Source of the DNA: Sarcomyxa edulis
Taxonomy: Eukaryota > Basidiomycota > Agaricomycetes > Agaricales > Mycenaceae
Direction of reading: 5' to 3'
Length of the DNA stretch: 64,000 bases
NCBI GenBank assembly: GCA_009761415.1
Contig: QUOL01000027.1
Location: 1 to 64,000 of the forward strand
Shown: positions 1-64,000 of the stretch, one piece after another
How the letters are laid out: every line of letters begins with the position of its first letter
Position numbering within the stretch: position 1 is the stretch's first letter
The notes under the pieces: generated by a model
The model's input: only the letters and a program-made list of their open reading frames with translations
What the model was told of the DNA's origin: nothing
Database searches by the model: none
Made by a program: the position numbers and the translations under genes

Positions 1-113
1 AACCCTAACCCTAACCCTAACCCTAACCCTAACCCTAACCCTAACCCTAACCCTAACCCTAACCCTAACCCTAACCCTAACCCTAACCCTAACCCTAACC
101 CTAACCCTAACCC
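1..113. repeat. Terminal telomere repeat array
   Basis: About 19 uninterrupted copies of CCCTAA read into the window, which is the C-rich strand of a TTAGGG telomere at the left end of a chromosome. The array stops at 113 and is joined directly to the interior of a subtelomeric unit. Confidence 0.98.
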
Positions 114-813
114 TTACACGGGGTTATTTCCATGTCGTTTGAACTCGGGGTTACACGGGGTTATTTCCGTGTTGTTTCAGCTCGAAGTTACTCGGGGTTA
201 GTTTGGACTCACTTGGTGTCATAGTGGAGTGTCATCTCATTTGAAACATTGTAACTCTAAGCATCAGACTTGGTGTTGGTGACTCAGTTTCCAAATAGTG
301 GGATGTCGTCTTATTTGGAATGCGAGTCTGACTATGTTGACTTGATCCACAATTCATCTTAGACTTGGTGTTGGTGACTGGTGTTGGTGACTCAGTTTCA
401 AATAGTGGGGCGTCATCTTATTTGGAATGTGAGTCTGACTGACTCTGTTGACTTGATCCACAATTGATTGTGATGCACATTTTATTTTTGAAACGGTCGC
501 TCGTTGACTTGTTTGAGATAGGTCGGTTGCTGACTTGACTGACTGTCTGATTTGATGTCTGCACTGATGCTGACTCTGACCTGCACTGATACTGACACTG
601 ACACTGACACTCTGACTCTGATACTGACTCGCACTTTTTTTTTATATGATCCTCAACCCTAACACCTAACACTAACCCGAACGCCTAACACTAACCCTAA
701 CCGCCTAACTACCCCAACCCTAACGTCCCAGCTGGGGGGGTAGCGGCTGATTCCGATTACGGGTCTAACGGCTTCATCCCTGTTTTACTTGCGTTTTGAC
801 CGTTCTTTGTCTT

Positions 814-1880
814 GTATCGGTCTGTCCACTTCATGGTTCCCTCTTTGATCTCATATTTTTGCGTCTCTGATGCATACACTTCATCTCGATCTTGGGGTTG
901 CACGGCTGAAGGTTGATTGCCTTCTTGTCTTGCCTCTCAGAGTTGGTTTTTCGTTTTTGTCGCAACTGATGCTTTGACCGTTCACTTTGGTCTTGGTGTA
1001 TGGTTGACGTCTTCTCCACTTCGATGGTTCCCTCTTTGATCCATGATTTTTTACTTTTCTCTCAGACACGTCTTGGTACTCGCTTTTGCATTCTTGGATG
1101 TTCCAAATAACAAGCCAGTGTCTTATTTGGAAAATGCTCTGGCTCCTACTGTTGTGTCAAAGAACGCCCTATTCCGTCACAGGACGCCCTATTCCGTGAC
1201 CGAACGCCCTATTCCGTCACAAAACACCCTATTCCGTGACATTTCGTGACTGAACGCCCTATTCCGTCACCTTTTTCGTCCGTTTTGCCTTGAAATGACC
1301 TCGGGGTTAGTGGAATAGGGCGCCCTATTCCCGGATAAGAAACATAGTATCGGTCTGTCCACTTCGATGGTTCCCTCTTTGATCTCATATTTTTGCGTCT
1401 CTGATGCATACACTTCATCTCGATCTTGGGGTTGCACGGCTGAAGGTTGATTGCCTTCTTGTCTTGCCTCTCAGAGTTGGTTTTTTGTTTTTGTCGCAAC
1501 TGATGCTTTGACCGTTCACTTTGGTCTTGGTGTATGGTTGACGTCTTCTCCACTTCGATGGTTCCCTCTTTGATCCATGATTTTTTACTTTTCTCTCAGA
1601 CACGTCTTGGTACTCGCTTTTGCATTCTTGGATGTTCCAAATAACAAGCCAGTGTCTTATTTGGAAAATGCTCTGGCTCCTACTGTTGTGTCAAAGAACG
1701 CCCTATTCCGTCACAGGACGCCCTATTCCGTGACCGAACGCCCTATTCCGTCACAAAACACCCTATTCCGTGACATTTCGTGACTGAACGCCCTATTCCG
1801 TCACCTTTTTCGTCCGTTTTGCCTTGAAATGACCTCGGGGTTAGTGGAATAGGGCGCCCTATTCCCGGATAAGAAACATA
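814..1880. repeat. Nested ~534-bp tandem duplication
   Basis: Two near-identical copies, 814-1346 and 1347-1880, both begin at GTATCGG and end at GAAACATA. They differ by a 1-bp indel near the start and by rare substitutions. The 1429-bp units have only one copy of this segment. Confidence 0.92.
1166..1331. repeat. 20-bp-spaced half-site cluster and 20-bp palindrome
   Basis: The half-site GCCCTATTCC (ACCCTATTCC once) starts at 1166, 1186, 1206, 1226 and 1256, a strict 20-bp spacing followed by one 30-bp step. It is followed by the perfect palindrome GGAATAGGGCGCCCTATTCC at 1312-1331, which is two half-sites back to back. The same arrangement recurs with palindromes at 1846-1865, 3275-3294, 4704-4723 and, without the half-site cluster, 5483-5502. 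It could be a protein-binding array or the terminal hairpin of a mobile element. Confidence 0.8.
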
Positions 1881-3309
1881 TGATCCGGTCGCTTCTCATA
1901 GCGTGACGCTGGGGTAGCTTGGAGTTGTTTCCTTGTCGTTTGTCGTAAATGAGCTCGGGGTTACTCGGGGTTATTTCTGTGCTGTTTGAGCTCGGGGTTA
2001 CACGGGGTTATTTCCATGTCGTTTGAACTCGGGGTTACACGGGGTTATTTCCGTGTTGTTTCAGCTCGAAGTTACTCGGGGTTAGTTTGGACTCACTTGG
2101 TGTCATAGTGGAGTGTCATCTCATTTGAAACATTGTAACTCTAAGCATCAGACTTGGTGTTGGTGACTCAGTTTCCAAATAGTGGGATGTCGTCTTATTT
2201 GGAATGTGAGTCTGACTATGTTGACTTGATCCACAATTGATCTTAGACTTGGTGTTGGTGACTGGTGTTGGTGACTCAGTTTCAAATAGTGGGGTGTCGT
2301 CTTATTTGGAATGTGGGCTGTTACAGTTTTCTTGGACTTGGTGTTGGTGACTCAGTTTCAAATAGTGGGGTGTCGTCTTATTTGGAATGTGGGTCTGACT
2401 GACTCTGTTGACTTGAATCCACAATTGATTGTAATGCACATTTTATTTTTGAAGGGTCAGTCGTTGACTTGTTTGAGATAGGTCGGTTGCTGACTTGACT
2501 GACTGTCTGATTTGATGTCTGCACTGATGCTGACTCTGACCTGCACTGATACTGACACTGACACTGACACTCTGACTCTGATACTAACTCGCACTTTTTT
2601 TTTATATGATCCTCAACCCTAACACCTAACACTAACCCTAACGCCTAACACTAACCCTAACCGCCTAACTACCCCAACCCTAACGTCCCAGCTGGGGGGG
2701 TAGCGGCTGATTCCGATTACGGGTCTAACGGCTTCATCCCTGTTTCACTTGCGTTTTGACCGTTCTTTGTCTTGTATCGGTCTGTCCACTTCGATGGTTC
2801 CCTCTTTGATCTCATATTTTTGCGTCTCTGATGCATACACTTCATCTCGATCTTGGGGTTGCACGGCTGAAGGTTGATTGCCTTCTTGTCTTGCCTCTCA
2901 GAGTTGGTTTTTCGTTTTTGTCGCAACTGATGCTTTGACCGTTCACTTTGGTCTTGGTGTATGGTTGACGTCTTCTCCACTTCGATGGTTCCCTCTTTGA
3001 TCCATGGTTTTTTACTTGTCTCTCTCAGACACGTCTTGGTAGTCGCTTTTGCATTCTTGGATGTTCCAAATAACAAGCCAGTGTCTTATTTGGAAAATGC
3101 TCTGGCTCCTACTGTTGTGTCAAAGAACGCCCTATTCCGTCACAGGACGCCCTATTCCGTGACCGAACGCCCTATTCCGTCACAAAACACCCTATTCCGT
3201 GACATTTCGTGACTGAACACCCTATTCCGTCACCTTTTTCCTCCGTTTTGCCTTGAAATGACCTCGGGGTTAGTGGAATAGGGCGCCCTATTCCCGGATA
3301 AGAAACATA
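1881..3309. repeat. Complete 1429-bp subtelomeric unit
   Basis: Almost identical to 3310-4738 with a period of exactly 1429 bp. In order it holds G-rich GGGGTTA motifs, TTGGTGTTGGTGAC subrepeats, a CTGACA microsatellite, degenerate CCCTAA tracts, and the CCCTATTCC half-site cluster with the terminal palindrome. Confidence 0.95.
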
Positions 3310-4738
3310 TGATCCGGTCGCTTCTCATAGCGTGACGCTGGGGTAGCTTGGAGTTGTTTCCTTGTCGTTTGTCGTAAATGAGCTCGGGGTTACTCGGGGT
3401 TATTTCTGTGCTGTTTGAGCTCGGGGTTACACGGGGTTATTTCCATGTCGTTTGAACTCGGGGTTACACGGGGTTATTTCCGTGTTGTTTCAGCTCGAAG
3501 TTACTCGGGGTTAGTTTGGACTCACTTGGTGTCATAGTGGAGTGTCATCTCATTTGAAACATTGTAACTCTAAGCATCAGACTTGGTGTTGGTGACTCAG
3601 TTTCCAAATAGTGGGATGTCGTCTTATTTGGAATGTGAGTCTGACTATGTTGACTTGATCCACAATTGATCTTAGACTTGGTGTTGGTGACTGGTGTTGG
3701 TGACTCAGTTTCAAATAGTGGGGTGTCGTCTTATTTGGAATGTGGGCTGTTACAGTTTTCTTGGACTTGGTGTTGGTGACTCAGTTTCAAATAGTGGGGT
3801 GTCGTCTTATTTGGAATGTGGGTCTGACTGACTCTGTTGACTTGAATCCACAATTGATTGTAATGCACATTTTATTTTTGAAGGGTCAGTCGTTGACTTG
3901 TTTGAGATAGGTCGGTTGCTGACTTGACTGACTGTCTGATTTGATGTCTGCACTGATGCTGACTCTGACCTGCACTGATACTGACACTGACACTGACACT
4001 CTGACTCTGATACTAACTCGCACTTTTTTTTTATATGATCCTCAACCCTAACACCTAACACTAACCCTAACGCCTAACACTAACCCTAACCGCCTAACTA
4101 CCCCAACCCTAACGTCCCAGCTGGGGGGGTAGCGGCTGATTCCGATTACGGGTCTAACGGCTTCATCCCTGTTTCACTTGCGTTTTGACCGTTCTTTGTC
4201 TTGTATCGGTCTGTCCACTTCGATGGTTCCCTCTTTGATCTCATATTTTTGCGTCTCTGATGCATACACTTCATCTCCATCTTGGGGTTGCACGGCTGAA
4301 GGTTGATTGCCTTCTTGTCTTGCCTCTCAGAGTTGGTTTTTCGTTTTTGTCGCAACTGATGCTTTGACCGTTCACTTTGGTCTTGGTGTATGGTTGACGT
4401 CTTCTCCACTTCGATGGTTCCCTCTTTGATCCATGGTTTTTTACTTGTCTCTCTCAGACACGTCTTGGTAGTCGCTTTTGCATTCTTGGATGTTCCAAAT
4501 AACAAGCCAGTGTCTTATTTGGAAAATGCTCTGGCTCCTACTGTTGTGTCAAAGAACGCCCTATTCCGTCACAGGACGCCCTATTCCGTGACCGAACGCC
4601 CTATTCCGTCACAAAACACCCTATTCCGTGACATTTCGTGACTGAACACCCTATTCCGTCACCTTTTTCCTCCGTTTTGCCTTGAAATGACCTCGGGGTT
4701 AGTGGAATAGGGCGCCCTATTCCCGGATAAGAAACATA
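3310..4738. repeat. Complete 1429-bp subtelomeric unit, second copy
   Basis: Direct tandem copy of 1881-3309 with very few substitutions (for example CATCTCCATC at about 4274 versus CATCTCGATC). It ends at GAAACATA and is followed by unrelated sequence, as are the other copies of this tail. Confidence 0.95.
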
Positions 4739-5406
4739 GTTTCGGCCTGGCTGGTTTTGTTACCGCCCGCCGGATGCCATGACGGTTGACCTCCTTTGTC
4801 GTTTTTTTGAGTTTCTCTTTCGCAAATGTACAATATTGTAAGTACTTCGGTGTCTGCTACCCGCGCAGACGGTATTAACCTAGGCCGCCCAGGAATGCTG
4901 CTAACCCCAACACTAACCCTAACCGTACGTACTGTTCCTTAATCGGAACGTCGTTTAGAATGCTAATATTTATTACATGATCCTAAACTAGCTAACCCTA
5001 ACGCTAACCCTAACACTAACCCCTAACTCCTAACCCTAACCTGGGGTTAACCATGTGTTTAGGTCTTCACCCCGGAGCCGGTCCGGTCACGTGATGCCAA
5101 GGACGCCAAGACGGTCCAGACCCAGTCTAGGCCAGCTAAGTTTAGAAATATTCCCATGATCCGACGGATGACAACGTCAACTGACCTATCACATGGTCGA
5201 TCGCGCCATATCACGCCATAACGACACAATATTATTAGAAATCGGCTGACTGATTTCTCCGTACATTACACATTAGATATTACTACAGTAGAACTGACGA
5301 GCCTATAAAGGCGAAACGAGTTGAAAGGCCTTCTTCCCCAGAAGACCTCGTTTTCTACTTAGTTCCCTTTACATACTACTCTCAACAGGAGCAGACTTCT
5401 GAACCA
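4739..5406. other. Subtelomeric spacer without a recognisable gene
   Basis: The stretch contains scattered degenerate CCCTAA/CACTAACCC tracts (about 4905-4920 and 4985-5046), then unique sequence with a TATA-like GCCTATAAAGG at about 5302. No coding exon or known element is recognised. The last part could be a retroelement LTR fragment, but no matching ends are visible. Confidence 0.5.
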
Positions 5407-5446
5407 CCCTAACCCTAACCCTAACCCTAACCCTAACCCTAACCCT
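5407..5446. repeat. Interstitial telomere tract
   Basis: Six to seven perfect CCCTAA repeats lie internally in the same orientation as the chromosome end. They sit directly beside an orphan piece of the subtelomeric repeat tail and a broken retrotransposon, so this may be a former chromosome terminus. Confidence 0.93.
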
Positions 5447-5517
5447 TCGTCCGTTTTGCCTTGAAATGACCTCGGGGTTAGTGGAATAGGGCGCCCTATT
5501 CCCGGATAAGAAACATA
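5447..5517. repeat. Orphan 70-bp tail of the subtelomeric unit
   Basis: This is the terminal ~70 bp of the 1429-bp unit, including the palindrome at 5483-5502 and the constant end GATAAGAAACATA. It is detached from the rest of the unit and is followed directly by retrotransposon pol sequence. Confidence 0.9.
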
Positions 5518-7266
5518 GGTTCGTTTGTTTTGTCACAAGATAACGAACACCCCGAGTTGCTAACAGAACGACGTGATTTGGCGGTTCCCTTACCAGACGG
5601 ACAAGAAGCGAGTCTCGAGTACAGCTGCTCGGCACATTTTATGACAGTTATAGGTATCTCGCCGGATGAACTCGACGAGTGGCGCCAGGGTTACTTGGAT
5701 GACAACCATTTCTCTAAGGTATTGCATGCATTTCGGAGCGAGGAAAATTTTGCTGACCCTGCCTACTCGCAGTATGTATATGGCGATAACGGCTTGATAT
5801 TCTTCGAGGACTTTCAGGGTAACTCTCGGCTCTGTGTACCTAGCAAGCTGCGCGTACAAATCATGAGTGAATCCCATGAAATACTTACGGAGGGCGCACA
5901 CGCAGGCTATGCTCGAACTTATAATTGTATTGCCTCCACATACTACTGGCCGCGTATGTCACGAGACATTAAGGAATTCACACAATCCTGCGACATCTGC
6001 CAGAAAGCTAAGCCCCGTCGACACGCACCCATCGGTTTGCTACAACCCATTTCTATACCTGCGCGACCATTCGAAGTCATCACCATGGACTTTATTCCCG
6101 AACTCCCCGAGTCAAATGGGTCTGATAACATTCTCGTCATCGTGGACAAGCTTACCAAGTATGCTCTCTTCATACCCACGGTTACTACGCTGACCGAAAC
6201 GGCTGCCGCAAAACTTTTCTTTCACCACGTAGTCGCGCATTTTGGCCTTCCTCGTCAAGTCATTAGTGATCGCGACTCCAAATGGCGTGGAGACTTCTGG
6301 AAGGAAGTATGCCGATTGATGGGCATGAAACGTGCGTTGACAACTTCGTATCATCCCCAGGCGGACGGTCAAACTGAAGTCATGAATCAGACGCTGGAAA
6401 TCTCTCTTCGTGCTTATGTTGGACCTTCACGGGACGACTGGTCCGATCATCTTGACGGGTTAATGCTCGCGTACAACACTACCCCTCACTCTGCCACTGG
6501 ATTTGCGCCTGCTTATTTACTACGAGGCTTCTACCCGCGCACGGGCTCCTCTCTGATTCACTCCGCCGATGGTATTGCCAGGCCTAACATCGACGCGGGG
6601 GGGGATATTGCCTCTCTAGACCGCGCAGAAGTATCCTTGCATCAGAAGGCTGATGATATGCTGGAGGAATTCCTTGCGGATCGGAATCGAGCTCACGAAG
6701 CCCTTACATTGGGACAAGTGGCACAGAAAAAGGCTTACAACCAGGGGCGCTTAAACTTGGAATTTGAAGTAGGAGACAAAGTGCTTCTGAACCCACACTC
6801 GTTGAATTTACTACGCGAAGAAAAGGGGCGTGGTCAGAAGCTTCTTATGAAATATGACGGACCATTCGAAATTATGGATAAGGTCAGCCGTGTAGCTTAT
6901 CGCCTCCGCATGCCTGACTCGTATGGCATTCATCCCGTCATCAACATCGCACACTTGGAAGCCTATCAGGAATCCCCGCCTAAGTTTGGAAATCGGCCAA
7001 CGAAAGCTTTGAACCGAGAGGACTTTGACACGCGTGTCGAATGGGAAATAGATGGTATCGTAGGCGAGTCCTGGAGGAAAGGGCGCAACGGTCGTAGGAT
7101 CCCTATCTATCGCACAAGGTACACCGGGTACGGACCTGAACATGACTTATGGCTCACCATAACGGATTTGAAAAACTCACCGGAAGCACTGGAGGAGTGG
7201 CGTAGAAGGAAGATCCCAAGGATCGCTCCCAACAAGCGAAAAGGTATGACTCCAGAAGCTCTTTGA
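5518..7266 (+). pseudogene. Truncated Ty3/gypsy integrase with chromodomain
   Basis: The open frame enters from the repeat junction without an ATG (the first in-frame ATG is at 5641), so this is the 3' part of a pol polyprotein. Numbering from the TTG at 5530, an HHCC zinc-binding region ends in CDIC, followed by the integrase core with D187 (MDF), D247 (ISD) and E283 (GQTE). The D-D-35-E spacing is exact. The C-terminus, roughly residues 500-560, resembles a chromodomain (VEWEIDGIV, YRTRYTGYG, ITDLKNSPEALEEW). Known chromoviruses use this module to steer integration to heterochromatin, which fits the subtelomeric site. The frame is intact, but the element cannot be autonomous without RT and gag. 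Confidence 0.9.
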
Positions 7267-7292
7267 GGATCTGATAACGTAACCTTGGCTGA

Positions 7293-7304
7293 ATATATAT
7301 AAAG
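7293..7304 (+). promoter_or_regulatory. TATA box between integrase and downstream ORF
   Basis: ATATATATAAAG lies 27 bp after the integrase stop and about 160 bp before the ATG at 7466. It suggests that the downstream ORF has its own promoter inside the element. Confidence 0.5.
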
Positions 7305-7465
7305 GAAGACAGTGCAGCTTCAATTCCTCAGGCCAAGAATTCCAACCTTTTTTCGCTTCCCTTCCATAAAATCCCTTCATTTTGCCTCCTTCTTCTCTTC
7401 TTTTCCTTCACTCTAGACTTTTTTCAGTTCGAACTTACGCCGTTTCCAATTCCTTCCCTGTCATC

Positions 7466-8627
7466 ATGGGTTCCTACTCCGACGCTATCTCTATTCACAC
7501 CGACAGCGATAACTCGTTTTCCAGTGCACCCAGTATCCCTCCCATCCGAAACCTTACTCGCGCCGACTTCAACATTCCTCTCGGCGCTATCGAAGGCAAT
7601 CAAACGATCCTCCCTTACGGTGCTGTTGTCCCCAGCACCCTTGATATGGAACAACTCAACCATAGGCTTCGCGCCTACATTGTTACATGTGTTCGCAGCG
7701 AGCTCAGTACCCGCCGTCTCGAGCAGCACTCACCCACTCCAGTCATCCATCATTCATTCATGGATGATCGAGAATACTTACTGGATCTCTCTGGTCGTGA
7801 GTACACCTATCTCTCTTCCCTGCCTGATTCTTAGGATCTCTGATGCAATATATCTAGTACCCGAGGAACCTAGCGACCCCTTGCGCCTCGCCAACCGTCC
7901 CCCGCTATTCTTCCCTGCTCCACTTCTCGTCATCGCTCACGTCGATCGTCGTAAAGCTCTTCGTGCTCAAACGACTCTCTTCTATAACAGAATGTTCAAC
8001 TTCTACACATCCAAGGAGTTCAAAGGCGAATTCAGTGTACTCTGGGTTGGACCGAAGTTCTGGGACCTTCAGTACCGCCACAAGGAACTCGACCGTTCTC
8101 TGTGGAGACCAGCTGAAACCGCTGCTCGTAAAGCAGCAGAGGGTTCTGCTCGCAAGCGTGGACGTCTAGGTATGATTGCTCAAGAATATTCGCCTCTTCA
8201 ACCATATCTTGGACCTGACGGAACTCGTTTATCAGACGTACCCTTATCAGCACGTCGCGACGTTGTGCTCCATCCTACCCTCTCCTCATACTGCAGACGC
8301 CATCCTCGTTTCGACGTCTTTTCCATGCATCCTCCCCACGGTCCTCGACAGGAACTCAGGCCTGCCTCTTCCAACGACCCCAACCCTAACGAGCAAGTCA
8401 TTCGTGTCTGGCGCGAAATGAGGGCCAGGCGTAAGCTAACTCGCAGCGCTTCCACCGCGATGCAGGAAGGAAGTTTGGAGGAGGAACGAGAAGTTGTTGA
8501 GATTCGTACGTCGGCTCGCACTAACGATATATATAACTCAGCTAATATGTTTGACTCCATCAAGTATCCGCTCCCAGCTCTGGAACTGTCTCGCCTGGCA
8601 TGCCCACCTACCTTTGAACAACGCTGA
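7466..8627 (+). CDS. Extra ORF in the env position of the Ty3/gypsy element, function unknown
   Basis: The start is the ATG at 7466 (MGSYSDAIS). A 61-nt intron (7797-7857, GTGAGT...CTAG) joins two frames into a 366-aa protein; other nearby donor/acceptor pairs give a stop or an implausibly short intron. It lies between pol and the polypurine tract of a chromovirus, in the sense orientation, with its own TATA box. The protein starts Ser/Asp-rich, then has a mixed alpha/beta-like middle (PLLVIAHVDRRKAL, FSVLWVGPKFWDL) and a basic C-terminal half. I see no signal peptide, transmembrane segment or known domain. It may be an element-borne accessory gene or a captured host gene. It does not look like an envelope protein. 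Confidence 0.65.
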
Positions 8628-8811
8628 AGCCTGAGTCTACCCTCGCTCCTACTTTCATCACTCCTCGTCCTCCTCATTATTCTCTATACATACATTCAAA
8701 CCTTCATTTCTCTACCTTCTCTTCACAATGCTCCGGCCCACAAACCACTCTCACGACACTCTTCATGACACGACTATCACGACTTACCTGTACACTCGAT
8801 CGGAGCAAATT
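8628..8811. other. 3' untranslated part of the retroelement
   Basis: AT- and C/T-rich sequence between the accessory ORF and the polypurine tract. Nothing else is recognised in it. Confidence 0.5.
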
Positions 8812-8827
8812 AGGACAGGGGGGGATA
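8812..8827 (+). other. Polypurine tract
   Basis: AGGACAGGGGGGGATA lies immediately upstream of the TGTTA that opens the LTR. This is the usual position and composition of a plus-strand primer. Confidence 0.7.
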
Positions 8828-9503
8828 TGTTATGATATAGCCACGCAATCCACAGATACTCGTAGCATTACCATTCTGTCCTCATCTACTCCTCACCTTG
8901 ACCTCCAATTCACACTTGTCTCGATTCCCTTGCATTCGACTTCTCGACACTGACGCCGTGCATATTTAGTGCTTACCATTAGTAAGCCCATCTCCTTTGT
9001 TACTGTTTGGAACCCAAGTCTTCGGCAAGATCAACGCAGCCACGCGAAGTCTTTTCCAAACCATTCTTGAAGATTCCACTGGCCAACCGGAATCTTCCCT
9101 ACTCTTCTAGATAGTTCTTAGCACGCTAGTCACCTGTATTTAAGTCTCGGGCATTCTTCCCAGTAAGACATTGAATTTATCTTCCCTTTTTACAACTAAA
9201 ACTCTGACTGAAGTTAAGTTGCATAAGTACAGACTCGCTCTACTTCCAAACTCGCGAGAATACTCGTAACGTCCCTGGACTACGATCATTCTCTCTACCT
9301 GTCCTAAGGTCTCTAAAGCGTCGCCGCTAGACGCCACGTCGATTAACGATCCTAGATCTAATCGTCGGCAGGTCATTTGAAGTATCGCGGTTCTCGCTTC
9401 TCCTGACTTCTTAAGAGAACTCGAACCCTTCTATAGTCGCTACCGCTCCTTCAAGTATTCAGCGGAATACACCAATATCTAGAAAACTACACATATTCTA
9501 ACA
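8828..9503 (+). repeat. 3' long terminal repeat, 676 bp
   Basis: It begins TGTTA and ends TAACA, a perfect 5-bp terminal inverted repeat with the canonical TG...CA ends, directly after a polypurine tract. The length is normal for a fungal Ty3/gypsy LTR. No second copy is in the window, so the ends are inferred from structure only. Confidence 0.7.
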
Positions 9504-10321
9504 GCCACGTGGCGTGAAAGGCTTCGGTCACGAAGTGACAGATCACACCGTCTTGCATCTCTTCCTTCCTCCACGACATCGTTTTTCTCCCTCCATACGT
9601 ACTTCCCCCTACATAGATTTTTGACCCACCCACCGTCCCTTTTCTTCCTTCTTTCCTTCTTTTTCTCCCTTCCTCATCATCACGTATGACGTCGTGTGAT
9701 GCCTCGGATCCCTGCTGGTGACCGGGTGTTTGGGCTGTCCGTTCCCATTCACTCCATGTCACACACCTGAGGTCTCGCGTCGGCAGAGAGGCCGACCGAG
9801 ATCCTCTCTCCCAACTCGCAGCAGTTGTCCGTGGCATATTACTCGATCGTCTACCATTGTATTTGCATATAGTACCTCAGTCTGCAACAGAACCAAAGCA
9901 CGAAACATATGGATAAATAGCTTAGGTTGCTCGAAAAGTGGTGCACGAAAAGTGATTTGAGTGAGGCTCGAACGCGAAACCGCCGAAAATTTCCAAAATT
10001 AGACCATGGACTCCCTGGCCACCGTATGCTTGAGGTCCGCAACCGTGGTTTCCAAATAACAGGTTTCTCAAACGAGGAGTACTTATGAGTACCCGGGGTT
10101 TCTCATTAGAATAATCCTTATTCTTGGCCAGCCTTAGATGGGCTAGGGAATGTATGACGTGTTTCTTTGCCCATCTTTCCCGGGAAAGATCTCCTCGTGC
10201 CCGCAGTGAGTATTCGGATTGTTGACATCTACTATTCAGTACAGTCTTTAGGTCCATAATCTGTCCGAAATGATATTGTACAGTTGCGACACTGATATAG
10301 ATATGAAATATAATGACAGCG
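9504..10321. other. Intergenic region without a recognised gene
   Basis: Unique sequence downstream of the LTR and of the A1 stop. Around 9950-10030 the minus strand has a GTTCGAGCC loop-like motif and a GGTGGCC box that recall a tRNA or tRNA-derived SINE, but no acceptor or T stem pairs properly. No convincing exon was found. Confidence 0.4.
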
Positions 10322-12596
10322 TCAGTAGGGTACATAATGCCCGTCTAGTAAATCTCGTAGACGGTTGCTTTCTCCAGCGATAACATGCTCGTCGTCGTCC
10401 AGCTCTGCCATGTCAAAATCAACAACGTAGACCTTTCCCTCATCGTTGATCATAAGATTTGGTGCTCGAATGTCGTGGTGGACCACACCGGCGTTGTGGA
10501 TCCCATCCAAAACAGAGATGAAGGCTTCCCTACGTGACTGGTCAATCGACCGCAAGAACACGCCTGAGTATGGGCTTACCGTTCTGCAGGCGACACTTCC
10601 ACTTTATCCGATTCTCCGCGGTCCTCAAGAGAGGTTCCTCCGTGCTCCATCACCAAAGCCAAAGTCTCGCCCTCAATATCCTCGAACAAGCCGAACACAT
10701 GCAGTATTCCAGGGGCACCTGCGAGATGTCGATAGATACGATACTCGGATCGCATTCGTTCATGCTGTTCTGGGGTAAACGATAATTTGACGACGACGTC
10801 TCGGATGATAGGCGCTCCTTCACTGGGTCGGACCTCTAGCGTGGCGCCGTGGACTGTACCAGTTGAGCCAGAGCCAATACGGGACGTGAGGATAAGAGAA
10901 ATGCATTCGTTCAGAGTGTAGTTCGATTTCAACTTCATGGGGAGATGGGTTTCTGGATTAATTCGTAAGAAGGAGCCTGGGGACGGTGAGTTGTAGGGCC
11001 CGTATCGAATGTAGAGGAGCGCTAGCGTTCGTGATGCGATCTCATTCTCAAAGCTCTGTGAAGGAAGTGAATGAGGACGATGGAGCTTCAAGATCGTGCA
11101 AGGATACGTGCCGGTCTTTTTTTGATAGTAGTTGCCGTGCCCGTGGCGTTTCGTTTACTTCTACGAACCGCCTTTGTTGTCCCGTTCATTTCCCCTTTCG
11201 CTTCTTGACGTACTTGGAACTTTCCTTTGCCCGTTTCCAGGTCAGGATCAACCTTGGCACGTTTCCGACGCGGTCCTTCGTCTTCATTCTTGTCCACAAG
11301 CAACCGTCGTTTCCCATTGACTGGGGGTTCCCGTTGCGCCTCGGAAGACAACTGCTGTTTGACACGATCAAGTGCATCCTCCAAAGCCGCCAGGTACAAT
11401 CCTACATGCAACTTACCATAAGCCGGGTCCTTGCATGCGTGTACGTCGATGACATTGGAGAGGTAGAGTGTCTGGGATTCACGATGACGGATACCTATAC
11501 GTTCCAGAGTCCCGCAATGAAATACAACAAGCGTAGTGTCTCTCAACACGCATCGCGCCCATGCCTAGAATTTCGTCAGCGAAGTTGCTCCCAATACGAA
11601 ACAAAAGCGGCTGACGTGCTGGAGCAGTTGATGCGCGACAGTGACGGCTCGTTTGACAACCTTTCTAGACTTGACTGGCCTCTTAGGCGTGACTTTCGTG
11701 GAGGTGTTTGCTTCTGTGGCTTGCGTCGTCGTCGTGGAATTGGCTGCGGCAGCATGCGCACGAGAGCGGGCTCGAGTGTGTCTCCAAGGCGCGTCCGCTT
11801 CTGAAACGACGTTCGTGGATGATGGGGGTATTGTCCACGGAGTTTTGAGTGCGTCGGGAGGTATTGGGATATCAGCGAGAGAAGGATGACCGGTGGTAAG
11901 GAAGGTCTTGAATGGGAACGTTGGAGTGGACACAACTTGGTCCATCGCCTTGATGACTTCTTCGTTTGCGACCGACAACTCGATTATCTGCCAAGTAGCT
12001 AGCTCTGGATACCGTGCATAGGTCTCTCGCAAGTGATTCTTCAAATCCTGGCTGAGACATTCGGGGAGCTTGGATTCTTCGGCACACTTGTCGTCCAACC
12101 GAATCGCATAAAACTCCGTTACATACTGTTGTATAGTGGTTTCTGGAAGGTGCTTTCCGCCCCAACGCAATAGGGAGAACCAACACGACGAAATACTTGG
12201 GAAGATTCCGAGGATCGATGCAATCGGTTTGCAAAACGGCGCAGTGGTAGTCTCGTAGATCCACACAAGATCCCTTGAGTCGTTGTATCGTCGTGACCTG
12301 GTAATGGCCTTGTCGCAAGCTTCCAGCTCTTCTAGATCTGGTGGAGAGTTCGAATCCTCCGGATCCCTGGGCGGAAATGCCACGCAATTACTACTTGCAA
12401 TATCAGACAGTTTTCGATCGACCATCGAGGAAAGATTCTGTGGAATAGAAGGCAGGGAGACGACCTTCTTGAGAAGCAGGTGTTTGTCGACATGTCTATC
12501 ATAGCATGTCAGTGGAATTGGTGCAACCGGGGTGGGATCGGCGCAGATTTTGAGGATCGGAGGGTTATAGTCAAACAGAACTTGAATGTCGTCCAT
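10322..12596 (-). CDS. A1: family A kinase-fold protein of pair 1
   Basis: Start ATG at 12596 (MDDIQ). Intron 1 is 11615-11565, phase 0; intron 3 is 10579-10530, phase 2. The layout is an N-terminal helical header (residues 1-250), a basic low-complexity stretch (THTRARSRAHAAA, KRPVKSRKVVKRA), a central domain ([39 protein letters not shown]), a second basic linker, then a kinase fold: GSGSTGTVHG loop, VVVKLSF lysine, HHDIRAPN catalytic loop and VVDFD metal site. The key Lys, Asp, Asn and Asp are present, so catalysis is possible. The second intron is unclear: the donor usable in A2 and A3 (GTCAAT) is replaced by an A-rich run here, and exon 3 needs another splice or is frameshifted. Divergent neighbour is B1. 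Substrate and role are unknown. Confidence 0.8.
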
Positions 12597-13047
12597 TATA
12601 GTCTCTCAAATCGACGACTGATGGTTCCTGAAGAATGTGGCTGGCCAGTGCTGAGACAAGAGATGGCGGAACAAAGGGAAGTGACAAGCAGTGACAGTGT
12701 GACCGATCGCGATAAGACGCGATCAACCAAAAGTCCGATGTTTTAACCTGATCTCTATCTTTCAACACCGTTCGTCTCGTCGCATCCTGGTCAAGCCCAT
12801 TGTCCTCGCTTGTATTATATTTTTCTTGGTACCTAAATAGGGTGATCCTGGATTCAGGGTCCTTCCCGGATGGTCTATGGTTTTGTCTAAGTTTCGTCAC
12901 TGGTGGCACTCGGACGGCCAAAGCGCCGTGGTCGCAGTGGCCCGTCCGATCAGTCCAAGCGTGCTACTCCGTGATATATATAAAGCTCGTAACTAGTTAT
13001 GCCTCCAGCTTTCCTACTTTCCATCATTCTGCAATCTTCTCTGCATC
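12597..13047. promoter_or_regulatory. Shared divergent promoter of pair 1
   Basis: 451 bp between the A1 and B1 start codons. On the A side, 12691-12728 holds GTGAC repeats and a perfect inverted repeat GATCGCG-ATAAGA-CGCGATC. On the B side, TCGGACGG (12910-12917) and CCGTCCGA (12942-12949) form a perfect 8-bp inverted repeat, followed by CCAAGCGTGCTACTCCGTG and a TATA box (12974-12984) 64-74 bp before the B1 ATG. The same blocks recur in pairs 2 and 3. Confidence 0.7.
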
Positions 13048-15091
13048 ATGTCAACCCCGGGACAAACCAGGGCTCTCCGTGATCTTTTCGACTCAAGCCC
13101 TCCTACATTGACTCTAGCCAACTCTGGATCCAAGTCTACAGCCACTCGTGGGCCGACCACATTTGACACGCACTTCCCCCCCGAGATTCAGATTCGCCGA
13201 CTCGTCTACCTGCCGGGACTTCTTGATTACCTCAATGGTATCGTGGACGACAAAATGAAGACTATTCGTGCCACTAGGATTCCATTTTCAGTGGGAGAAT
13301 TGAAGGAACTTAAGTCCGCGTATTCAAAATCCACCTGCGACATGAAGGACGAATCAAGTATCGTGAATTTTTACCGGGATACCACTGCCCGTGCTTGCGC
13401 CGAATTGGCATCCTGGCTCGAGTTTGGACCGTGTGCGGGAGAACACATCTTTGATTGGACTCCCGAGAAAAAGCAACGAGTGGAAGCAATTTACGACGGA
13501 GTCCTGAAGGTGGACGAGGACGCGTACAAGAGATGCCGGAGCTCGTTGTCCGCAAAGGTACGCAAGGATATAGAGACGGTCCTACACATCGAGTCCCACA
13601 TGGCCCCTTGGGAGTGCAAGAGTCTATCCGCAGCAAAGGAGGATCTCATACGTGCCATAGTTGAGCTTGCCCAAGCGGAACGCTCTTTTTGCTGGACCTG
13701 CTGCGACTCGGCAGTCAACTGCGGTCGTGGCCACCATTCGTCGAATAAGCCCGGAGCTTCCATGACCGTGACTGGCGCCAGGATGGGTTTCGATGCTCCA
13801 TGTCCTTGTGAGCTTTCTAACTACAAGAAACGCAAACGAGACGAGGATCATAGTTACGTATGCAAAGATTTCTGGCGTAAGATACATTCTTTGCTGCAGC
13901 AGGTCAGAACATCTCCCTTCGCTCTACCATCTTTCTTTCGATGCTAAGCCCTGGTTTTCATTTAGATATGGGCAGAGGCTGTCAAACTGGACTCGACATA
14001 CATGATCCTTCATTCTGGGAATCACGAACTTGTTTGCTTTCGTCAGAGGGCCACTGGTACACTCTATGTCTCTCGTATGATCAAACCCGCCGATCCCGGA
14101 TACGTCAAGCTACATACAGGACTATATCTGGCCATCTGGGGGGATGCTGTTGTCCGCGCAAGCTTGTGGGCTCAAGCTGAATCCCAGGGAACCCTCCCAG
14201 TCCAATACGGGCTCGACAAACAAGACGACCGGGAGCTCGTCGTCCGCCAACGTCAGGCAAGTCATTTTCGATATGGCTCATAAAATTTGACGACGACTAA
14301 CATTGGATCTTTCTAGGGCCTATTCGAAGCAGCTCAATCCAATAATGTTATCAATGCCTACTACAAATCTCGTAGTCCTGGCTTCTCGTGGCGGGGTGCT
14401 ATCGAATGTTCTCGCGTCGAATCTAACGGTCTATCAGTCCAATCTCCAAATTCCCGTGGCTCGAGGCTTCGTGTGATTCTTGGCGATTTGGTCAATGCAG
14501 GGACTCTATACGTACACAAGGCTACTTTGGAAATGCCTGGCGTCTCGATACAGCACTGTGCAGTTGTCACAATAGTCGACTCAAGCTCATCGGATCGTTT
14601 GAGAATCATTGGAAACGAACTAAAGATCTGGACTCACCTGAAATTGAAGGGTGTTGTTAGTTGCGTTCCCAATGTTCTTGGACTGTTTAGGATGTCACAG
14701 TATCCTTACCTTCTGCTACTTACGACGCACAATGGGTTTTCTCTTCCTCAGCGAAAGAAACTTCGCCACGATTGGTACGTTGTATTTGTTTCGCTTTCTC
14801 GATCAACTGAAATTGCTCACTGTGCATCCTAGTCTTACAAAAGAGCAACGTCGTGAATTCGGCGATGCTCTGGGTAGGATCCACGACGCCGGAGTCCTCC
14901 ATGGCCCCATCTGTGCGGACGATCTTCTTGTCGACGGCGATGGCCACGTAAGTATTACTGGATTTTCGAGCGCTAAGATACCCGTTGTTCCTCCGAAGCG
15001 TAGCAAGAAAAGAACGCCGTCCCATGCAGGCATCCAGAAGAAGAAAAATGCAGAAATTTCACAGTTGAAGGAGCTTCTTCAAGGGTATTAG
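13048..15091 (+). CDS. B1: family B pseudokinase-like protein of pair 1
   Basis: Exons 13048-13902, 13966-14256, 14317-14774 and 14833-15091 give 620 aa in frame; intron 2 uses a GC donor (CAG/GCAAGT). The header is homologous to family A (PPTLTL, VYLPGLLDYL). At residues ~205-240 a Cys/His cluster (CWTCCDSAVNCG...HH) looks like a small zinc-binding site. An NLS-like KKRKRDED follows, then the central domain (ELVCFRQRATGTLYVSRMI, YVKLHTGLYLAIWGDAV) shared with family A. The C-terminal kinase-like fold is degenerate: the catalytic loop reads HGPICADDLL instead of HxDxxxxN, and the metal motif reads ITGFSSA instead of DFG, so phosphotransfer is unlikely. A regulatory, scaffold or binding role beside A1 is inferred. 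Confidence 0.85.
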
Positions 15092-15737
15092 AGTATTTAA
15101 AACGCCACCTCTGGATTTGCTAATATCGCCAGTTGTGTCTTGTACAAAGCATGTATATTTTGTTCAGATACAACACCACGGAGTCATCTTTTCGTCGTCT
15201 AAGTATGTCGTCCCAGAACCAGTGATCCACGATCTCCGCTCGTTCTTAATGTTAAATTTTCCTGCAGCAAGCTTAGGAAAACCGACAACATTGGACAGAC
15301 CTAACCCTTCGACATCGAAATTGTGCCGTTCTTTGTGGCGAAGAGCATTGTTGTAGTTTAAAAAAAGCTATGTTACGGGTCAACCATAGTTGAGAGACTT
15401 ACACCCAGTTCCCTGACGTGTATTCAGACAGGTGATCATGATTCTACCCCGATAGGGAGGGCGCGACGTGCCAGTAGCCCCACAGACGTGTCTTCAAGTT
15501 GGACGTGTCGCGATAGAGATTCCAGACCTCGAGAAGAGCCTAGTAAGATTCTTTGGAGATCTCAGCATGCAAGCATTGTCCCCTTCAGCACTATATTAGT
15601 TGCGGCCGAGTCAAGGTTAGGAAGCCTATGAATCGTTCAAGTTGAAATTTTGCTGGTGAGTGTTGAACGTTTGAACGTTGAATTGGTTGCGGCACGGTAC
15701 CGTGACCGTGACAGAGTGACGCTTGTTTCGGACGGCG
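15092..15737. other. Intergenic region before the kinesin gene
   Basis: 3' flank of B1 and 5' flank of the kinesin gene. No conserved element, repeat or additional exon is recognised. The ATG at 15738 is used for the kinesin because the longer upstream frame starts only with TTG. Confidence 0.5.
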
Positions 15738-18080
15738 ATGTCACGCATACCTCGAGTTCATTCTTCTCCAGTTCCAATGCCACCCACAATTGCTTCTTCC
15801 TCAAATCTAAAACGAAAAGTACAGCAAACCACAGACGAAATCGAAGCAACCGATAAACCGCGAAAATTACCCGCTTTTGGAGCTGCAAGACCACTTCAAC
15901 CATCCAGGACAGCAACAAATGTAAAACTGACCGTTCCTCGCGCTCCTCCATCCTCTACTTTATCGAGATCTACGGTTCGAGCAGGTAGTGCACCTCCAAG
16001 AAGTGTATCTTCATCTTCCATCAATGCCAGACCACGCCCCAATACCACCACAACTCGCACCGTTTCAGGAACCGCCACTCAGGATAAACGGTTCGCAGAT
16101 CTACAATCAAAGGTCAATTCCATCGATTCTGCTCGAGCAGCCGACTCTGCCAGGCTGGCAGAAGCCATGGAAGCCGAACGTTCGAAGGTCGCAGAACTCC
16201 AGGCCAATCATCTCGCGCTATCGCGTCAACTGGCTGCAGCGAAATCGCAGGAACTCAATCAACGCCAGGAACTTTCCATAGCCAGCGATGAGATCATCAA
16301 TCTCAAGAAATTGCATGCACGAGAGATCATGGATTTGGAGATGGACATGAAGCGCAAGGAGAGGGAGTTGCGAGATCTGGCCGATGAGCTGCGGCTTTGT
16401 AGAGGCGATCTTGAGAGGGAAAGGGAAGCCGTTTCGAGCTTAAAATCAACCATATCACACCAATCCACCGCCCATCTCAGTCTAACGACTCAGAATCATG
16501 CCTTACAGGCTCAACAAACTGCACTCGAATCCCAGCTCGAAATCTACGCGTCGACGGTTTCCAATCTAACCCTTCAACTAGCCGAATCGAACAAATTGTT
16601 AGACGAGGCGAAGAAAGAGGTCCGAGACAGCGAAGGGGTGCGACGCAAATTGCACAACATGGTGCAAGAACTCAAAGGGAACATTCGCGTGTTCTGTCGC
16701 GTTAGACCTGCGTTGACCGATGACGAGGAAGCCGATATCGTGTTCCCCGACAAGAGGGATCACAAGGAGATTGTACTTGCGTCGTCTAGCGAGAACGCGA
16801 TGGGTCAAGAGAGAAAGGAAGTCTATAACTTTGGGTTCGATCGGGTGCGTCATATCGATGCTAATTCACGCAACCAACTAACTAGTCTTGGACAGGTCTT
16901 TGAGCCTCAATCTACTCAAGCTGACGTGTTCGAGGAGATCTCTCAGCTCGCGCAGAGTTGCACCGATGGGTACAACGTATGCATCTTTGCGTATGGACAG
17001 ACCGGATCTGGAAAGTCTTTCACAATGGAAGGAGGAGAGGTGACAAAATTTCGCTATCGTCGCAAACGTCACTAATCACAATCTCTAGACGGAAGCGACA
17101 GCTGGCATGATACCCCGTGCAGTCGAGCAAGTGTTTGCCGTCACCAATGAACTCAAAAGCAAAGGCTGGGAATACACAATGGAAGGTCAATTCCTCGAAA
17201 TCGTGAGCCCTCTTCTACCCACCTGACATACCGTCTCTAACGCTGCACGCAGTACAACGAAACCATCAACGACCTCCTCGGCAAAGCTGAATTTGACAAG
17301 AAGAAACACGAAATTAAACACGACGCCAAGACGCGCACTACACGCGTTACTGACCTCAATACACCTTGCCTCACCTCCCCTTCACAGGTCCGCAACCTTC
17401 TCGCGACAGCTCACTCTCGAAGGACGACAGCAGCGACACTGATGAATGAACGGTCTTCTCGTTCTCATTCCGTCTTTACCCTGCGTATTAAGGGCACCAA
17501 CGCTGGGAGCGGAGAGACGTGCGAAGGATGCCTGAATCTCGTTGATTTGGCTGGAAGTGAGCGATTGAACGCCAGTGGAGCTGGGTCGGACAAGGAGAGG
17601 TTGAAGGAGACACAGAATATCAACAGGAGTCTGAGTGCTCTGGGAGATGTCATCGCTGCTCTAGGTGAGAAAGGCGATTCGAACGCTAATTTCAAAGGCG
17701 ACAAGGAGAAGCATATTCCGTATAGAAACTCAAAGGTATGTTGTGTCTTCTCTTCGTAAAAAACTCGACTGACTTGGCTTCGTAGCTAACTTATTTGTTG
17801 CAATACTCATTGAGCGGAAACTCCAAGACCCTTGTAAGTTTCCTTCTTCTCCTTTACCGACCCCACGCTAAGAAACGCTACAGATGGTCCTCAACCTCTC
17901 ACCCCTCGCAGCGCACCTCAACGAATCACTGACTTCTCTCAGATTTGCCACAAAGGTCAGTTCAGTCCTCCAAAACCATAGTTGATTGCTCATTTTGCGA
18001 TTCAGGTGAACAACACGACCATCGGTACAGCAACCGCCAAGAAGCAGATCGGCTCTGGTCCCAGCAGTCGTGCTGCATGA
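15738..18080 (+). CDS. Kinesin-14 (C-terminal motor, Kar3/Ncd type)
   Basis: Six exons (15738-17039, 17089-17202, 17253-17735, 17786-17833, 17884-17955, 18006-18080) give 697 aa. The N-terminal ~130 residues are Ser/Pro/Arg-rich, as in microtubule-binding tails, followed by a coiled coil (about 130-310). The motor is at the C-terminus, preceded by the kinesin-14 neck signature [14 protein letters not shown]. The P-loop is GQTGSGKS, switch I is NERSSRSH and switch II is LVDLAGSE, all intact. The family moves toward microtubule minus ends and works in spindle assembly and karyogamy. It is convergent with the mS29 gene, with only 82 bp between stops. The single-copy, intact structure suggests a core gene. 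Confidence 0.93.
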
Positions 18081-18162
18081 TAGAAGTTTTTTCTCCAAAT
18101 TCATCTTGTACTCTCATAGGAATAAATTTATTCGTCATCCAAGCACTAAGATGTAGACTAGA

Positions 18163-19962
18163 TTATCCAGACGACATCGTAGCCAACAGACCCTGCCTTA
18201 CGAACGCCCTTGGATTCCCGCTCGACTCTGCATACTTGGACATGAAAAGTTCATCGTACATGGCTACAAGAAGGACAAGTTAGAAGACAAATGAGATAGA
18301 TAATCGACGGTGCTTACAAGAGGTTAGAGCGCCATCGTCTTTCCATACTTCAAACAAGGCTGCAGCTTCGGGTACGCTGAGGCTCGCGGGGACATCGAAG
18401 TTTCGGAGGCCTTGGGTATACTCAACGACGATAGGCTGACGCCGAGGATATCCTGGATTTGTAGGTCTATCGTATGGGAGGCCGAGAGCTTCGCGCAATT
18501 CAAGGGGGATTGGAAATTGGACGTTTGAAGCGTTTATGGCACCTACAACGGCTCCACGATGCTGTGGGTGAGGAAGAGAGTGAGAAATAGGAAGGACTGC
18601 GATATATTGGAGCACGCACGAAGACACGTTTACCACTGGTAAATTCTAGGAGCATGCGTGGGATAGACAGGTGCCATGGTCTGATAGACGAAAAATGAGG
18701 GTCCTTGTAGAGAGATTTACAGTACAGAGACTGGAAATCGTCTATGGCGAGGAGAACAGGATATCTGCATGACCATGTAAGTAATCAATAAAGGTCGATG
18801 TTGTACATACGCACTTTGTCTGTTTTTGAAGCTCCTGTATCAACATCTCGAGTATCACTGGCGCCAGGGGACGTTCCTTGAGGGCGACGGAGACAAGTTC
18901 ATGAAGAGAAGTCCCCACTGGAATTTCGGGACGTTTCTCGAACTCGTGGAGCTCTGTGGTTTCCAGGTTTGATAGAAGTGCAGAGTTCGTGTCCATGAAC
19001 CGTTTGAGTGTGTGATACGAGAAGAAGGGTTGGCTGTACGTTTGGGTACGGATATCGTACGTGTACTGGGTAGTGGAGTTTACGAGATTGGCAGCTAAAG
19101 AGTTGTGAGGAAACGAACGAGACTGTGATGGCGACGCTTACCTCGTGGAATGTAGAGCACGATCCATTCTTTTGACGCGCAGTACTCGGCTGACTGCAGC
19201 AAGAGGAAACTTTTTCCACACCCAGAAGGACCAGCTGAACGGCGAACGTCAGAAAACGGATGCGAGGACTAGGGTTTACTTACTGTACACAACTCTAGTC
19301 TTGCCACTAGATTTCTTGCCAGCTTTCAGGAGCATCTCTGCTGCTTCGACCGTGACGTCTCGAACAACTGAGCATGGCTTGGATAACAAACGGAACTGCA
19401 TGACTGTGTCAGCCAGTATTCGGCGGACAGTGGGGATAACGTACCTCCACGAGAAGATCTCGGGGTAAACCAAACGACTTGGAGGGATTCGTGTCTTTGA
19501 CATCGAACGTAGTCGCTTTTCCGATCATATGGGTGTGAACGATGTCCTGAGCATGTAGTCGTCAGTTTTAGGCCGTTCCGAGACCAATCTGAGTCGGACT
19601 GACGGGATTGAATATGGGTAAATTCAGACGTGATCCTCGTAGCTCTGTTTGAAAGATCTCATGTGTAAGGGCCGAGGGCGGCAATGGCTTGAATATCTAT
19701 ACAGGAAATCCGGTTAGAGCAGAACAACTTCAACTCAAGCAGTACTCACCCCAGGATTTTCGTTCTTTTCCGGCTTTTCCTTTTCTTTTGCAGCAATCTG
19801 GTTTGCTCCTTCTATTCTGTTCTTGCGTTTTACGTGACGATGCTTGAAAGACTTGTGTCGAGTTTGGATAGAAATAGGAAGAGTCAAAGTTTGTCGAAAT
19901 GTCGGACGAAATGTTGGCCGAATTGTCGACGGTCCAGCTCGACAAGCTGCCAGAACCGACAT
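18163..19962 (-). CDS. MRPS29: Mitochondrial small-ribosomal-subunit protein mS29 (DAP3)
   Basis: The ATG at 19962 opens an Arg-rich, acidic-poor leader typical of mitochondrial import (MSVLAACRAG, RPTFRPTFRQ). Several short introns separate exons that together show the DAP3 pattern: IFKPLPPSAL, DIVHTHMIGK, the P-loop GPSGCGKSF, the Walker-B-like YPVLLAIDDFQSLYC, HLSIPRMLLEF, and the C-terminal SGNPRAFVRQGLL before the TAA at 18163. mS29 is the GTP-binding head protein of the mitoribosomal small subunit. The final exon after a ~55-nt intron is short (about 34 aa). Exon borders in the middle were read from splice signals and are approximate. Confidence 0.88.
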
Positions 19963-20219
19963 GGCAAGAATGTCCTTGAAGTGGGAGGATCCGAGGGAGC
20001 ACCTCGGTATAAACTTTACGGAGAATTCGGGAGGAAGGAGGAGAGTCACAATTCACGGTGTGACTTAGCGTTACAGTGACCAAAGCAGCGGCGGGAGCTT
20101 GCCCAGGAGTGTACTAGGGTATGGAATAAATATTTAGAACTACTAGTGGACCTACTAATGGCTAGCGTACATGTATACAGAAAAGGGTAGCCAACACGAT
20201 CGCCTCAATATCCGACATT

Positions 20220-23118
20220 TCACGCAGGTGCACCCAGACCTTGTCCAGGATGTGGACTTTGTGCGTGGGGACTCTGCGCATCGCCGACTGCCATTCCCGC
20301 AAACTGATTGTTCAGAGCGTAGTACTGAGAGTCGTTTGCCGGAGGTGAACCAGCATTGGCACCCGGGGAACCGTAAGGAAGAGGCTGTTGTGGTTGTTGT
20401 TGGATAGGCGATTGTACTTGTTGCTGAGTAGGACTACCTGGTGCAGTGAATGAAGCTGAAATTGGGCCTTGATTATGAACAGGCGATGTTGGAGGAGACG
20501 AGGATTTCGGTGCTGCCTGTTGTACCCAAGGTGCAGCAGCTGACGCAGTGTTGGACGGGTAGGCAGACGTAGGAGCGCCTGCAAAGTAGCCATTCACGGG
20601 CTGCGTCGCAGGTTGAACTTGCGGCTGTGGACCGGCATAACCCGCCAATTCACTCGGTGTCGTTTGCTGCGTTCCAGCAACAGTAACTTGGTATCCTTCA
20701 TATGCTGGCTGACTAGGACCAGTCTGAGGCGGTTGTTCGTGCGGTTGCTGTTGGGACTGCTGAGATATCGACGACGCAGCAGGGGCCGGGACTGGAGCAC
20801 CGTCGGTGATACCAGGGATAGAGATGAAATAAACAGCACCGGCAGGATCTTTGCCACCTTGTGCGTAGTATTGAGCCCATGCTTGGACATTTGGATCCGC
20901 ATACGTAGTGTTCGGGTCATACGTGTACGGTGGACCAATGGCTGGAGCAGCGACGACCTGCGTTTGAACGGCTGGAACCGGCTCAGGCTGTGTAGTCTGG
21001 GGTTGCGGCTGCGGCTGCGATTGTGGCTGTTGGTGGGGTTGAGGTTGAGCCTGAGCCTGAGCGGGATACGGCGTAGGTCCTTGAGGTCCGTACACACCAG
21101 GCTGTTGCGCTGGGTATGGTTGTGCGTATCCACCTGCGTACGCGTTCGGATCGACATAAGGTTGTTGGGGAACCTGATATCCTTCGGGATAAGTTGCACT
21201 CGCAGCTGCTGGGAACTGAGCAGGTGTGTTGCTGTACCCAGACTGATCGTAGCCATTCCAGCCGTATGGTTGAGGTCCTGGTGCGGGAGTGGCATACTCT
21301 TGACGAGCACGGGAACGTGAGTCTGGTCGTGGATATTGGGAAGGCCGGTAGCTTGATTGTTCGTATACTAGAATGAACGGTCAGACGGACTTATCATAGC
21401 ACTAGGCATTATACGTACTTCCTGTGTGCCTAGCAAGACTCTCCTCCATCATCCGGTCAAAGATGGTCCTCGCTCTCACGAATGTCTCGTTCATAGAGAC
21501 CAAATCCGCTGGATTATCGTTAGAGGAGTATAAAAGCATCGACAGAGTCAGTATTTACCTCGCTTTTGACTATACTTGTCGATCAACTTGACGATCTTTG
21601 GTCGGAGGGCCATGCTTGACCGGTATAATTCCTGCAGAAACGTACTTGAGAAAGTACGAACCCAACGCGAATCGATCAGCAAACCTGAATTTCCTCGTTA
21701 TCAGCCAGATTATCCTTTGCGGGGTCCAATGAACGAAGCATGTTCAAAAGCTTTTCTACGTTGACAGCTTGAGCAAACACGGCTGCCTCCTGTTCCGCCT
21801 CCTTTGCGAGTTCTGCAGCAGTAGGCTCCGGCATTGCTTCCTGGATATAGTGTGAACAAGCAGGAAAACGAGAGACGGAAACGAGACATACCACATAATT
21901 GACGGGAAAAATACCCGTCCTGCCCTTCAACTGACCTCTCCACCAATCCTTATATCCACGATCGACCACCTTGATCACATCACCTTTCTCGAACGCAAGT
22001 TCACCAGGCTCAGTAGGCTCAAAGGTATGCAATGCGCGTACACGCGTGACGATAGCTCCTGTGGAAGACGTCGGGGCTGCGGATGGAGCTGGAGTTGACG
22101 ACGTAGATTGAGTGATGTGGGATACGGTAGCAACTGCTTTAGGGGTCGTGGCTCTGGGAGATGGCGTCCGTGCAGGGGCATATCCAGATTGATAAGTCGG
22201 TCGGGCATAAGCGTTAGTGGAGCTCGATCCAGCGGCAGGGGACGCTTTTGATGAGGAAGCCGATGCTGTTGCGTTCCGAGCCAAATTTGAGCTGGATCCT
22301 GAGCCTCCCGCACCACTGGATGAGGCAGCCGAGTACCCTTGCCATTGATTCCTACCACCCTTGTCCTGCATGGACATTTCAAGCACGCGTTGAAGTTCTT
22401 CCTCCTCCTTTCGCCTAATTTCATCATCGACAGTTGGCGGTGGTGTTTCTTCTGGTGCCTCGAATTTGTAGTCTATGAAAGCTGTGAGCCATTTTGATCG
22501 AGGAATGATGCGCCGTGATACATACTCTTTGCTTTCAGATTGTTATAACAATCTTCCATGATGCCAAGAGTTGAATCATGCTCGAATTCGGCAGTCCACA
22601 TAGCTATCAGCCCGAGTGCTCTGCGCCGAACTTTTTCATGGGTGGTCTGAATGGAGATGTCGTTAGTAGAAGCCGACGGACGGGAGATGGAAGCATACCC
22701 GATCAGTGATTATCTTCTCGAGCCCTTGAGTGAAAGCTCTGGAGGCGATTTCTCGGTGCAGCTCGACTGTACAGTTCTTTGACAAGGCTTCGGCCAACGA
22801 TAGTGCATAAAGCTGTACATTTGGGTTCCGATGTGCAAGTCGTTTGAGAACAGCAGCGATGACACTATGTGCTCTGTTGGAGTAATCAGCGAAACTGGGT
22901 CAGCTCAAGCAACGGAGTGTGCTAACCCTTCTTGGCCTTCATCCTGGACTTTATCGCAAAGATTTAGAATGAGTTCCCAGTTCTCTGAGGTGAGATTCTC
23001 ATCGGTGGTCTTGTCTGTGGGACATTGGGGTGAATATCGGGTATTATGAGACAGAGAAAACGGGAGAATACTGACTGACTATATCGTCGTATGGGTTGAT
23101 TACGCCACCTCCGAACAT
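20220..23118 (-). CDS. HSE1: ESCRT-0 subunit HSE1 (STAM-like)
   Basis: The ATG at 23118 ([12 protein letters not shown]) leads through a short first exon into a VHS domain ([19 protein letters not shown]). A ubiquitin-interacting motif ([13 protein letters not shown]) and an SH3 domain follow ([39 protein letters not shown]), then a GAT-like helical region and a long Gln/Pro/Tyr-rich C-terminus (about 330 residues) ending at 20220. HSE1 partners VPS27 to sort ubiquitinated cargo at endosomes. The Q-rich tail generates long antisense frames that are not genes. The gene is divergent from MMS2, another ubiquitin-pathway gene, with 153 bp between starts. Internal intron borders are approximate. 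Confidence 0.9.
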
Positions 23119-23271
23119 CTTATAAGACTGAAACGAGTGCGGGAAGGATGGAAAGTAGGAAAGTGAGTAGTAAGAGAGACTGCGGGCAACTTGAGAGAGA
23201 TGGCCGTGGCTGTGCTCTTGCAACTCCGCCTCGAGCCTCTCACTTGCTTCTTCATTTCAGCGTTTACTATC
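23119..23271. promoter_or_regulatory. Compact divergent HSE1/MMS2 promoter
   Basis: Only 153 bp separate the two ATGs. The stretch is C/T-rich toward MMS2 and has no clear TATA box. Confidence 0.5.
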
Positions 23272-23867
23272 ATGGCGAAAAGTAATATTTCACTCTCATT
23301 TTAGAGACATTAGAATCTGATAAACCTCGTATTCTAGTGCCTAGAAACTTTCGCCTTCTTGAGGAGCTCGAGAAGGGCGAGAAAGGGATCGGCGATGGAT
23401 CGTGCTCGTACGGCCTCGAAGATGGCGACGATATCATGATGAGCAACTGGAACGGCACTATAATCGGTCCAGGACATGTATGTTTGCTATTCAGGTCACT
23501 TTGATGTTCATAAGTACCGACTTTTTCCCTTTCTTTCTAGACAGTTCACGAGAACAGAATCTACAGTCTCAAGATTACTTGCGGCAATTCTTACCCAGAC
23601 GCACACCCAGACGTCCAATTCATCTCTCGAGTAAATCTTCCCTTTGTCAATCAGACGAATGGCAAGGTCGATCCCTCCAAACTTCCCGTTCTCGCTCATT
23701 GGACTAGGAATAGCAGTATCGAGCATGTGTTGGTCGAGATTAGAAAGTACGTGACTCTGTCTCACTCTTTCGTCCATCCGTTACTCATCGCATGGTGTGC
23801 ATGTAGGGAGATGGCAGCATTGCACAACAAGAAACTGCCTCAGCCTCCAGAAGGCAGCAATTTCTGA
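23272..23867 (+). CDS. MMS2: Ubiquitin-conjugating enzyme variant MMS2/UEV1
   Basis: Exons 23272-23281, 23338-23477, 23541-23746 and 23807-23867 give 138 aa, the normal family length. The sequence shows the UEV core: [16 protein letters not shown], the [17 protein letters not shown] segment, YSLKITCG and [12 protein letters not shown]. As expected for a variant, the E2 active-site Cys region is replaced ([15 protein letters not shown]). MMS2 pairs with Ubc13 to build K63-linked chains in post-replication repair. The first coding exon is only 10 nt, so the ATG choice relies on the AAA/GTAATA donor and the family N-terminus. Confidence 0.93.
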
Positions 23868-24697
23868 TCGAAGGGGTCAATTTCTTCCGGGGTGATACGT
23901 ATATGAATTTGTCGACAAACTGTGTTCCTTCTAGCATTGCATAAATCCTGTAGTTTTCCATCTTTTTTCATCCTCCAATAACGACGTACACGTGCTGCAT
24001 ATTCTCTGCAGTTCCATCTAGACTCTACGTGCGGCACGAGCTGCACCGATGCCCACTGATTTTACGCAGCAGATCATTTGAACCATGCAATACGGTGCTC
24101 AATCGGCGATTCAGTGGTGCGTTACCTTTCCTCAGCGCTCAGTTCACGCGTCGTATCGAACTAAATGTTCGTCATAGGCCCTCAGTCAGCCTATAGCCAA
24201 TATTGAGACTAAGATTGGCGAGAGCCTCTTGATGGCTCATGCGATAATTGCTAGTGGCTTTGAGCGTGAAGTGACTTACTGTCTGGCTGAGTTTAGTCCA
24301 TGGCCTAGAAAATGACACAAAATGTGGTGGAGAATGGAGGCCACTTTGGCTACGGTGTCCTAGAGATGCAACGTTTCCCTTACGGTAGTCGTTTATGTTC
24401 CTGCTTCATGGTTCAATAACGATGATGACGGTCCAGAATGCTCGAGATAGGAGACGAAGTCTGTTCTGTGGCTGTCTCACATTTGCCGCTGGCTGACAAT
24501 TTAGTGCTTAATAGCTACTAACGTATAGCTACCTACCAAGCCTCTCTCTCTCTCCTGACTTGGATCAAAGGTGAGTCTCTCTTCCTCTCTTCGTGTTAAC
24601 ATCTCGTCATGTTCTAGTAACAGCTTCGTCGAACGTCGAACGTCAATCTCCCGATCAACGGTTGTTACCCCTGACCGCCTTTGCAAACTGCTCCAGT
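23868..24697. other. Intergenic region upstream of the F-box gene
   Basis: 3' flank of MMS2 and 5' flank of the F-box gene, with a CT-rich stretch at about 24541-24560. No exon, RNA gene or repeat is recognised. Confidence 0.45.
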
Positions 24698-26330
24698 ATG
24701 ACCGAGATATCGCCACCGGTAAGCCTCGTTCTAATTGTACGAAGACCGTTAGTTCATCAGAATACTCTAGGAGTTGCACCGAACACGGGTGTACCAACTC
24801 GTTCGAACAAACCAACGACCCACCGATCTAGAATACGCCCAGCTCGCAGAACTTATTTCTACCCAAGAATTCCGCATCGACAGACTCAACTCGCAGATTC
24901 TCAAAGCACCAGAAACCACGAAATACAAACTGATGTCCCACCTTTCCATACATCTATCCGAACTGGACAAGTACAAGACCATCACCTCCGTCTTGCGGCG
25001 TGTTCCAGCTGAAATAATAGGAGAGATATTCCTCATTCTCACAAGATCAAGCGAGTATCCTGCTATCCGCTCAAATCGCGCTCCACTCGTACTGGGTCAG
25101 ATTTGTGCACGGTGGAGGGATATTGCTATCGGTCATGCCGCTTTATGGACAAGCTTTGCTTTTGGGATGAAGGAAAAAGGGGCGCCCGATGTCTCTATGC
25201 AATTGATGAAGACCTGGTTGGACAGAGCTTCAACTTCACCGCTTTCCATCAAATTATCGCCATCTGAAATACGAGACTCCGGGTCCTCCAGTGGCCAGGA
25301 TCCTCCTCCGCCACCTGTCTACTCGCTCGATTTCTTATTCCCATATATCTCTCGGTGTCGTCTATTACATATCCGTCTCGAAACTCCCTTCTTCGTCCAA
25401 CTTCAAGAACTACCCCTTAGTTCAGTAGATCTCCTCGAAGACCTACACATGGATGTTGCTCGTTACCGCGAGGAACAACCACCCATATGGCATGATTTTA
25501 CCGCCCCATTTCAACATGCTCCTCGTCTGCGTACAATAAGCATCGAATCAGCTCTTTGGGCGAGCATGGTCGAACTACGTTTTCCCTGGTCTCAGTTAAC
25601 GTCGATAAATCTGTCAGCACTTCATTTGGATCTATCGTCATATGCGCTCCTCTGTCAATGTGTCAACGTCCAACACCTCTCGTTACGTCTTGCATTCGAT
25701 CTCAATCAGAGCTACCCAGCAGGCACGGTATTACCAGCATTGCGAGCCCTGGAACTCACAATTCTAGTCCCTGATTCGGAAGCTCATATATCACGATTCC
25801 TGCAACTCTTCACGCTTCCATGTCTGACAGAAGTGACTCTATGGAGTTCTTCGGCTTCCTTTCCTGTCGCCGATTTCCAAGCTATCCAATCACGCTCGTC
25901 CTTCACCTTGGCTACGCTTAAGCTTGTCCACTTGACGATCTCGACGGACCAGCTCAGAGGGATCCTGCAATGCATTCCATCGTTGCTTTCGCTTCATTTG
26001 ATCAGCTGTGAATGTCCCAGCACCCATTTCGAGATGCTCTCGCTATCACAGAAGACAGCTCTGGTACCAGAACTCGAGGAGTTTGAAGTCTTCGACCAAG
26101 TATTGCATTCTAGACGGCCATTGGCTTCGGATGAAGAAATAGCAGATATGGTCGAGTCGCGTTGGAACGTCGGTCTTGATCCATCGACGGGACGCCTTGC
26201 TAATTTCGCGTCGCCTCTGAGAAAGGCTGACATTAAAGTCTTTGGAAGAGCGCCTGGAGTGGAAGCTAAAGACCGGCTGATATTGTGTCAGGAAGAAGGA
26301 TTGGAATTGGTTTTGAAGCTTGGCTATTGA
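24698..26330 (+). CDS. F-box-like protein with leucine-rich C-terminal region
   Basis: A 21-nt first exon (MTEISPP) and a 52-nt intron (24719-24770) lead into a 526-aa protein. The long open frame alone begins only at a TTG, so the upstream ATG is preferred. The N-terminus has the heptad-like helix common to Agaricomycete F-box proteins (DLEYAQLAELI, FRIDRLNSQILKA) and then the F-box core (LRRVPAEIIGEIFLI, LGQICARWRDIAI, LWTSF). Irregular leucine-rich segments follow. Members of this very large basidiomycete family are thought to be SCF ubiquitin-ligase adaptors; the target here is unknown. Confidence 0.8.
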
Positions 26331-26581
26331 AGCTGAAAGGCGCGCTATCTTTCATACCCATCCTAGCCAAAAATTCAGACATCATCGTGCCAATGGAATA
26401 TGTTTCGTAGGCGGATAAATATCGTGAAGAGTCAGAGTTGATTGGCGGCTGAACCTGTAGTACAATACATATACAATTGCGTGCAAAGGGTCATCATGAA
26501 GTCGATAAATATCCGTCAAAAGATCCCTGACCATGTCACATAAGTAAGCGTTGTAAATTCCATCCAAATCGATCAGTCCAT

Positions 26582-28164
26582 TCAAGAGAGCTCAGCAAAG
26601 CCGACGCGAGATTCACCGACGTCAAATCCAGCGTACACGTTTTGAAGGAACACGTCGCCCATAATCCAGAAGTCTGAAAGGTCCAAGTCAGTGGTAGTAC
26701 TCTCGGAGACGATAAAGCAACGCACCGGCTCCAACATCGACACCGGCAACCCCACCAACACACTCTGAGGATCCGTCAGAGATAGGACCTAAGCTGAAGG
26801 TCTCTGCGGAGATAGCAAACGATTTACCACCGAACGTCAAGCTAACGTCAGGCACGGAGTCGCAGGGGACTAGTAGGAAAGTGAGTGGAAGTTTGCGATC
26901 CTGGTGACAACGACTACTCACAAGTATAGTATCCCTCGCCGATTTCCGTGGCAGCCGCTGATCCTGGGACAGATGCGTACAAAGTCTTTACTTGGGAAGG
27001 GGTTCCAATCACTGTTGGACATCAATTAAACCACATGAAAAGGAAGAAAAGAGGAGCCTCTACCGACCAAGAGTAGTACCGGTGTCAATGATGGAATCGA
27101 CGTTGCGGAACAATTTCTTGCCACCGACGGATACAGCGTCCGTTGTAACCTGCCAGTACCCCTCGGTCGTAACAGGCACATATGTCAAGGAACCGGAGTA
27201 CAGATCCGTGTTGAACTTTCCAATAGTGAGCTCAGCACCACTTGTCGAGAGTTTGAATCCGAAATGAGGCTTGGCGGTCTGTGACTGGCTGATGAGAGTC
27301 TGGAAGACAGGACTCGCGCCGTAGTCTGAGATACCCTCGAATCCCATTCCCAAAAGACCGTCTGCGGGGAATTGGGAAGATTCAAACCCTGTAGAGTATT
27401 TTTTAGCAGAGCCGAGGGTTTGCTTTGTGGCCTAGAGAGTTATATGAGGAGAGACTAAGTTCGGAATTGGCATATGCGTGGAAATGAGACTGCGCACAGT
27501 AAGTCCGGCGAGAGTAACGACATCCGTGTATTGTTCGCCGGAGACAGTAGATCCGTCGCCGTAAGCAAGACTGAACGTCTTCCCGACATTTTTTGCTGTA
27601 GAACTGGACGATGGATCGTAAAGTGTATGGCCAGAGCATGTACTACCGCAGGTTGATCCGGGGAGGAAGAGGTCACTGCTTCCTGTGTCGAAGTCAACTG
27701 TATGAACTTCAGATTAGATGTGCGGCTATTGGTGGATAACAATGTAATCACCTGTGTATGTCGTGGCTGGAGTACCAACGGTGATCTCACCGTACCAGAG
27801 AGAGTTCTCGTCGTCAGTCAAAGGGTTGCGGCCACTGCTACGCTTCGCTCTGGAAGCTGCAGAGCCAGAGGCGGGGTGCGCAATTCCTGTGTTGCGCTCA
27901 AAAGCATTGAATCCTCGCTGGATCTTTCTATAATTCATTGAGTATAGTACATGAGGATCAAAGATATATGATGATAACGCACGCAGAAGTACGAGCAACT
28001 TGGTTCCGCAACAACGTAATGTTGACGCTGCCGTTGGGTAGAGTCAAGCTGGAGCGTTTTGCAAGGGGGATCTTTATGCCGTCTCTTAAGGAAGGATAGG
28101 CAGTCGGAGAAGCGGTGGCTAGGAATGGCAGAACAGCCACAACGGTTGCGAGAGTAAAACGCAT
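26582..28164 (-). CDS. Secreted A1 aspartic protease (polyporopepsin-like)
   Basis: The ATG at 28164 starts a clear signal peptide (MRFTLATVVAVLPFLATA), followed by a propeptide ending near AKRSSGRN. The mature enzyme has the first catalytic site VDFDTGSSDLF (about 27679-27697) and the second, IIDTGTTL (about 27080), with the flap-region AYGDGS and the C-terminal GDVFLQNVYAGFD. Both catalytic Asp are present, so it should be active. At least six short introns separate the exons. It is tandem with a second A1 gene upstream in the same orientation. Extracellular nutrition or processing is the likely role. Confidence 0.9.
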
Positions 28165-28820
28165 CTCTGTCGACGCTAGGAAAGTAGGATTTTGTAGGGA
28201 AGAAGATCGAGCTTTACCTAGAATGCGACAGAATCATCAGCTCGGTCTCTGAGCCCTTTTATACTATGATGAGTGAAGGTAGTACCATCTGCAGAGATAA
28301 CGATGGGATGGAGCATTGAAAAAGTAGCATACGAAAAAGCTACAGATAAGCTCAGGCTAATACGCTGACAGTTGAACTGCGTGCTGATGTAGAACATCGC
28401 GAGCATTCTGAAATTCTCGACAGGTCTTCCATGCGGTCAGTAGCTGTTAGTGAGCGCTAGTGAGCATGGTGGTTGTAATCTACAAGTGGCAACTGTCAGA
28501 ACGCGTGATGTCCGTCGCGAAGGTCGCGTTGTCGGATATTTACCAACAGCTTCTACAGTGCATCTGCCAAGAACATCAACGATGCATTCATCATTTGGCC
28601 ACCTGGACGGCCTAACTCCGGCCACATGTACATTGTTGTGTGTTCACGAGAAACATGGGAAGCGAGCTCAGTCGATGCTATCAAGGAGTGGGATTTCGAC
28701 CGTAAGTTGAAATGTTGACATCTAGGCATTGATGTCCACTGATGATCGCGAACGTCCAATGTCCAACAGACTACGTATATACTATATTACATCGAGTTGT
28801 CCGTGTTCGTATGCTAAACC
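28165..28820. other. Intergenic region between two aspartic-protease genes
   Basis: 5' flank of the active protease and 3' flank of the degenerate one. A TATA-like TTTTATACT lies at about 28257-28265 on the plus strand (AGTATAAAA on the minus strand), about 95 bp before the protease ATG. Nothing else is recognised. Confidence 0.5.
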
Positions 28821-30519
28821 CTATATCGATATATCGAGAAGGGTAGGATACTCTTGTAATGTGGCGTTGCGAAGAGCGATGAAGTTTCCGAATGCCTCGC
28901 TGGCATTCGTTCTCGAGACGAATTGAATTGAAGGTTCTTCTGACTCCGTAAAGTTTCCTGATAACGTGGCATTTCCGTAGTTGAATCTACACCAAACACG
29001 AATGAGCCACAAAACTGGATCGGAGGACAGGACACATACACAGTGTAGACGTTTCGTAGGAAAGAGTCACCCAGTAAGATGTTGCCCACAGTGCTGTTAG
29101 CAACAAAGTTGTTGATACAGACAGTGTAGTTGGCGGTACCGAAATCGACGATCTGGGGGCTGGCTAGGTCAAGAGGGTCTATAGCGAATGTTTGGTTTCT
29201 AGACATGCAGAGAGTTGGGCGTCGACTGAATTGAGGAGGAACAACATGACGCACCCGAAAACCAAAGAGACATTAGTAGAAGAGAGACACGGGACAATCC
29301 ACATGTCGTTGTTATCTTGACTCAGATGTATAGAGCCTGATATGTTGCTGTATATGGAGTCAACGATCTCCGTAGGAAGGAACGTCAAACTGTTGGCGCT
29401 GGATATGAGAGCAGCAGTAGTGCTGTTATCTGAACCAGTGCTATTGTCAGTCGCAAGATTCGTCAAATTGTCAGCCACGCTGATTCCATCCAGGGAAATG
29501 TACCACGAGCCGATGGTGGTGGTGGCATTGTTTGTGGAGGTAGGTGTAACGAGGGTTATCTTGGTGGCGTTCGTGATGTTTGCTGAAAACCGAGGATCGT
29601 ATTCGCTGATGGAGAATAGTCCACCGACAGAACCATCCGTATCGTTAGACCGCTCGAGAGAGAGTCCAATAAAGTTCGGCAAGGATGCGTTGAGTGCGAA
29701 GATGTTGGCTAAAGGGGGCAGGGCAGACAAGCCGGTGAAGTTGGACACAGCAGCGAACGAGGAAGTGTTCATAGCTTGGTATATCAAAGAAGAGTTATCG
29801 AGCCCAAGGCCAAACACTCCAACGGACGACGTATTTGGTGCGAGCGTTTGACTCTGTAAAGATGTCAGATCGAGCTATCATGACTGAATGTAAGGAATAC
29901 CTCATTGGCGTTGAGGAATGCTGGAACAATATGAATATTCAACAATCAGACGCGATTACGAGTGCATACCTTGCCAAGGAACTTCATAGCCTCCGATCTC
30001 GAGAGCCGCATAGTCGATGACTCCTGATACATATGCTTGGGGATAGGAGATGTCAAGTCCCATATTAGTCGCGTTTGTGAGGGTCAACGATGTAGAACCT
30101 GGCATGATCCATAGATCGCTCGAGCCAGTGTCCAGCTCGACAGTGAAATCTACAAGAGATTTGTAAGGTACAGTAGATGTGGAGAATAAGAATACGAACT
30201 TTGTCCCCCTAGTGTCACATTGGCGAGGTACTAACGATAAAACATGAGCTTAGGCCTCAGAAACTAGATTCAAACGCCGTACCGCGATGTCCATGTCGTT
30301 TGTCAAGCTGATAGTAGTGCCATTGAAGAATGTTCCGTTCGTTCCATCAAGAACGTCTAAATGACGTCGAGTCTTGCGCCGAGTATTGAAAGCGAAGCTA
30401 CGAAAGTTTGGGGCTGAAGGTTTCTCGAGGTAGTATTCCAAAGCTGTCGGAAATGCACCAGCCCTCGGATTTCTCTCCGCCAAGAGGGCAAGCGACATTG
30501 AGATGATAAAAATCTTCAT
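28821..30519 (-). CDS. Secreted A1-fold protein lacking the second catalytic Asp
   Basis: The ATG at 30519 opens a hydrophobic leader (MKIFIISMSLALLA). The first active site is normal (VELDTGSSDLW, about 30120-30140) and the fold continues with VSGVIDYAALEIGGY, GVFGLGLDNSSLIY and the C-terminal GDSFLRNVYTVYDF. At the second site, where the family has DTG, the sequence reads ALISSANSLTFLP (about 29385-29415), so the catalytic Asp is replaced by Ser while the flanking strand is kept. It carries many N-glycosylation sequons. The frame is intact over several exons, so it appears maintained as a pseudoprotease, perhaps a binding protein or inhibitor decoy. Exon borders are approximate. Confidence 0.8.
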
Positions 30520-30977
30520 GGCGAAGAGTTGATGGTAAGAGGGTGACCCTATAGAAAAGGAGAAGTGGACGAGTGCCCTCGGTACGTCGATAGGGGTTCT
30601 CGAAATGCGAACGTCTGCTCTCCCTTTATGGCAATGCACACAGGGGATGTCGACGTCAAGGGCGCCAATCCTTCTCGACGTTGTCGGTCTAGTCAGATCC
30701 ACTCAATGAGACACATTGCGTAAAACATACAACGTTTGAGCAAAGCTAAACCGAGGCCGACTCAAGCTCGACCCAATATCGCCTTGATGCTCCATCTCTC
30801 CAATTGGCATCTGTGAAAAATGTGCCGAGTCATGTCAGCAATCAACCTCAGGAGCGTCGCATATCTCGACGAATCTTGAGCGCAAAGAGACAGAGAGAAA
30901 CAGTTGAACCTCATCGACCAGATGGGTATCATTCAAGGGCAATAAATTAGCAGACGAATCGTGTAGCAAGAATAAAA
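30520..30977. other. Intergenic region between the pseudoprotease and BUD20 genes
   Basis: 5' flank of the pseudoprotease gene and 3' flank of BUD20. No exon or repeat is recognised. Confidence 0.5.
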
Positions 30978-31477
30978 TCACAGTGCAATATCCGGGACCT
31001 CCGTTGTCGGTGCTGATACAGTCGAACGTCTGACCTCCCTCCCTAGACCAGCTGCACGTTCTGCCTCTTCTATCGTATAAGCAGGTTCTTTCAGCTGTTT
31101 ACACCGTCGTTTGTGTACTTTGCTCTTCCAATGCGATTGTAGAGCAACATCCGTCTCGTAGTATCTGCGATTATTGACCTAGTAAGCAAATGATCTAGAA
31201 AAAAAGAGAGAGAAATACGCACTTTGCACATTCAACACAATAATGCTGTCCTAAACCTGGGAGTTCATAATCCAATGGCTGAGCCTCTAGTTCAGCGCGG
31301 TTCTAGAAGATACGTTAGCTCAATAGAGCCCGATGGATGCAAGACAAATGTACATACTTTTGGATCCAAGTCGATAAGTTGAATCTGGTCCAAGTCTTTT
31401 GTGCGAACTCTGACACGAGCTGCTCTGTGGACATCTCTGCGAGCGTGATGAGCTCTTTTGCGGCGTAATCGACCCAT
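30978..31477 (-). CDS. BUD20: Pre-60S shuttling factor BUD20/ZNF593, C2H2 zinc finger
   Basis: The ATG at 31477 gives the family N-terminus MGRLRRKRAHHARRD, then TKDLDQIQLIDLDP. The single U1-type zinc finger reads YCVECAKYYETDVAL...H, with C-x2-C and the two His in SHWKSKVH. It is followed by KRRCKQLKEPAYTIEEAE and the usual short tail with AAGLGR. Length is about 110-115 aa over three to four exons, as in the family. BUD20 accompanies pre-60S ribosomes during nuclear export. It is divergent from APN2, with 193 bp between starts. Confidence 0.92.
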
Positions 31478-31670
31478 GAAATCGTGAAAAATCAGAGGAA
31501 AAAATAGAGTTGGTAGAAGAGCAGATGTCCTGAAAAAGAATATTGTCACAGTGTGACATCGCGCTCGCTGTTTCGCACGACGTCGACGCTTCGAATTCTA
31601 CTTTTATAGTTTCGACTTCAACGTCGACTGTCGAGCTCAATACGAGCGACGGCTTGCCCGCTCATGAAAA

Positions 31671-33690
31671 ATGCGGATTCTCTCGTGGAATATTGTAAGC
31701 AGCTGTTGATCTCTACAACAGATTTGCAATGAACATTCCTGGTAGAATGGCATTCGCACTATACCCCAATACCACCCGTGAGTTGGGAAATGATATTTGA
31801 TGGTACATTGTCAACTGAGACACCCGGGACAGATGGAATAAGCTGAAATCATGCGAGGCTATCCTGGAATATTTGCAAGCGGACATCATTTGTTTTCAAG
31901 GTAAGACTGCCCACCAGTACAGGGACTCCGAGCCGTTCTTGATGGTGGCGGACAATTTCAGAAATGAAGACTTCTCGTAGTGCTCTAGACAGAGATACCG
32001 CCATCCCGGGGCCGTATAACTCCTTCTTTTCATTTCCTGTCAATAAAGGAGGCTATAGCGGCGTTGCAATCTACGCCGACTCGCGAACCGCAGTGCCAAT
32101 CAAGGCAGAAGAAGGACTCTCTGGAAAGTTGCAGCCCAAACCTGCGTTGACTCCCGAGGAAAGGATATCGACTTCCTATCCTCAAGCTCACGAGATGGAT
32201 CTAATGGCAGATGAGGAGGGCAACACGCCTTCGGATTTAATAGCTCTCGATACCGAAGGACGTGCTTTGGTTCTAGATTTTGGACTCTTCGTGTTAATCA
32301 ATCTCTACTGCCCAAATGAAACGTCCGACGCGCGTTTGCCATTCAAAATGAACTACCATTTCATGCTGCAGGAACGCGTGCGGAAACTCAGAGAGGAAGG
32401 TCGCGAGGTGATCGTTCTAGGAGATATTAATATCTGTGCTACTCCTATAGATCACTGTGACGGTCATCTCAGCAGTATTGCGAATTCCTTTTTTGACCAC
32501 CCTGCTCGTGGATGGTTTCGTAGGTGGTTAGATCCAGATTCTGCTGGGCACATGATCGACGTGTTGCGTAAATTTTGGCCTGATCGGACAGGCATGTATA
32601 CATGTGAGTGTAGCATTCTCTTATCTGGATGCCTTTTGATTCAGACCGTACAGGCTGGAATACCAAGATATCTGCTCGAGAAACCAATTACGGGACACGC
32701 ATCGACTACATCCTTGTTACTCCCGGTCTTCTGCCATGGATCAAACATGGGGATATACAACCCTCCCTCAAGGGCTCGGATCACTGTCCAGTCTACATCG
32801 ACTTGCATGATGAGATCACGCTGGAATCGACTGGCGAAAAGATCGCTTTACGAGATGTCATGCGAATGAACGGAGACGTCAGGGAGCCACCGCGGCTAGC
32901 TGCCAAATTCTGGGAGGAGCATGCTGGTAAACAGACGTTACTCTCAAATTTCTTTCGGAAGCGTGAACATGCATCTCCCGGAGGGGCTGAATCGTCGGTG
33001 AGCACAGATGAAACATCATCTATACCTTCGACTCCCGTTCGTCCTGCTTCACCCCTCAAATCGAGACCTATGGTATCTCAAACCAACAAGACGGCGAAAC
33101 GCAAATTCTCTGCAGATATTCCTCCATCGTCTTCCAGTTCCTCCTCGACATTGAAGACGAAAAAGCCAAAAGTTGGCCAAACGAAACTATCAACCTTTTT
33201 TGTCAAGCCGTCCCCTGTCACAAAGACTCAACCAGACGTTGACACCGGCGTCCCTCCATCAATGGATGAAGACCAACTCGAATCAGATCATCTGTTCGCC
33301 TTGCAACTCTCGAATTCGCAGGAGAGCACGGCGCCTCCACCGTCGTCGTCCAACTCGTCTGCGACCCAGAGCAAAGCATCGTGGTCCCAATTGCTCGCCC
33401 CTATCAAGCCTCCATGTTGTCCCGTACACAACGAACCTGGGAAAGAGTTCACTGTCAATAAACCTGGTCCCAACAAGGGAAAGAAGTTCTTCGTTTGTTC
33501 ACGGTGCGTGTCTTCTAGGTTCAAATAAAATAATACACTGACGCGACTTGATACAATTAAATAAAGTCCGGTGGGTCCTGGGTACGACAAAGGGAAGGCT
33601 GAGCGCTTGAGGGCGGAAGTGGATCCCCAGTATCGATGCAACTTCTTTAAATGGTCTAGCGACGTGAAACGTGAAAGTCTAAAACGATAG
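31671..33690 (+). CDS. APN2: Class II AP endonuclease APN2 with PIP box and GRF zinc finger
   Basis: Six exons (31671-31694, 31746-31777, 31833-31900, 31962-32603, 32654-33503, 33567-33690) give 579 aa in frame. The exonuclease III fold shows MRILSWNI, NGIRT, the metal-binding Glu (CFQE), LYCPNE, GDINICATPIDHCD and the catalytic GSDHCPVYIDL. The Ser/Pro-rich C-terminal part carries a PCNA-binding PIP box (QTKLSTFF) and ends in a GRF-type zinc finger (CCPVHNEPGKEF, KGKKFFVCSR, CNFFKW). APN2 trims 3' blocks and abasic sites in nuclear base excision repair. All hallmark residues are present. Confidence 0.94.
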
Positions 33691-33941
33691 AGCACTGTTG
33701 TTGCAAACATATCATCGTTCTGGAAATACCATGCGACGGCTAGCTCACTACTCGATTCAGGGAAAGCTCTCGAGTGGAACAGAATATCCGCGTGCTCAAG
33801 TGCTAGACAACGTCCCTTCTGACAGGTGGGGGTTCATTTCCAAAGCCGACATTAACAAGCTCAAGCGGTTTGAACTAGCTTGTTGAATGAGATGACGAAA
33901 CAACATGAATTGACCATGGTACATTTTACACACGAAGGAAT

Positions 33942-35978
33942 TCAATATCCTAGAAGAATCTCCTTCAACTGAGCCCGTTCTGCGTCTTTTTTCTTCTGGA
34001 TGCCATCATAGGACGGTGTTGTTCGCGTCTTGCCACGCTTCGGACGAACAACGGGTATCTTAGCGCTCGAAAACCCAGTGATACTTACGTGACCATCCCC
34101 ATCGACAAGAAGATCGTCCGCGCATATGGGGCCATGAAGGACTCCGGCATCGTGGATCTTACCCAGAGCACCGTCGAATTCACTACGTTGTTCCTCGGTA
34201 AGACTGGGATGCATCATCAAGTTAACTGATCGAGAAAGCGAAAGAAGAACGACATACCAATCGTGGCGACGTTTCTTCCGCTGAGGAAGAGATAACCCAT
34301 TGTGCGTGGTAACTAGCAGGACGTAGGAGTACTGTGACATCTCAAACAGTCCAAGAACAACCGGAATGCAGCCATCAACACCCTTCAATTTCAAGCGAGT
34401 CCAGATCTTGAGTTCGTTTCCAATGATTTTCGAACGATCCGACGAGCTTGAGTCGACTATTGTGACAACTGCACAGTGCTGTATCGAGACGCCAGGCATT
34501 TCCAGAGTAGCCTTGTGGACACGGAGAGTCCCTGGATTGACCAAGTCGCCAAGAATCACACGAAGCCTCGGACCACGGGAACTTGAAGCTTGCACTGATA
34601 GACCATTGAATGCGACGCGAGGACATTCGATTCCACCACGCCACGAGAATCCAGGATCACGGGATTTGTAGTATGCCTCGATAACACCATTGGACTGAGC
34701 TGCTTCGAATAAGCCCTAAGGAAATTTTCAATGTCAATCATCAAATATCATACTGTCCAAAAACGAACAGACTCGCCTGACGTTGACGGACAACGAGATC
34801 TCGGTCATCTTTAGTGTTGAGCCCGTATTGGACTGGGAGAGTTCCTTGAGCTTTGGCTTGAATCCACATCTTTGCGCGGACAACGGCGTCTCGCCAGATC
34901 GCTAAATACAAACCTACATGTAGCTTGACATATCCAGGTTCGGCAGGTTTGATCATACGAGAGACGTAGAGTATCCCAGTGGCTCTGTGGCGAAAGCATA
35001 TGAGTTCTTGATTACCGGAATGAAGAATCATGTATGTCGAGTCCAACTTGACCGCCTCTGCCCATATCTAACCGTGGTTACAAAATCAGCATCGAGAAAA
35101 CAATGGCAGAGAGAGGGACACAATGTTTTGACCTGTTGCAGCAAGCTATGTATCTTGGCCCACAGAGTTTCGCGTATGTAGCTCTGGTCCTCGTCTCGTT
35201 TGCGTTTCTTGCAGTTAGGAAGTTTGCAAGGATATGGGGCATCGAATCCCATTCTAGCGCCAGTTACGTTCATCGAAGCGCCTGGTTCGTTCGAAGAGTG
35301 GTGGCATCGACCGCACTTGAAGGCGGAATCGCAGCAGGTCCAGCAGAAAGAGCCTCCCGCTTGAGCATATTCGACTATGGCCCGTATGAGTTCCTCCTTA
35401 GCAGCGAATAGACTCTTAGCCTCCCAAGGGGCCATATGCGACTCAACGCTCAAGACCGTCTCTATATCTTCACGTGCGGCGGCAGACAAAGAACTTCGAC
35501 ATCTCTTGAAAGCGTCCTCGTCTACCTTCAGAGCTCCATCGTAGATTGCGTGCTCTCTCTGTTTTTTATCGGGTGTCCATAGAAAGATGTGTCCAGAAAG
35601 AGTGCCAAACTCGAGCCAGGAGGCCAATTGTGCGCAAGGACCGGCAGTGTAATTGTCATAATAGTTGATAACAGTAGACTCATCCAACATTGCCCGCGAT
35701 GCCGTACGATATTGGTCTTTCCAAGCTCTCAGCTTGGTGATGGTGAATGGAATTCGGGACGCGTCAATATTCTTCAGCTTGTCGTCCACAAGGCCACATA
35801 AATAGTCGGGAAGATCAGGCAAGTAGACAAATCGTTTTAATTGAGCCTCGGTAGCGAGGTGCGTATCGTATGAAGTCGGCCCACGGGTGGCGGTAGATTT
35901 GGATCCAGAGCTCGCCAGAGTCAAGGCCGGAGGACTAGCGTTGAGAAAATCCCAGAGAGCTTTGAGTTTGTTCGACAT
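33942..35978 (-). CDS. B2: family B pseudokinase-like protein of pair 2
   Basis: Exons 35978-35133, 35067-34777, 34715-34258 and 34203-33942 give 618 aa; intron 2 again uses a GC donor (CAG/GCGAGT). The header is MSNKLKALWDFLNASPPALTL. The Cys/His cluster is CWTCCDSAFKCGRCHH with NLS-like KKRKRDED. The central domain reads ELICFRHRATGILYVSRMI. The kinase-like fold has HGPICADDLL and ITGFSSA, so the catalytic Asp and DFG Asp are absent as in B1 and B3. It is about 95% alike to B3 in the last three exons but clearly different around residues 75-125. Divergent partner is A2. Confidence 0.87.
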
Positions 35979-36473
35979 GACGGGATGAAGACTACTGAGT
36001 GGTTAGGTAGTAAAAGGTGGGGAGAAGGGGAACACCAGCAAGTATGTGAGATGACCTTATATATGCCACGGAAATAGACGCTTGGGATGCTATTTATGGA
36101 AACATTGAAGTGGACGATGCGACCGAAACGCTGTGGCCCGCCGTCCGAGTAGCGAATGAAAACAATGATGGGCCATCCGAAATTTAGACGAATTCCTGAA
36201 TTATTTGAAATCAGAACATTAATAGTTAAGCGTAAGCACGGGATACGCTGAAAGACAGAAGACCGGCGGAAACAGCAGGCTAGACCAAAAATTGGACGAT
36301 AGGATGGTGGCCGTCACAAAGAGAAAGATTCAACCAAGATCGCGCTTATCACGATCGGTCACAACGTCACAATTTGAAATTTCGTGCCACTTCAAGTTCC
36401 TTTGTTTCTCAACTTCTGCGAGTCTTGTCTCAGCTCTGACCAGGAAAACATCATTCGCACAAGTGTAAAAGAT
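35979..36473. promoter_or_regulatory. Shared divergent promoter of pair 2
   Basis: 495 bp between start codons. The A side has GATCGCGCTTATCACGATC and GTCACAACGTCAC (36331-36370). The B side, read on the minus strand, has CTCGGACGGC, CCCAAGCGT, CCGTGG and a TATA box (about 36056-36064) about 80 bp before the B2 ATG. These match pair 1 and pair 3. Confidence 0.68.
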
Positions 36474-38769
36474 ATGATAGACAACATTCAGCTTCTATTG
36501 GACTACAACCCTCCTAGTCTCGAGATATTTCCCGATCTAGACACACCAGTTCCGCCTGTTCCACTGATATTCTATGATAAGCATATCGACAAACACCTTC
36601 TTCTCAAGCACGTACTCTCTTTGCCCTCCGCTCCACAGGACCTCGCCTCGACAGTTGATCAAAAGATGTTTGATGTGAAACGCAGATGCGTCACATTTCC
36701 GGCCAAAGATCCGGAGGATATGGAGCTCCCATACCAAGAGATGCTAGAGGCTATCGACGAGGTCGCCGTCGAGAGACGGAGAAATAACTGTGCGAGAGAT
36801 ATTGCATGCTTCTACGAGACAACCACTGCCGCATTTTCCGCATCGCTTGCATCAGTCCTTGGTATTCTTCCCAGCCTTGTTTCGTCGCGTTGGTTCTCTC
36901 TCTTGCGCTGGTGCGGAAAGCGTTTCCCAGAGACTATCATTCAACAATATGTCACTGAATTCTACTCGATTCGGTTGGGCGAAGAGTGTGCCGAAGACTC
37001 CACACAACCCGAAGGTCTCAGCCAGGATTTGAGGACTCACCTGCGAGAGGCCTATACGCGGTACCCAGAGCTAGCCACTTGGCAGATACTCGACTTATCG
37101 GTCTCAAATGAAGAGGTCATCAAGGCGATGGACCAAGTTGCGTCCACTCCAACTTTCCCATTCAAGACCTGCCTTACCACCGGTCACCCTTCTCTCGCTG
37201 ATATCCCAATACCTCCCGACGCACTCAAAACTCCGTGGACGATACCCCCTTTACCCACGAACGTCATTTCAGAAGTGGACGCGCCTTGGAGACACACTAG
37301 AGCCCGCTCCCGTGCGCACACTGCCGCACTCAATCCCGCGACGACGACGCAAGCCCCAGAAGCAAACGCCTCCACGAAAGTCACGCCCAAGAAGCCAGTC
37401 AAGTCCAGAAATGTCGTCAAACGAGCCGTCACTGTCGCGCATCAACTGCTCCAGCACGTCAGCCGCTTTCATTCCGTATTGGGAGCAACTCTGCTGACGA
37501 AATTCTAGGCATGGGCGCGATGCGTGTTAAGAGACACTACGCTTGTTGTATTCCATTGCGGGACTCTGGAACGTATAGGCATCCGTCATCGCCAATCCCA
37601 GACACTCTACCTCTCCGATGTCATCGACGTACACGCGTGCAAGGACCCGGCTTACGGTAAGTTGCATGTAGGATTGTACTTAGCGGCTTTGGAGGATACG
37701 CTTGATCGTGTCAAACAGCAATTGTCGGCCGAGGCAAAATTGAATTCTTCAGTTGACTCCGCTGTCCATGGGAAAAGACGGCTACCTGCAGTAGACGACG
37801 AAGACGAAGGACCGCGTCGAAAACGTGTCAAGGTCAATCTCGACCTTCAAATGGGCGAAGGAAAGGTCCAACCACGTCACCAAGCGAAAGGGAAAGGGAA
37901 GGGGACGACAAAGGCGGTTCGCAGAAGCAAAAGAAACACCAAGGGCACGGAGAACACTATCGTCAATCACGATACACCGGCGCGTATTCTTGCACGATCT
38001 CGAAACTCCATCGTCCTCATTCACTTCCTTCACAGAGCTTTGAGAACGAGGTCGCATCACGAACGCTAGCGCTCCTCTACATTCGGTACGGCCCCTACAA
38101 CTCACCGTCCCCTGGATCCTTCCTACGAATCAGCCCAGAAACCCATCTCCCCATGAAACCGAAGTCGAACTACTCTCTGGACGAATGCATGTCTCTTATC
38201 CTCACATCCCGTATTGGCTCTGGCTCAACTGGCACAGTCCACGGCGCCACGCTAGAGGTTCGACCCAGCGAAGGAGCACCAACCATCCGGGACGTCGTCG
38301 TCAAATTATCATTCAATCCAGAACAGCATGAACGGATGCGATCCGAGTATCGTATATATCGACATCTCGCAGGTACCCCTGGAATACTTCATGTGTTTGG
38401 TTTATTCGAGGATATCGAGGGAGGGACTTTGGCCTTGGTGATGGAGCACGGAGGAGCCTCTTTGGAGGACCGCGGAGAATCGGATAAAGTGGAAGTATCG
38501 CCTGCAGAACGGTAAGCCCATACTCAGGTGAGTCGTTGCAGTCGATTGACCAGTCACGTAGGGAAGCCTTCATCTCTGTTTTGGATGGGATCCACAACGC
38601 TGGTGTGGTCCACCACGACATTCGAGCACCCAATCTTGTGGTCAACGACGACGGAAAGGTCTTCATTGTTGACTTTGATCTGGCAGAGCTGGATGATGAA
38701 GAACATGTTGTCGCTCGAGAGAGCAATCGTCTACGAGATCTACTAGACGGGCATTATGTACCCTACTGA
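36474..38769 (+). CDS. A2: family A kinase-fold protein of pair 2
   Basis: Exons 36474-37457, 37509-37961, 38036-38511 and 38562-38769 give about 706 aa. The ATG at 36474 (MIDNIQ) is chosen because it aligns with A1 and A3. After the header and basic linkers (KVTPKKPVKSRNVVKRA; KGKGKGTTKAVRRSKRN), the kinase fold has G540 in GSGSTG, K569 in VVVKLS, D657 and N662 in HHDIRAPN and D675 in VDFD. HRD is HHD and DFG is DFD, substitutions also common in fungal FunK1-type kinases. The second intron donor (GTCAAT) is the only one that keeps frame, so that border is provisional. Likely nuclear and possibly catalytic, with B2 as its partner by position. Confidence 0.85.
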
Positions 38770-39029
38770 CGCTGCTCCGTTACCTTGGTCCACCAGGACA
38801 TTCGATGTCTTTTGTAAACAAGACTAGCAGGGCATATCAGCGAGGCCTCTTCAGCTCAGCATCGATGCGATACCCATCAGATCAAGATTCTTGTCCGTGA
38901 TTACGGTAATCATGCATTAGAACCTACTTGCTACCAGTTACACGAAACTAACGATTGCACAGCTGACTTATCAGTGTTCTACACATTTGACGCCTTCTCG
39001 GACGGTCTCCGAGGTCAGAATCGTAATTC
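38770..39029. other. Short intergenic stretch after A2
   Basis: 3' flank of A2 and of the convergent lectin gene. It includes sequence resembling the kinase-exon intron region (CCACCAGGACATTCGATG at about 38791), perhaps a scrap of A-family exon 4. Nothing else is recognised. Confidence 0.4.
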
Positions 39030-39783
39030 TTATACACTGACACGTTCCATGACCCACTATTTGAAACAAATACAGTGAGGACCCTTCAAAGGAAAGTGAG
39101 GGAAAGCACCTACTTTCTGCTGCGGGACATCAAGCTTTCCTTTGAGCTGAACCTAGTCAAGACAATGAGAAAAAAGGAGAGAGTTCGGCATGCATACTTG
39201 AACGCACCTTAGTTCCATCCATAGCATTTCCATCGGTCAGGTCAAGGCTCAAATTGGATTCTACGGAATCGTTTTGTAAATTGAGTGCCACTCAACGCCC
39301 GTGTATCAACGCAGGAAACTTACCTTCGACGGACACTCTGGAGACCCCGGATACAGTCTAAACACCGGCATAAAATCAAAAGGCATGCTTAGGACATACC
39401 TGAACGAGCCACCTTCGCGATGCAGTACCCAAGCCGTCGGGTTGGCTGTCACGGTTACGGAGCCCACGGGTAAATCTGCGTCTCGAGGGGGACGCGATAG
39501 ATACAATTGCAACCCCACGCTTCGTATGGTACAGACCGCCGGGTCGCCCAGCATCTGGGATATCGCCCACTGGAAGGAGCTAAACATCTATTCTTTAGAA
39601 GAGTGGCCTAAAACTCACGCGCTGGCTGAGATTTGAATTCGCGGGTCTCCCGACTGTAGATGGATACTTCGAGGAAGTGCTAGATAAATCCAATACAGTT
39701 CCACCAGCAATGTTACGCAAGACATATTCGCCGAAGCTGGACCAACGTTTACGTCTGAAATCTTCCAGACACAAATATGACAT
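39030..39783 (-). CDS. Ricin-type beta-trefoil lectin-like protein
   Basis: From the ATG at 39783 the exons read SSFGEYVLRNIAGGTVLDLSS, the beta-trefoil opening, then FQWAISQMLGDPAVCTIRS, VGLQLYLSRPPRDADLPVGS, and finally ESNLSLDLTDGNAMDGTKVQ and QQKWVMERV before TAA at 39030. The terminal Q-x-K-W segment is the QxW hallmark of ricin-B-type carbohydrate-binding folds. Small single-domain lectins of this kind are common in mushrooms and often serve in defence or storage. No enzymatic toxin domain is visible. Exons were joined by splice signals (for example GT at about 39190 and AG at about 39090), and the extreme N-terminus is uncertain. Confidence 0.6.
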
Positions 39784-40137
39784 TGTCCACTTAGCTGGAA
39801 AAAGAGAGCCAATAGTTAGCTATCGATGTCGATGGGGTGAGAGTTAATGTAGATATCATACCGAAATTCAGGGTTCACTTGAACCGTCTCCAGTGACACA
39901 TAAACGCAAGCATCAGCCTAGTTAGCCACAGCATAGAGATCTACAAGGGGCCCTCGATATGACAAGATGAATGGACATGATTGCGGCGTTTCACGCAGCA
40001 GACCTAAATGGTGATTCGTTCGTGGTCCCAGAAACAACATCAAAGCCTCCGAAAGTGACTAGAGTATAAGGAACGCATGCCGTTAATGAAGGGTAAGTAA
40101 TTGTCGGTCTTGACATATAGATCCAGGAATAAACCGC
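39784..40137. other. Intergenic stretch, possible upstream lectin exon
   Basis: On the minus strand a coding-like run (YVSLETVQVNPEFR, about 39860-39910) lies just upstream of a CAG acceptor and could be an earlier lectin exon or a relic. No start codon could be tied to it. Confidence 0.3.
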
Positions 40138-40563
40138 TAGTTTGTTCTTGAGAACAATGTTCCGAGGAAGTAATCGACGACATTGTTCTTCGATGCAACA
40201 AGGTGATGTTCTTTGTTGTCCTTTGGTAGTCCTAGCAAGAATCCGCGTACATCGTCGACCTGAGGCTTTGGGAATGGGGAATCAAACTTCAAAAGGCCTC
40301 CTTTATCTACCAGAAGGCTCTTTAGATCAATCTATGCGGTCACAGTCGCTCTATTTGAGATGTACCATTACAATCAGCTTCCATTGCAAAATCATTTGCG
40401 AAATCATAGCGGGCGACGTCGTCAAAATAAACTTGAAAGCGTGGCGAGATTCATAGAGCCATTGATGCGATGGGCGACGTGCGACGTCAATTCCCGAGGT
40501 ATCCTGAGTGAGCATCTCCTGATAAAGTGTACGAGGAATACTAGAATTAGTAGCAAAGCTCAA
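40138..40563 (-). CDS. Hypothetical small protein, two exons
   Basis: The minus strand has MSFATNSSIPRTLYQEML from 40563, then a possible intron (GTAATG...GCATAG, about 40371 to 40332) into a second open exon reading DLKSLLVDKGGLLKFDSPF and VDDVRGFLLGLPKDNKEH up to TAG at 40138. The second exon is convincingly protein-like, but no family is recognised, and the gene may be a fragment of something larger. It lies between the lectin gene and B3. Confidence 0.35.
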
Positions 40564-40928
40564 GCAAGGCTAGTAAGGAAAACTTGAAGCCAAGGCAAAG
40601 CCAAGGGTTGAGCGTCTTGGTACCGTGCCGATTGCCGCCGAAAGATCGATAGGCGCTGGGAAGCTTTAGACAGACAATACACAACAGCCACCCTCGAAAT
40701 GAGGCTAAAATTAGACATTTTCTCGTTGTCTCCATCATTCCATGTCGCCCACAGATATATGGACAGATGGGCCCTGAATACGACGAAACGTAGGGTGAGT
40801 GGATCCCAGTACAAGTACTTTTCTTTGTTATATCTATGGGGATTCATCTCTCAAGCTTGAGCCATATGAACCAGCTTCAGTAGGATGACGAAACGACATG
40901 TTTTGGTACATTATACACAAGTCTGAAT
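40564..40928. other. Intergenic region downstream of B3
   Basis: Near 40887-40925, GATGACGAAACGACATG...TGGTACATTATACAC matches the sequence just after the B2 stop (about 33893-33935). The duplicated unit therefore includes the B 3' flank. No gene is recognised. Confidence 0.5.
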
Positions 40929-42962
40929 TCAATAACCTCGGAGAATCTCCGTCAACTGGGACCGTTCTACATCTTTCTTCTTCTGGATGCCCGCATAGGA
41001 CGGCGTCGTTTGCTTATTGCCACGTTTCGGGCGAACGACGGATATCTTAGCGCTCGAAAACCCAGTGATACTTACGTGACCATCCCCATCGACAAGAAGA
41101 TCGTCCGCACATATGGGGCCATGGAGGACTCCGGCATCGTGGATCTTACCCAGAGCACCGTCGAATTCACTGCGTTGTTCCTCGGTAAGACTGCAATGCA
41201 TCATCAAGTTAACTGATCGAGAAAGCGAAAGAAGAACGACATACCAATCGTGGCGACGTTTCTTCCGCTGAGGAAGAGATAACCCATTGTGCGTGGTAAC
41301 TAGCAGGACGTAGGGATACTGTGACATCTCAAACAGTCCAAGAACAACCGGAATGCAGCCATCAACACCCTTCAATTTCAGGTGAGTCCAGATTTTCAGT
41401 TCGTTTCCAATAATTTTTGAACGATCCGGTGAGCTCGAGTCCACTATTGTGACAACTGCACAGTGTCGTATCGAGACGCCAGGCATTTCCAGAGTAGCCC
41501 TGTGGACACGGAGAATCCCTGGATTGACCAAGTCGCCAAGAATCACACGAAGCGTCGGACCACGGGAACTTGAAGCTTGGACTGATAAACCGTTATCTTC
41601 GATCCGAGAACATTCAACAGCACCAGGCCACGAGAATCCAGGATCACGGGACTTGTAATATGCCTCGATAATTTCATTGGACTGAGCTGCTTCGAACAGG
41701 CCCTGGAAAATCAACAATGTCAGTCGTAAAACAGTATACGCTCTAAATGATGGACTTGCCTGACGTTGACGGACAACGAGATCTCGGTCATTATTAGTGT
41801 CGAGCCCGTATTGGACTGGGAGAGTTCCCTGAGCTTTGGCTTGAACCCACATCTTTGCGCGGACAACAGCGTCTCGCCAGATTGCCAGATACAGACCTAT
41901 ATGTAGCTTGACATATCCGGGTGCGGCGGGTTTGATCATACGAGAGACGTAGAGTGTCCCAGTGGCTCTGTGGCGAAAGCATATGAGTTCTTGGTTACCT
42001 GAATGCAGGATCATGTAAGTCGAGTCCAACTTGACCCCTTCTGCCCATATCTAACAGCAGCCGCAAAGTCAGCAACGAAAGAACAACCGTAGAGAGCAGG
42101 AGGATGTTCGGACCTGTTGCAGCAAAGAATGTATCTTCTCCCATAGCTCTTTGCGGACATAACTCTGATCCTCGTCTCGTTTGCGTTTCTTGCAGTTAGG
42201 AAGTTCGTAAGGACATGGGGCATCGAATCCCATTCTAGCGCCAGTGACGTTCATGGAAGCTCCCGGTTCGTTCGAAGAGTGATGACATCGACCACACTTG
42301 AAAGCGGAATCGCAGCAGGTCCAGCAGAAAGAGCCTCCCGCTTGAGCATATTCAACTATGGCACGTATGAGTTCCTCCTTCGCAGCGGATAGACTCTTAG
42401 CTTCCCAAGGGGCCATATGCGACTCAACGCTCAAGACCGTCTCTATATCTTCTCGTGCGCCGGCAGACAAAGAACTTCGACATCTCTTGAAAGCGTCCTC
42501 GTCCACCTTAAGCGCACCGTCGTAGATTGCGTGCTCTCTTTGCTTCTTATCGGGTGTCCATCGAAATATGTCGTCTCGGGAATGGGTGCCAAATTCGAGC
42601 CAGGATGCCAGTTGCGCGCAGACAGAAGCAGTCGTAGTGTTGTAGAAATTCATGACACTGGCTTCGTCTGTCATCTCTGATGGCATTGTCTGATATTTAT
42701 CGTGCCAGTTATCTAGTGTTTCGGTGGAAAACGGGATTTGAGAAGAGCGAATAGTCTTCATTTTGTCGTCCACAATACCAAGTAGGTAGTCAAGAAGATC
42801 GGGCAGGTAGACGAGTCGATGAATCTGAATCTCGGGAGGAAAATGCATGTCGTATGCTGTCGGCCCACGAGTGGATTTAGATTTAGATCCGGAGCCCGCC
42901 AGAGTCAAGGTTGGAGGACTGGAGTTGAGAAAATTACGGAGAGCTTGAAGTCTAGTCAACAT
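40929..42962 (-). CDS. B3: family B pseudokinase-like protein of pair 3
   Basis: Exons 42962-42114, 42050-41760, 41702-41245 and 41190-40929 give 619 aa. The ATG at 42962 (MLTRLQALRNFLNSS) aligns with B1 and B2; the longer upstream frame has no family match. Intron 2 has a GC donor (CAG/GCAAGT) and happens to be open in frame. The Cys/His cluster is CWTCCDSAFKCGRCHH, the NLS-like motif is KKRKRDED, and the pseudokinase loop is HGPICADDLL with ITGFSSA. Its last three exons are nearly the same as B2, but residues about 75-125 differ strongly. Divergent partner is A3. Confidence 0.87.
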
Positions 42963-43397
42963 GATGGGGACGAGTTTGTGGACCAGTGGAAAGTGGAAAA
43001 GCAGAAGACATCGATGAAGGAAGACTTTATATACACCACGGAGTGGCACGCTTGGACGCATCGGATGGGCCACTGTGACCAAGCCTGTGCTTTGGCCGTC
43101 CGAGTGCCACCAGTGACGAAACCGTGCCGGACCATCTGGGACGAACCCTGGATTTGAGATATCCCTTGTCACTGGCACGCGAGAATACATGATATAGGCA
43201 AGAACATTGTGCCGGATCAGAATGTAAGGAGACGGTCGTTGAACTTCGTTGAAAGATAAAGATCAGGTTCGTTGGTTGGTTGATCGCGTCTTATCACGAT
43301 CGGTCACACTGTCACACCCACTCTTCCCTTTGTTCCACCATCTCTTGTCTCGGCCACATTCTCCAGGAACCATCAATCGTCTAATTGAGCAGCCAGA
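42963..43397. promoter_or_regulatory. Shared divergent promoter of pair 3
   Basis: 435 bp between start codons. The A side has TTGATCGCGTCTTATCACGATCGGTCACACTGTCAC in the 43278-43315 stretch. The B side, read on the minus strand, has TCGGACGG, CCATCCGA, CCAAGCGTGCCACTCCGTGG and a TATA box at 43024-43034, about 65 bp before the B3 ATG. It is closest to the pair 1 promoter. Confidence 0.7.
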
Positions 43398-45684
43398 ATG
43401 GACGATATTCAAGCTCTGTTGGACTACAACCCTCCGAGTCTCGAGATATTCCCCGATCTAGACACCCAAGTGTCACCTGTACCACTCACATTCTATGATA
43501 AGCAGATCGACAAGCACCTACTTCTAAAACAGGTAGTCTCTTTGCCCTGCATTCCACAGGATCTTTCCGCGATGGTCGATCAGAAGCTACTTGCTATCAC
43601 AAGTAGTTGCGTCGCATTTCCACCCAAGGATTCGGAGACCACGAAGTTCCCGAAACGAGCGAGGATAGTAAATGCCGGAATCAGCGATGCCTTCGACTCA
43701 CTAGAAAGGAATGGGGCTAGAGATCTTGTATCTCTCTACGCGACTACTACAGCCGCATTTTGTAAGTCGCTTGCATCAGTCCTTGGTGTCTTTCCCAGTG
43801 TTTCGTCTTGCTGGTTCTCTCTACTGCGCTGGGGCGGAAAACATTTTGCAGAGACCACTATACAGAGATATGTCACGGAGTTCTATGCAATTCGATTGGA
43901 CGAAAAGTGTGCGGAAGATTCCAAACTCCCCGAAGGTCTCGGTCAAAATTTGAAGACGCAGTTGCGAGAAACCTATGAGAGGTATCCGGAGCTGGCGACT
44001 TGGCAGATTATCGACTTGTCTGTCGCAAACGAGGAGGTCATCAAGGCGATGGACAAGGCAGTGTCCACTCCAACGTTCTCATCTGAGACCTGCCTCACCA
44101 CTGGTCATCCCTCTCTCCCTGATATCCCGGTACCTCCTGACGCACTCAAAGCTCCGTGGACGATACCCCAATTACACACGAACTTCATCAAACAAGAGGA
44201 TGCGCCTTGGAAAAACACTCGAGCCCGCTCTCGTGCGCACGCTGCGGCACCCAATTCTACGACGACGCCCGCAAAGGCCCCTACTAAGGTGACACCTAAA
44301 AAGCCAGTCAAGTCCAGAAAGGTCGTCAAACGAGCGGTCACTGTTGCGCATCAACTTCTCCAGCACGTCAGCCGCTTTTACATCGTGATGGGTGCCAATT
44401 TGCTGATTAGGTTCTAGGCATGGGCGCGATGCGTGTTAAGAGACACAACGCTTGTTGTATTCCATTGCGGGACTCTGGAACGTATAGGTATCCGTCATCG
44501 TCAATCCCAGACACTTTACCTCTCCGATGTCATCGACGTACACGCATGCAAGGACCCGGCTTATGGTAAGTTGCATGTAGGATTGTACCTGGCGGCTTTG
44601 GAGGATGCACTTGATCGTGTCAAACAGCAGCTGTCGACAGAGGCGCAGCAAGATTTTCCGGTCGGTCCCTCAGTCAATGGGAAACGACGGTTGGTTGCCG
44701 ACGAAGACGAAGACGAGGGCCCGCGTCAGAAACGTAGCAAAGTCGGCCCTGATTCTCAAATGGACGAAGGAAAAGTACAAGAATGTCAACAATCGAGAGG
44801 AAAAAGGAAGGGGAAAGGGACGACAAAGGCGGTCCGCAGAAGCAAAAGAAACACCAAGGGCACAGCCAACACTATCGTCAATCATGATACACTGGCACGT
44901 ATCGTTGTATGGTCTCAACAGCTCATTATCCTCATTCACTCCGTTCACAGAGCTTTGATGACGAAGTCACGTCCCGAACACTGGCGCTCCTTTACATTCG
45001 CTATGGCCCCTACAACTCGCCGTCCCCTGGTTCCTTCCTACGAATCAATCCAGAAACGCATCTCCCAATGAAATTGAAATCGAACTACTCCCTCAACGAA
45101 TGCGTGTCCCTCATCCTCACATCCCGTATTGGCTCTGGCTCAACTGGCACAGTCCACGGCGCCACACTAGAGGTTCGACCCAGCGAAGGGGCACCAATTA
45201 TCCGGGACGTCGTCGTCAAATTGTCGTTCGCCCCAGAACAGCACGAACGGATGCGATCCGAGTATCGTATATATCGACATCTCGCAGGTACCCCTGGAAT
45301 ACTTCATGTGTTTGGTTTATTCGAGGATATCGAGGGAGGGGCTTTAGCTTTAGTCATGGAGCACGGAGGAACTTCTCTGGAGGATCGCGGAGAATCGGAT
45401 AGAGTGACAGTGTCCCCTGCAGAACGGTAAGTACATACTCGGGCGAGGTTCTACGGTCTATTGATCGATTATGCAGGGAAGCCTTTGTCTCCGTTTTAGA
45501 TGGGATCCACGACGCCGGTGTGATCCACCACGACATTCGAGCACCCAATCTGATGGTCAACGATGACGGAATGGTCTTTGTCGTTGATTTTGACTTGGCA
45601 GAGCTAGACAATGACGAGTATGTTGTCGCTCGAGAAAGCAACCGTCTGAGGGATCTACTAGACGGGCATTATGTACCTGACTGA
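43398..45684 (+). CDS. A3: family A kinase-fold protein of pair 3
   Basis: Exons 43398-44366, 44418-44876, 44951-45426 and 45477-45684 give about 703 aa. Header MDDIQALLDYNPPSLEI, a basic segment KVTPKKPVKSRKVVKRA, the central domain [18 protein letters not shown], an acidic then basic linker (DEDEDEG; KRKGKGTTKAVRRSKRN) and a kinase fold with GSGSTG, VVVKLS, HHDIRAPN and VVDFD. Catalytic positions are intact. Compared with A2, exons 2-4 are nearly the same, but residues about 68-115 are largely unrelated. The second intron border is provisional, as in A2. Divergent partner is B3. Confidence 0.86.
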
Positions 45685-46011
45685 CGCCGTCATAAATTAT
45701 TCATATCTATACCATTAGTATATTTGCAACTTCGTAATATGATTCTGATCCCGGAAAGGAGTTTGGCACTTCTTTGCTCAAAGTCAGGATAATCTGCGAT
45801 TAGTTCGGTGAATTTGGGTACCCCATCATTGTAAACGTACGACGCACACATCCGGTCAAGTGGTCCAGTCGTCGACGTGACTTTGAATGGAGAGACGCAA
45901 AATACCAACGATCTGGATGATCGTGGCAATATGGTAAAGGGTGAGACAGTATAGATTTGAGTTGTAGTGATAACAGTCGACTTCTCATTTCAGAACAGCT
46001 CATGTAGCGCT
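45685..46011. other. Intergenic region between A3 and ARG7 stops
   Basis: Convergent 3' flanks. No exon, repeat or regulatory element is recognised. Confidence 0.5.
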
Positions 46012-47649
46012 TCAACTACGATAATCGCCATTGATCCTCACGTATTCCTAAGCATATCAAGAGGTTGTCAGCAAAGACTCTTGGGAGCGGTACGACGATG
46101 ATGAGGCTCACATAGCTGAAATCACACGTCCAATACTTCGCTTCTGCATTGCCTTCACCGCCAAGATCAACCGAGACCTCAAAGTCCTCCTTCTCCAAGA
46201 TTTCTTTTGCGCGGACCTCGTCGACATTCTGAGGCTCCCCGTTGACGAGTACGGCGAGGGGTGATGAGTTATCGGATGGTACAAACGAGACTGACACTTT
46301 AGTAGGGTCGATTGGCGATGAAAGCGTTGATAGCGATCCTGTCGCTGCTAGAATACGTCCCCAGCTATCATGTTTTTTGTCAATGTGGCAAAGCGAAAGA
46401 GACGAATATGTACATACTTGGCATCTTCTCCGTAGAGAGCTGTCTTGACCAACGCCGAGGTCGATATTTTGGAGGCTACCGCGTGTGCGTCTTGATACGT
46501 GGATGCACCCTGCGAGCAATGGATTAGGATAACAAAGAAGAATATGTACGGAATACGCACCTTAACAGAAACGGTGACAAATTTCGTCGCACCCTCGCCA
46601 TCTCTAACCACCAATTTTGCGAGCTCCACCGCAAATTCTGTCAAGACGGTCTTGAACGATTCGTACGCTGCCCGATCTGTGGCCTCGTCTATCGCAACGG
46701 GTGCTTCGACCGTACCAGCAGCAGCTCCATTGGCCAAGACCAGAATGGTGTCATTCGTCGACATGTCACCGTCCACACTGATACTGTTGAAACTTCTCTC
46801 GACGGCATAAGTGAGCGCTGTCTGCAGGGATCGCGGTGACACGGGTGCATCCGTCAAAATGCAGGCTAGAAGTGTTGCGTGGAGTTCACCAGGAGTACGA
46901 CTGAAATCCGTTCCCGCAGGCCCCATATCCGGATGAATCATTCCTGCACCTTTATCCATTCCTGCCATGCGATATGTAGTGCCGTTGATGGTGAATGTCC
47001 GACCTCGTAGTTTTGGGAAGGTATCGGTGGTCATGAAGGCTTTCGCAGCGCGTTCCCAAGCAGAAAAATCAGATCCTAGGGTACTCGTGGAAGCAGCACC
47101 TGCTAGACCTTTGGAATGCGACTGAGAACGGATACCTGAGATTATATTCGAGATGGGGAGATTTTGGCCTATGACCCCCGTGGACATTACCAGCGTTTCC
47201 CTATGCTCTTCGGGCACCGATATAGATGTTCTCCATGGTGCTGCTGGAATAAGACTGTCTGTTTCTTGCACCATCGCCAACGCATCTTCGAGTCCTTGTT
47301 TCCCCGTAACAGCATTTGCACACCCGCTGTTAACGACAACAGCCCTAGCTCGTCCTCCGTTCTCCCTCAGGATTTTTTCTGAGACCACAACTGGAGCAGC
47401 CTTGAACACATTCCGAGTAAAACAACCCGCTGCAGATGTCGGATATTGGGATGTCGAGATGATGAGGGCGAGATCTGGTACTCCTGCTTTCTTTTTGACG
47501 CCAGAATGTAATCCAGTTAACAGATACCCTGCTGGAAAGACAGAAGAAGGTAAGACGCCATGTAGATGACTTTTTGAGGGCTGTGGTTTGACGGAGATAG
47601 TCGTTGAGGCTTGAGTCGAAAGTCGCCTCAAAACACGCGGAACTGACAT
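46012..47649 (-). CDS. ARG7: Mitochondrial ornithine acetyltransferase (ArgJ family)
   Basis: The ATG at 47649 (MSVPRVLRRLS) opens a basic mitochondrial leader. The body shows the ArgJ family order: VPDLALIIS, CFTRNVFKAAPV, AVVVNSGCANAVTG, MSTGVIGQNLP, DKGAGMIHPDMGP, the self-cleavage site HATLLACILTDA (Thr nucleophile), SISVDGDMSTND and GEGATKFVTV. The C-terminal exons hold TALYGEDA, WGRILAATG and the short ending EYVRINGDYRS at 46012. The enzyme transfers acetyl from N-acetylornithine to glutamate in the arginine pathway and is cut into two chains. Three introns near the 3' end were inferred from splice signals. Confidence 0.94.
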
Positions 47650-48076
47650 GGTGGAGCGCAAAAGACTAGATATCTCAACAGCTTCAAGCTATGCTATATG
47701 ACTCACGCAAGTTCAAGGCTAAAATGACTCGCACAGGACATGATTACAAAGATAGAAAAGGTAGATACGAATTGGACATTTGTTTCCTCCGAGTGTAAAC
47801 GACATCGCTCATAGAGTGAGCGAAGTGAAAAAGCTAACACAACAAGTTGGAAAGACGACTCGAAGGAAGATATTTCTACCATCGCTCCGTTACTCTCAAG
47901 TCGGAAAGAGACGACAGGAGAGTGCAGCACTGTTGCTGCATCGATGGTAAAGAAATCGAAAAAAGAGAAAAAAAACCCTTTTTATACATCACGGGTGTAA
48001 CATATGGTCACATATCACGTGAGCAGAGTCGCGAAGCAGCTTGCGTCCGCCGTTGGTCCGCCGAGTAAGTAAAACG
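47650..48076. other. Intergenic region between ARG7 start and A4 stop
   Basis: 5' flank of ARG7 and 3' flank of A4. A TTTTTATACATC stretch lies at about 47980, on the plus strand only. No gene is recognised. Confidence 0.45.
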
Positions 48077-50281
48077 CTATCCGTCTGATGTATATTCTCC
48101 ATCCAGCAAGATATCCAGTTTATCACGCTCCTGATCGAGGAGTTGCTTATTGTTGGTCAAGAAAGCCTTGTCAAAGTCAACGATAAAAGCATTTCCATCC
48201 TTGTTGACCAGCAGATTCGGCGGTCGAATGTCGTTGTGAACGAGGCCAGCCTTGTGGATGCCATCCAAACACGCGACAAACGCTTCCCTGCAGGTTATGT
48301 CAGCATATTAAAGTCTTGCATACTCATAAAGCCACGAATACACACCGTTCCGAATCAGATACCGTTACAGAATTTGTGCGTACCTCTTCTCGATGCCACA
48401 GTGAAATTCCTCCGTGTTCAAGAACCAGCGCCAGAGCTCCTCCTTCAACATCTTCAAACAAGCCAAACGCTCGCAGTATTCCAGGTGTATTAGAGGTGGA
48501 GAGACATAGGTATATGGAGTATTCGTGCAGTAGACGTTGTCGTTGTTCCGGAGTGAACGAAAGTTTGACGACCACATCCCGGATGATTGGTGGCCCTGCC
48601 TCGCGTTGGATTTCTAGAGTAGCATCATGCACAATCCCCGTTGCTCCTGCACCAATATAGGAAGTGAGGACGAGGGTGATATATTCACTTGAAGAGTACC
48701 CGGGTGACTTGAGATTCCCCTTATGTGTCTTCGGATCAGTTTGTAGAGACGATGCTGGGGATACGTCGAGTCGTAAAAAGGACGCTGGGGACGGTGAGTT
48801 GTACGTGCTATAGCAGATATAAAGTAGCATCAATGGCCGACTCGCAACATGCTTGCAAACAACCTGGGAACGGATCACGAGGGTAGGTGTGAACGGATTC
48901 CCCGGACAATGATGGATACAGCACACGTGCCTGGACATCACCCCCGTCTTCGTCGTCTTCTTCTTCTTCTTTCACTACCTTCGGTACTTGAGTTTTCTTG
49001 CCTCGGCCGCGTCGACGAGCGTAGCCAGTCTTTACACGTTTCCGCCTTGGACCCTGTTCTTTGATATCTGTCGTTACTTTCGCGCGTTGCGTCTCCGCCT
49101 CGAGTTGTTGCTTTACACGATCCAGTGCATCTTCGAGAGCCGTCATGTACAATCCTACGTGCAGTTTGCCGTAAGCTGGGTCTTTGCACGCGTGTACGTC
49201 TATGACATCCGTCAGGTAAAGCGCTTGGTTTTTGCGATCCCGGACTCCTATACGTTCCAGAGTACCACAGTGGAATACGACAAGTGTCGTGTCCTTTACA
49301 GTGCATTGCGCCCAGGCCTGCACTTGGATCAGGACAAGGGGTTTACTAGGTAGCAATATCGAAGGCACGTACATGTTGGATGAGTTCTTTCGCAACGAGA
49401 ACAGATGATTTTTTTGTCTTCGTACTGGTCCCCAGTTTACAGGGCTTGACCATGGAGGTTTTCGTATTGTCAGATGCTGAAGAGTGTCGAGATCGCGTGT
49501 GTGTCCAGGGAACATCTATTTTCTTCGATGGAATGGTCCATGGGACCTTTAGTGCATCCGGGGGTACTGCGATATCTGGACGAGAGGGATGGCCGGTGGT
49601 AAGACATGCCTTGAATGCGAAAGAGAAAGCGGGCGCAACCTTGTCCATCGCCTGTATAACCTTTTCGTTCGCTACTGACAATTCGATGATTTGCCATGTC
49701 GCTAACTCGGGATATCGCTTGAACGTCTCTCGTAACAGTCTCTTCATGTCTTGACTGAGACAATCGGGTAGTGTTGAATCGTCAGAGCATATTTCCGTCA
49801 ATCGTAGGGCATTGTCTTCCATTATATATGGTTGTGCAGTGGTATCTGGTCCGCACTCCTGGGACCATCGCAACAAGGAAAACCAAGAAGAAGACGCGCT
49901 GGGGTAGATAGCAAGCAGGGAGGCCAATGAATTGCACGACATAGCAGTAGTTCGGTCATAAAATAGCATTAGAGAATACTGATCGTCACGTCCTTGTGCC
50001 CCAATGGCAAATGCATCTCTGCGACCTTGATTTATGAGCGCATTTGAACCCGGTGGGAGCACGATTCCACTGTTTTCAAAGGCGAGGAGCTTCTCATCGA
50101 CAGCTCTCGATAGAGCCTGCCGGATAGATGGAACAGTAATTACTCGTCTGAGTAGTAGATGCTTGTCGATGTGTTTATCATAGAATGTCAACGACGTTGG
50201 AGCAACGGGAGTAGCACGATTTGGGTGCATTATGAGATGGGGTGGATTGTGACTGAGAATGGCTGTAATTTCGGCGTTCAT
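48077..50281 (-). CDS. A4: divergent family A kinase-fold protein of pair 4
   Basis: Exons 50281-49373, 49317-48925, 48863-48346 and 48287-48077 give 676 aa with all introns clean. The header ([30 protein letters not shown]) and central domain ([38 protein letters not shown]) are clearly family A but the most diverged. The basic linker differs ([18 protein letters not shown], then an acidic [10 protein letters not shown] run). The kinase fold has [29 protein letters not shown] and IVDFDKA, so catalytic residues remain. The C-terminus ends EYTSDG instead of HYVPY. Divergent partner is B4, which is also the outlier of its family. Confidence 0.86.
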
Positions 50282-50793
50282 TCCAACGTTTGTGAGGCCA
50301 GTCCAAGTCCGACGTGGTATCAGCTAAGTACCAGGCAAGTGAAGCTAGTGAAGGTTGAGTGAAAGTATAAGACAAAGACAAGAATGTGACAACGCGTTTT
50401 GATGCACGTCACTGTGTCACGCACCGTCCTTCTCCGTCCTTTCATCTTGAGCTTGAACGACGAGTGGCCTTTTGAGTTCTCTCAACATTCTCCGAGTTCC
50501 CATCGATTTCAAGTGTTTTCTGACTCTAGAATCAAGTCTTCCCTCGGTTTTTGCAAGATCACTATTCTGCCATGATCCAATACATGACGATTGTCAATGC
50601 CACTTGGACCTTTTTGCTGAGCGCTAAGTACCCTGGATGTGCCACTGTGGCTGGGCCACAGCGCAATTCCCATTGTTCTCTTTGCTTTGTATGTTTTCCA
50701 AACTCCGATATGACATAAAAATCGATACGTCCTGCAAGTCTGACCATCTCAACTACTTACTCCTTGCCACATCTGCATATAACATATCTCTGG
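50282..50793. promoter_or_regulatory. Shared divergent promoter of pair 4
   Basis: 512 bp between start codons. On the A side (50385-50422) it keeps only clustered GTGAC/GTCAC boxes (GTGACAACGCG, GTCACTGTGTCAC). The GATCGCG and TCGGACGG inverted repeats of pairs 1-3 are not recognisable. A palindromic GCCACTGTGGC lies at about 50641. No canonical TATA box is seen near B4. Confidence 0.5.
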
Positions 50794-52895
50794 ATGTCGA
50801 CGACCTTCGAAACCCTACAGGATCTACTCCAATCCAGCCCTCCAGGCCTGACTTGCGCAAAAGATGGCTCAAAATCGACATCCACTAATCCCCCGACCTT
50901 TTTTGATCTGCACTTGCACGACAAACTTGTTATCAAAAACGTGGTTTCTCTTCCCACTCTTGTGGAAGATCTATCTAACCTTGTGGACGAGCCTCTCAAG
51001 AACATTACAGAGGAAAAATCCCACTCTGCTGTCACTGCATATCTGGTCGAGCGACTGCAAGACCTTCGAGATTCATACTCATCATCTCGTACGTCCATGA
51101 AGGACGAGGCGAGTGTGGTACGAATGTATGAAGAATCCACTGGCAAATTATGTCCGTCAATAGCCTTCTTCCTCGCATTTTGCACTGCTCCCGCGACCGC
51201 ATCCAACATCCTCTTGTGGACCTCCGAAACCAGCCAAAGGATCAACGCCATCGCCGATGGACACTTTCAAATAAACGTCGCTGAGCTAAACAAATATCGG
51301 GACATCTTTCCTCCCGACGTCGTCAAAGAACTTGACATGGTGCAGCGGTGCTTCCCGAACATGGCCACTTGGGAGTTCAAGAGTCTGACTGTTGCCCCGA
51401 AGAAGGTCTTTGAAGCCATTGTTCGGATGGCCAAAGCCGGAACCACTTACTGTTGGATATGTTGCACGTCTCAATTGCATTGTAATTGCAGGTCACACTA
51501 TTCTCTTGGAGGTTCGCGTAGGACCGTGACGGGGGCCAGAGTTGGGTTCGACGCTCAATCTTATGATGTCAGACTTCCCGGCCTCTCTGAAGTCAGCATC
51601 CTTCCTGATTCTCCGGTGAATACTCTCCCTCGTCGTGGCACCAAACGCAAACGGGACGCCGAAGACCTGAAGCCACTTCATATAATGCAACAGGTGAATT
51701 CCCTCCGTTTGTTCATTGAGTCGCTGATTTATCTCATTTACGCAGGGTTGTTCTCAAGCCGTCAAGAACGATGTGACGTACTTTGTCTACAACGCCGGAA
51801 ACTACGAAATAATCTGCATTCGTCATCGTGCCACACAGACTGTCTACGTATCTGATATTATCAAGACCAGTGACCCAGGCTACGCAAAACTCCAGATCGG
51901 CTTGGAAATGGCGATTTTGCGCGACGCTATCGAACGTGCCAGATTGTGGACTCAGGCTGAAATGGATGGGACTCTTCCGACTCAGCCCTCGTATCATCTA
52001 GATTCAGAAACTGAAACTCAGCAGACCGACTCGGAGGATAATCAGCCCGCCACACAAGACTCAGAGGTACAGTGTTTGCCTTCGAAGGTGGATTACACAG
52101 ATGACTCACCATCAATATTATAGAAACTCTACAAAGAAGTCTACGCCAGTAGGTACCTGATGATCTGCTCAGCATCCAAGGTCGAAAGCCCCCAGATCGT
52201 ATTCCCAAAGACTCTGTCCACTCGTGAAGGATCATTGGGCTTTCGATCCGACATCCTAGATCCCAGCGTTTCGCCTGCACGCGTCACGGTGATCTTGGAC
52301 GAAAAAATCGACATGTTCAACTACAAAGCAACTCTAGAGGTAGGTGACACTGCGTTCCTTCGGCATGCCCTCCTCGCCAGATTGGCATTTGGTCGGCATC
52401 GAAAGCAGATGATGAACGAGGTCGGGATTTACACGCATCTGCATTCGAGAGGAGTCGTCGATTGTATTCCTGATGTCTTGGGTGTCTTCCATGCCGAACC
52501 GGAAGGTCTGGTACTCTTGACCAGGAACGTTGGGGAAACTCTCGCGGAGAGAAAGCGTCTGCACCTACCCAGGTATGTTTTCGCTGCCATTCACTCGGAA
52601 CATTTTGGTTGACACTAGATATAGCCTTACGGAAGATCAACGGTCGGGATTCCACCATGCATTGGATCAAATATATGAATCTGGAGTCGTGTTCGAGGAT
52701 CTCGACAGTATTTCGGAAGCCAACCTACTTGCTGACGAACATGGCCGTATCTGGATCACCGACTTTTCGGAGGCCACGATAATTGCTGCATCTCAGACGG
52801 GTACCGCTGACGTTGACGAGCAGTATTTAAGCCGACTGGTCAAGAATAAGCTGATGGGACGTGCTCGGTTGAACGAGCTCCTGCGAGAATGTTGA
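50794..52895 (+). CDS. B4: divergent family B protein of pair 4
   Basis: Exons 50794-51693, 51746-52066, 52124-52572 and 52619-52895 give 648 aa. The ATG at 50794 (MSTTFETLQDLLQSSPPGLTC) aligns with B1; the longer frame starts with TTG. The Cys/His cluster is CWICCTSQLHCNC followed by H, and an NLS-like GTKRKRDAED follows. The central domain reads EIICIRHRATQTVYVSDII. Its kinase-like region is less decayed than in B1-B3: the metal motif is ITDFSEA, with the Asp present, and ANLL resembles the Asn position, but the catalytic loop is VFEDLDSISEANLL, without a normal HxD. Intron 2 has a GT donor (GAG/GTACAG), unlike the GC donors of B1-B3. Confidence 0.86.
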
Positions 52896-53684
52896 TTCTG
52901 ACTCTGTGGATCCCCAGTGATCGTGTAGACCTGGGATGCCTTCGAACCGGATGCCACAGGAATGCCACTGTCGCTACGACAATGGTCTACAACTGATCAT
53001 CCGACATCCTGACGATTCTGTCTCCGTTGTACATGTTCCACGTCGCTGCATTTTTCGTTCTCCTGGATTACCTTTGGCTCGTAGTCATCTCTAATGTATC
53101 ATGGTACCTGTATAATTGCTTTGCATTGTATAAATGAATTTTTGATCTAATTTACTGGTGTGAACGTGCGAAGATTCGATTCGACCCTGCAGCCGTACGC
53201 CGCGGTGCGCGAGGAACATCTCATTTCTTGCTCTTCGTCGACGAACAGCGCCCTCTTTTTCTTTCTTTTAGGTCTATATAATTCTTGAGTATCTTCCTGA
53301 CCACCTTGCGTTGACTGCCAGCTTTTTCGTCGGGCCTTAATACACCACAGATTTCAAATTAGCGGTGAAATTGATATTTCTCGTCACCGGTTGGCCCTGC
53401 ATCCATATCACTGCACAACCATCGACCCATCTCCACTTTTTCACTCTTCGTCCTCAAGCTTTGTGCTAGAAAGTGGTTGGAGGATAGACAAATCTTTGTC
53501 GTTCATATATTATGTGAGTCGCAGTCTCCAGTGATCACAGGAAAGCGCCCTTCTAAACATGTATTCGTAGGCCCTGTAGAAGAATATCTAACATATACAT
53601 CTTCAGTTGACGTTCCCTAACTTTTAGGTGAGTGTATTGTCTGTTTTTAGATCTTTAGTAGACTGAGATACAGTGTCTATAGCA
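52896..53684. other. Long 5' region of the Ser/Pro-rich gene
   Basis: 3' flank of B4, then about 500 bp of likely promoter and leader for the next gene. The segment includes a CT-rich run (CTTTTTCTTTCTTTTA, about 53254-53270) followed by TCTATATAATTC at 53272, a plausible promoter. GTGAGT-like donors near 53514 and 53631 suggest introns in the 5' UTR. Confidence 0.45.
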
Positions 53685-56600
53685 ATGTCGTCGGTAAATC
53701 CGAACGTTGATTTTCGAATATCACCCGCTGCTCCACAACCTCAGAGGCCTAACGCGACAGTCCCAGGCCCACGTAGTCGACCCACTACATCTCCAGCACC
53801 TTCTTCATCTTCACGGCCAAGACCAGTTAACACCTCGTCTTCCACATCAAGACCGAGTGCTTCCTCGGCACTCCCAGGCGCTCCTGGTACGTACCATGTG
53901 CTGTTTCTTTTTTCCCTCTATTTACTCTGTGACATAGGCATTCGCTCTGAACCACAAAATTCCACGACCGGTACCAGGTCACGGTCAGGATCTATGTCGA
54001 AACCTCGGGCGCCGAGCGCAGCTTCAAATACTCATCCATCGTCAAGCTCGCGTAGTGCAGCTGGTACGATTTTTTTTTCGTGTTTTTCCACTTTTTTTAT
54101 AATTCAATATAACCTCCAGCGTCTACTTCGCGGTCCAACGTCGCAACGTCATCGAACAGACTACGAGCCCCTTCGAACACGTCGGCCCCAGACTCGAAAA
54201 CTTCATCTCATTCACTTTCCAATAGCCCTACTCCTTCACATACTCTGACGAGGATGAGAACAAATTCTTCTCCAGGTCCTAATCAATCTCCCTCAAAAGC
54301 GAGGCCAGTGACACCGACATCTGTGCCCGTTCCCCCGACTGTCCATAAACCCTCTACACAACCCAATTCTTCACGATCCATCTCCTCTCCGAAGCCTTCG
54401 ACCGTTCGCCGGAAACCTATACCCCTCCAAACCCCTCCATCTCCTTCAGCAGTGTCCACCTCTTCGCAGACCAAAGTGGCAGCTAGTTCCGAATCCGGTA
54501 TGATACCTCTCCCTCCTCCCCCTCGACCACGCCCACAGGCAAACTCTGGCCCCGTATCTCCTACACGACCGAACGCCCGAATTTCAGCGCCACCACTCAC
54601 ACCTTCTCGATCGCGATCATCCCCGAATCTCAAAGGGTCGTCAAGAACAAGCCCACTTCCTCCAAGCCCAATCGACGAGAGAAGACCAACTCACCGATCT
54701 AGCTCCACGTCCGTTTATCCTTCCAAAGTCAAGCCCTCTGGTCCTAGTCCTGGTCCTTCGACTTCAAGCACGTCATTACCTTCTTCGTCATCACTTCGTC
54801 GTCCAGACACTTCTCCAACTGACCCTCGTTCCCATACACTCTCTCGATCTCCATCAAATTCTGCGCTTGATTCTCGCTCCCACTCTCATGATTCACGTTC
54901 TTCTCGTCATCCCGCAGTAGGAAGCTCGGCAACGACGACGCCAAGCCCACTCTCCCAATCCGCTCCTCAGTCTCTATACAAACCACCATCTCAAGCACTT
55001 CCACCGTCACAAACTCCACCTACACATAAACAATACGGATCCGGTTCAGATACGAGTATCAAGCTAGATATGAGACGTTTGCTTTCGAAACCAGCTTTGG
55101 TCCCTGGACTCAATGCCAGTCCAGAATCTGGAGACGAATGGGAGAGGGAGAGAAGTAGGAAATTCAAAGATGGAGGAGTCAACGATGCGCAAATTGGTCG
55201 TCGACTGGAAGCCGCGCCCGTACCTTCCAAATCGGGTTCAGTTTCAGGTGGATCGAGAGAGGGTTCGCTTGGGAGAGGAAGTAGTTCTGGTCATGGCCAT
55301 GATGGTGAGAAAGAAAAGAGAGTGCGAAACGTACTCAAACGTCGACCTAGTGCAATGGCTACTTCAGGTTCGAAATCGCCTCCCTCTACTCCCACTGCTT
55401 CGGCATTCTCCATCTCGGGATTCGGATCGCGTTCGAATTCTCAGAAAGACCACAAGACCGCTAGTCCAGCTAACACTGTTATCAATACCCCAATATATTA
55501 CGCTAATCGACGAATACCATCCGATGCCCCAGACCTCCGTATCAATCCTGACGCTAAAGCCTTACCCTCGAGATCAATGGCCTCTCCTGCGAGTGGTGGG
55601 AGTGGTAGTGGAAGCTCACAATCGGCGAGCCCAGCTCCTCTGACGCCTGCTGGTGCTGTCGCACAAGCCTATAAACAGCAGGAACTGAAGAACGGCATTG
55701 GACGTAGCTACAGTGCCAGTGCTGTGCCGAGTGGTTTACGACCTGGGTCTGCTGCTTCAAGAGAGCCGTCCACTTCGCAAGGGGAATGGAGTCACAGACG
55801 GGGACATGACGGTCACGGGACTGATGAATCAGATGATGTTAGACCGTATTATACGGTGCTGGGGAGCACAACCGGTCGTGTGGTGGCTGTTGGTGGTCCT
55901 GAGGACGATGCGTGGAACTTGAATCTGGATGCTTATTTCCCGGATGATCCCAAGGCGAGCACGACGAGCACGACTGTCTCTGGTGGAAGGAAGTCGAGTA
56001 CTTTGTCGCGAAAGGTCTCTGGAAAGTTCAAGAAGATCAGTGCGAGGCGGGACGAGTCGCCGCCGGCTGCGAATGTCGACCGTCGTGGAAGACCGAGTTT
56101 GCAGGAGAGAAGGTCGGATGGAGGGTCCAAGGTCAAAGCGACTGCTCTAGGTCGTAGGAGGTCCCTAAGGTTGTCGATTGACAAGTTTATGGAGCTCCCG
56201 ATCGAGGAGATGCCGTTATCGTCTGCAACGACCATACCTGGAACAGCGTCAGGTCCTTCTACAATTCATAGAGGGAACCTGTCTGAACTTGGACATGACG
56301 AGGTAGGATCTGTAGGATCTGGTGGATCTACGAATGAACATAGGTCAAGGAAGTCAGACCCTAGTGGGGTGTCAGGTGGCAAGCTCTGGAAGTTGATGAA
56401 GCGAATTAGTACGGGAGGGTTAAGAGACAAGTACATCGAACCTTCAGAACCCCCTCCACCTGTACCAGCGCTTCCGAAGGACTATCTATCGATGATTGGA
56501 CCTCGATCGACGGATGGACATACCGACCAAAATGGTGTATTCTCACGATTTATACCCTCTCGATCATCCATGTCAGCTGCAAATCCGTCTCCAAGGACTG

Positions 56601-57562
56601 CAAAAATGACCAAGCCACCTGTCGCCCCTCTCAATACGCGTCCGTCAACGGCGGGTTCAAAAGGTACAACCAGTGCTGCTCGACCAAGTACTACCACTCG
56701 TTCGTCTTCCCCTGTTTCCTCAGATGTCGCTTCCTCTAAATTCTTCAACCGAACACATTCGACTCGCTCATCTACTTCATCGTACGGTGAAGAAATCCCA
56801 CCACCAGTTCCTGCTTTGATCGGGCAACATATAGTCTCCCCATCAGAACTTTATCGTCTCAATGATGATAGTCAGTCGAAAGTCTCCCTTCCAAAAACCA
56901 AAGGACAACAACTGCCACAAAATCGCGGTTCCCCGAGTTCTCCTGAATGGACGATTGTGTCTCCAGTCGATGAACGGCCGTCTTTACCTACACCTCCTCG
57001 TAGGTCTATGGCGAAGGACTCTTTGCCCTCGACACGATCACCTTCTCCAATCATGCCTTCATTTTCAACTGCTGCAGCTATTAATACGTTTGGCGTACGC
57101 AAACAATCTGTAGGCGCTGGGGATGGACCTAGACCTCAGACTCGTCCGTCTCTGAGTGTGATTACGCCACCGCCCAGACCGACCAGGAGTCCTTTCCGAC
57201 CGCCTCCAGGATCTGAATCCTCTCGTTCGGTTCCCCGTATCGAAAGTCCGAAACCCGACGAGGAACATGTGGGAGGTCGAAACAGACAGTCCTCTGGAGG
57301 TCACAGTAACGCGTCGACAGCAAAACAAAGACCCCGCTCCGCATCCTTCACTTCGCCATCTAATGGACGTTCACCGCTAACGTTCCGGGAGATGGATTCT
57401 CCCATAGGAAAGCAGACTTTGTCCGAGAAAGAAAAGGCTGATAAATGGGACGACCTTCTCGAACGAAGTGCCCTTGCGGGTGGCACAATCCATTTAGGAG
57501 GTGGAGAACTCATGTCTGACAATATTCGTTTCTCGACCTTCTCCGAGCTGAGTTCTCAATAA
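53685..57562 (+). CDS. Large Ser/Pro-rich, mostly disordered protein
   Basis: The ATG at 53685 starts three Ser/Pro-rich exons split by introns near 53888-53938 and 54064-54119, then a 3.4-kb open exon ending at 57562, for a total near 1230 aa. The composition is dominated by Ser, Pro, Arg and Thr, and most of it should be disordered. Short ordered-looking islands are YYTVLGSTTGRVVAVGG (about 55850-55900), SGKLWKLMKRISTGGL (about 56375) and the C-terminal WDDLLERSALAGGTIHLGG. Two PPPVPAL-type repeats could bind SH3 or EVH1 domains. I recognise no family; similar proteins are common, unnamed, in basidiomycetes. It may be a cytoskeletal or polarity scaffold. Confidence 0.75.
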
Positions 57563-58010
57563 TATATTCTATCTACTTATCGCATGATCATTCACGACAC
57601 GGTGCTCTTCATTATACCCCATCAATGTGCAACTTAAACTGTCCCCTTCTCTCTGCTGTCGGTCATCTTTCGTTAAAATTTCAGCATTGGTGCTTCGAGC
57701 GCTATCCATTCTTTTGCACCTCTACAAACCTAGTTTCTCCTAGTTATAATTCCATGGTGTTTTCTATGCTTCGCGTGTATAAATAGGCAGAATCCTTACG
57801 ATTTATACCCTGTATATTTCACCCAATATTACCATTATCATTACAGATTTTGATGAGGAGGACTGGACCGGAGTGTACGGTTATGTACGCGACTTGAGAC
57901 ACGCCAACTGCGGCTCCACGTCACTTTCAAAAGTCTGGACCGTCTCTTCACTCAACTCTCTCTCAGTTATAGCCAGCACCCTCGCATATTCGTTCTTTTT
58001 AATTTCAACA
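57563..58010. other. Intergenic region with promoter of the lysine-rich gene
   Basis: Contains GTGTATAAATAGGC at about 57775-57788, a good TATA box about 230 bp before the ATG at 58011. Nothing else is recognised. Confidence 0.5.
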
Positions 58011-59291
58011 ATGGGTTCTGCTCAGAGCTATCTATCTCCCGAAGCTGCTTTGACTACTGCTGTCGTCGTAGGAGCAGTCGCGCTAGGATATACTCAGTTT
58101 GGCGATAGCGCGAAGACCCCGTCTCAGGGAACTTCAGGACAGAAGAAAAACAAGAAGAAGAAAAAGGCTGCTGGGCAGGCGGGAGATAGCATTCCCGAAG
58201 TCGGTTCATCCTCTAATATTCCTCCAGCACAAACCCCCGTTGTCGTACCTTTCCCAGCTGTCATACCTGGCCAATTTGACGACGTTCCAGTTCTCGCACC
58301 TGGTGAGAGGACATCACCAAAGCCCAAGAAGACTAAGAAGAAGAAGGGGAAATCGGTAGTTGACACGCCAGCCGCTGTATCGTCTGCAGACATTCATTCA
58401 GATTCGTCTGCTGGCCAGTCGAAAGCACCGGTCAAACGCCAGGCTTCCTCATCCTCCAGACCGCTTAAACAATCCACTGCTTCAATTGATACGGATGGAT
58501 CATGGACCCGGGTGGAGCCACGTCGTACAACCACGCAAGAATCCGGCGCTCCTGCAGAAATAACGACAAGTGATGCAGGCATCACAACTTCCGCAACGGG
58601 GAATTCATCACCAATCACCGACCGAACTGAGGACGAATCGTTCACTCGCAATACAACACACGGAGAGAACCGAAAGACACTAGCGGAGAAGCTATTGCCG
58701 AAGCCCAGAAAAACCGGGGTGGACGAGTGAGTGTATTTCACTATATTTACAGCCAATTATGTTTATCGTATTACTTCTCATGAAAGCATGCTTGAGACGC
58801 CGGACTATCCATCGTTATCCCGAGTCATGCGTGTCCAACCGCAGGCCGACGAGAAGCCTCCTTCAGGTTACTCGTGGGCCGATTACGAGGATGTCGCGAC
58901 TACGGGTGCTGAAAACGATGCTGATGGTGAAGATGAAGGGTGGGGAGTGGTGAAAAGCAGAGGCCGATCCAGTAAGAAGTCTTCAATTAGATCGTACCGG
59001 GACTAACAGTTTCGATGACTTCCAGAAATTCAACACAACGCGTCGACATCCACTCAGAAAGCGCCCGAAACACTCACCAAACGGCAACGACAAAACGCGC
59101 AGAAACGCGATGCTCAAAAGGCAGCCAAAGCAGAAGGGGAGGAACAGCGGCTTGCAACATTAGCAAAGCACAAGAAGGAACTTGAACGCGCCAAGATGAT
59201 CGAACAACTGGCAGGGCCCAAAGGGAAGACTGTTGGTGGGGGAATGAAGCCTATCGTCGACGACAGAGGCAAGATGGTGTTCGTTGATTAA
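58011..59291 (+). CDS. Lysine-rich protein with N-terminal hydrophobic segment, unknown function
   Basis: The ATG at 58011 (MGSAQSYLSPEAALTT) is followed by a hydrophobic stretch (AVVVGAVALGYTQF) that could anchor the protein in a membrane. Two poly-lysine clusters follow (KKNKKKKKAAG; KKTKKKKGK), then a Ser/Thr-rich region. After an intron at about 58729-58790 a conserved-looking block reads MLETPDYPSLSRVMRVQP, GYSWADYEDV and EGWGVVKSRGR. The last exon, after about 59024, is a charged coiled coil (KRQRQNAQKRDAQKAAKAEG, KKELERAKMIEQLAG) ending GKMVFVD at 59291. Total length is roughly 385-400 aa. No named family is assigned; a membrane-tethered RNA- or ribosome-binding role is a guess from the charge pattern. 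Confidence 0.7.
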
Positions 59292-59768
59292 CCTTGGGCA
59301 GATATGATTATTCTTTTGGAATTTTCTGGGTGGATCCGGAGACAGTGGAATTGCGAACAGATCCAAGCTAGATGCATTTATGTATCAGAGGGTCTGGACC
59401 GAATGTTATAATTTTCATCGGGGTATTAGGAGATAGGGAGGTCGACTGGCGGTAATCAATATTCTGCGAACTAAACGAGTGGGGTAAATGATTGATGAGC
59501 TGTCCAACCAATGGAATGAGTGGCGAATCTAAGAAAAAGAGATACAATAAACTCACTACTGGGGTAAAAGAGACGCTTGCAAGACAATGTACAACAATGC
59601 AGTAAAGACTAGAATGAGAGCTGGATGGGAGGGCAAATGCGCTACAGTATGGACGGAGAGAAAGAACGATCGATGGTCGATAATAATAATAAACGGGAGT
59701 CGTAAGTGTCCACAAATGGAGACGGAGATTATTGCCATATGATACATCGGGGAATTAAGGTGAATAAA
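59292..59768. other. Intergenic region between convergent genes
   Basis: 3' flanks of the lysine-rich gene and of the Zn2Cys6 gene. AATAATAATAATAAAC at about 59679-59694 is a simple repeat. No exon is recognised. Confidence 0.5.
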
Positions 59769-61299
59769 TTATCGAGGTCTGGAGATGTGACCGGTCATAT
59801 GTTCGCGGTCGCCGTCACGGGGAGATGTGATGATACTGGGTAGTAGTGGAGAGTCGCTGAAACGTCGACTAGTCCCTGGTTGCAATTGGAACGGCGGCGG
59901 TGGCCCGCCGGCTGACCTAGTATCGAGATACAAATCCGAAGGACTTGCCGTCGCGGTAGTCGCTGACGGGCCCTCCTGAAAGAATGAACTGCTGGGCCTT
60001 CGGGATCCTGAGATCTGGAGCGCAGACGCTCGCCCAGCTTGGGCGTCTGCGCGTGGTAGTTTTTTGACTGTTCAGGAATAAAGGGCGAGGTTATAGAAGC
60101 GAGAGATGGTGGTAAATTTTTTACCGTGGCCGATGTGGGCGATTTAGTTTCTGGAGGGCGTAGTCGAGAAAGGGACGAGGATGAACGGATGGATTGAATG
60201 TTAGGAGACGTAGTTCCTATTGCATGGTTCTGAGGTAGTGGTAATGGTGGCGCCTGCTGCTGATGGCGTGGTGAATGGATATCATGAGGCGACTCCGTCT
60301 TTGCGTATCGACCGGACGTATCCATATGTTGTGGAAAGCTCGGCGGTGGCATCATAGGCTGATACATGACAGGACCTGAATGGGAACCAGACTGGTAAGA
60401 TTGCACTGCCTCCGTGGAGTTGGTCCCTGGCATGCCTGGATTCATACCCATTTGGTAAAAAGGCATGGTTACATGGGCTGGAGATGCTGGATAAAGACGA
60501 GCAAGAAGATCCTCTAAATGGTCGACTCTCGCTTTCAAAGCGTCGTATTCGGTCCTGCTGACATATTTCTCGCTAGTATCGCGAACGTAGACGATTTTGA
60601 TCAGTTATAATTAAACCCGGAAAGAATGACCGACATACATAGGTTCGACAATGTGCCATTGGCATTTGATCTGTTCTCCTCGGCGCGTACAAGGACCGCA
60701 CGGCTGAGACCTGAGATAACATAAAACGCCGTCAGGTTTGGCCGACAAGGGCTATAACGAGAGATATCGGACCTATCACATTTGATCTTGCGCCTTTTAC
60801 ATTCTGTAGACAGCCCGCGTGATAGAAATCACAAGATCAGAGGAAAATAATAAAGAATCAGCGAGACGATCACGAAAAGGACAAGAAGCAGTCAAATCGA
60901 CAAGAATAACACATGTGCAATAGTCAGTAATCGCCATGACACGCGGTGGGCGGGCTCACCCGTACAACTGAGGGCTTGTCGGCGACGCTTCTTCTTCGGA
61001 GGACCTTGATCGCCTTCTTCACCCTCCGAATCAGCCCCGCCGTAGGTCTCGGTTTCGCGTTGCGTCCCTGATGAGTGAGATGATGATTGTTGAGGGGGAT
61101 AATGAGCAGGGGGCGGAGGATAACTATAAAGATCGCCTGAGGACATGAGCTGCTGTGCCATCGCCGATGGAGGCAAGTACGGGTGCAACTGTCTAATCGA
61201 GGGAAGAGAAGTATGGTGGCCACCTGAATGAATGGTCTGGTCGTTCGAAGGAGTCCGACGACGTGTAGTCGGACTCTGTGGGGGCCTAGTAGGATGCAT
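59769..61299 (-). CDS. Zn2Cys6 fungal transcription factor
   Basis: The ATG at 61299 (MHPTRPPQSPTTRRR) starts a Pro/Ser/His-rich N-terminus, then basic PPKKKRRRQALSC. Across three small exons the zinc cluster reads CTECKRRKIKCDR and SQPCGPCTRRGEQIKCQW, giving C-x2-C-x6-C-x5-C-x2-C-x8-C, the DNA-binding module that holds two zinc ions. A short coiled-coil dimerisation segment follows (YDALKARVDHLEDLLARLY), then a Gln/Pro/Met-rich region. No fungal-specific middle homology domain is visible, so this is a short type. The C-terminal frame is unclear: one frame ends at 59795, but another that needs one more intron ends at 59769 and looks more natural (SPSDLYLDTRSAGGPPPPF). Confidence 0.8.
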
Positions 61300-63244
61300 C
61301 GAACACGTAAGTTAGGGGGTCAGTGAAGAACCCTACAGAGGGAACAGCGAGACGAAAGTGAGGGCATCGACGAACCCGAAACGTGGTTGGCAAGAAAGGA
61401 TTCAAGTTCTTATGGATTCCTGCCAGCAGTGTTTGGAATCAGATATATCTCGTGGCTATCCCCACCGAAAAAGGGACCAACTCAAACAAGGACTAGTAGC
61501 GTTTCACCGTTGGCGGCGCTAAATTTCCGGACGAAAGGAATCAGGATGCGGTTTCGAACATCTCCAAAAACAGAAATAATTCGAGCCAAGATGCTGGCAC
61601 AAACCTGAACCTGGCTACGATAGAGCCTGTTCAACCTAGAGATAATAAAATGTCGTAAATCAGTATAATATTCACAAAATATGCAGAACGAGCAGGCAAC
61701 AATGAGGCAAATTCAAGAGGAATCATAAATTCTGGAGAGAGATTGGCTTTTTAGATTGCTCTCGGATTTTGCCGAGATCCGTCTTATCCCCGGGGCAGAC
61801 TGTCCTTCCTTTTCGGTGTTGCTTCCTCGCCAAAACTCTCGGGGAAACAGCGGATTCTATCTCACAAAATACTCGAGCTCTCTACTGCTAGCAGTAGCAT
61901 TGACTCGCCTTCCGTCTAGCTCGAGGTCCGGATCATGTCCTTCACATAATGTGCAGTCATGTTCGCCATCGTGTATCATATATCATCGAGCATTCATCTA
62001 CTAGAGCAAGAAGTGCTAATCGTACTTCTTGCTCGGGTCGAACCTACTCGGACAACTCGTCATTTGTAGGCCAGCACACGAGGCTTCCACCTTGCAATAG
62101 ATCTCCAGCGATAGGACGAAACAGCCACACAGGCCCTCGCTCTCTGGTCATCTCCGATCCGTCTGCTTCTGACGCAGCGGTATGCCCGAATATCATGCAT
62201 TTAAATGTATCGATAGTGATTGGAAATGCGTTGGAAAACGGAGCTAACCTACCATGGCGCTTCTACGATCGTTCCGTTCATCCAGGACCCTCCTAATGGT
62301 ATATATACCCCTGCTTCGGTATCTCTCACTAAGTAGCAGCTATCGGAATAGGTTTGGCACGTCGGGTGAGCATTTTTCAAAAATAATAAACTCAACAACT
62401 ACCTTTCTTAGCCAACGATACAAGTACTTTCCCACCAGGTAGACAAGGATAGATGCTGAAAGCCTATGATCTCCGGTGACTTCACTTGACTTCACTGATC
62501 GCACCGTGTCACCGAGAACGGATCTTAACTGATCCCTCCGTGCTCAGGACCAGGTCATGGAGTAGACTTTGCACTCCAAAGAAGGCCGTTCGAGTACCGT
62601 TATGTCCGTACCATCCATCTTCTCTCTCGTTCCGAGGCTTTCTCTTACAGACGCTAATTCTCTTCTTATTGGTGCTTACCACCGGTCGTTCTGTTCTTCC
62701 TCCAGGTTTAGGACGTACTGCAAGAATCTGAGAGGACGTATCTACTACTGCGTGAGTTATACGTCTTCTAGCTTCGATAAACAGTATCGCTGTATCTGCG
62801 TCGCCTGTATCTGCTGCGGACAAGGCTATGCCAATTGGTCTTGAATTCCAATCTTGGCATCCAACGCGACAATGGGCACCGTGATCAATTTTCGCGACGG
62901 TGACTCCGAGTGCTTCCGGTGCGATACTGTGGCTCTGGTCATGTTCCAAATGTTGGCGTCACATGGCATGATTGACATCGTCCCGGGTTCTCCACTGTCA
63001 CTGATTGGTCCTTATTCAAACCGAGGGAAACTTATCTCCCAACACCACAAGAGATATCAATTTCCTTTATCCCCGTGGCTATAGAAACAGTATAAAGCTG
63101 GTCCTTGTCCGTGTATGAACTTACTCACCGTCTGTTAATAGTGCGACCGAGACTGTCTCGTAATTATGGATCATACTCAATGTCAAGTTTATGGTTAAGA
63201 TCCATGTCATGCGATAAGTCCGTATGACCTCGTATGTATGTCGT
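61300..63244. other. Intergenic region without a confident gene
   Basis: The first part is probably the promoter and leader of the Zn2Cys6 gene. TAGAGCAAGAAGTGCTAATC and GTACTTCTTGCTCGGG at 62002-62036 form an inverted repeat (GAGCAAGAAGT/ACTTCTTGCTC) with hairpin potential. A 146-codon minus-strand frame at 62509-62949 has no recognisable domain, upstream exon or conserved motif. A TATA-like AGTATAAAG lies at about 63090. Confidence 0.4.
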
Positions 63245-63871
63245 TCAGTGCACTTCACAATTCGGCTGACTATTCTCCATCCCCGAGTTCGCCAAGTACA
63301 CTGATGGCCGTTCACCCTGCAGTCGTAGTACAGTCGAAGAGACCGAAGACATAGTCGTGATATCAATACGCCATAAAATCGCTGAGCGCTGAGGTCCGGT
63401 ACCTTTATTTGACTGAACGAGGGATCTCAAGATCAGCTGGTGTTCAGGATGAAAACCTCTGCTACATACACACATCCAAGCTATTCTAGACCGGATGCTA
63501 ACCTGAACCTGATGACTGCTTACCAAATGTCTTGAATGTCGAGTCTCCAAGAAATTGATCACAGTGAAATTCGATCCAAAATCTGCCAAAATCCGTGTCC
63601 AGTTGCTTTCAAGGGATGCCTGCATCCAAGTAACTCGGAAAGTTCTGACAAGCATATTCATTTGGAGTATGAAAAGCAAGATGTATACATATTACAAGTA
63701 AAAGAGGTATGTACCCGAAGCTGATTAGCCGCCTGATCAGTGGCAAAAAAAACAAAGAGAACGACGGCATGCCCAGTTTCGGAATCCAACAGGTTGATAT
63801 TCTCGATCTCGTTAGCGGACAAACGCCCATAAAATAGACGTCCATCGAGTAGAACGGAACGAGGTGACTGT
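63245..63871 (-). CDS. Hypothetical protein at the window edge, 5' part uncertain
   Basis: Three minus-strand segments join in frame: from an acceptor (CTTTACAG) at about 63872, DGRLFYGRLSANEIENINLL and ETGHAVVLFVFFATDQAANQ; then, after an intron (GTACAT...ATGCAG, about 63714-63633), ASLESNWTRILADFGSNFTV and NFLETRHSRHL; then, after GTAAGC...AGCAG (about 63535-63471), GFHPEHQLILRSLVQSNKG up to the stop at 63245. The upstream exon may lie between 63872 and the window end or beyond; TATATAATCGG near 63905 could be its promoter. No family is recognised. Confidence 0.45.
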
Positions 63872-64000
63872 AAAGAAACAGAAAAATTATTTGAGGCTCC
63901 GATTATATAGGAGGGTGGGTGGTCCGTGCGCTCAGATTTGGCTACTACATATAGACGAAGAACTTGTTTTTGGGAATCTTTACGAAAGTCACCTCGCAGG

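Follow-up and report, generated by a model that had tools for sequence, protein, structure and literature searches.

Divergent kinase/pseudokinase gene pairs near a telomere of Sarcomyxa edulis: a candidate two-gene killer/protector element

Introduction

Why would a mushroom place the gene of an apparently intact kinase head-to-head with that of a degraded one, and do so repeatedly? The question is raised by contig QUOL01000027.1 of Sarcomyxa edulis (assembly GCA_009761415.1), the first 64,000 nucleotides of which are called the window here; we denote the kinase member of a pair A and the pseudokinase member B. No earlier description of such a paired A/B family was found in the literature searched, which omits most subscription journals. 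Our leading reading, to which we give a probability of roughly 40%, is that a nuclease-plus-kinase protein has been divided between paralogs, and that the two genes form a killer/protector element working like Spok, i.e., B harms and A protects. Opposite residue sets in A and B, asymmetric pairing, mirrored trees, dN/dS values, the Spok precedent and one Amanita protein (P0012) are the grounds for this reading.

Gene pairs in the window

Spliced models confirm the four divergent A/B pairs near a telomere that the initial annotation had described, and the telomere itself is real (19 AACCCT copies at positions 1–114). The start codons are 452, 496, 436 and 513 bp apart in pairs 1 to 4, in agreement with the 435–512 bp given before. 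In pair 1, A1 (12596..10322, minus strand; exons 12596–11616, 11564–11169, 11055–10580 and 10529–10322) keeps the kinase residues K, H, D, N, D and F; a shared intergenic region of 451 bp (12597..13047), with a TATA-like site 69–73 bp before B1, leads to B1 (13048..15091, plus strand; exons 13048–13902, 13966–14256, 14317–14774 and 14833–15091, intron 2 being GC-AG), which keeps a second set of residues, E-D-E-K, and has lost the kinase aspartates. Pair 2 consists of B2 (35978..33942, minus strand; exons 35978–35133, 35067–34777, 34715–34258 and 34203–33942), 495 bp of shared intergenic region (35979..36473) and A2 (36474..38769, plus strand; exons 36474–37457, 37509–37916, 38036–38511 and 38562–38769). 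Pair 3 has the same order, i.e., B3 (42962..40929, minus strand; exons 42962–42114, 42050–41760, 41702–41245 and 41190–40929), 435 bp (42963..43397) and A3 (43398..45684, plus strand; exons 43398–44366, 44418–44831, 44951–45426 and 45477–45684). In pair 4, A4 (50281..48077, minus strand; exons 50281–49373, 49317–48925, 48863–48346 and 48287–48077) and the degraded-kinase member B4 (50794..52895, plus strand; exons 50794–51693, 51746–52066, 52124–52572 and 52619–52895), which keeps E-D-E-K, flank 512 bp (50282..50793). It should be noted that intron 2 of all four A genes is uncertain, and the adjoining linker was used for no conclusion.

The units are linked by long direct and inverted repeats, far above chance. 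A and B are full-length paralogs that can be aligned along their whole extent; the paralogy claimed for the "two paralogous families" thus stands, and their separateness does not, since A and B make up one family, the same alignment ruling out two unrelated ones. A mini-chromosome was considered as well and rejected, as the far end of contig C20 has no telomere repeats in its last 502 bases.

A keeps the kinase residues and B does not

The Pfam scan of window proteins was made with A2, A4, B2 and B4 (A1, A3, B1 and B3 were left out). With the Pkinase cut-off at 31.7 bits, A2 (46.2 bits) and A4 (37.6 bits) pass, and B2 (11.9 bits) and B4 (19.6 bits) stay under it. The match ends at profile position 147 of 263 in A2 and 152 in A4, i.e., the kinase of A2 and A4 is short and ends soon past the DFG-equivalent. 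The residues K, H, D, N, D and F, and with them the catalytic aspartate, are kept in all 27 aligned A-type proteins of the genome; in the 11 aligned B proteins the set is never complete. On this evidence, A resembles a kinase and B looks like the same fold with an incomplete catalytic set, as in a pseudokinase. The proposed division into a catalytic and a noncatalytic kinase fold therefore holds in that no B is complete, and is too strict for B4, in which the VAIK lysine and the glycine loop are gone but both aspartates and the asparagine remain. B5, like B4, retains both aspartates, an observation that counts against the killer/protector reading; B15 is truncated ahead of the kinase part.

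RIPK3/MLKL is a known case of an active kinase that works with a pseudokinase (PMC12881547, in part), and A with B is alike in this respect. The conserved E-D-E-x-K set of B sets the present pair apart, and to our knowledge RIPK3 and MLKL are not a head-to-head pair.

A candidate enzyme domain in B

Every one of the 11 aligned B proteins keeps the E-D-E-x-K set, which is complete in none of the 27 A-type proteins and has the residue order of PD-(D/E)xK nucleases. In a structure model of B3 (P0025, folded with introns retained), the E-D-E-K residues are predicted to sit where a helix begins, immediately ahead of a strand, and within and directly behind the strand that follows. From residue order and predicted placement, we infer that the N-terminal region of B is a candidate PD-(D/E)xK-like enzyme domain.

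Profile searches give no nuclease match in Pfam, NCBIfam, PADLOC or a solved-structure profile. For the N-terminal part, Pfam returned weak unrelated names only (best E 0.013), NCBIfam no match, PADLOC a weak RmrT (E 0.02) in one of seven members, and the solved-structure profile a chance-like cytochrome c-550 (E 1.5). In both fold searches the match list was filled by the kinase domain, so that the kinase part alone was probed. FunK1 kinases (PF17667) are likewise fungal and multicopy, with the kinase behind a domain in which a PD...E-x-K pattern was read by eye in seven frames of this genome. Membership in FunK1 was rejected: there is no PF17667 match at E≤1 in A2, A4, B2 and B4, and the hhalign probability against the seven frames is at most 8%. 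The lack of a nuclease match, hhalign included, weighs against the killer/protector reading.

In Spok of Podospora anserina, killing and resistance are assigned to different domains, a predicted PD-(D/E)xK domain that kills and a kinase that protects (PMC6660238, in part), and killing by SPOK1 targets DNA (PMC9972908, in part). The Spok-type resemblance raised in the initial annotation gains from the E-D-E-x-K set being exclusive to B and loses from the fact that none of the 38 aligned proteins of the genome has both full sets; in Spok a single protein has both activities, whereas here the two residue sets are split over head-to-head paralogs. A further difference from Spok is that in B the cysteine cluster precedes the middle-domain helix; the likeness is drawn from descriptions of Spok.

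A close rival, which we take as a serious possibility, is a kinase/pseudokinase recognition or signalling complex serving non-self recognition or cell-death control, in which B would serve A as allosteric partner or as substrate, have no nuclease activity, and fit its A through the fast-diverging first ~110 residues of both proteins, in the manner of HD1/HD2 mating factors. By itself, such a complex leaves unexplained why E, D and E-x-K are so strictly divided between B and A-type proteins.

Pairing across the genome

Counted as lower bounds over the 35.6 Mb covered in this one genome, there are at least 30 A-type and at least 12 B-type places, scattered across several contigs. Nine of the 12 B genes have a head-to-head A-type neighbour less than 750 bp away; the other three comprise one case at 1.9 kb, another at 4.1 kb and a tandem arrangement. 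B24 is not head-to-head, and B10 and B18 are so only loosely, which also speaks against a killer/protector element. An isolated B gene was not seen among the 12, and 19 of the 30 A-type genes are without a B in head-to-head position, often being solo or in tandem. The statement that A and B occur "only as divergent pairs" is thus true of the window, nearly true of B in the genome, and wrong for A. Strict pairing has to be given up: the initial annotation had named frequent solo copies of either gene in relatives as telling against its reading, and for A, one half of that result, they are seen in this genome. Beside solo A-type genes, the fetched flanks gave no B remnant at E≤0.05 and three A-type fragments only.

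This asymmetry, B never far from an A-type gene and A-type genes often solo, is expected of a harmful gene that needs a protector; the frequent A-type genes without B are left unexplained by a recognition complex. In toxin-antitoxin modules, one member is as a rule not found alone and the other often is. The bacterial modules are alike in their adjacent genes and in this asymmetry; A and B differ in being eukaryotic and long mutual paralogs, with a putative toxicity of B.

Evolution of the pair

The tree of the A genes is mirrored by that of the B genes (Mantel r 0.96; six of seven splits shared), which indicates an old pair that has been copied as one unit. In units 1–5 similarity drops to background just past the outer gene ends, and with the mirrored trees this bears out the earlier view that the pair itself is the duplicated unit. 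Both genes are under purifying selection in close comparisons, with dN/dS of 0.23–0.32 in eight comparisons within A1–3, A4/5, B1–3 and B4/5.

Could the B genes simply be decaying A-type copies? The loss of kinase residues and the truncation of B15 would suit this, which we nevertheless regard as very improbable: 11 of the 12 B genes have long models with E-D-E-K intact, dN/dS is 0.24–0.30 in the four B comparisons (B1–3, B4/5), and B is a single clade (support 98) beside Amanita proteins, not interspersed with A-type proteins. Pseudogene decay is contradicted by both dN/dS and the tree.

A-type homologs are present in several other Agaricales and B homologs hardly so; A may thus have a function of its own, a further point against the killer/protector reading. 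For the B alignment and for B18 alike, the hits among the database candidates sharing most words were P0022 (Amanita muscaria), P0023 (Desarmillaria) and P0024 (Armillaria), and of these three only P0022 is placed next to B in the tree. Amanita P0012, sister to B in the tree, has both E-E-E-K and all the kinase residues, as would suit descent from a bifunctional protein; P0012 and P0022 have a weak FunK1 match (14.6 bits, cut-off 24.1).

A possible mechanism

In the killer/protector reading, both genes would go back to a single protein made up of an N-terminal part, an enzyme domain of PD-(D/E)xK-like type, a middle domain and a short kinase. Once its gene had been duplicated, A would have retained the kinase and not the enzyme residues, and B would have retained E, D and E-x-K and lost kinase catalysis. 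The two remained head-to-head, duplicating and diverging jointly, and are presumably co-expressed from the shared intergenic region and act on each other: B would damage nucleic acid, the A kinase would restrain B or its effect, and A-type genes without B would be orphan protectors. A fuller version seems doubtful to us: here a bifunctional nuclease-kinase splits into reciprocally degenerated paralogs, the compact two-gene cassette moves, its shared 5' core diversifies, which matches every protector to its own killer, and orphan protectors are left after killer loss. If B does harm and A does protect, nature would here have divided a dual protein like Spok between a killer gene and a protector gene, and the neutralisation of killing by a kinase would become testable with two separable parts.

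Variable 5' ends and shared intergenic regions

In HD1/HD2 mating factors, variable N-terminal parts decide partner fit. Units 1–5 show the HD1/HD2 trait of a divergent pair with variable 5' ends: in close units, the most diverged coding parts of A and B are their 5' ends beside the shared intergenic region. The HD1/HD2 mating-type loci of Basidiomycota are divergent gene pairs (PMC4915694, in part), and A/B are also alike in being multicopy. The HD1/HD2-like layout noted earlier gains some support from this 5' divergence, but no homeodomain family was found at E≤1 in A2, A4, B2 and B4 (Pfam), and the A/B copies are on several contigs. If A and B form a recognition complex instead, they would be a multicopy two-gene mushroom system with HD-like variability.

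Head-to-head genes with a short spacer are a common means of promoter sharing, and the 421–744 bp spacers of the close pairs suit it. If A and B were simply a long-standing duplicate pair, each with a housekeeping or stress role of its own and adjacent for joint regulation only, A-type homologs across Agaricales would agree with this too. We consider this improbable: for housekeeping genes it is unusual that a pair is copied repeatedly, that many A-type genes are solo and that the 5' ends diverge fast.

The 7-mer ACTCGGA is found in eight of nine intergenic regions, against a maximum of six in 30 shuffles. Its longer form ACTCGGACGG lies 119–165 bp before B in pairs 1, 2, 3 and 17 only, and elsewhere ACTCGGA varies in strand and position, so that a motif common to all pair promoters was rejected. 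No further exact copy of the 15-mer taken from pairs 1 and 3 exists genome-wide. TATA-like sites lie 66–91 bp before B in five of the nine regions.

Paired A and B genes near the telomere and in the genome

In the Sarcomyxa edulis genome (35.6 Mb in 40 contigs), the kinase gene family A and the pseudokinase gene family B form old, co-diverging head-to-head pairs with opposite residue sets and constraint on both genes, and B is not seen away from A. The window covers positions 1 to 64,000 of contig C20 (274,839 bp) and starts with telomere repeats. Scripted splice models and paralog comparison gave four pairs (A1/B1, B2/A2, B3/A3 and A4/B4; start-to-start distances 436-513 bp), bearing out the four divergent pairs near a telomere proposed in the initial annotation. 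The A and B proteins (618-691 residues) are alignable end to end. Their N-terminal region has two parts, of which the first (N1) is divergent; a middle domain with strong conservation comes next, and a kinase-like domain forms the C terminus. The Pkinase profile match stops at position 147 (A2) or 152 (A4) of 263. Intron 2 of A is uncertain in the models, and that of B1, B2 and B3 has a GC-AG border at the same place (window 14257-14316 in B1), which is also predicted in B17. Named A-type relatives are from Agaricales, e.g., Hypsizygus and Mycena.

The subtelomeric repeats at window positions 1-5523 are ~1.43 kb long and include interstitial telomere-like tracts, the final one at 5406-5446. 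A retrotransposon-like integrase frame (5530-7263; matches to H2C2, rve, Tf2-1 SH3 and chromo) lies beside them. Other neighbor frames match kinesin/microtubule binding (15723-17072), endonuclease/exonuclease/phosphatase (31964-32866; weak, below its cut-off) and ArgJ (46351-47661), and one of 1102 residues has zero Pfam matches (54254-57559).

Own-genome searches with A2, B2, B18, B24 and the Amanita protein P0022 as queries, followed by modeling of the matches, located A-type genes at 30 or more places and B-type genes at 12 or more, spread over contigs C20, C10, C12, C3 and C40; both counts are minimum values, the best 64 of 131 candidates being scored in one search and the best 71 of 91 in another. 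The A-type genes K26 and K29 were counted from exon matches alone, and K14 from translated frames. Nine pairs are tightly head-to-head with a gap of 421-744 bp (A1/B1, A2/B2, A3/B3, A4/B4, A5/B5, A17/B17, K14/B14, K15/B15 and K16/B16). K18/B18 (gap 1.9 kb) and K11/B10 (gap 4.1 kb, the sequence of its middle not included) are loosely head-to-head, and B24 sits within a tandem series of A-type genes on C12. The suggestion that both families occur only as divergent pairs thus comes close to holding for B, with 0 of 12 genes isolated in the census, and falls for A, with 19 of 30 genes having no head-to-head B. B15 is truncated, ending before the kinase part. Tandem A-type arrays lie at C12:2764494-2782089 (including one B, B24) and C3:359376-364456; fragments of A-type genes occur at C12:2779182-2779289 and C3:439966-440055.

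Co-divergence of A and B

Of the 58 aligned rows, 27 are A-type proteins, 11 are B proteins and 20 come from the database. B15, P0002, P0004, P0010 and P0017 were excluded, and there are no models of K14, K26 and K29. In the tree of 54 rows (minus P0015, P0016, P0020 and P0021; quick search, SH-aLRT only, long-branch warning), B is a single clade (support 98), sister to the Amanita proteins P0012 and P0022 (support 99), and the A and K rows unite at support 87, a node drawn open. Patristic distances in A and B correlate with r 0.96 over 10 partner pairs (p 5e-5), seven subfamily representatives (p 4.5e-4) and six representatives with B24 excluded (p 0.0025); B14 and B15 were unused, and for B10 and B24 the closest A-type neighbors, K11 and K25, served as partners. 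The pruned A and B trees have 6 of 7 splits in common, equalled in 1 of 20,000 relabellings, and the three main A-type lineages correspond one to one to three B lineages. These matching trees agree with the earlier proposal that the pair is the duplicated unit. The simplest reading of the sequences is that the pair predates the split of the three lineages, and that B was later lost, or A copied alone, several times.

In eight comparisons (within A1-A3, A4/A5, B1-B3 and B4/B5), dS is 0.59-1.68 over the first ~110 residues and 0.12-0.51 in the kinase part, with an overall dN/dS of 0.23-0.32; of eight other dS comparisons, six go in the same direction and two in the opposite one (B2/B17 and K20/K22). 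In four comparisons (within units 1-3, and unit 4 vs 5), identity over the last quarter of the gene is 0.82-0.97 for B and 0.82-0.94 for A, and over the first eighth 0.66-0.74 for either gene; it is 0.36-0.45 just outside the genes and 0.32-0.57 in the intergenic part, except for units 1 vs 3 (0.69-0.73). Units 14 and 16 were copied recently and are similar along their whole length and, on the B side, to just past the gene. The 5' core either escapes gene conversion or is held apart by selection.

Opposite residue sets and a possible mechanism

All 27 aligned A-type proteins have the kinase residues K, H, D, N, D and F, and none has the E-D-E-K set (E, D, E-x-K, ordered as in PD-(D/E)xK nucleases), its first E or its K. 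E-D-E-K is present in 11/11 aligned B proteins and, by eye, in B15. Both kinase aspartates are absent in nine of the 11 (seven from the residue table, B14 and B16 from frames, their 3' models being mis-spliced); B4 and B5 keep both and have lost the VAIK lysine and glycine loop. The VAIK lysine is kept in 5/11. Six diverse B proteins show no variation at E, D, E-x-K, QQ and two cysteines, and all of these except D, which is E in P0012, stay invariant with P0012 added (28-40% identity to the first row). E-D-E-K is found in 0 of the 20 database rows. A bifunctional ancestor on the B side is plausible, since P0012 combines E-E-E-K with an intact set of kinase residues; P0022 combines E-H-E-N with such a set, and P0016 has E-D-E-N (kinase part not aligned).

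In the AlphaFold2 model of B3 (introns kept in the folded sequence; mean pLDDT 76.8, pTM 0.55), E100 begins helix 100-124, D148 is just ahead of strand 149-153, E187 is within strand 182-188 and K189 just past it, followed by a middle-domain helix and two strands. This helix/strand order of E, D and E-x-K corresponds to that of PD-(D/E)xK enzymes. The A-type model P0001 (pLDDT 80.7, pTM 0.81) has a similar order of elements. Searches gave no confirmation of a PD-(D/E)xK fold, the fold searches covering the kinase part only.

A and B would be jointly expressed and form a complex, with B, by analogy with Spok, as the putative damaging member and A as the protecting one. For Spok, PMC6660238 describes a predicted PD-(D/E)xK domain that kills and requires a catalytic lysine, and a kinase that protects; PMC9972908 gives DNA as the target of SPOK1. 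Spok has both activities in one protein, which A/B does not; our comparison draws on the published description and does not claim Spok membership. A close rival to the damaging/protecting pair is that A and B are a kinase/pseudokinase recognition complex. No description of the paired family was found in the literature searched, mostly outside subscription journals; in a review of fungal cell death (PMC12881547), SPOK and Basidiomycota are absent, and its pseudokinase passages do not mention such pairs.

Seven FunK1 (PF17667) frames of the same genome (L001-L007, on C34, C7, C2 and C3) have, by eye, a PD...E-x-K-like pattern ahead of the kinase and then a Q...Y helix, with E-N-K in 2/7. FunK1 proteins, too, may be Spok-type fusions of a nuclease with a kinase.
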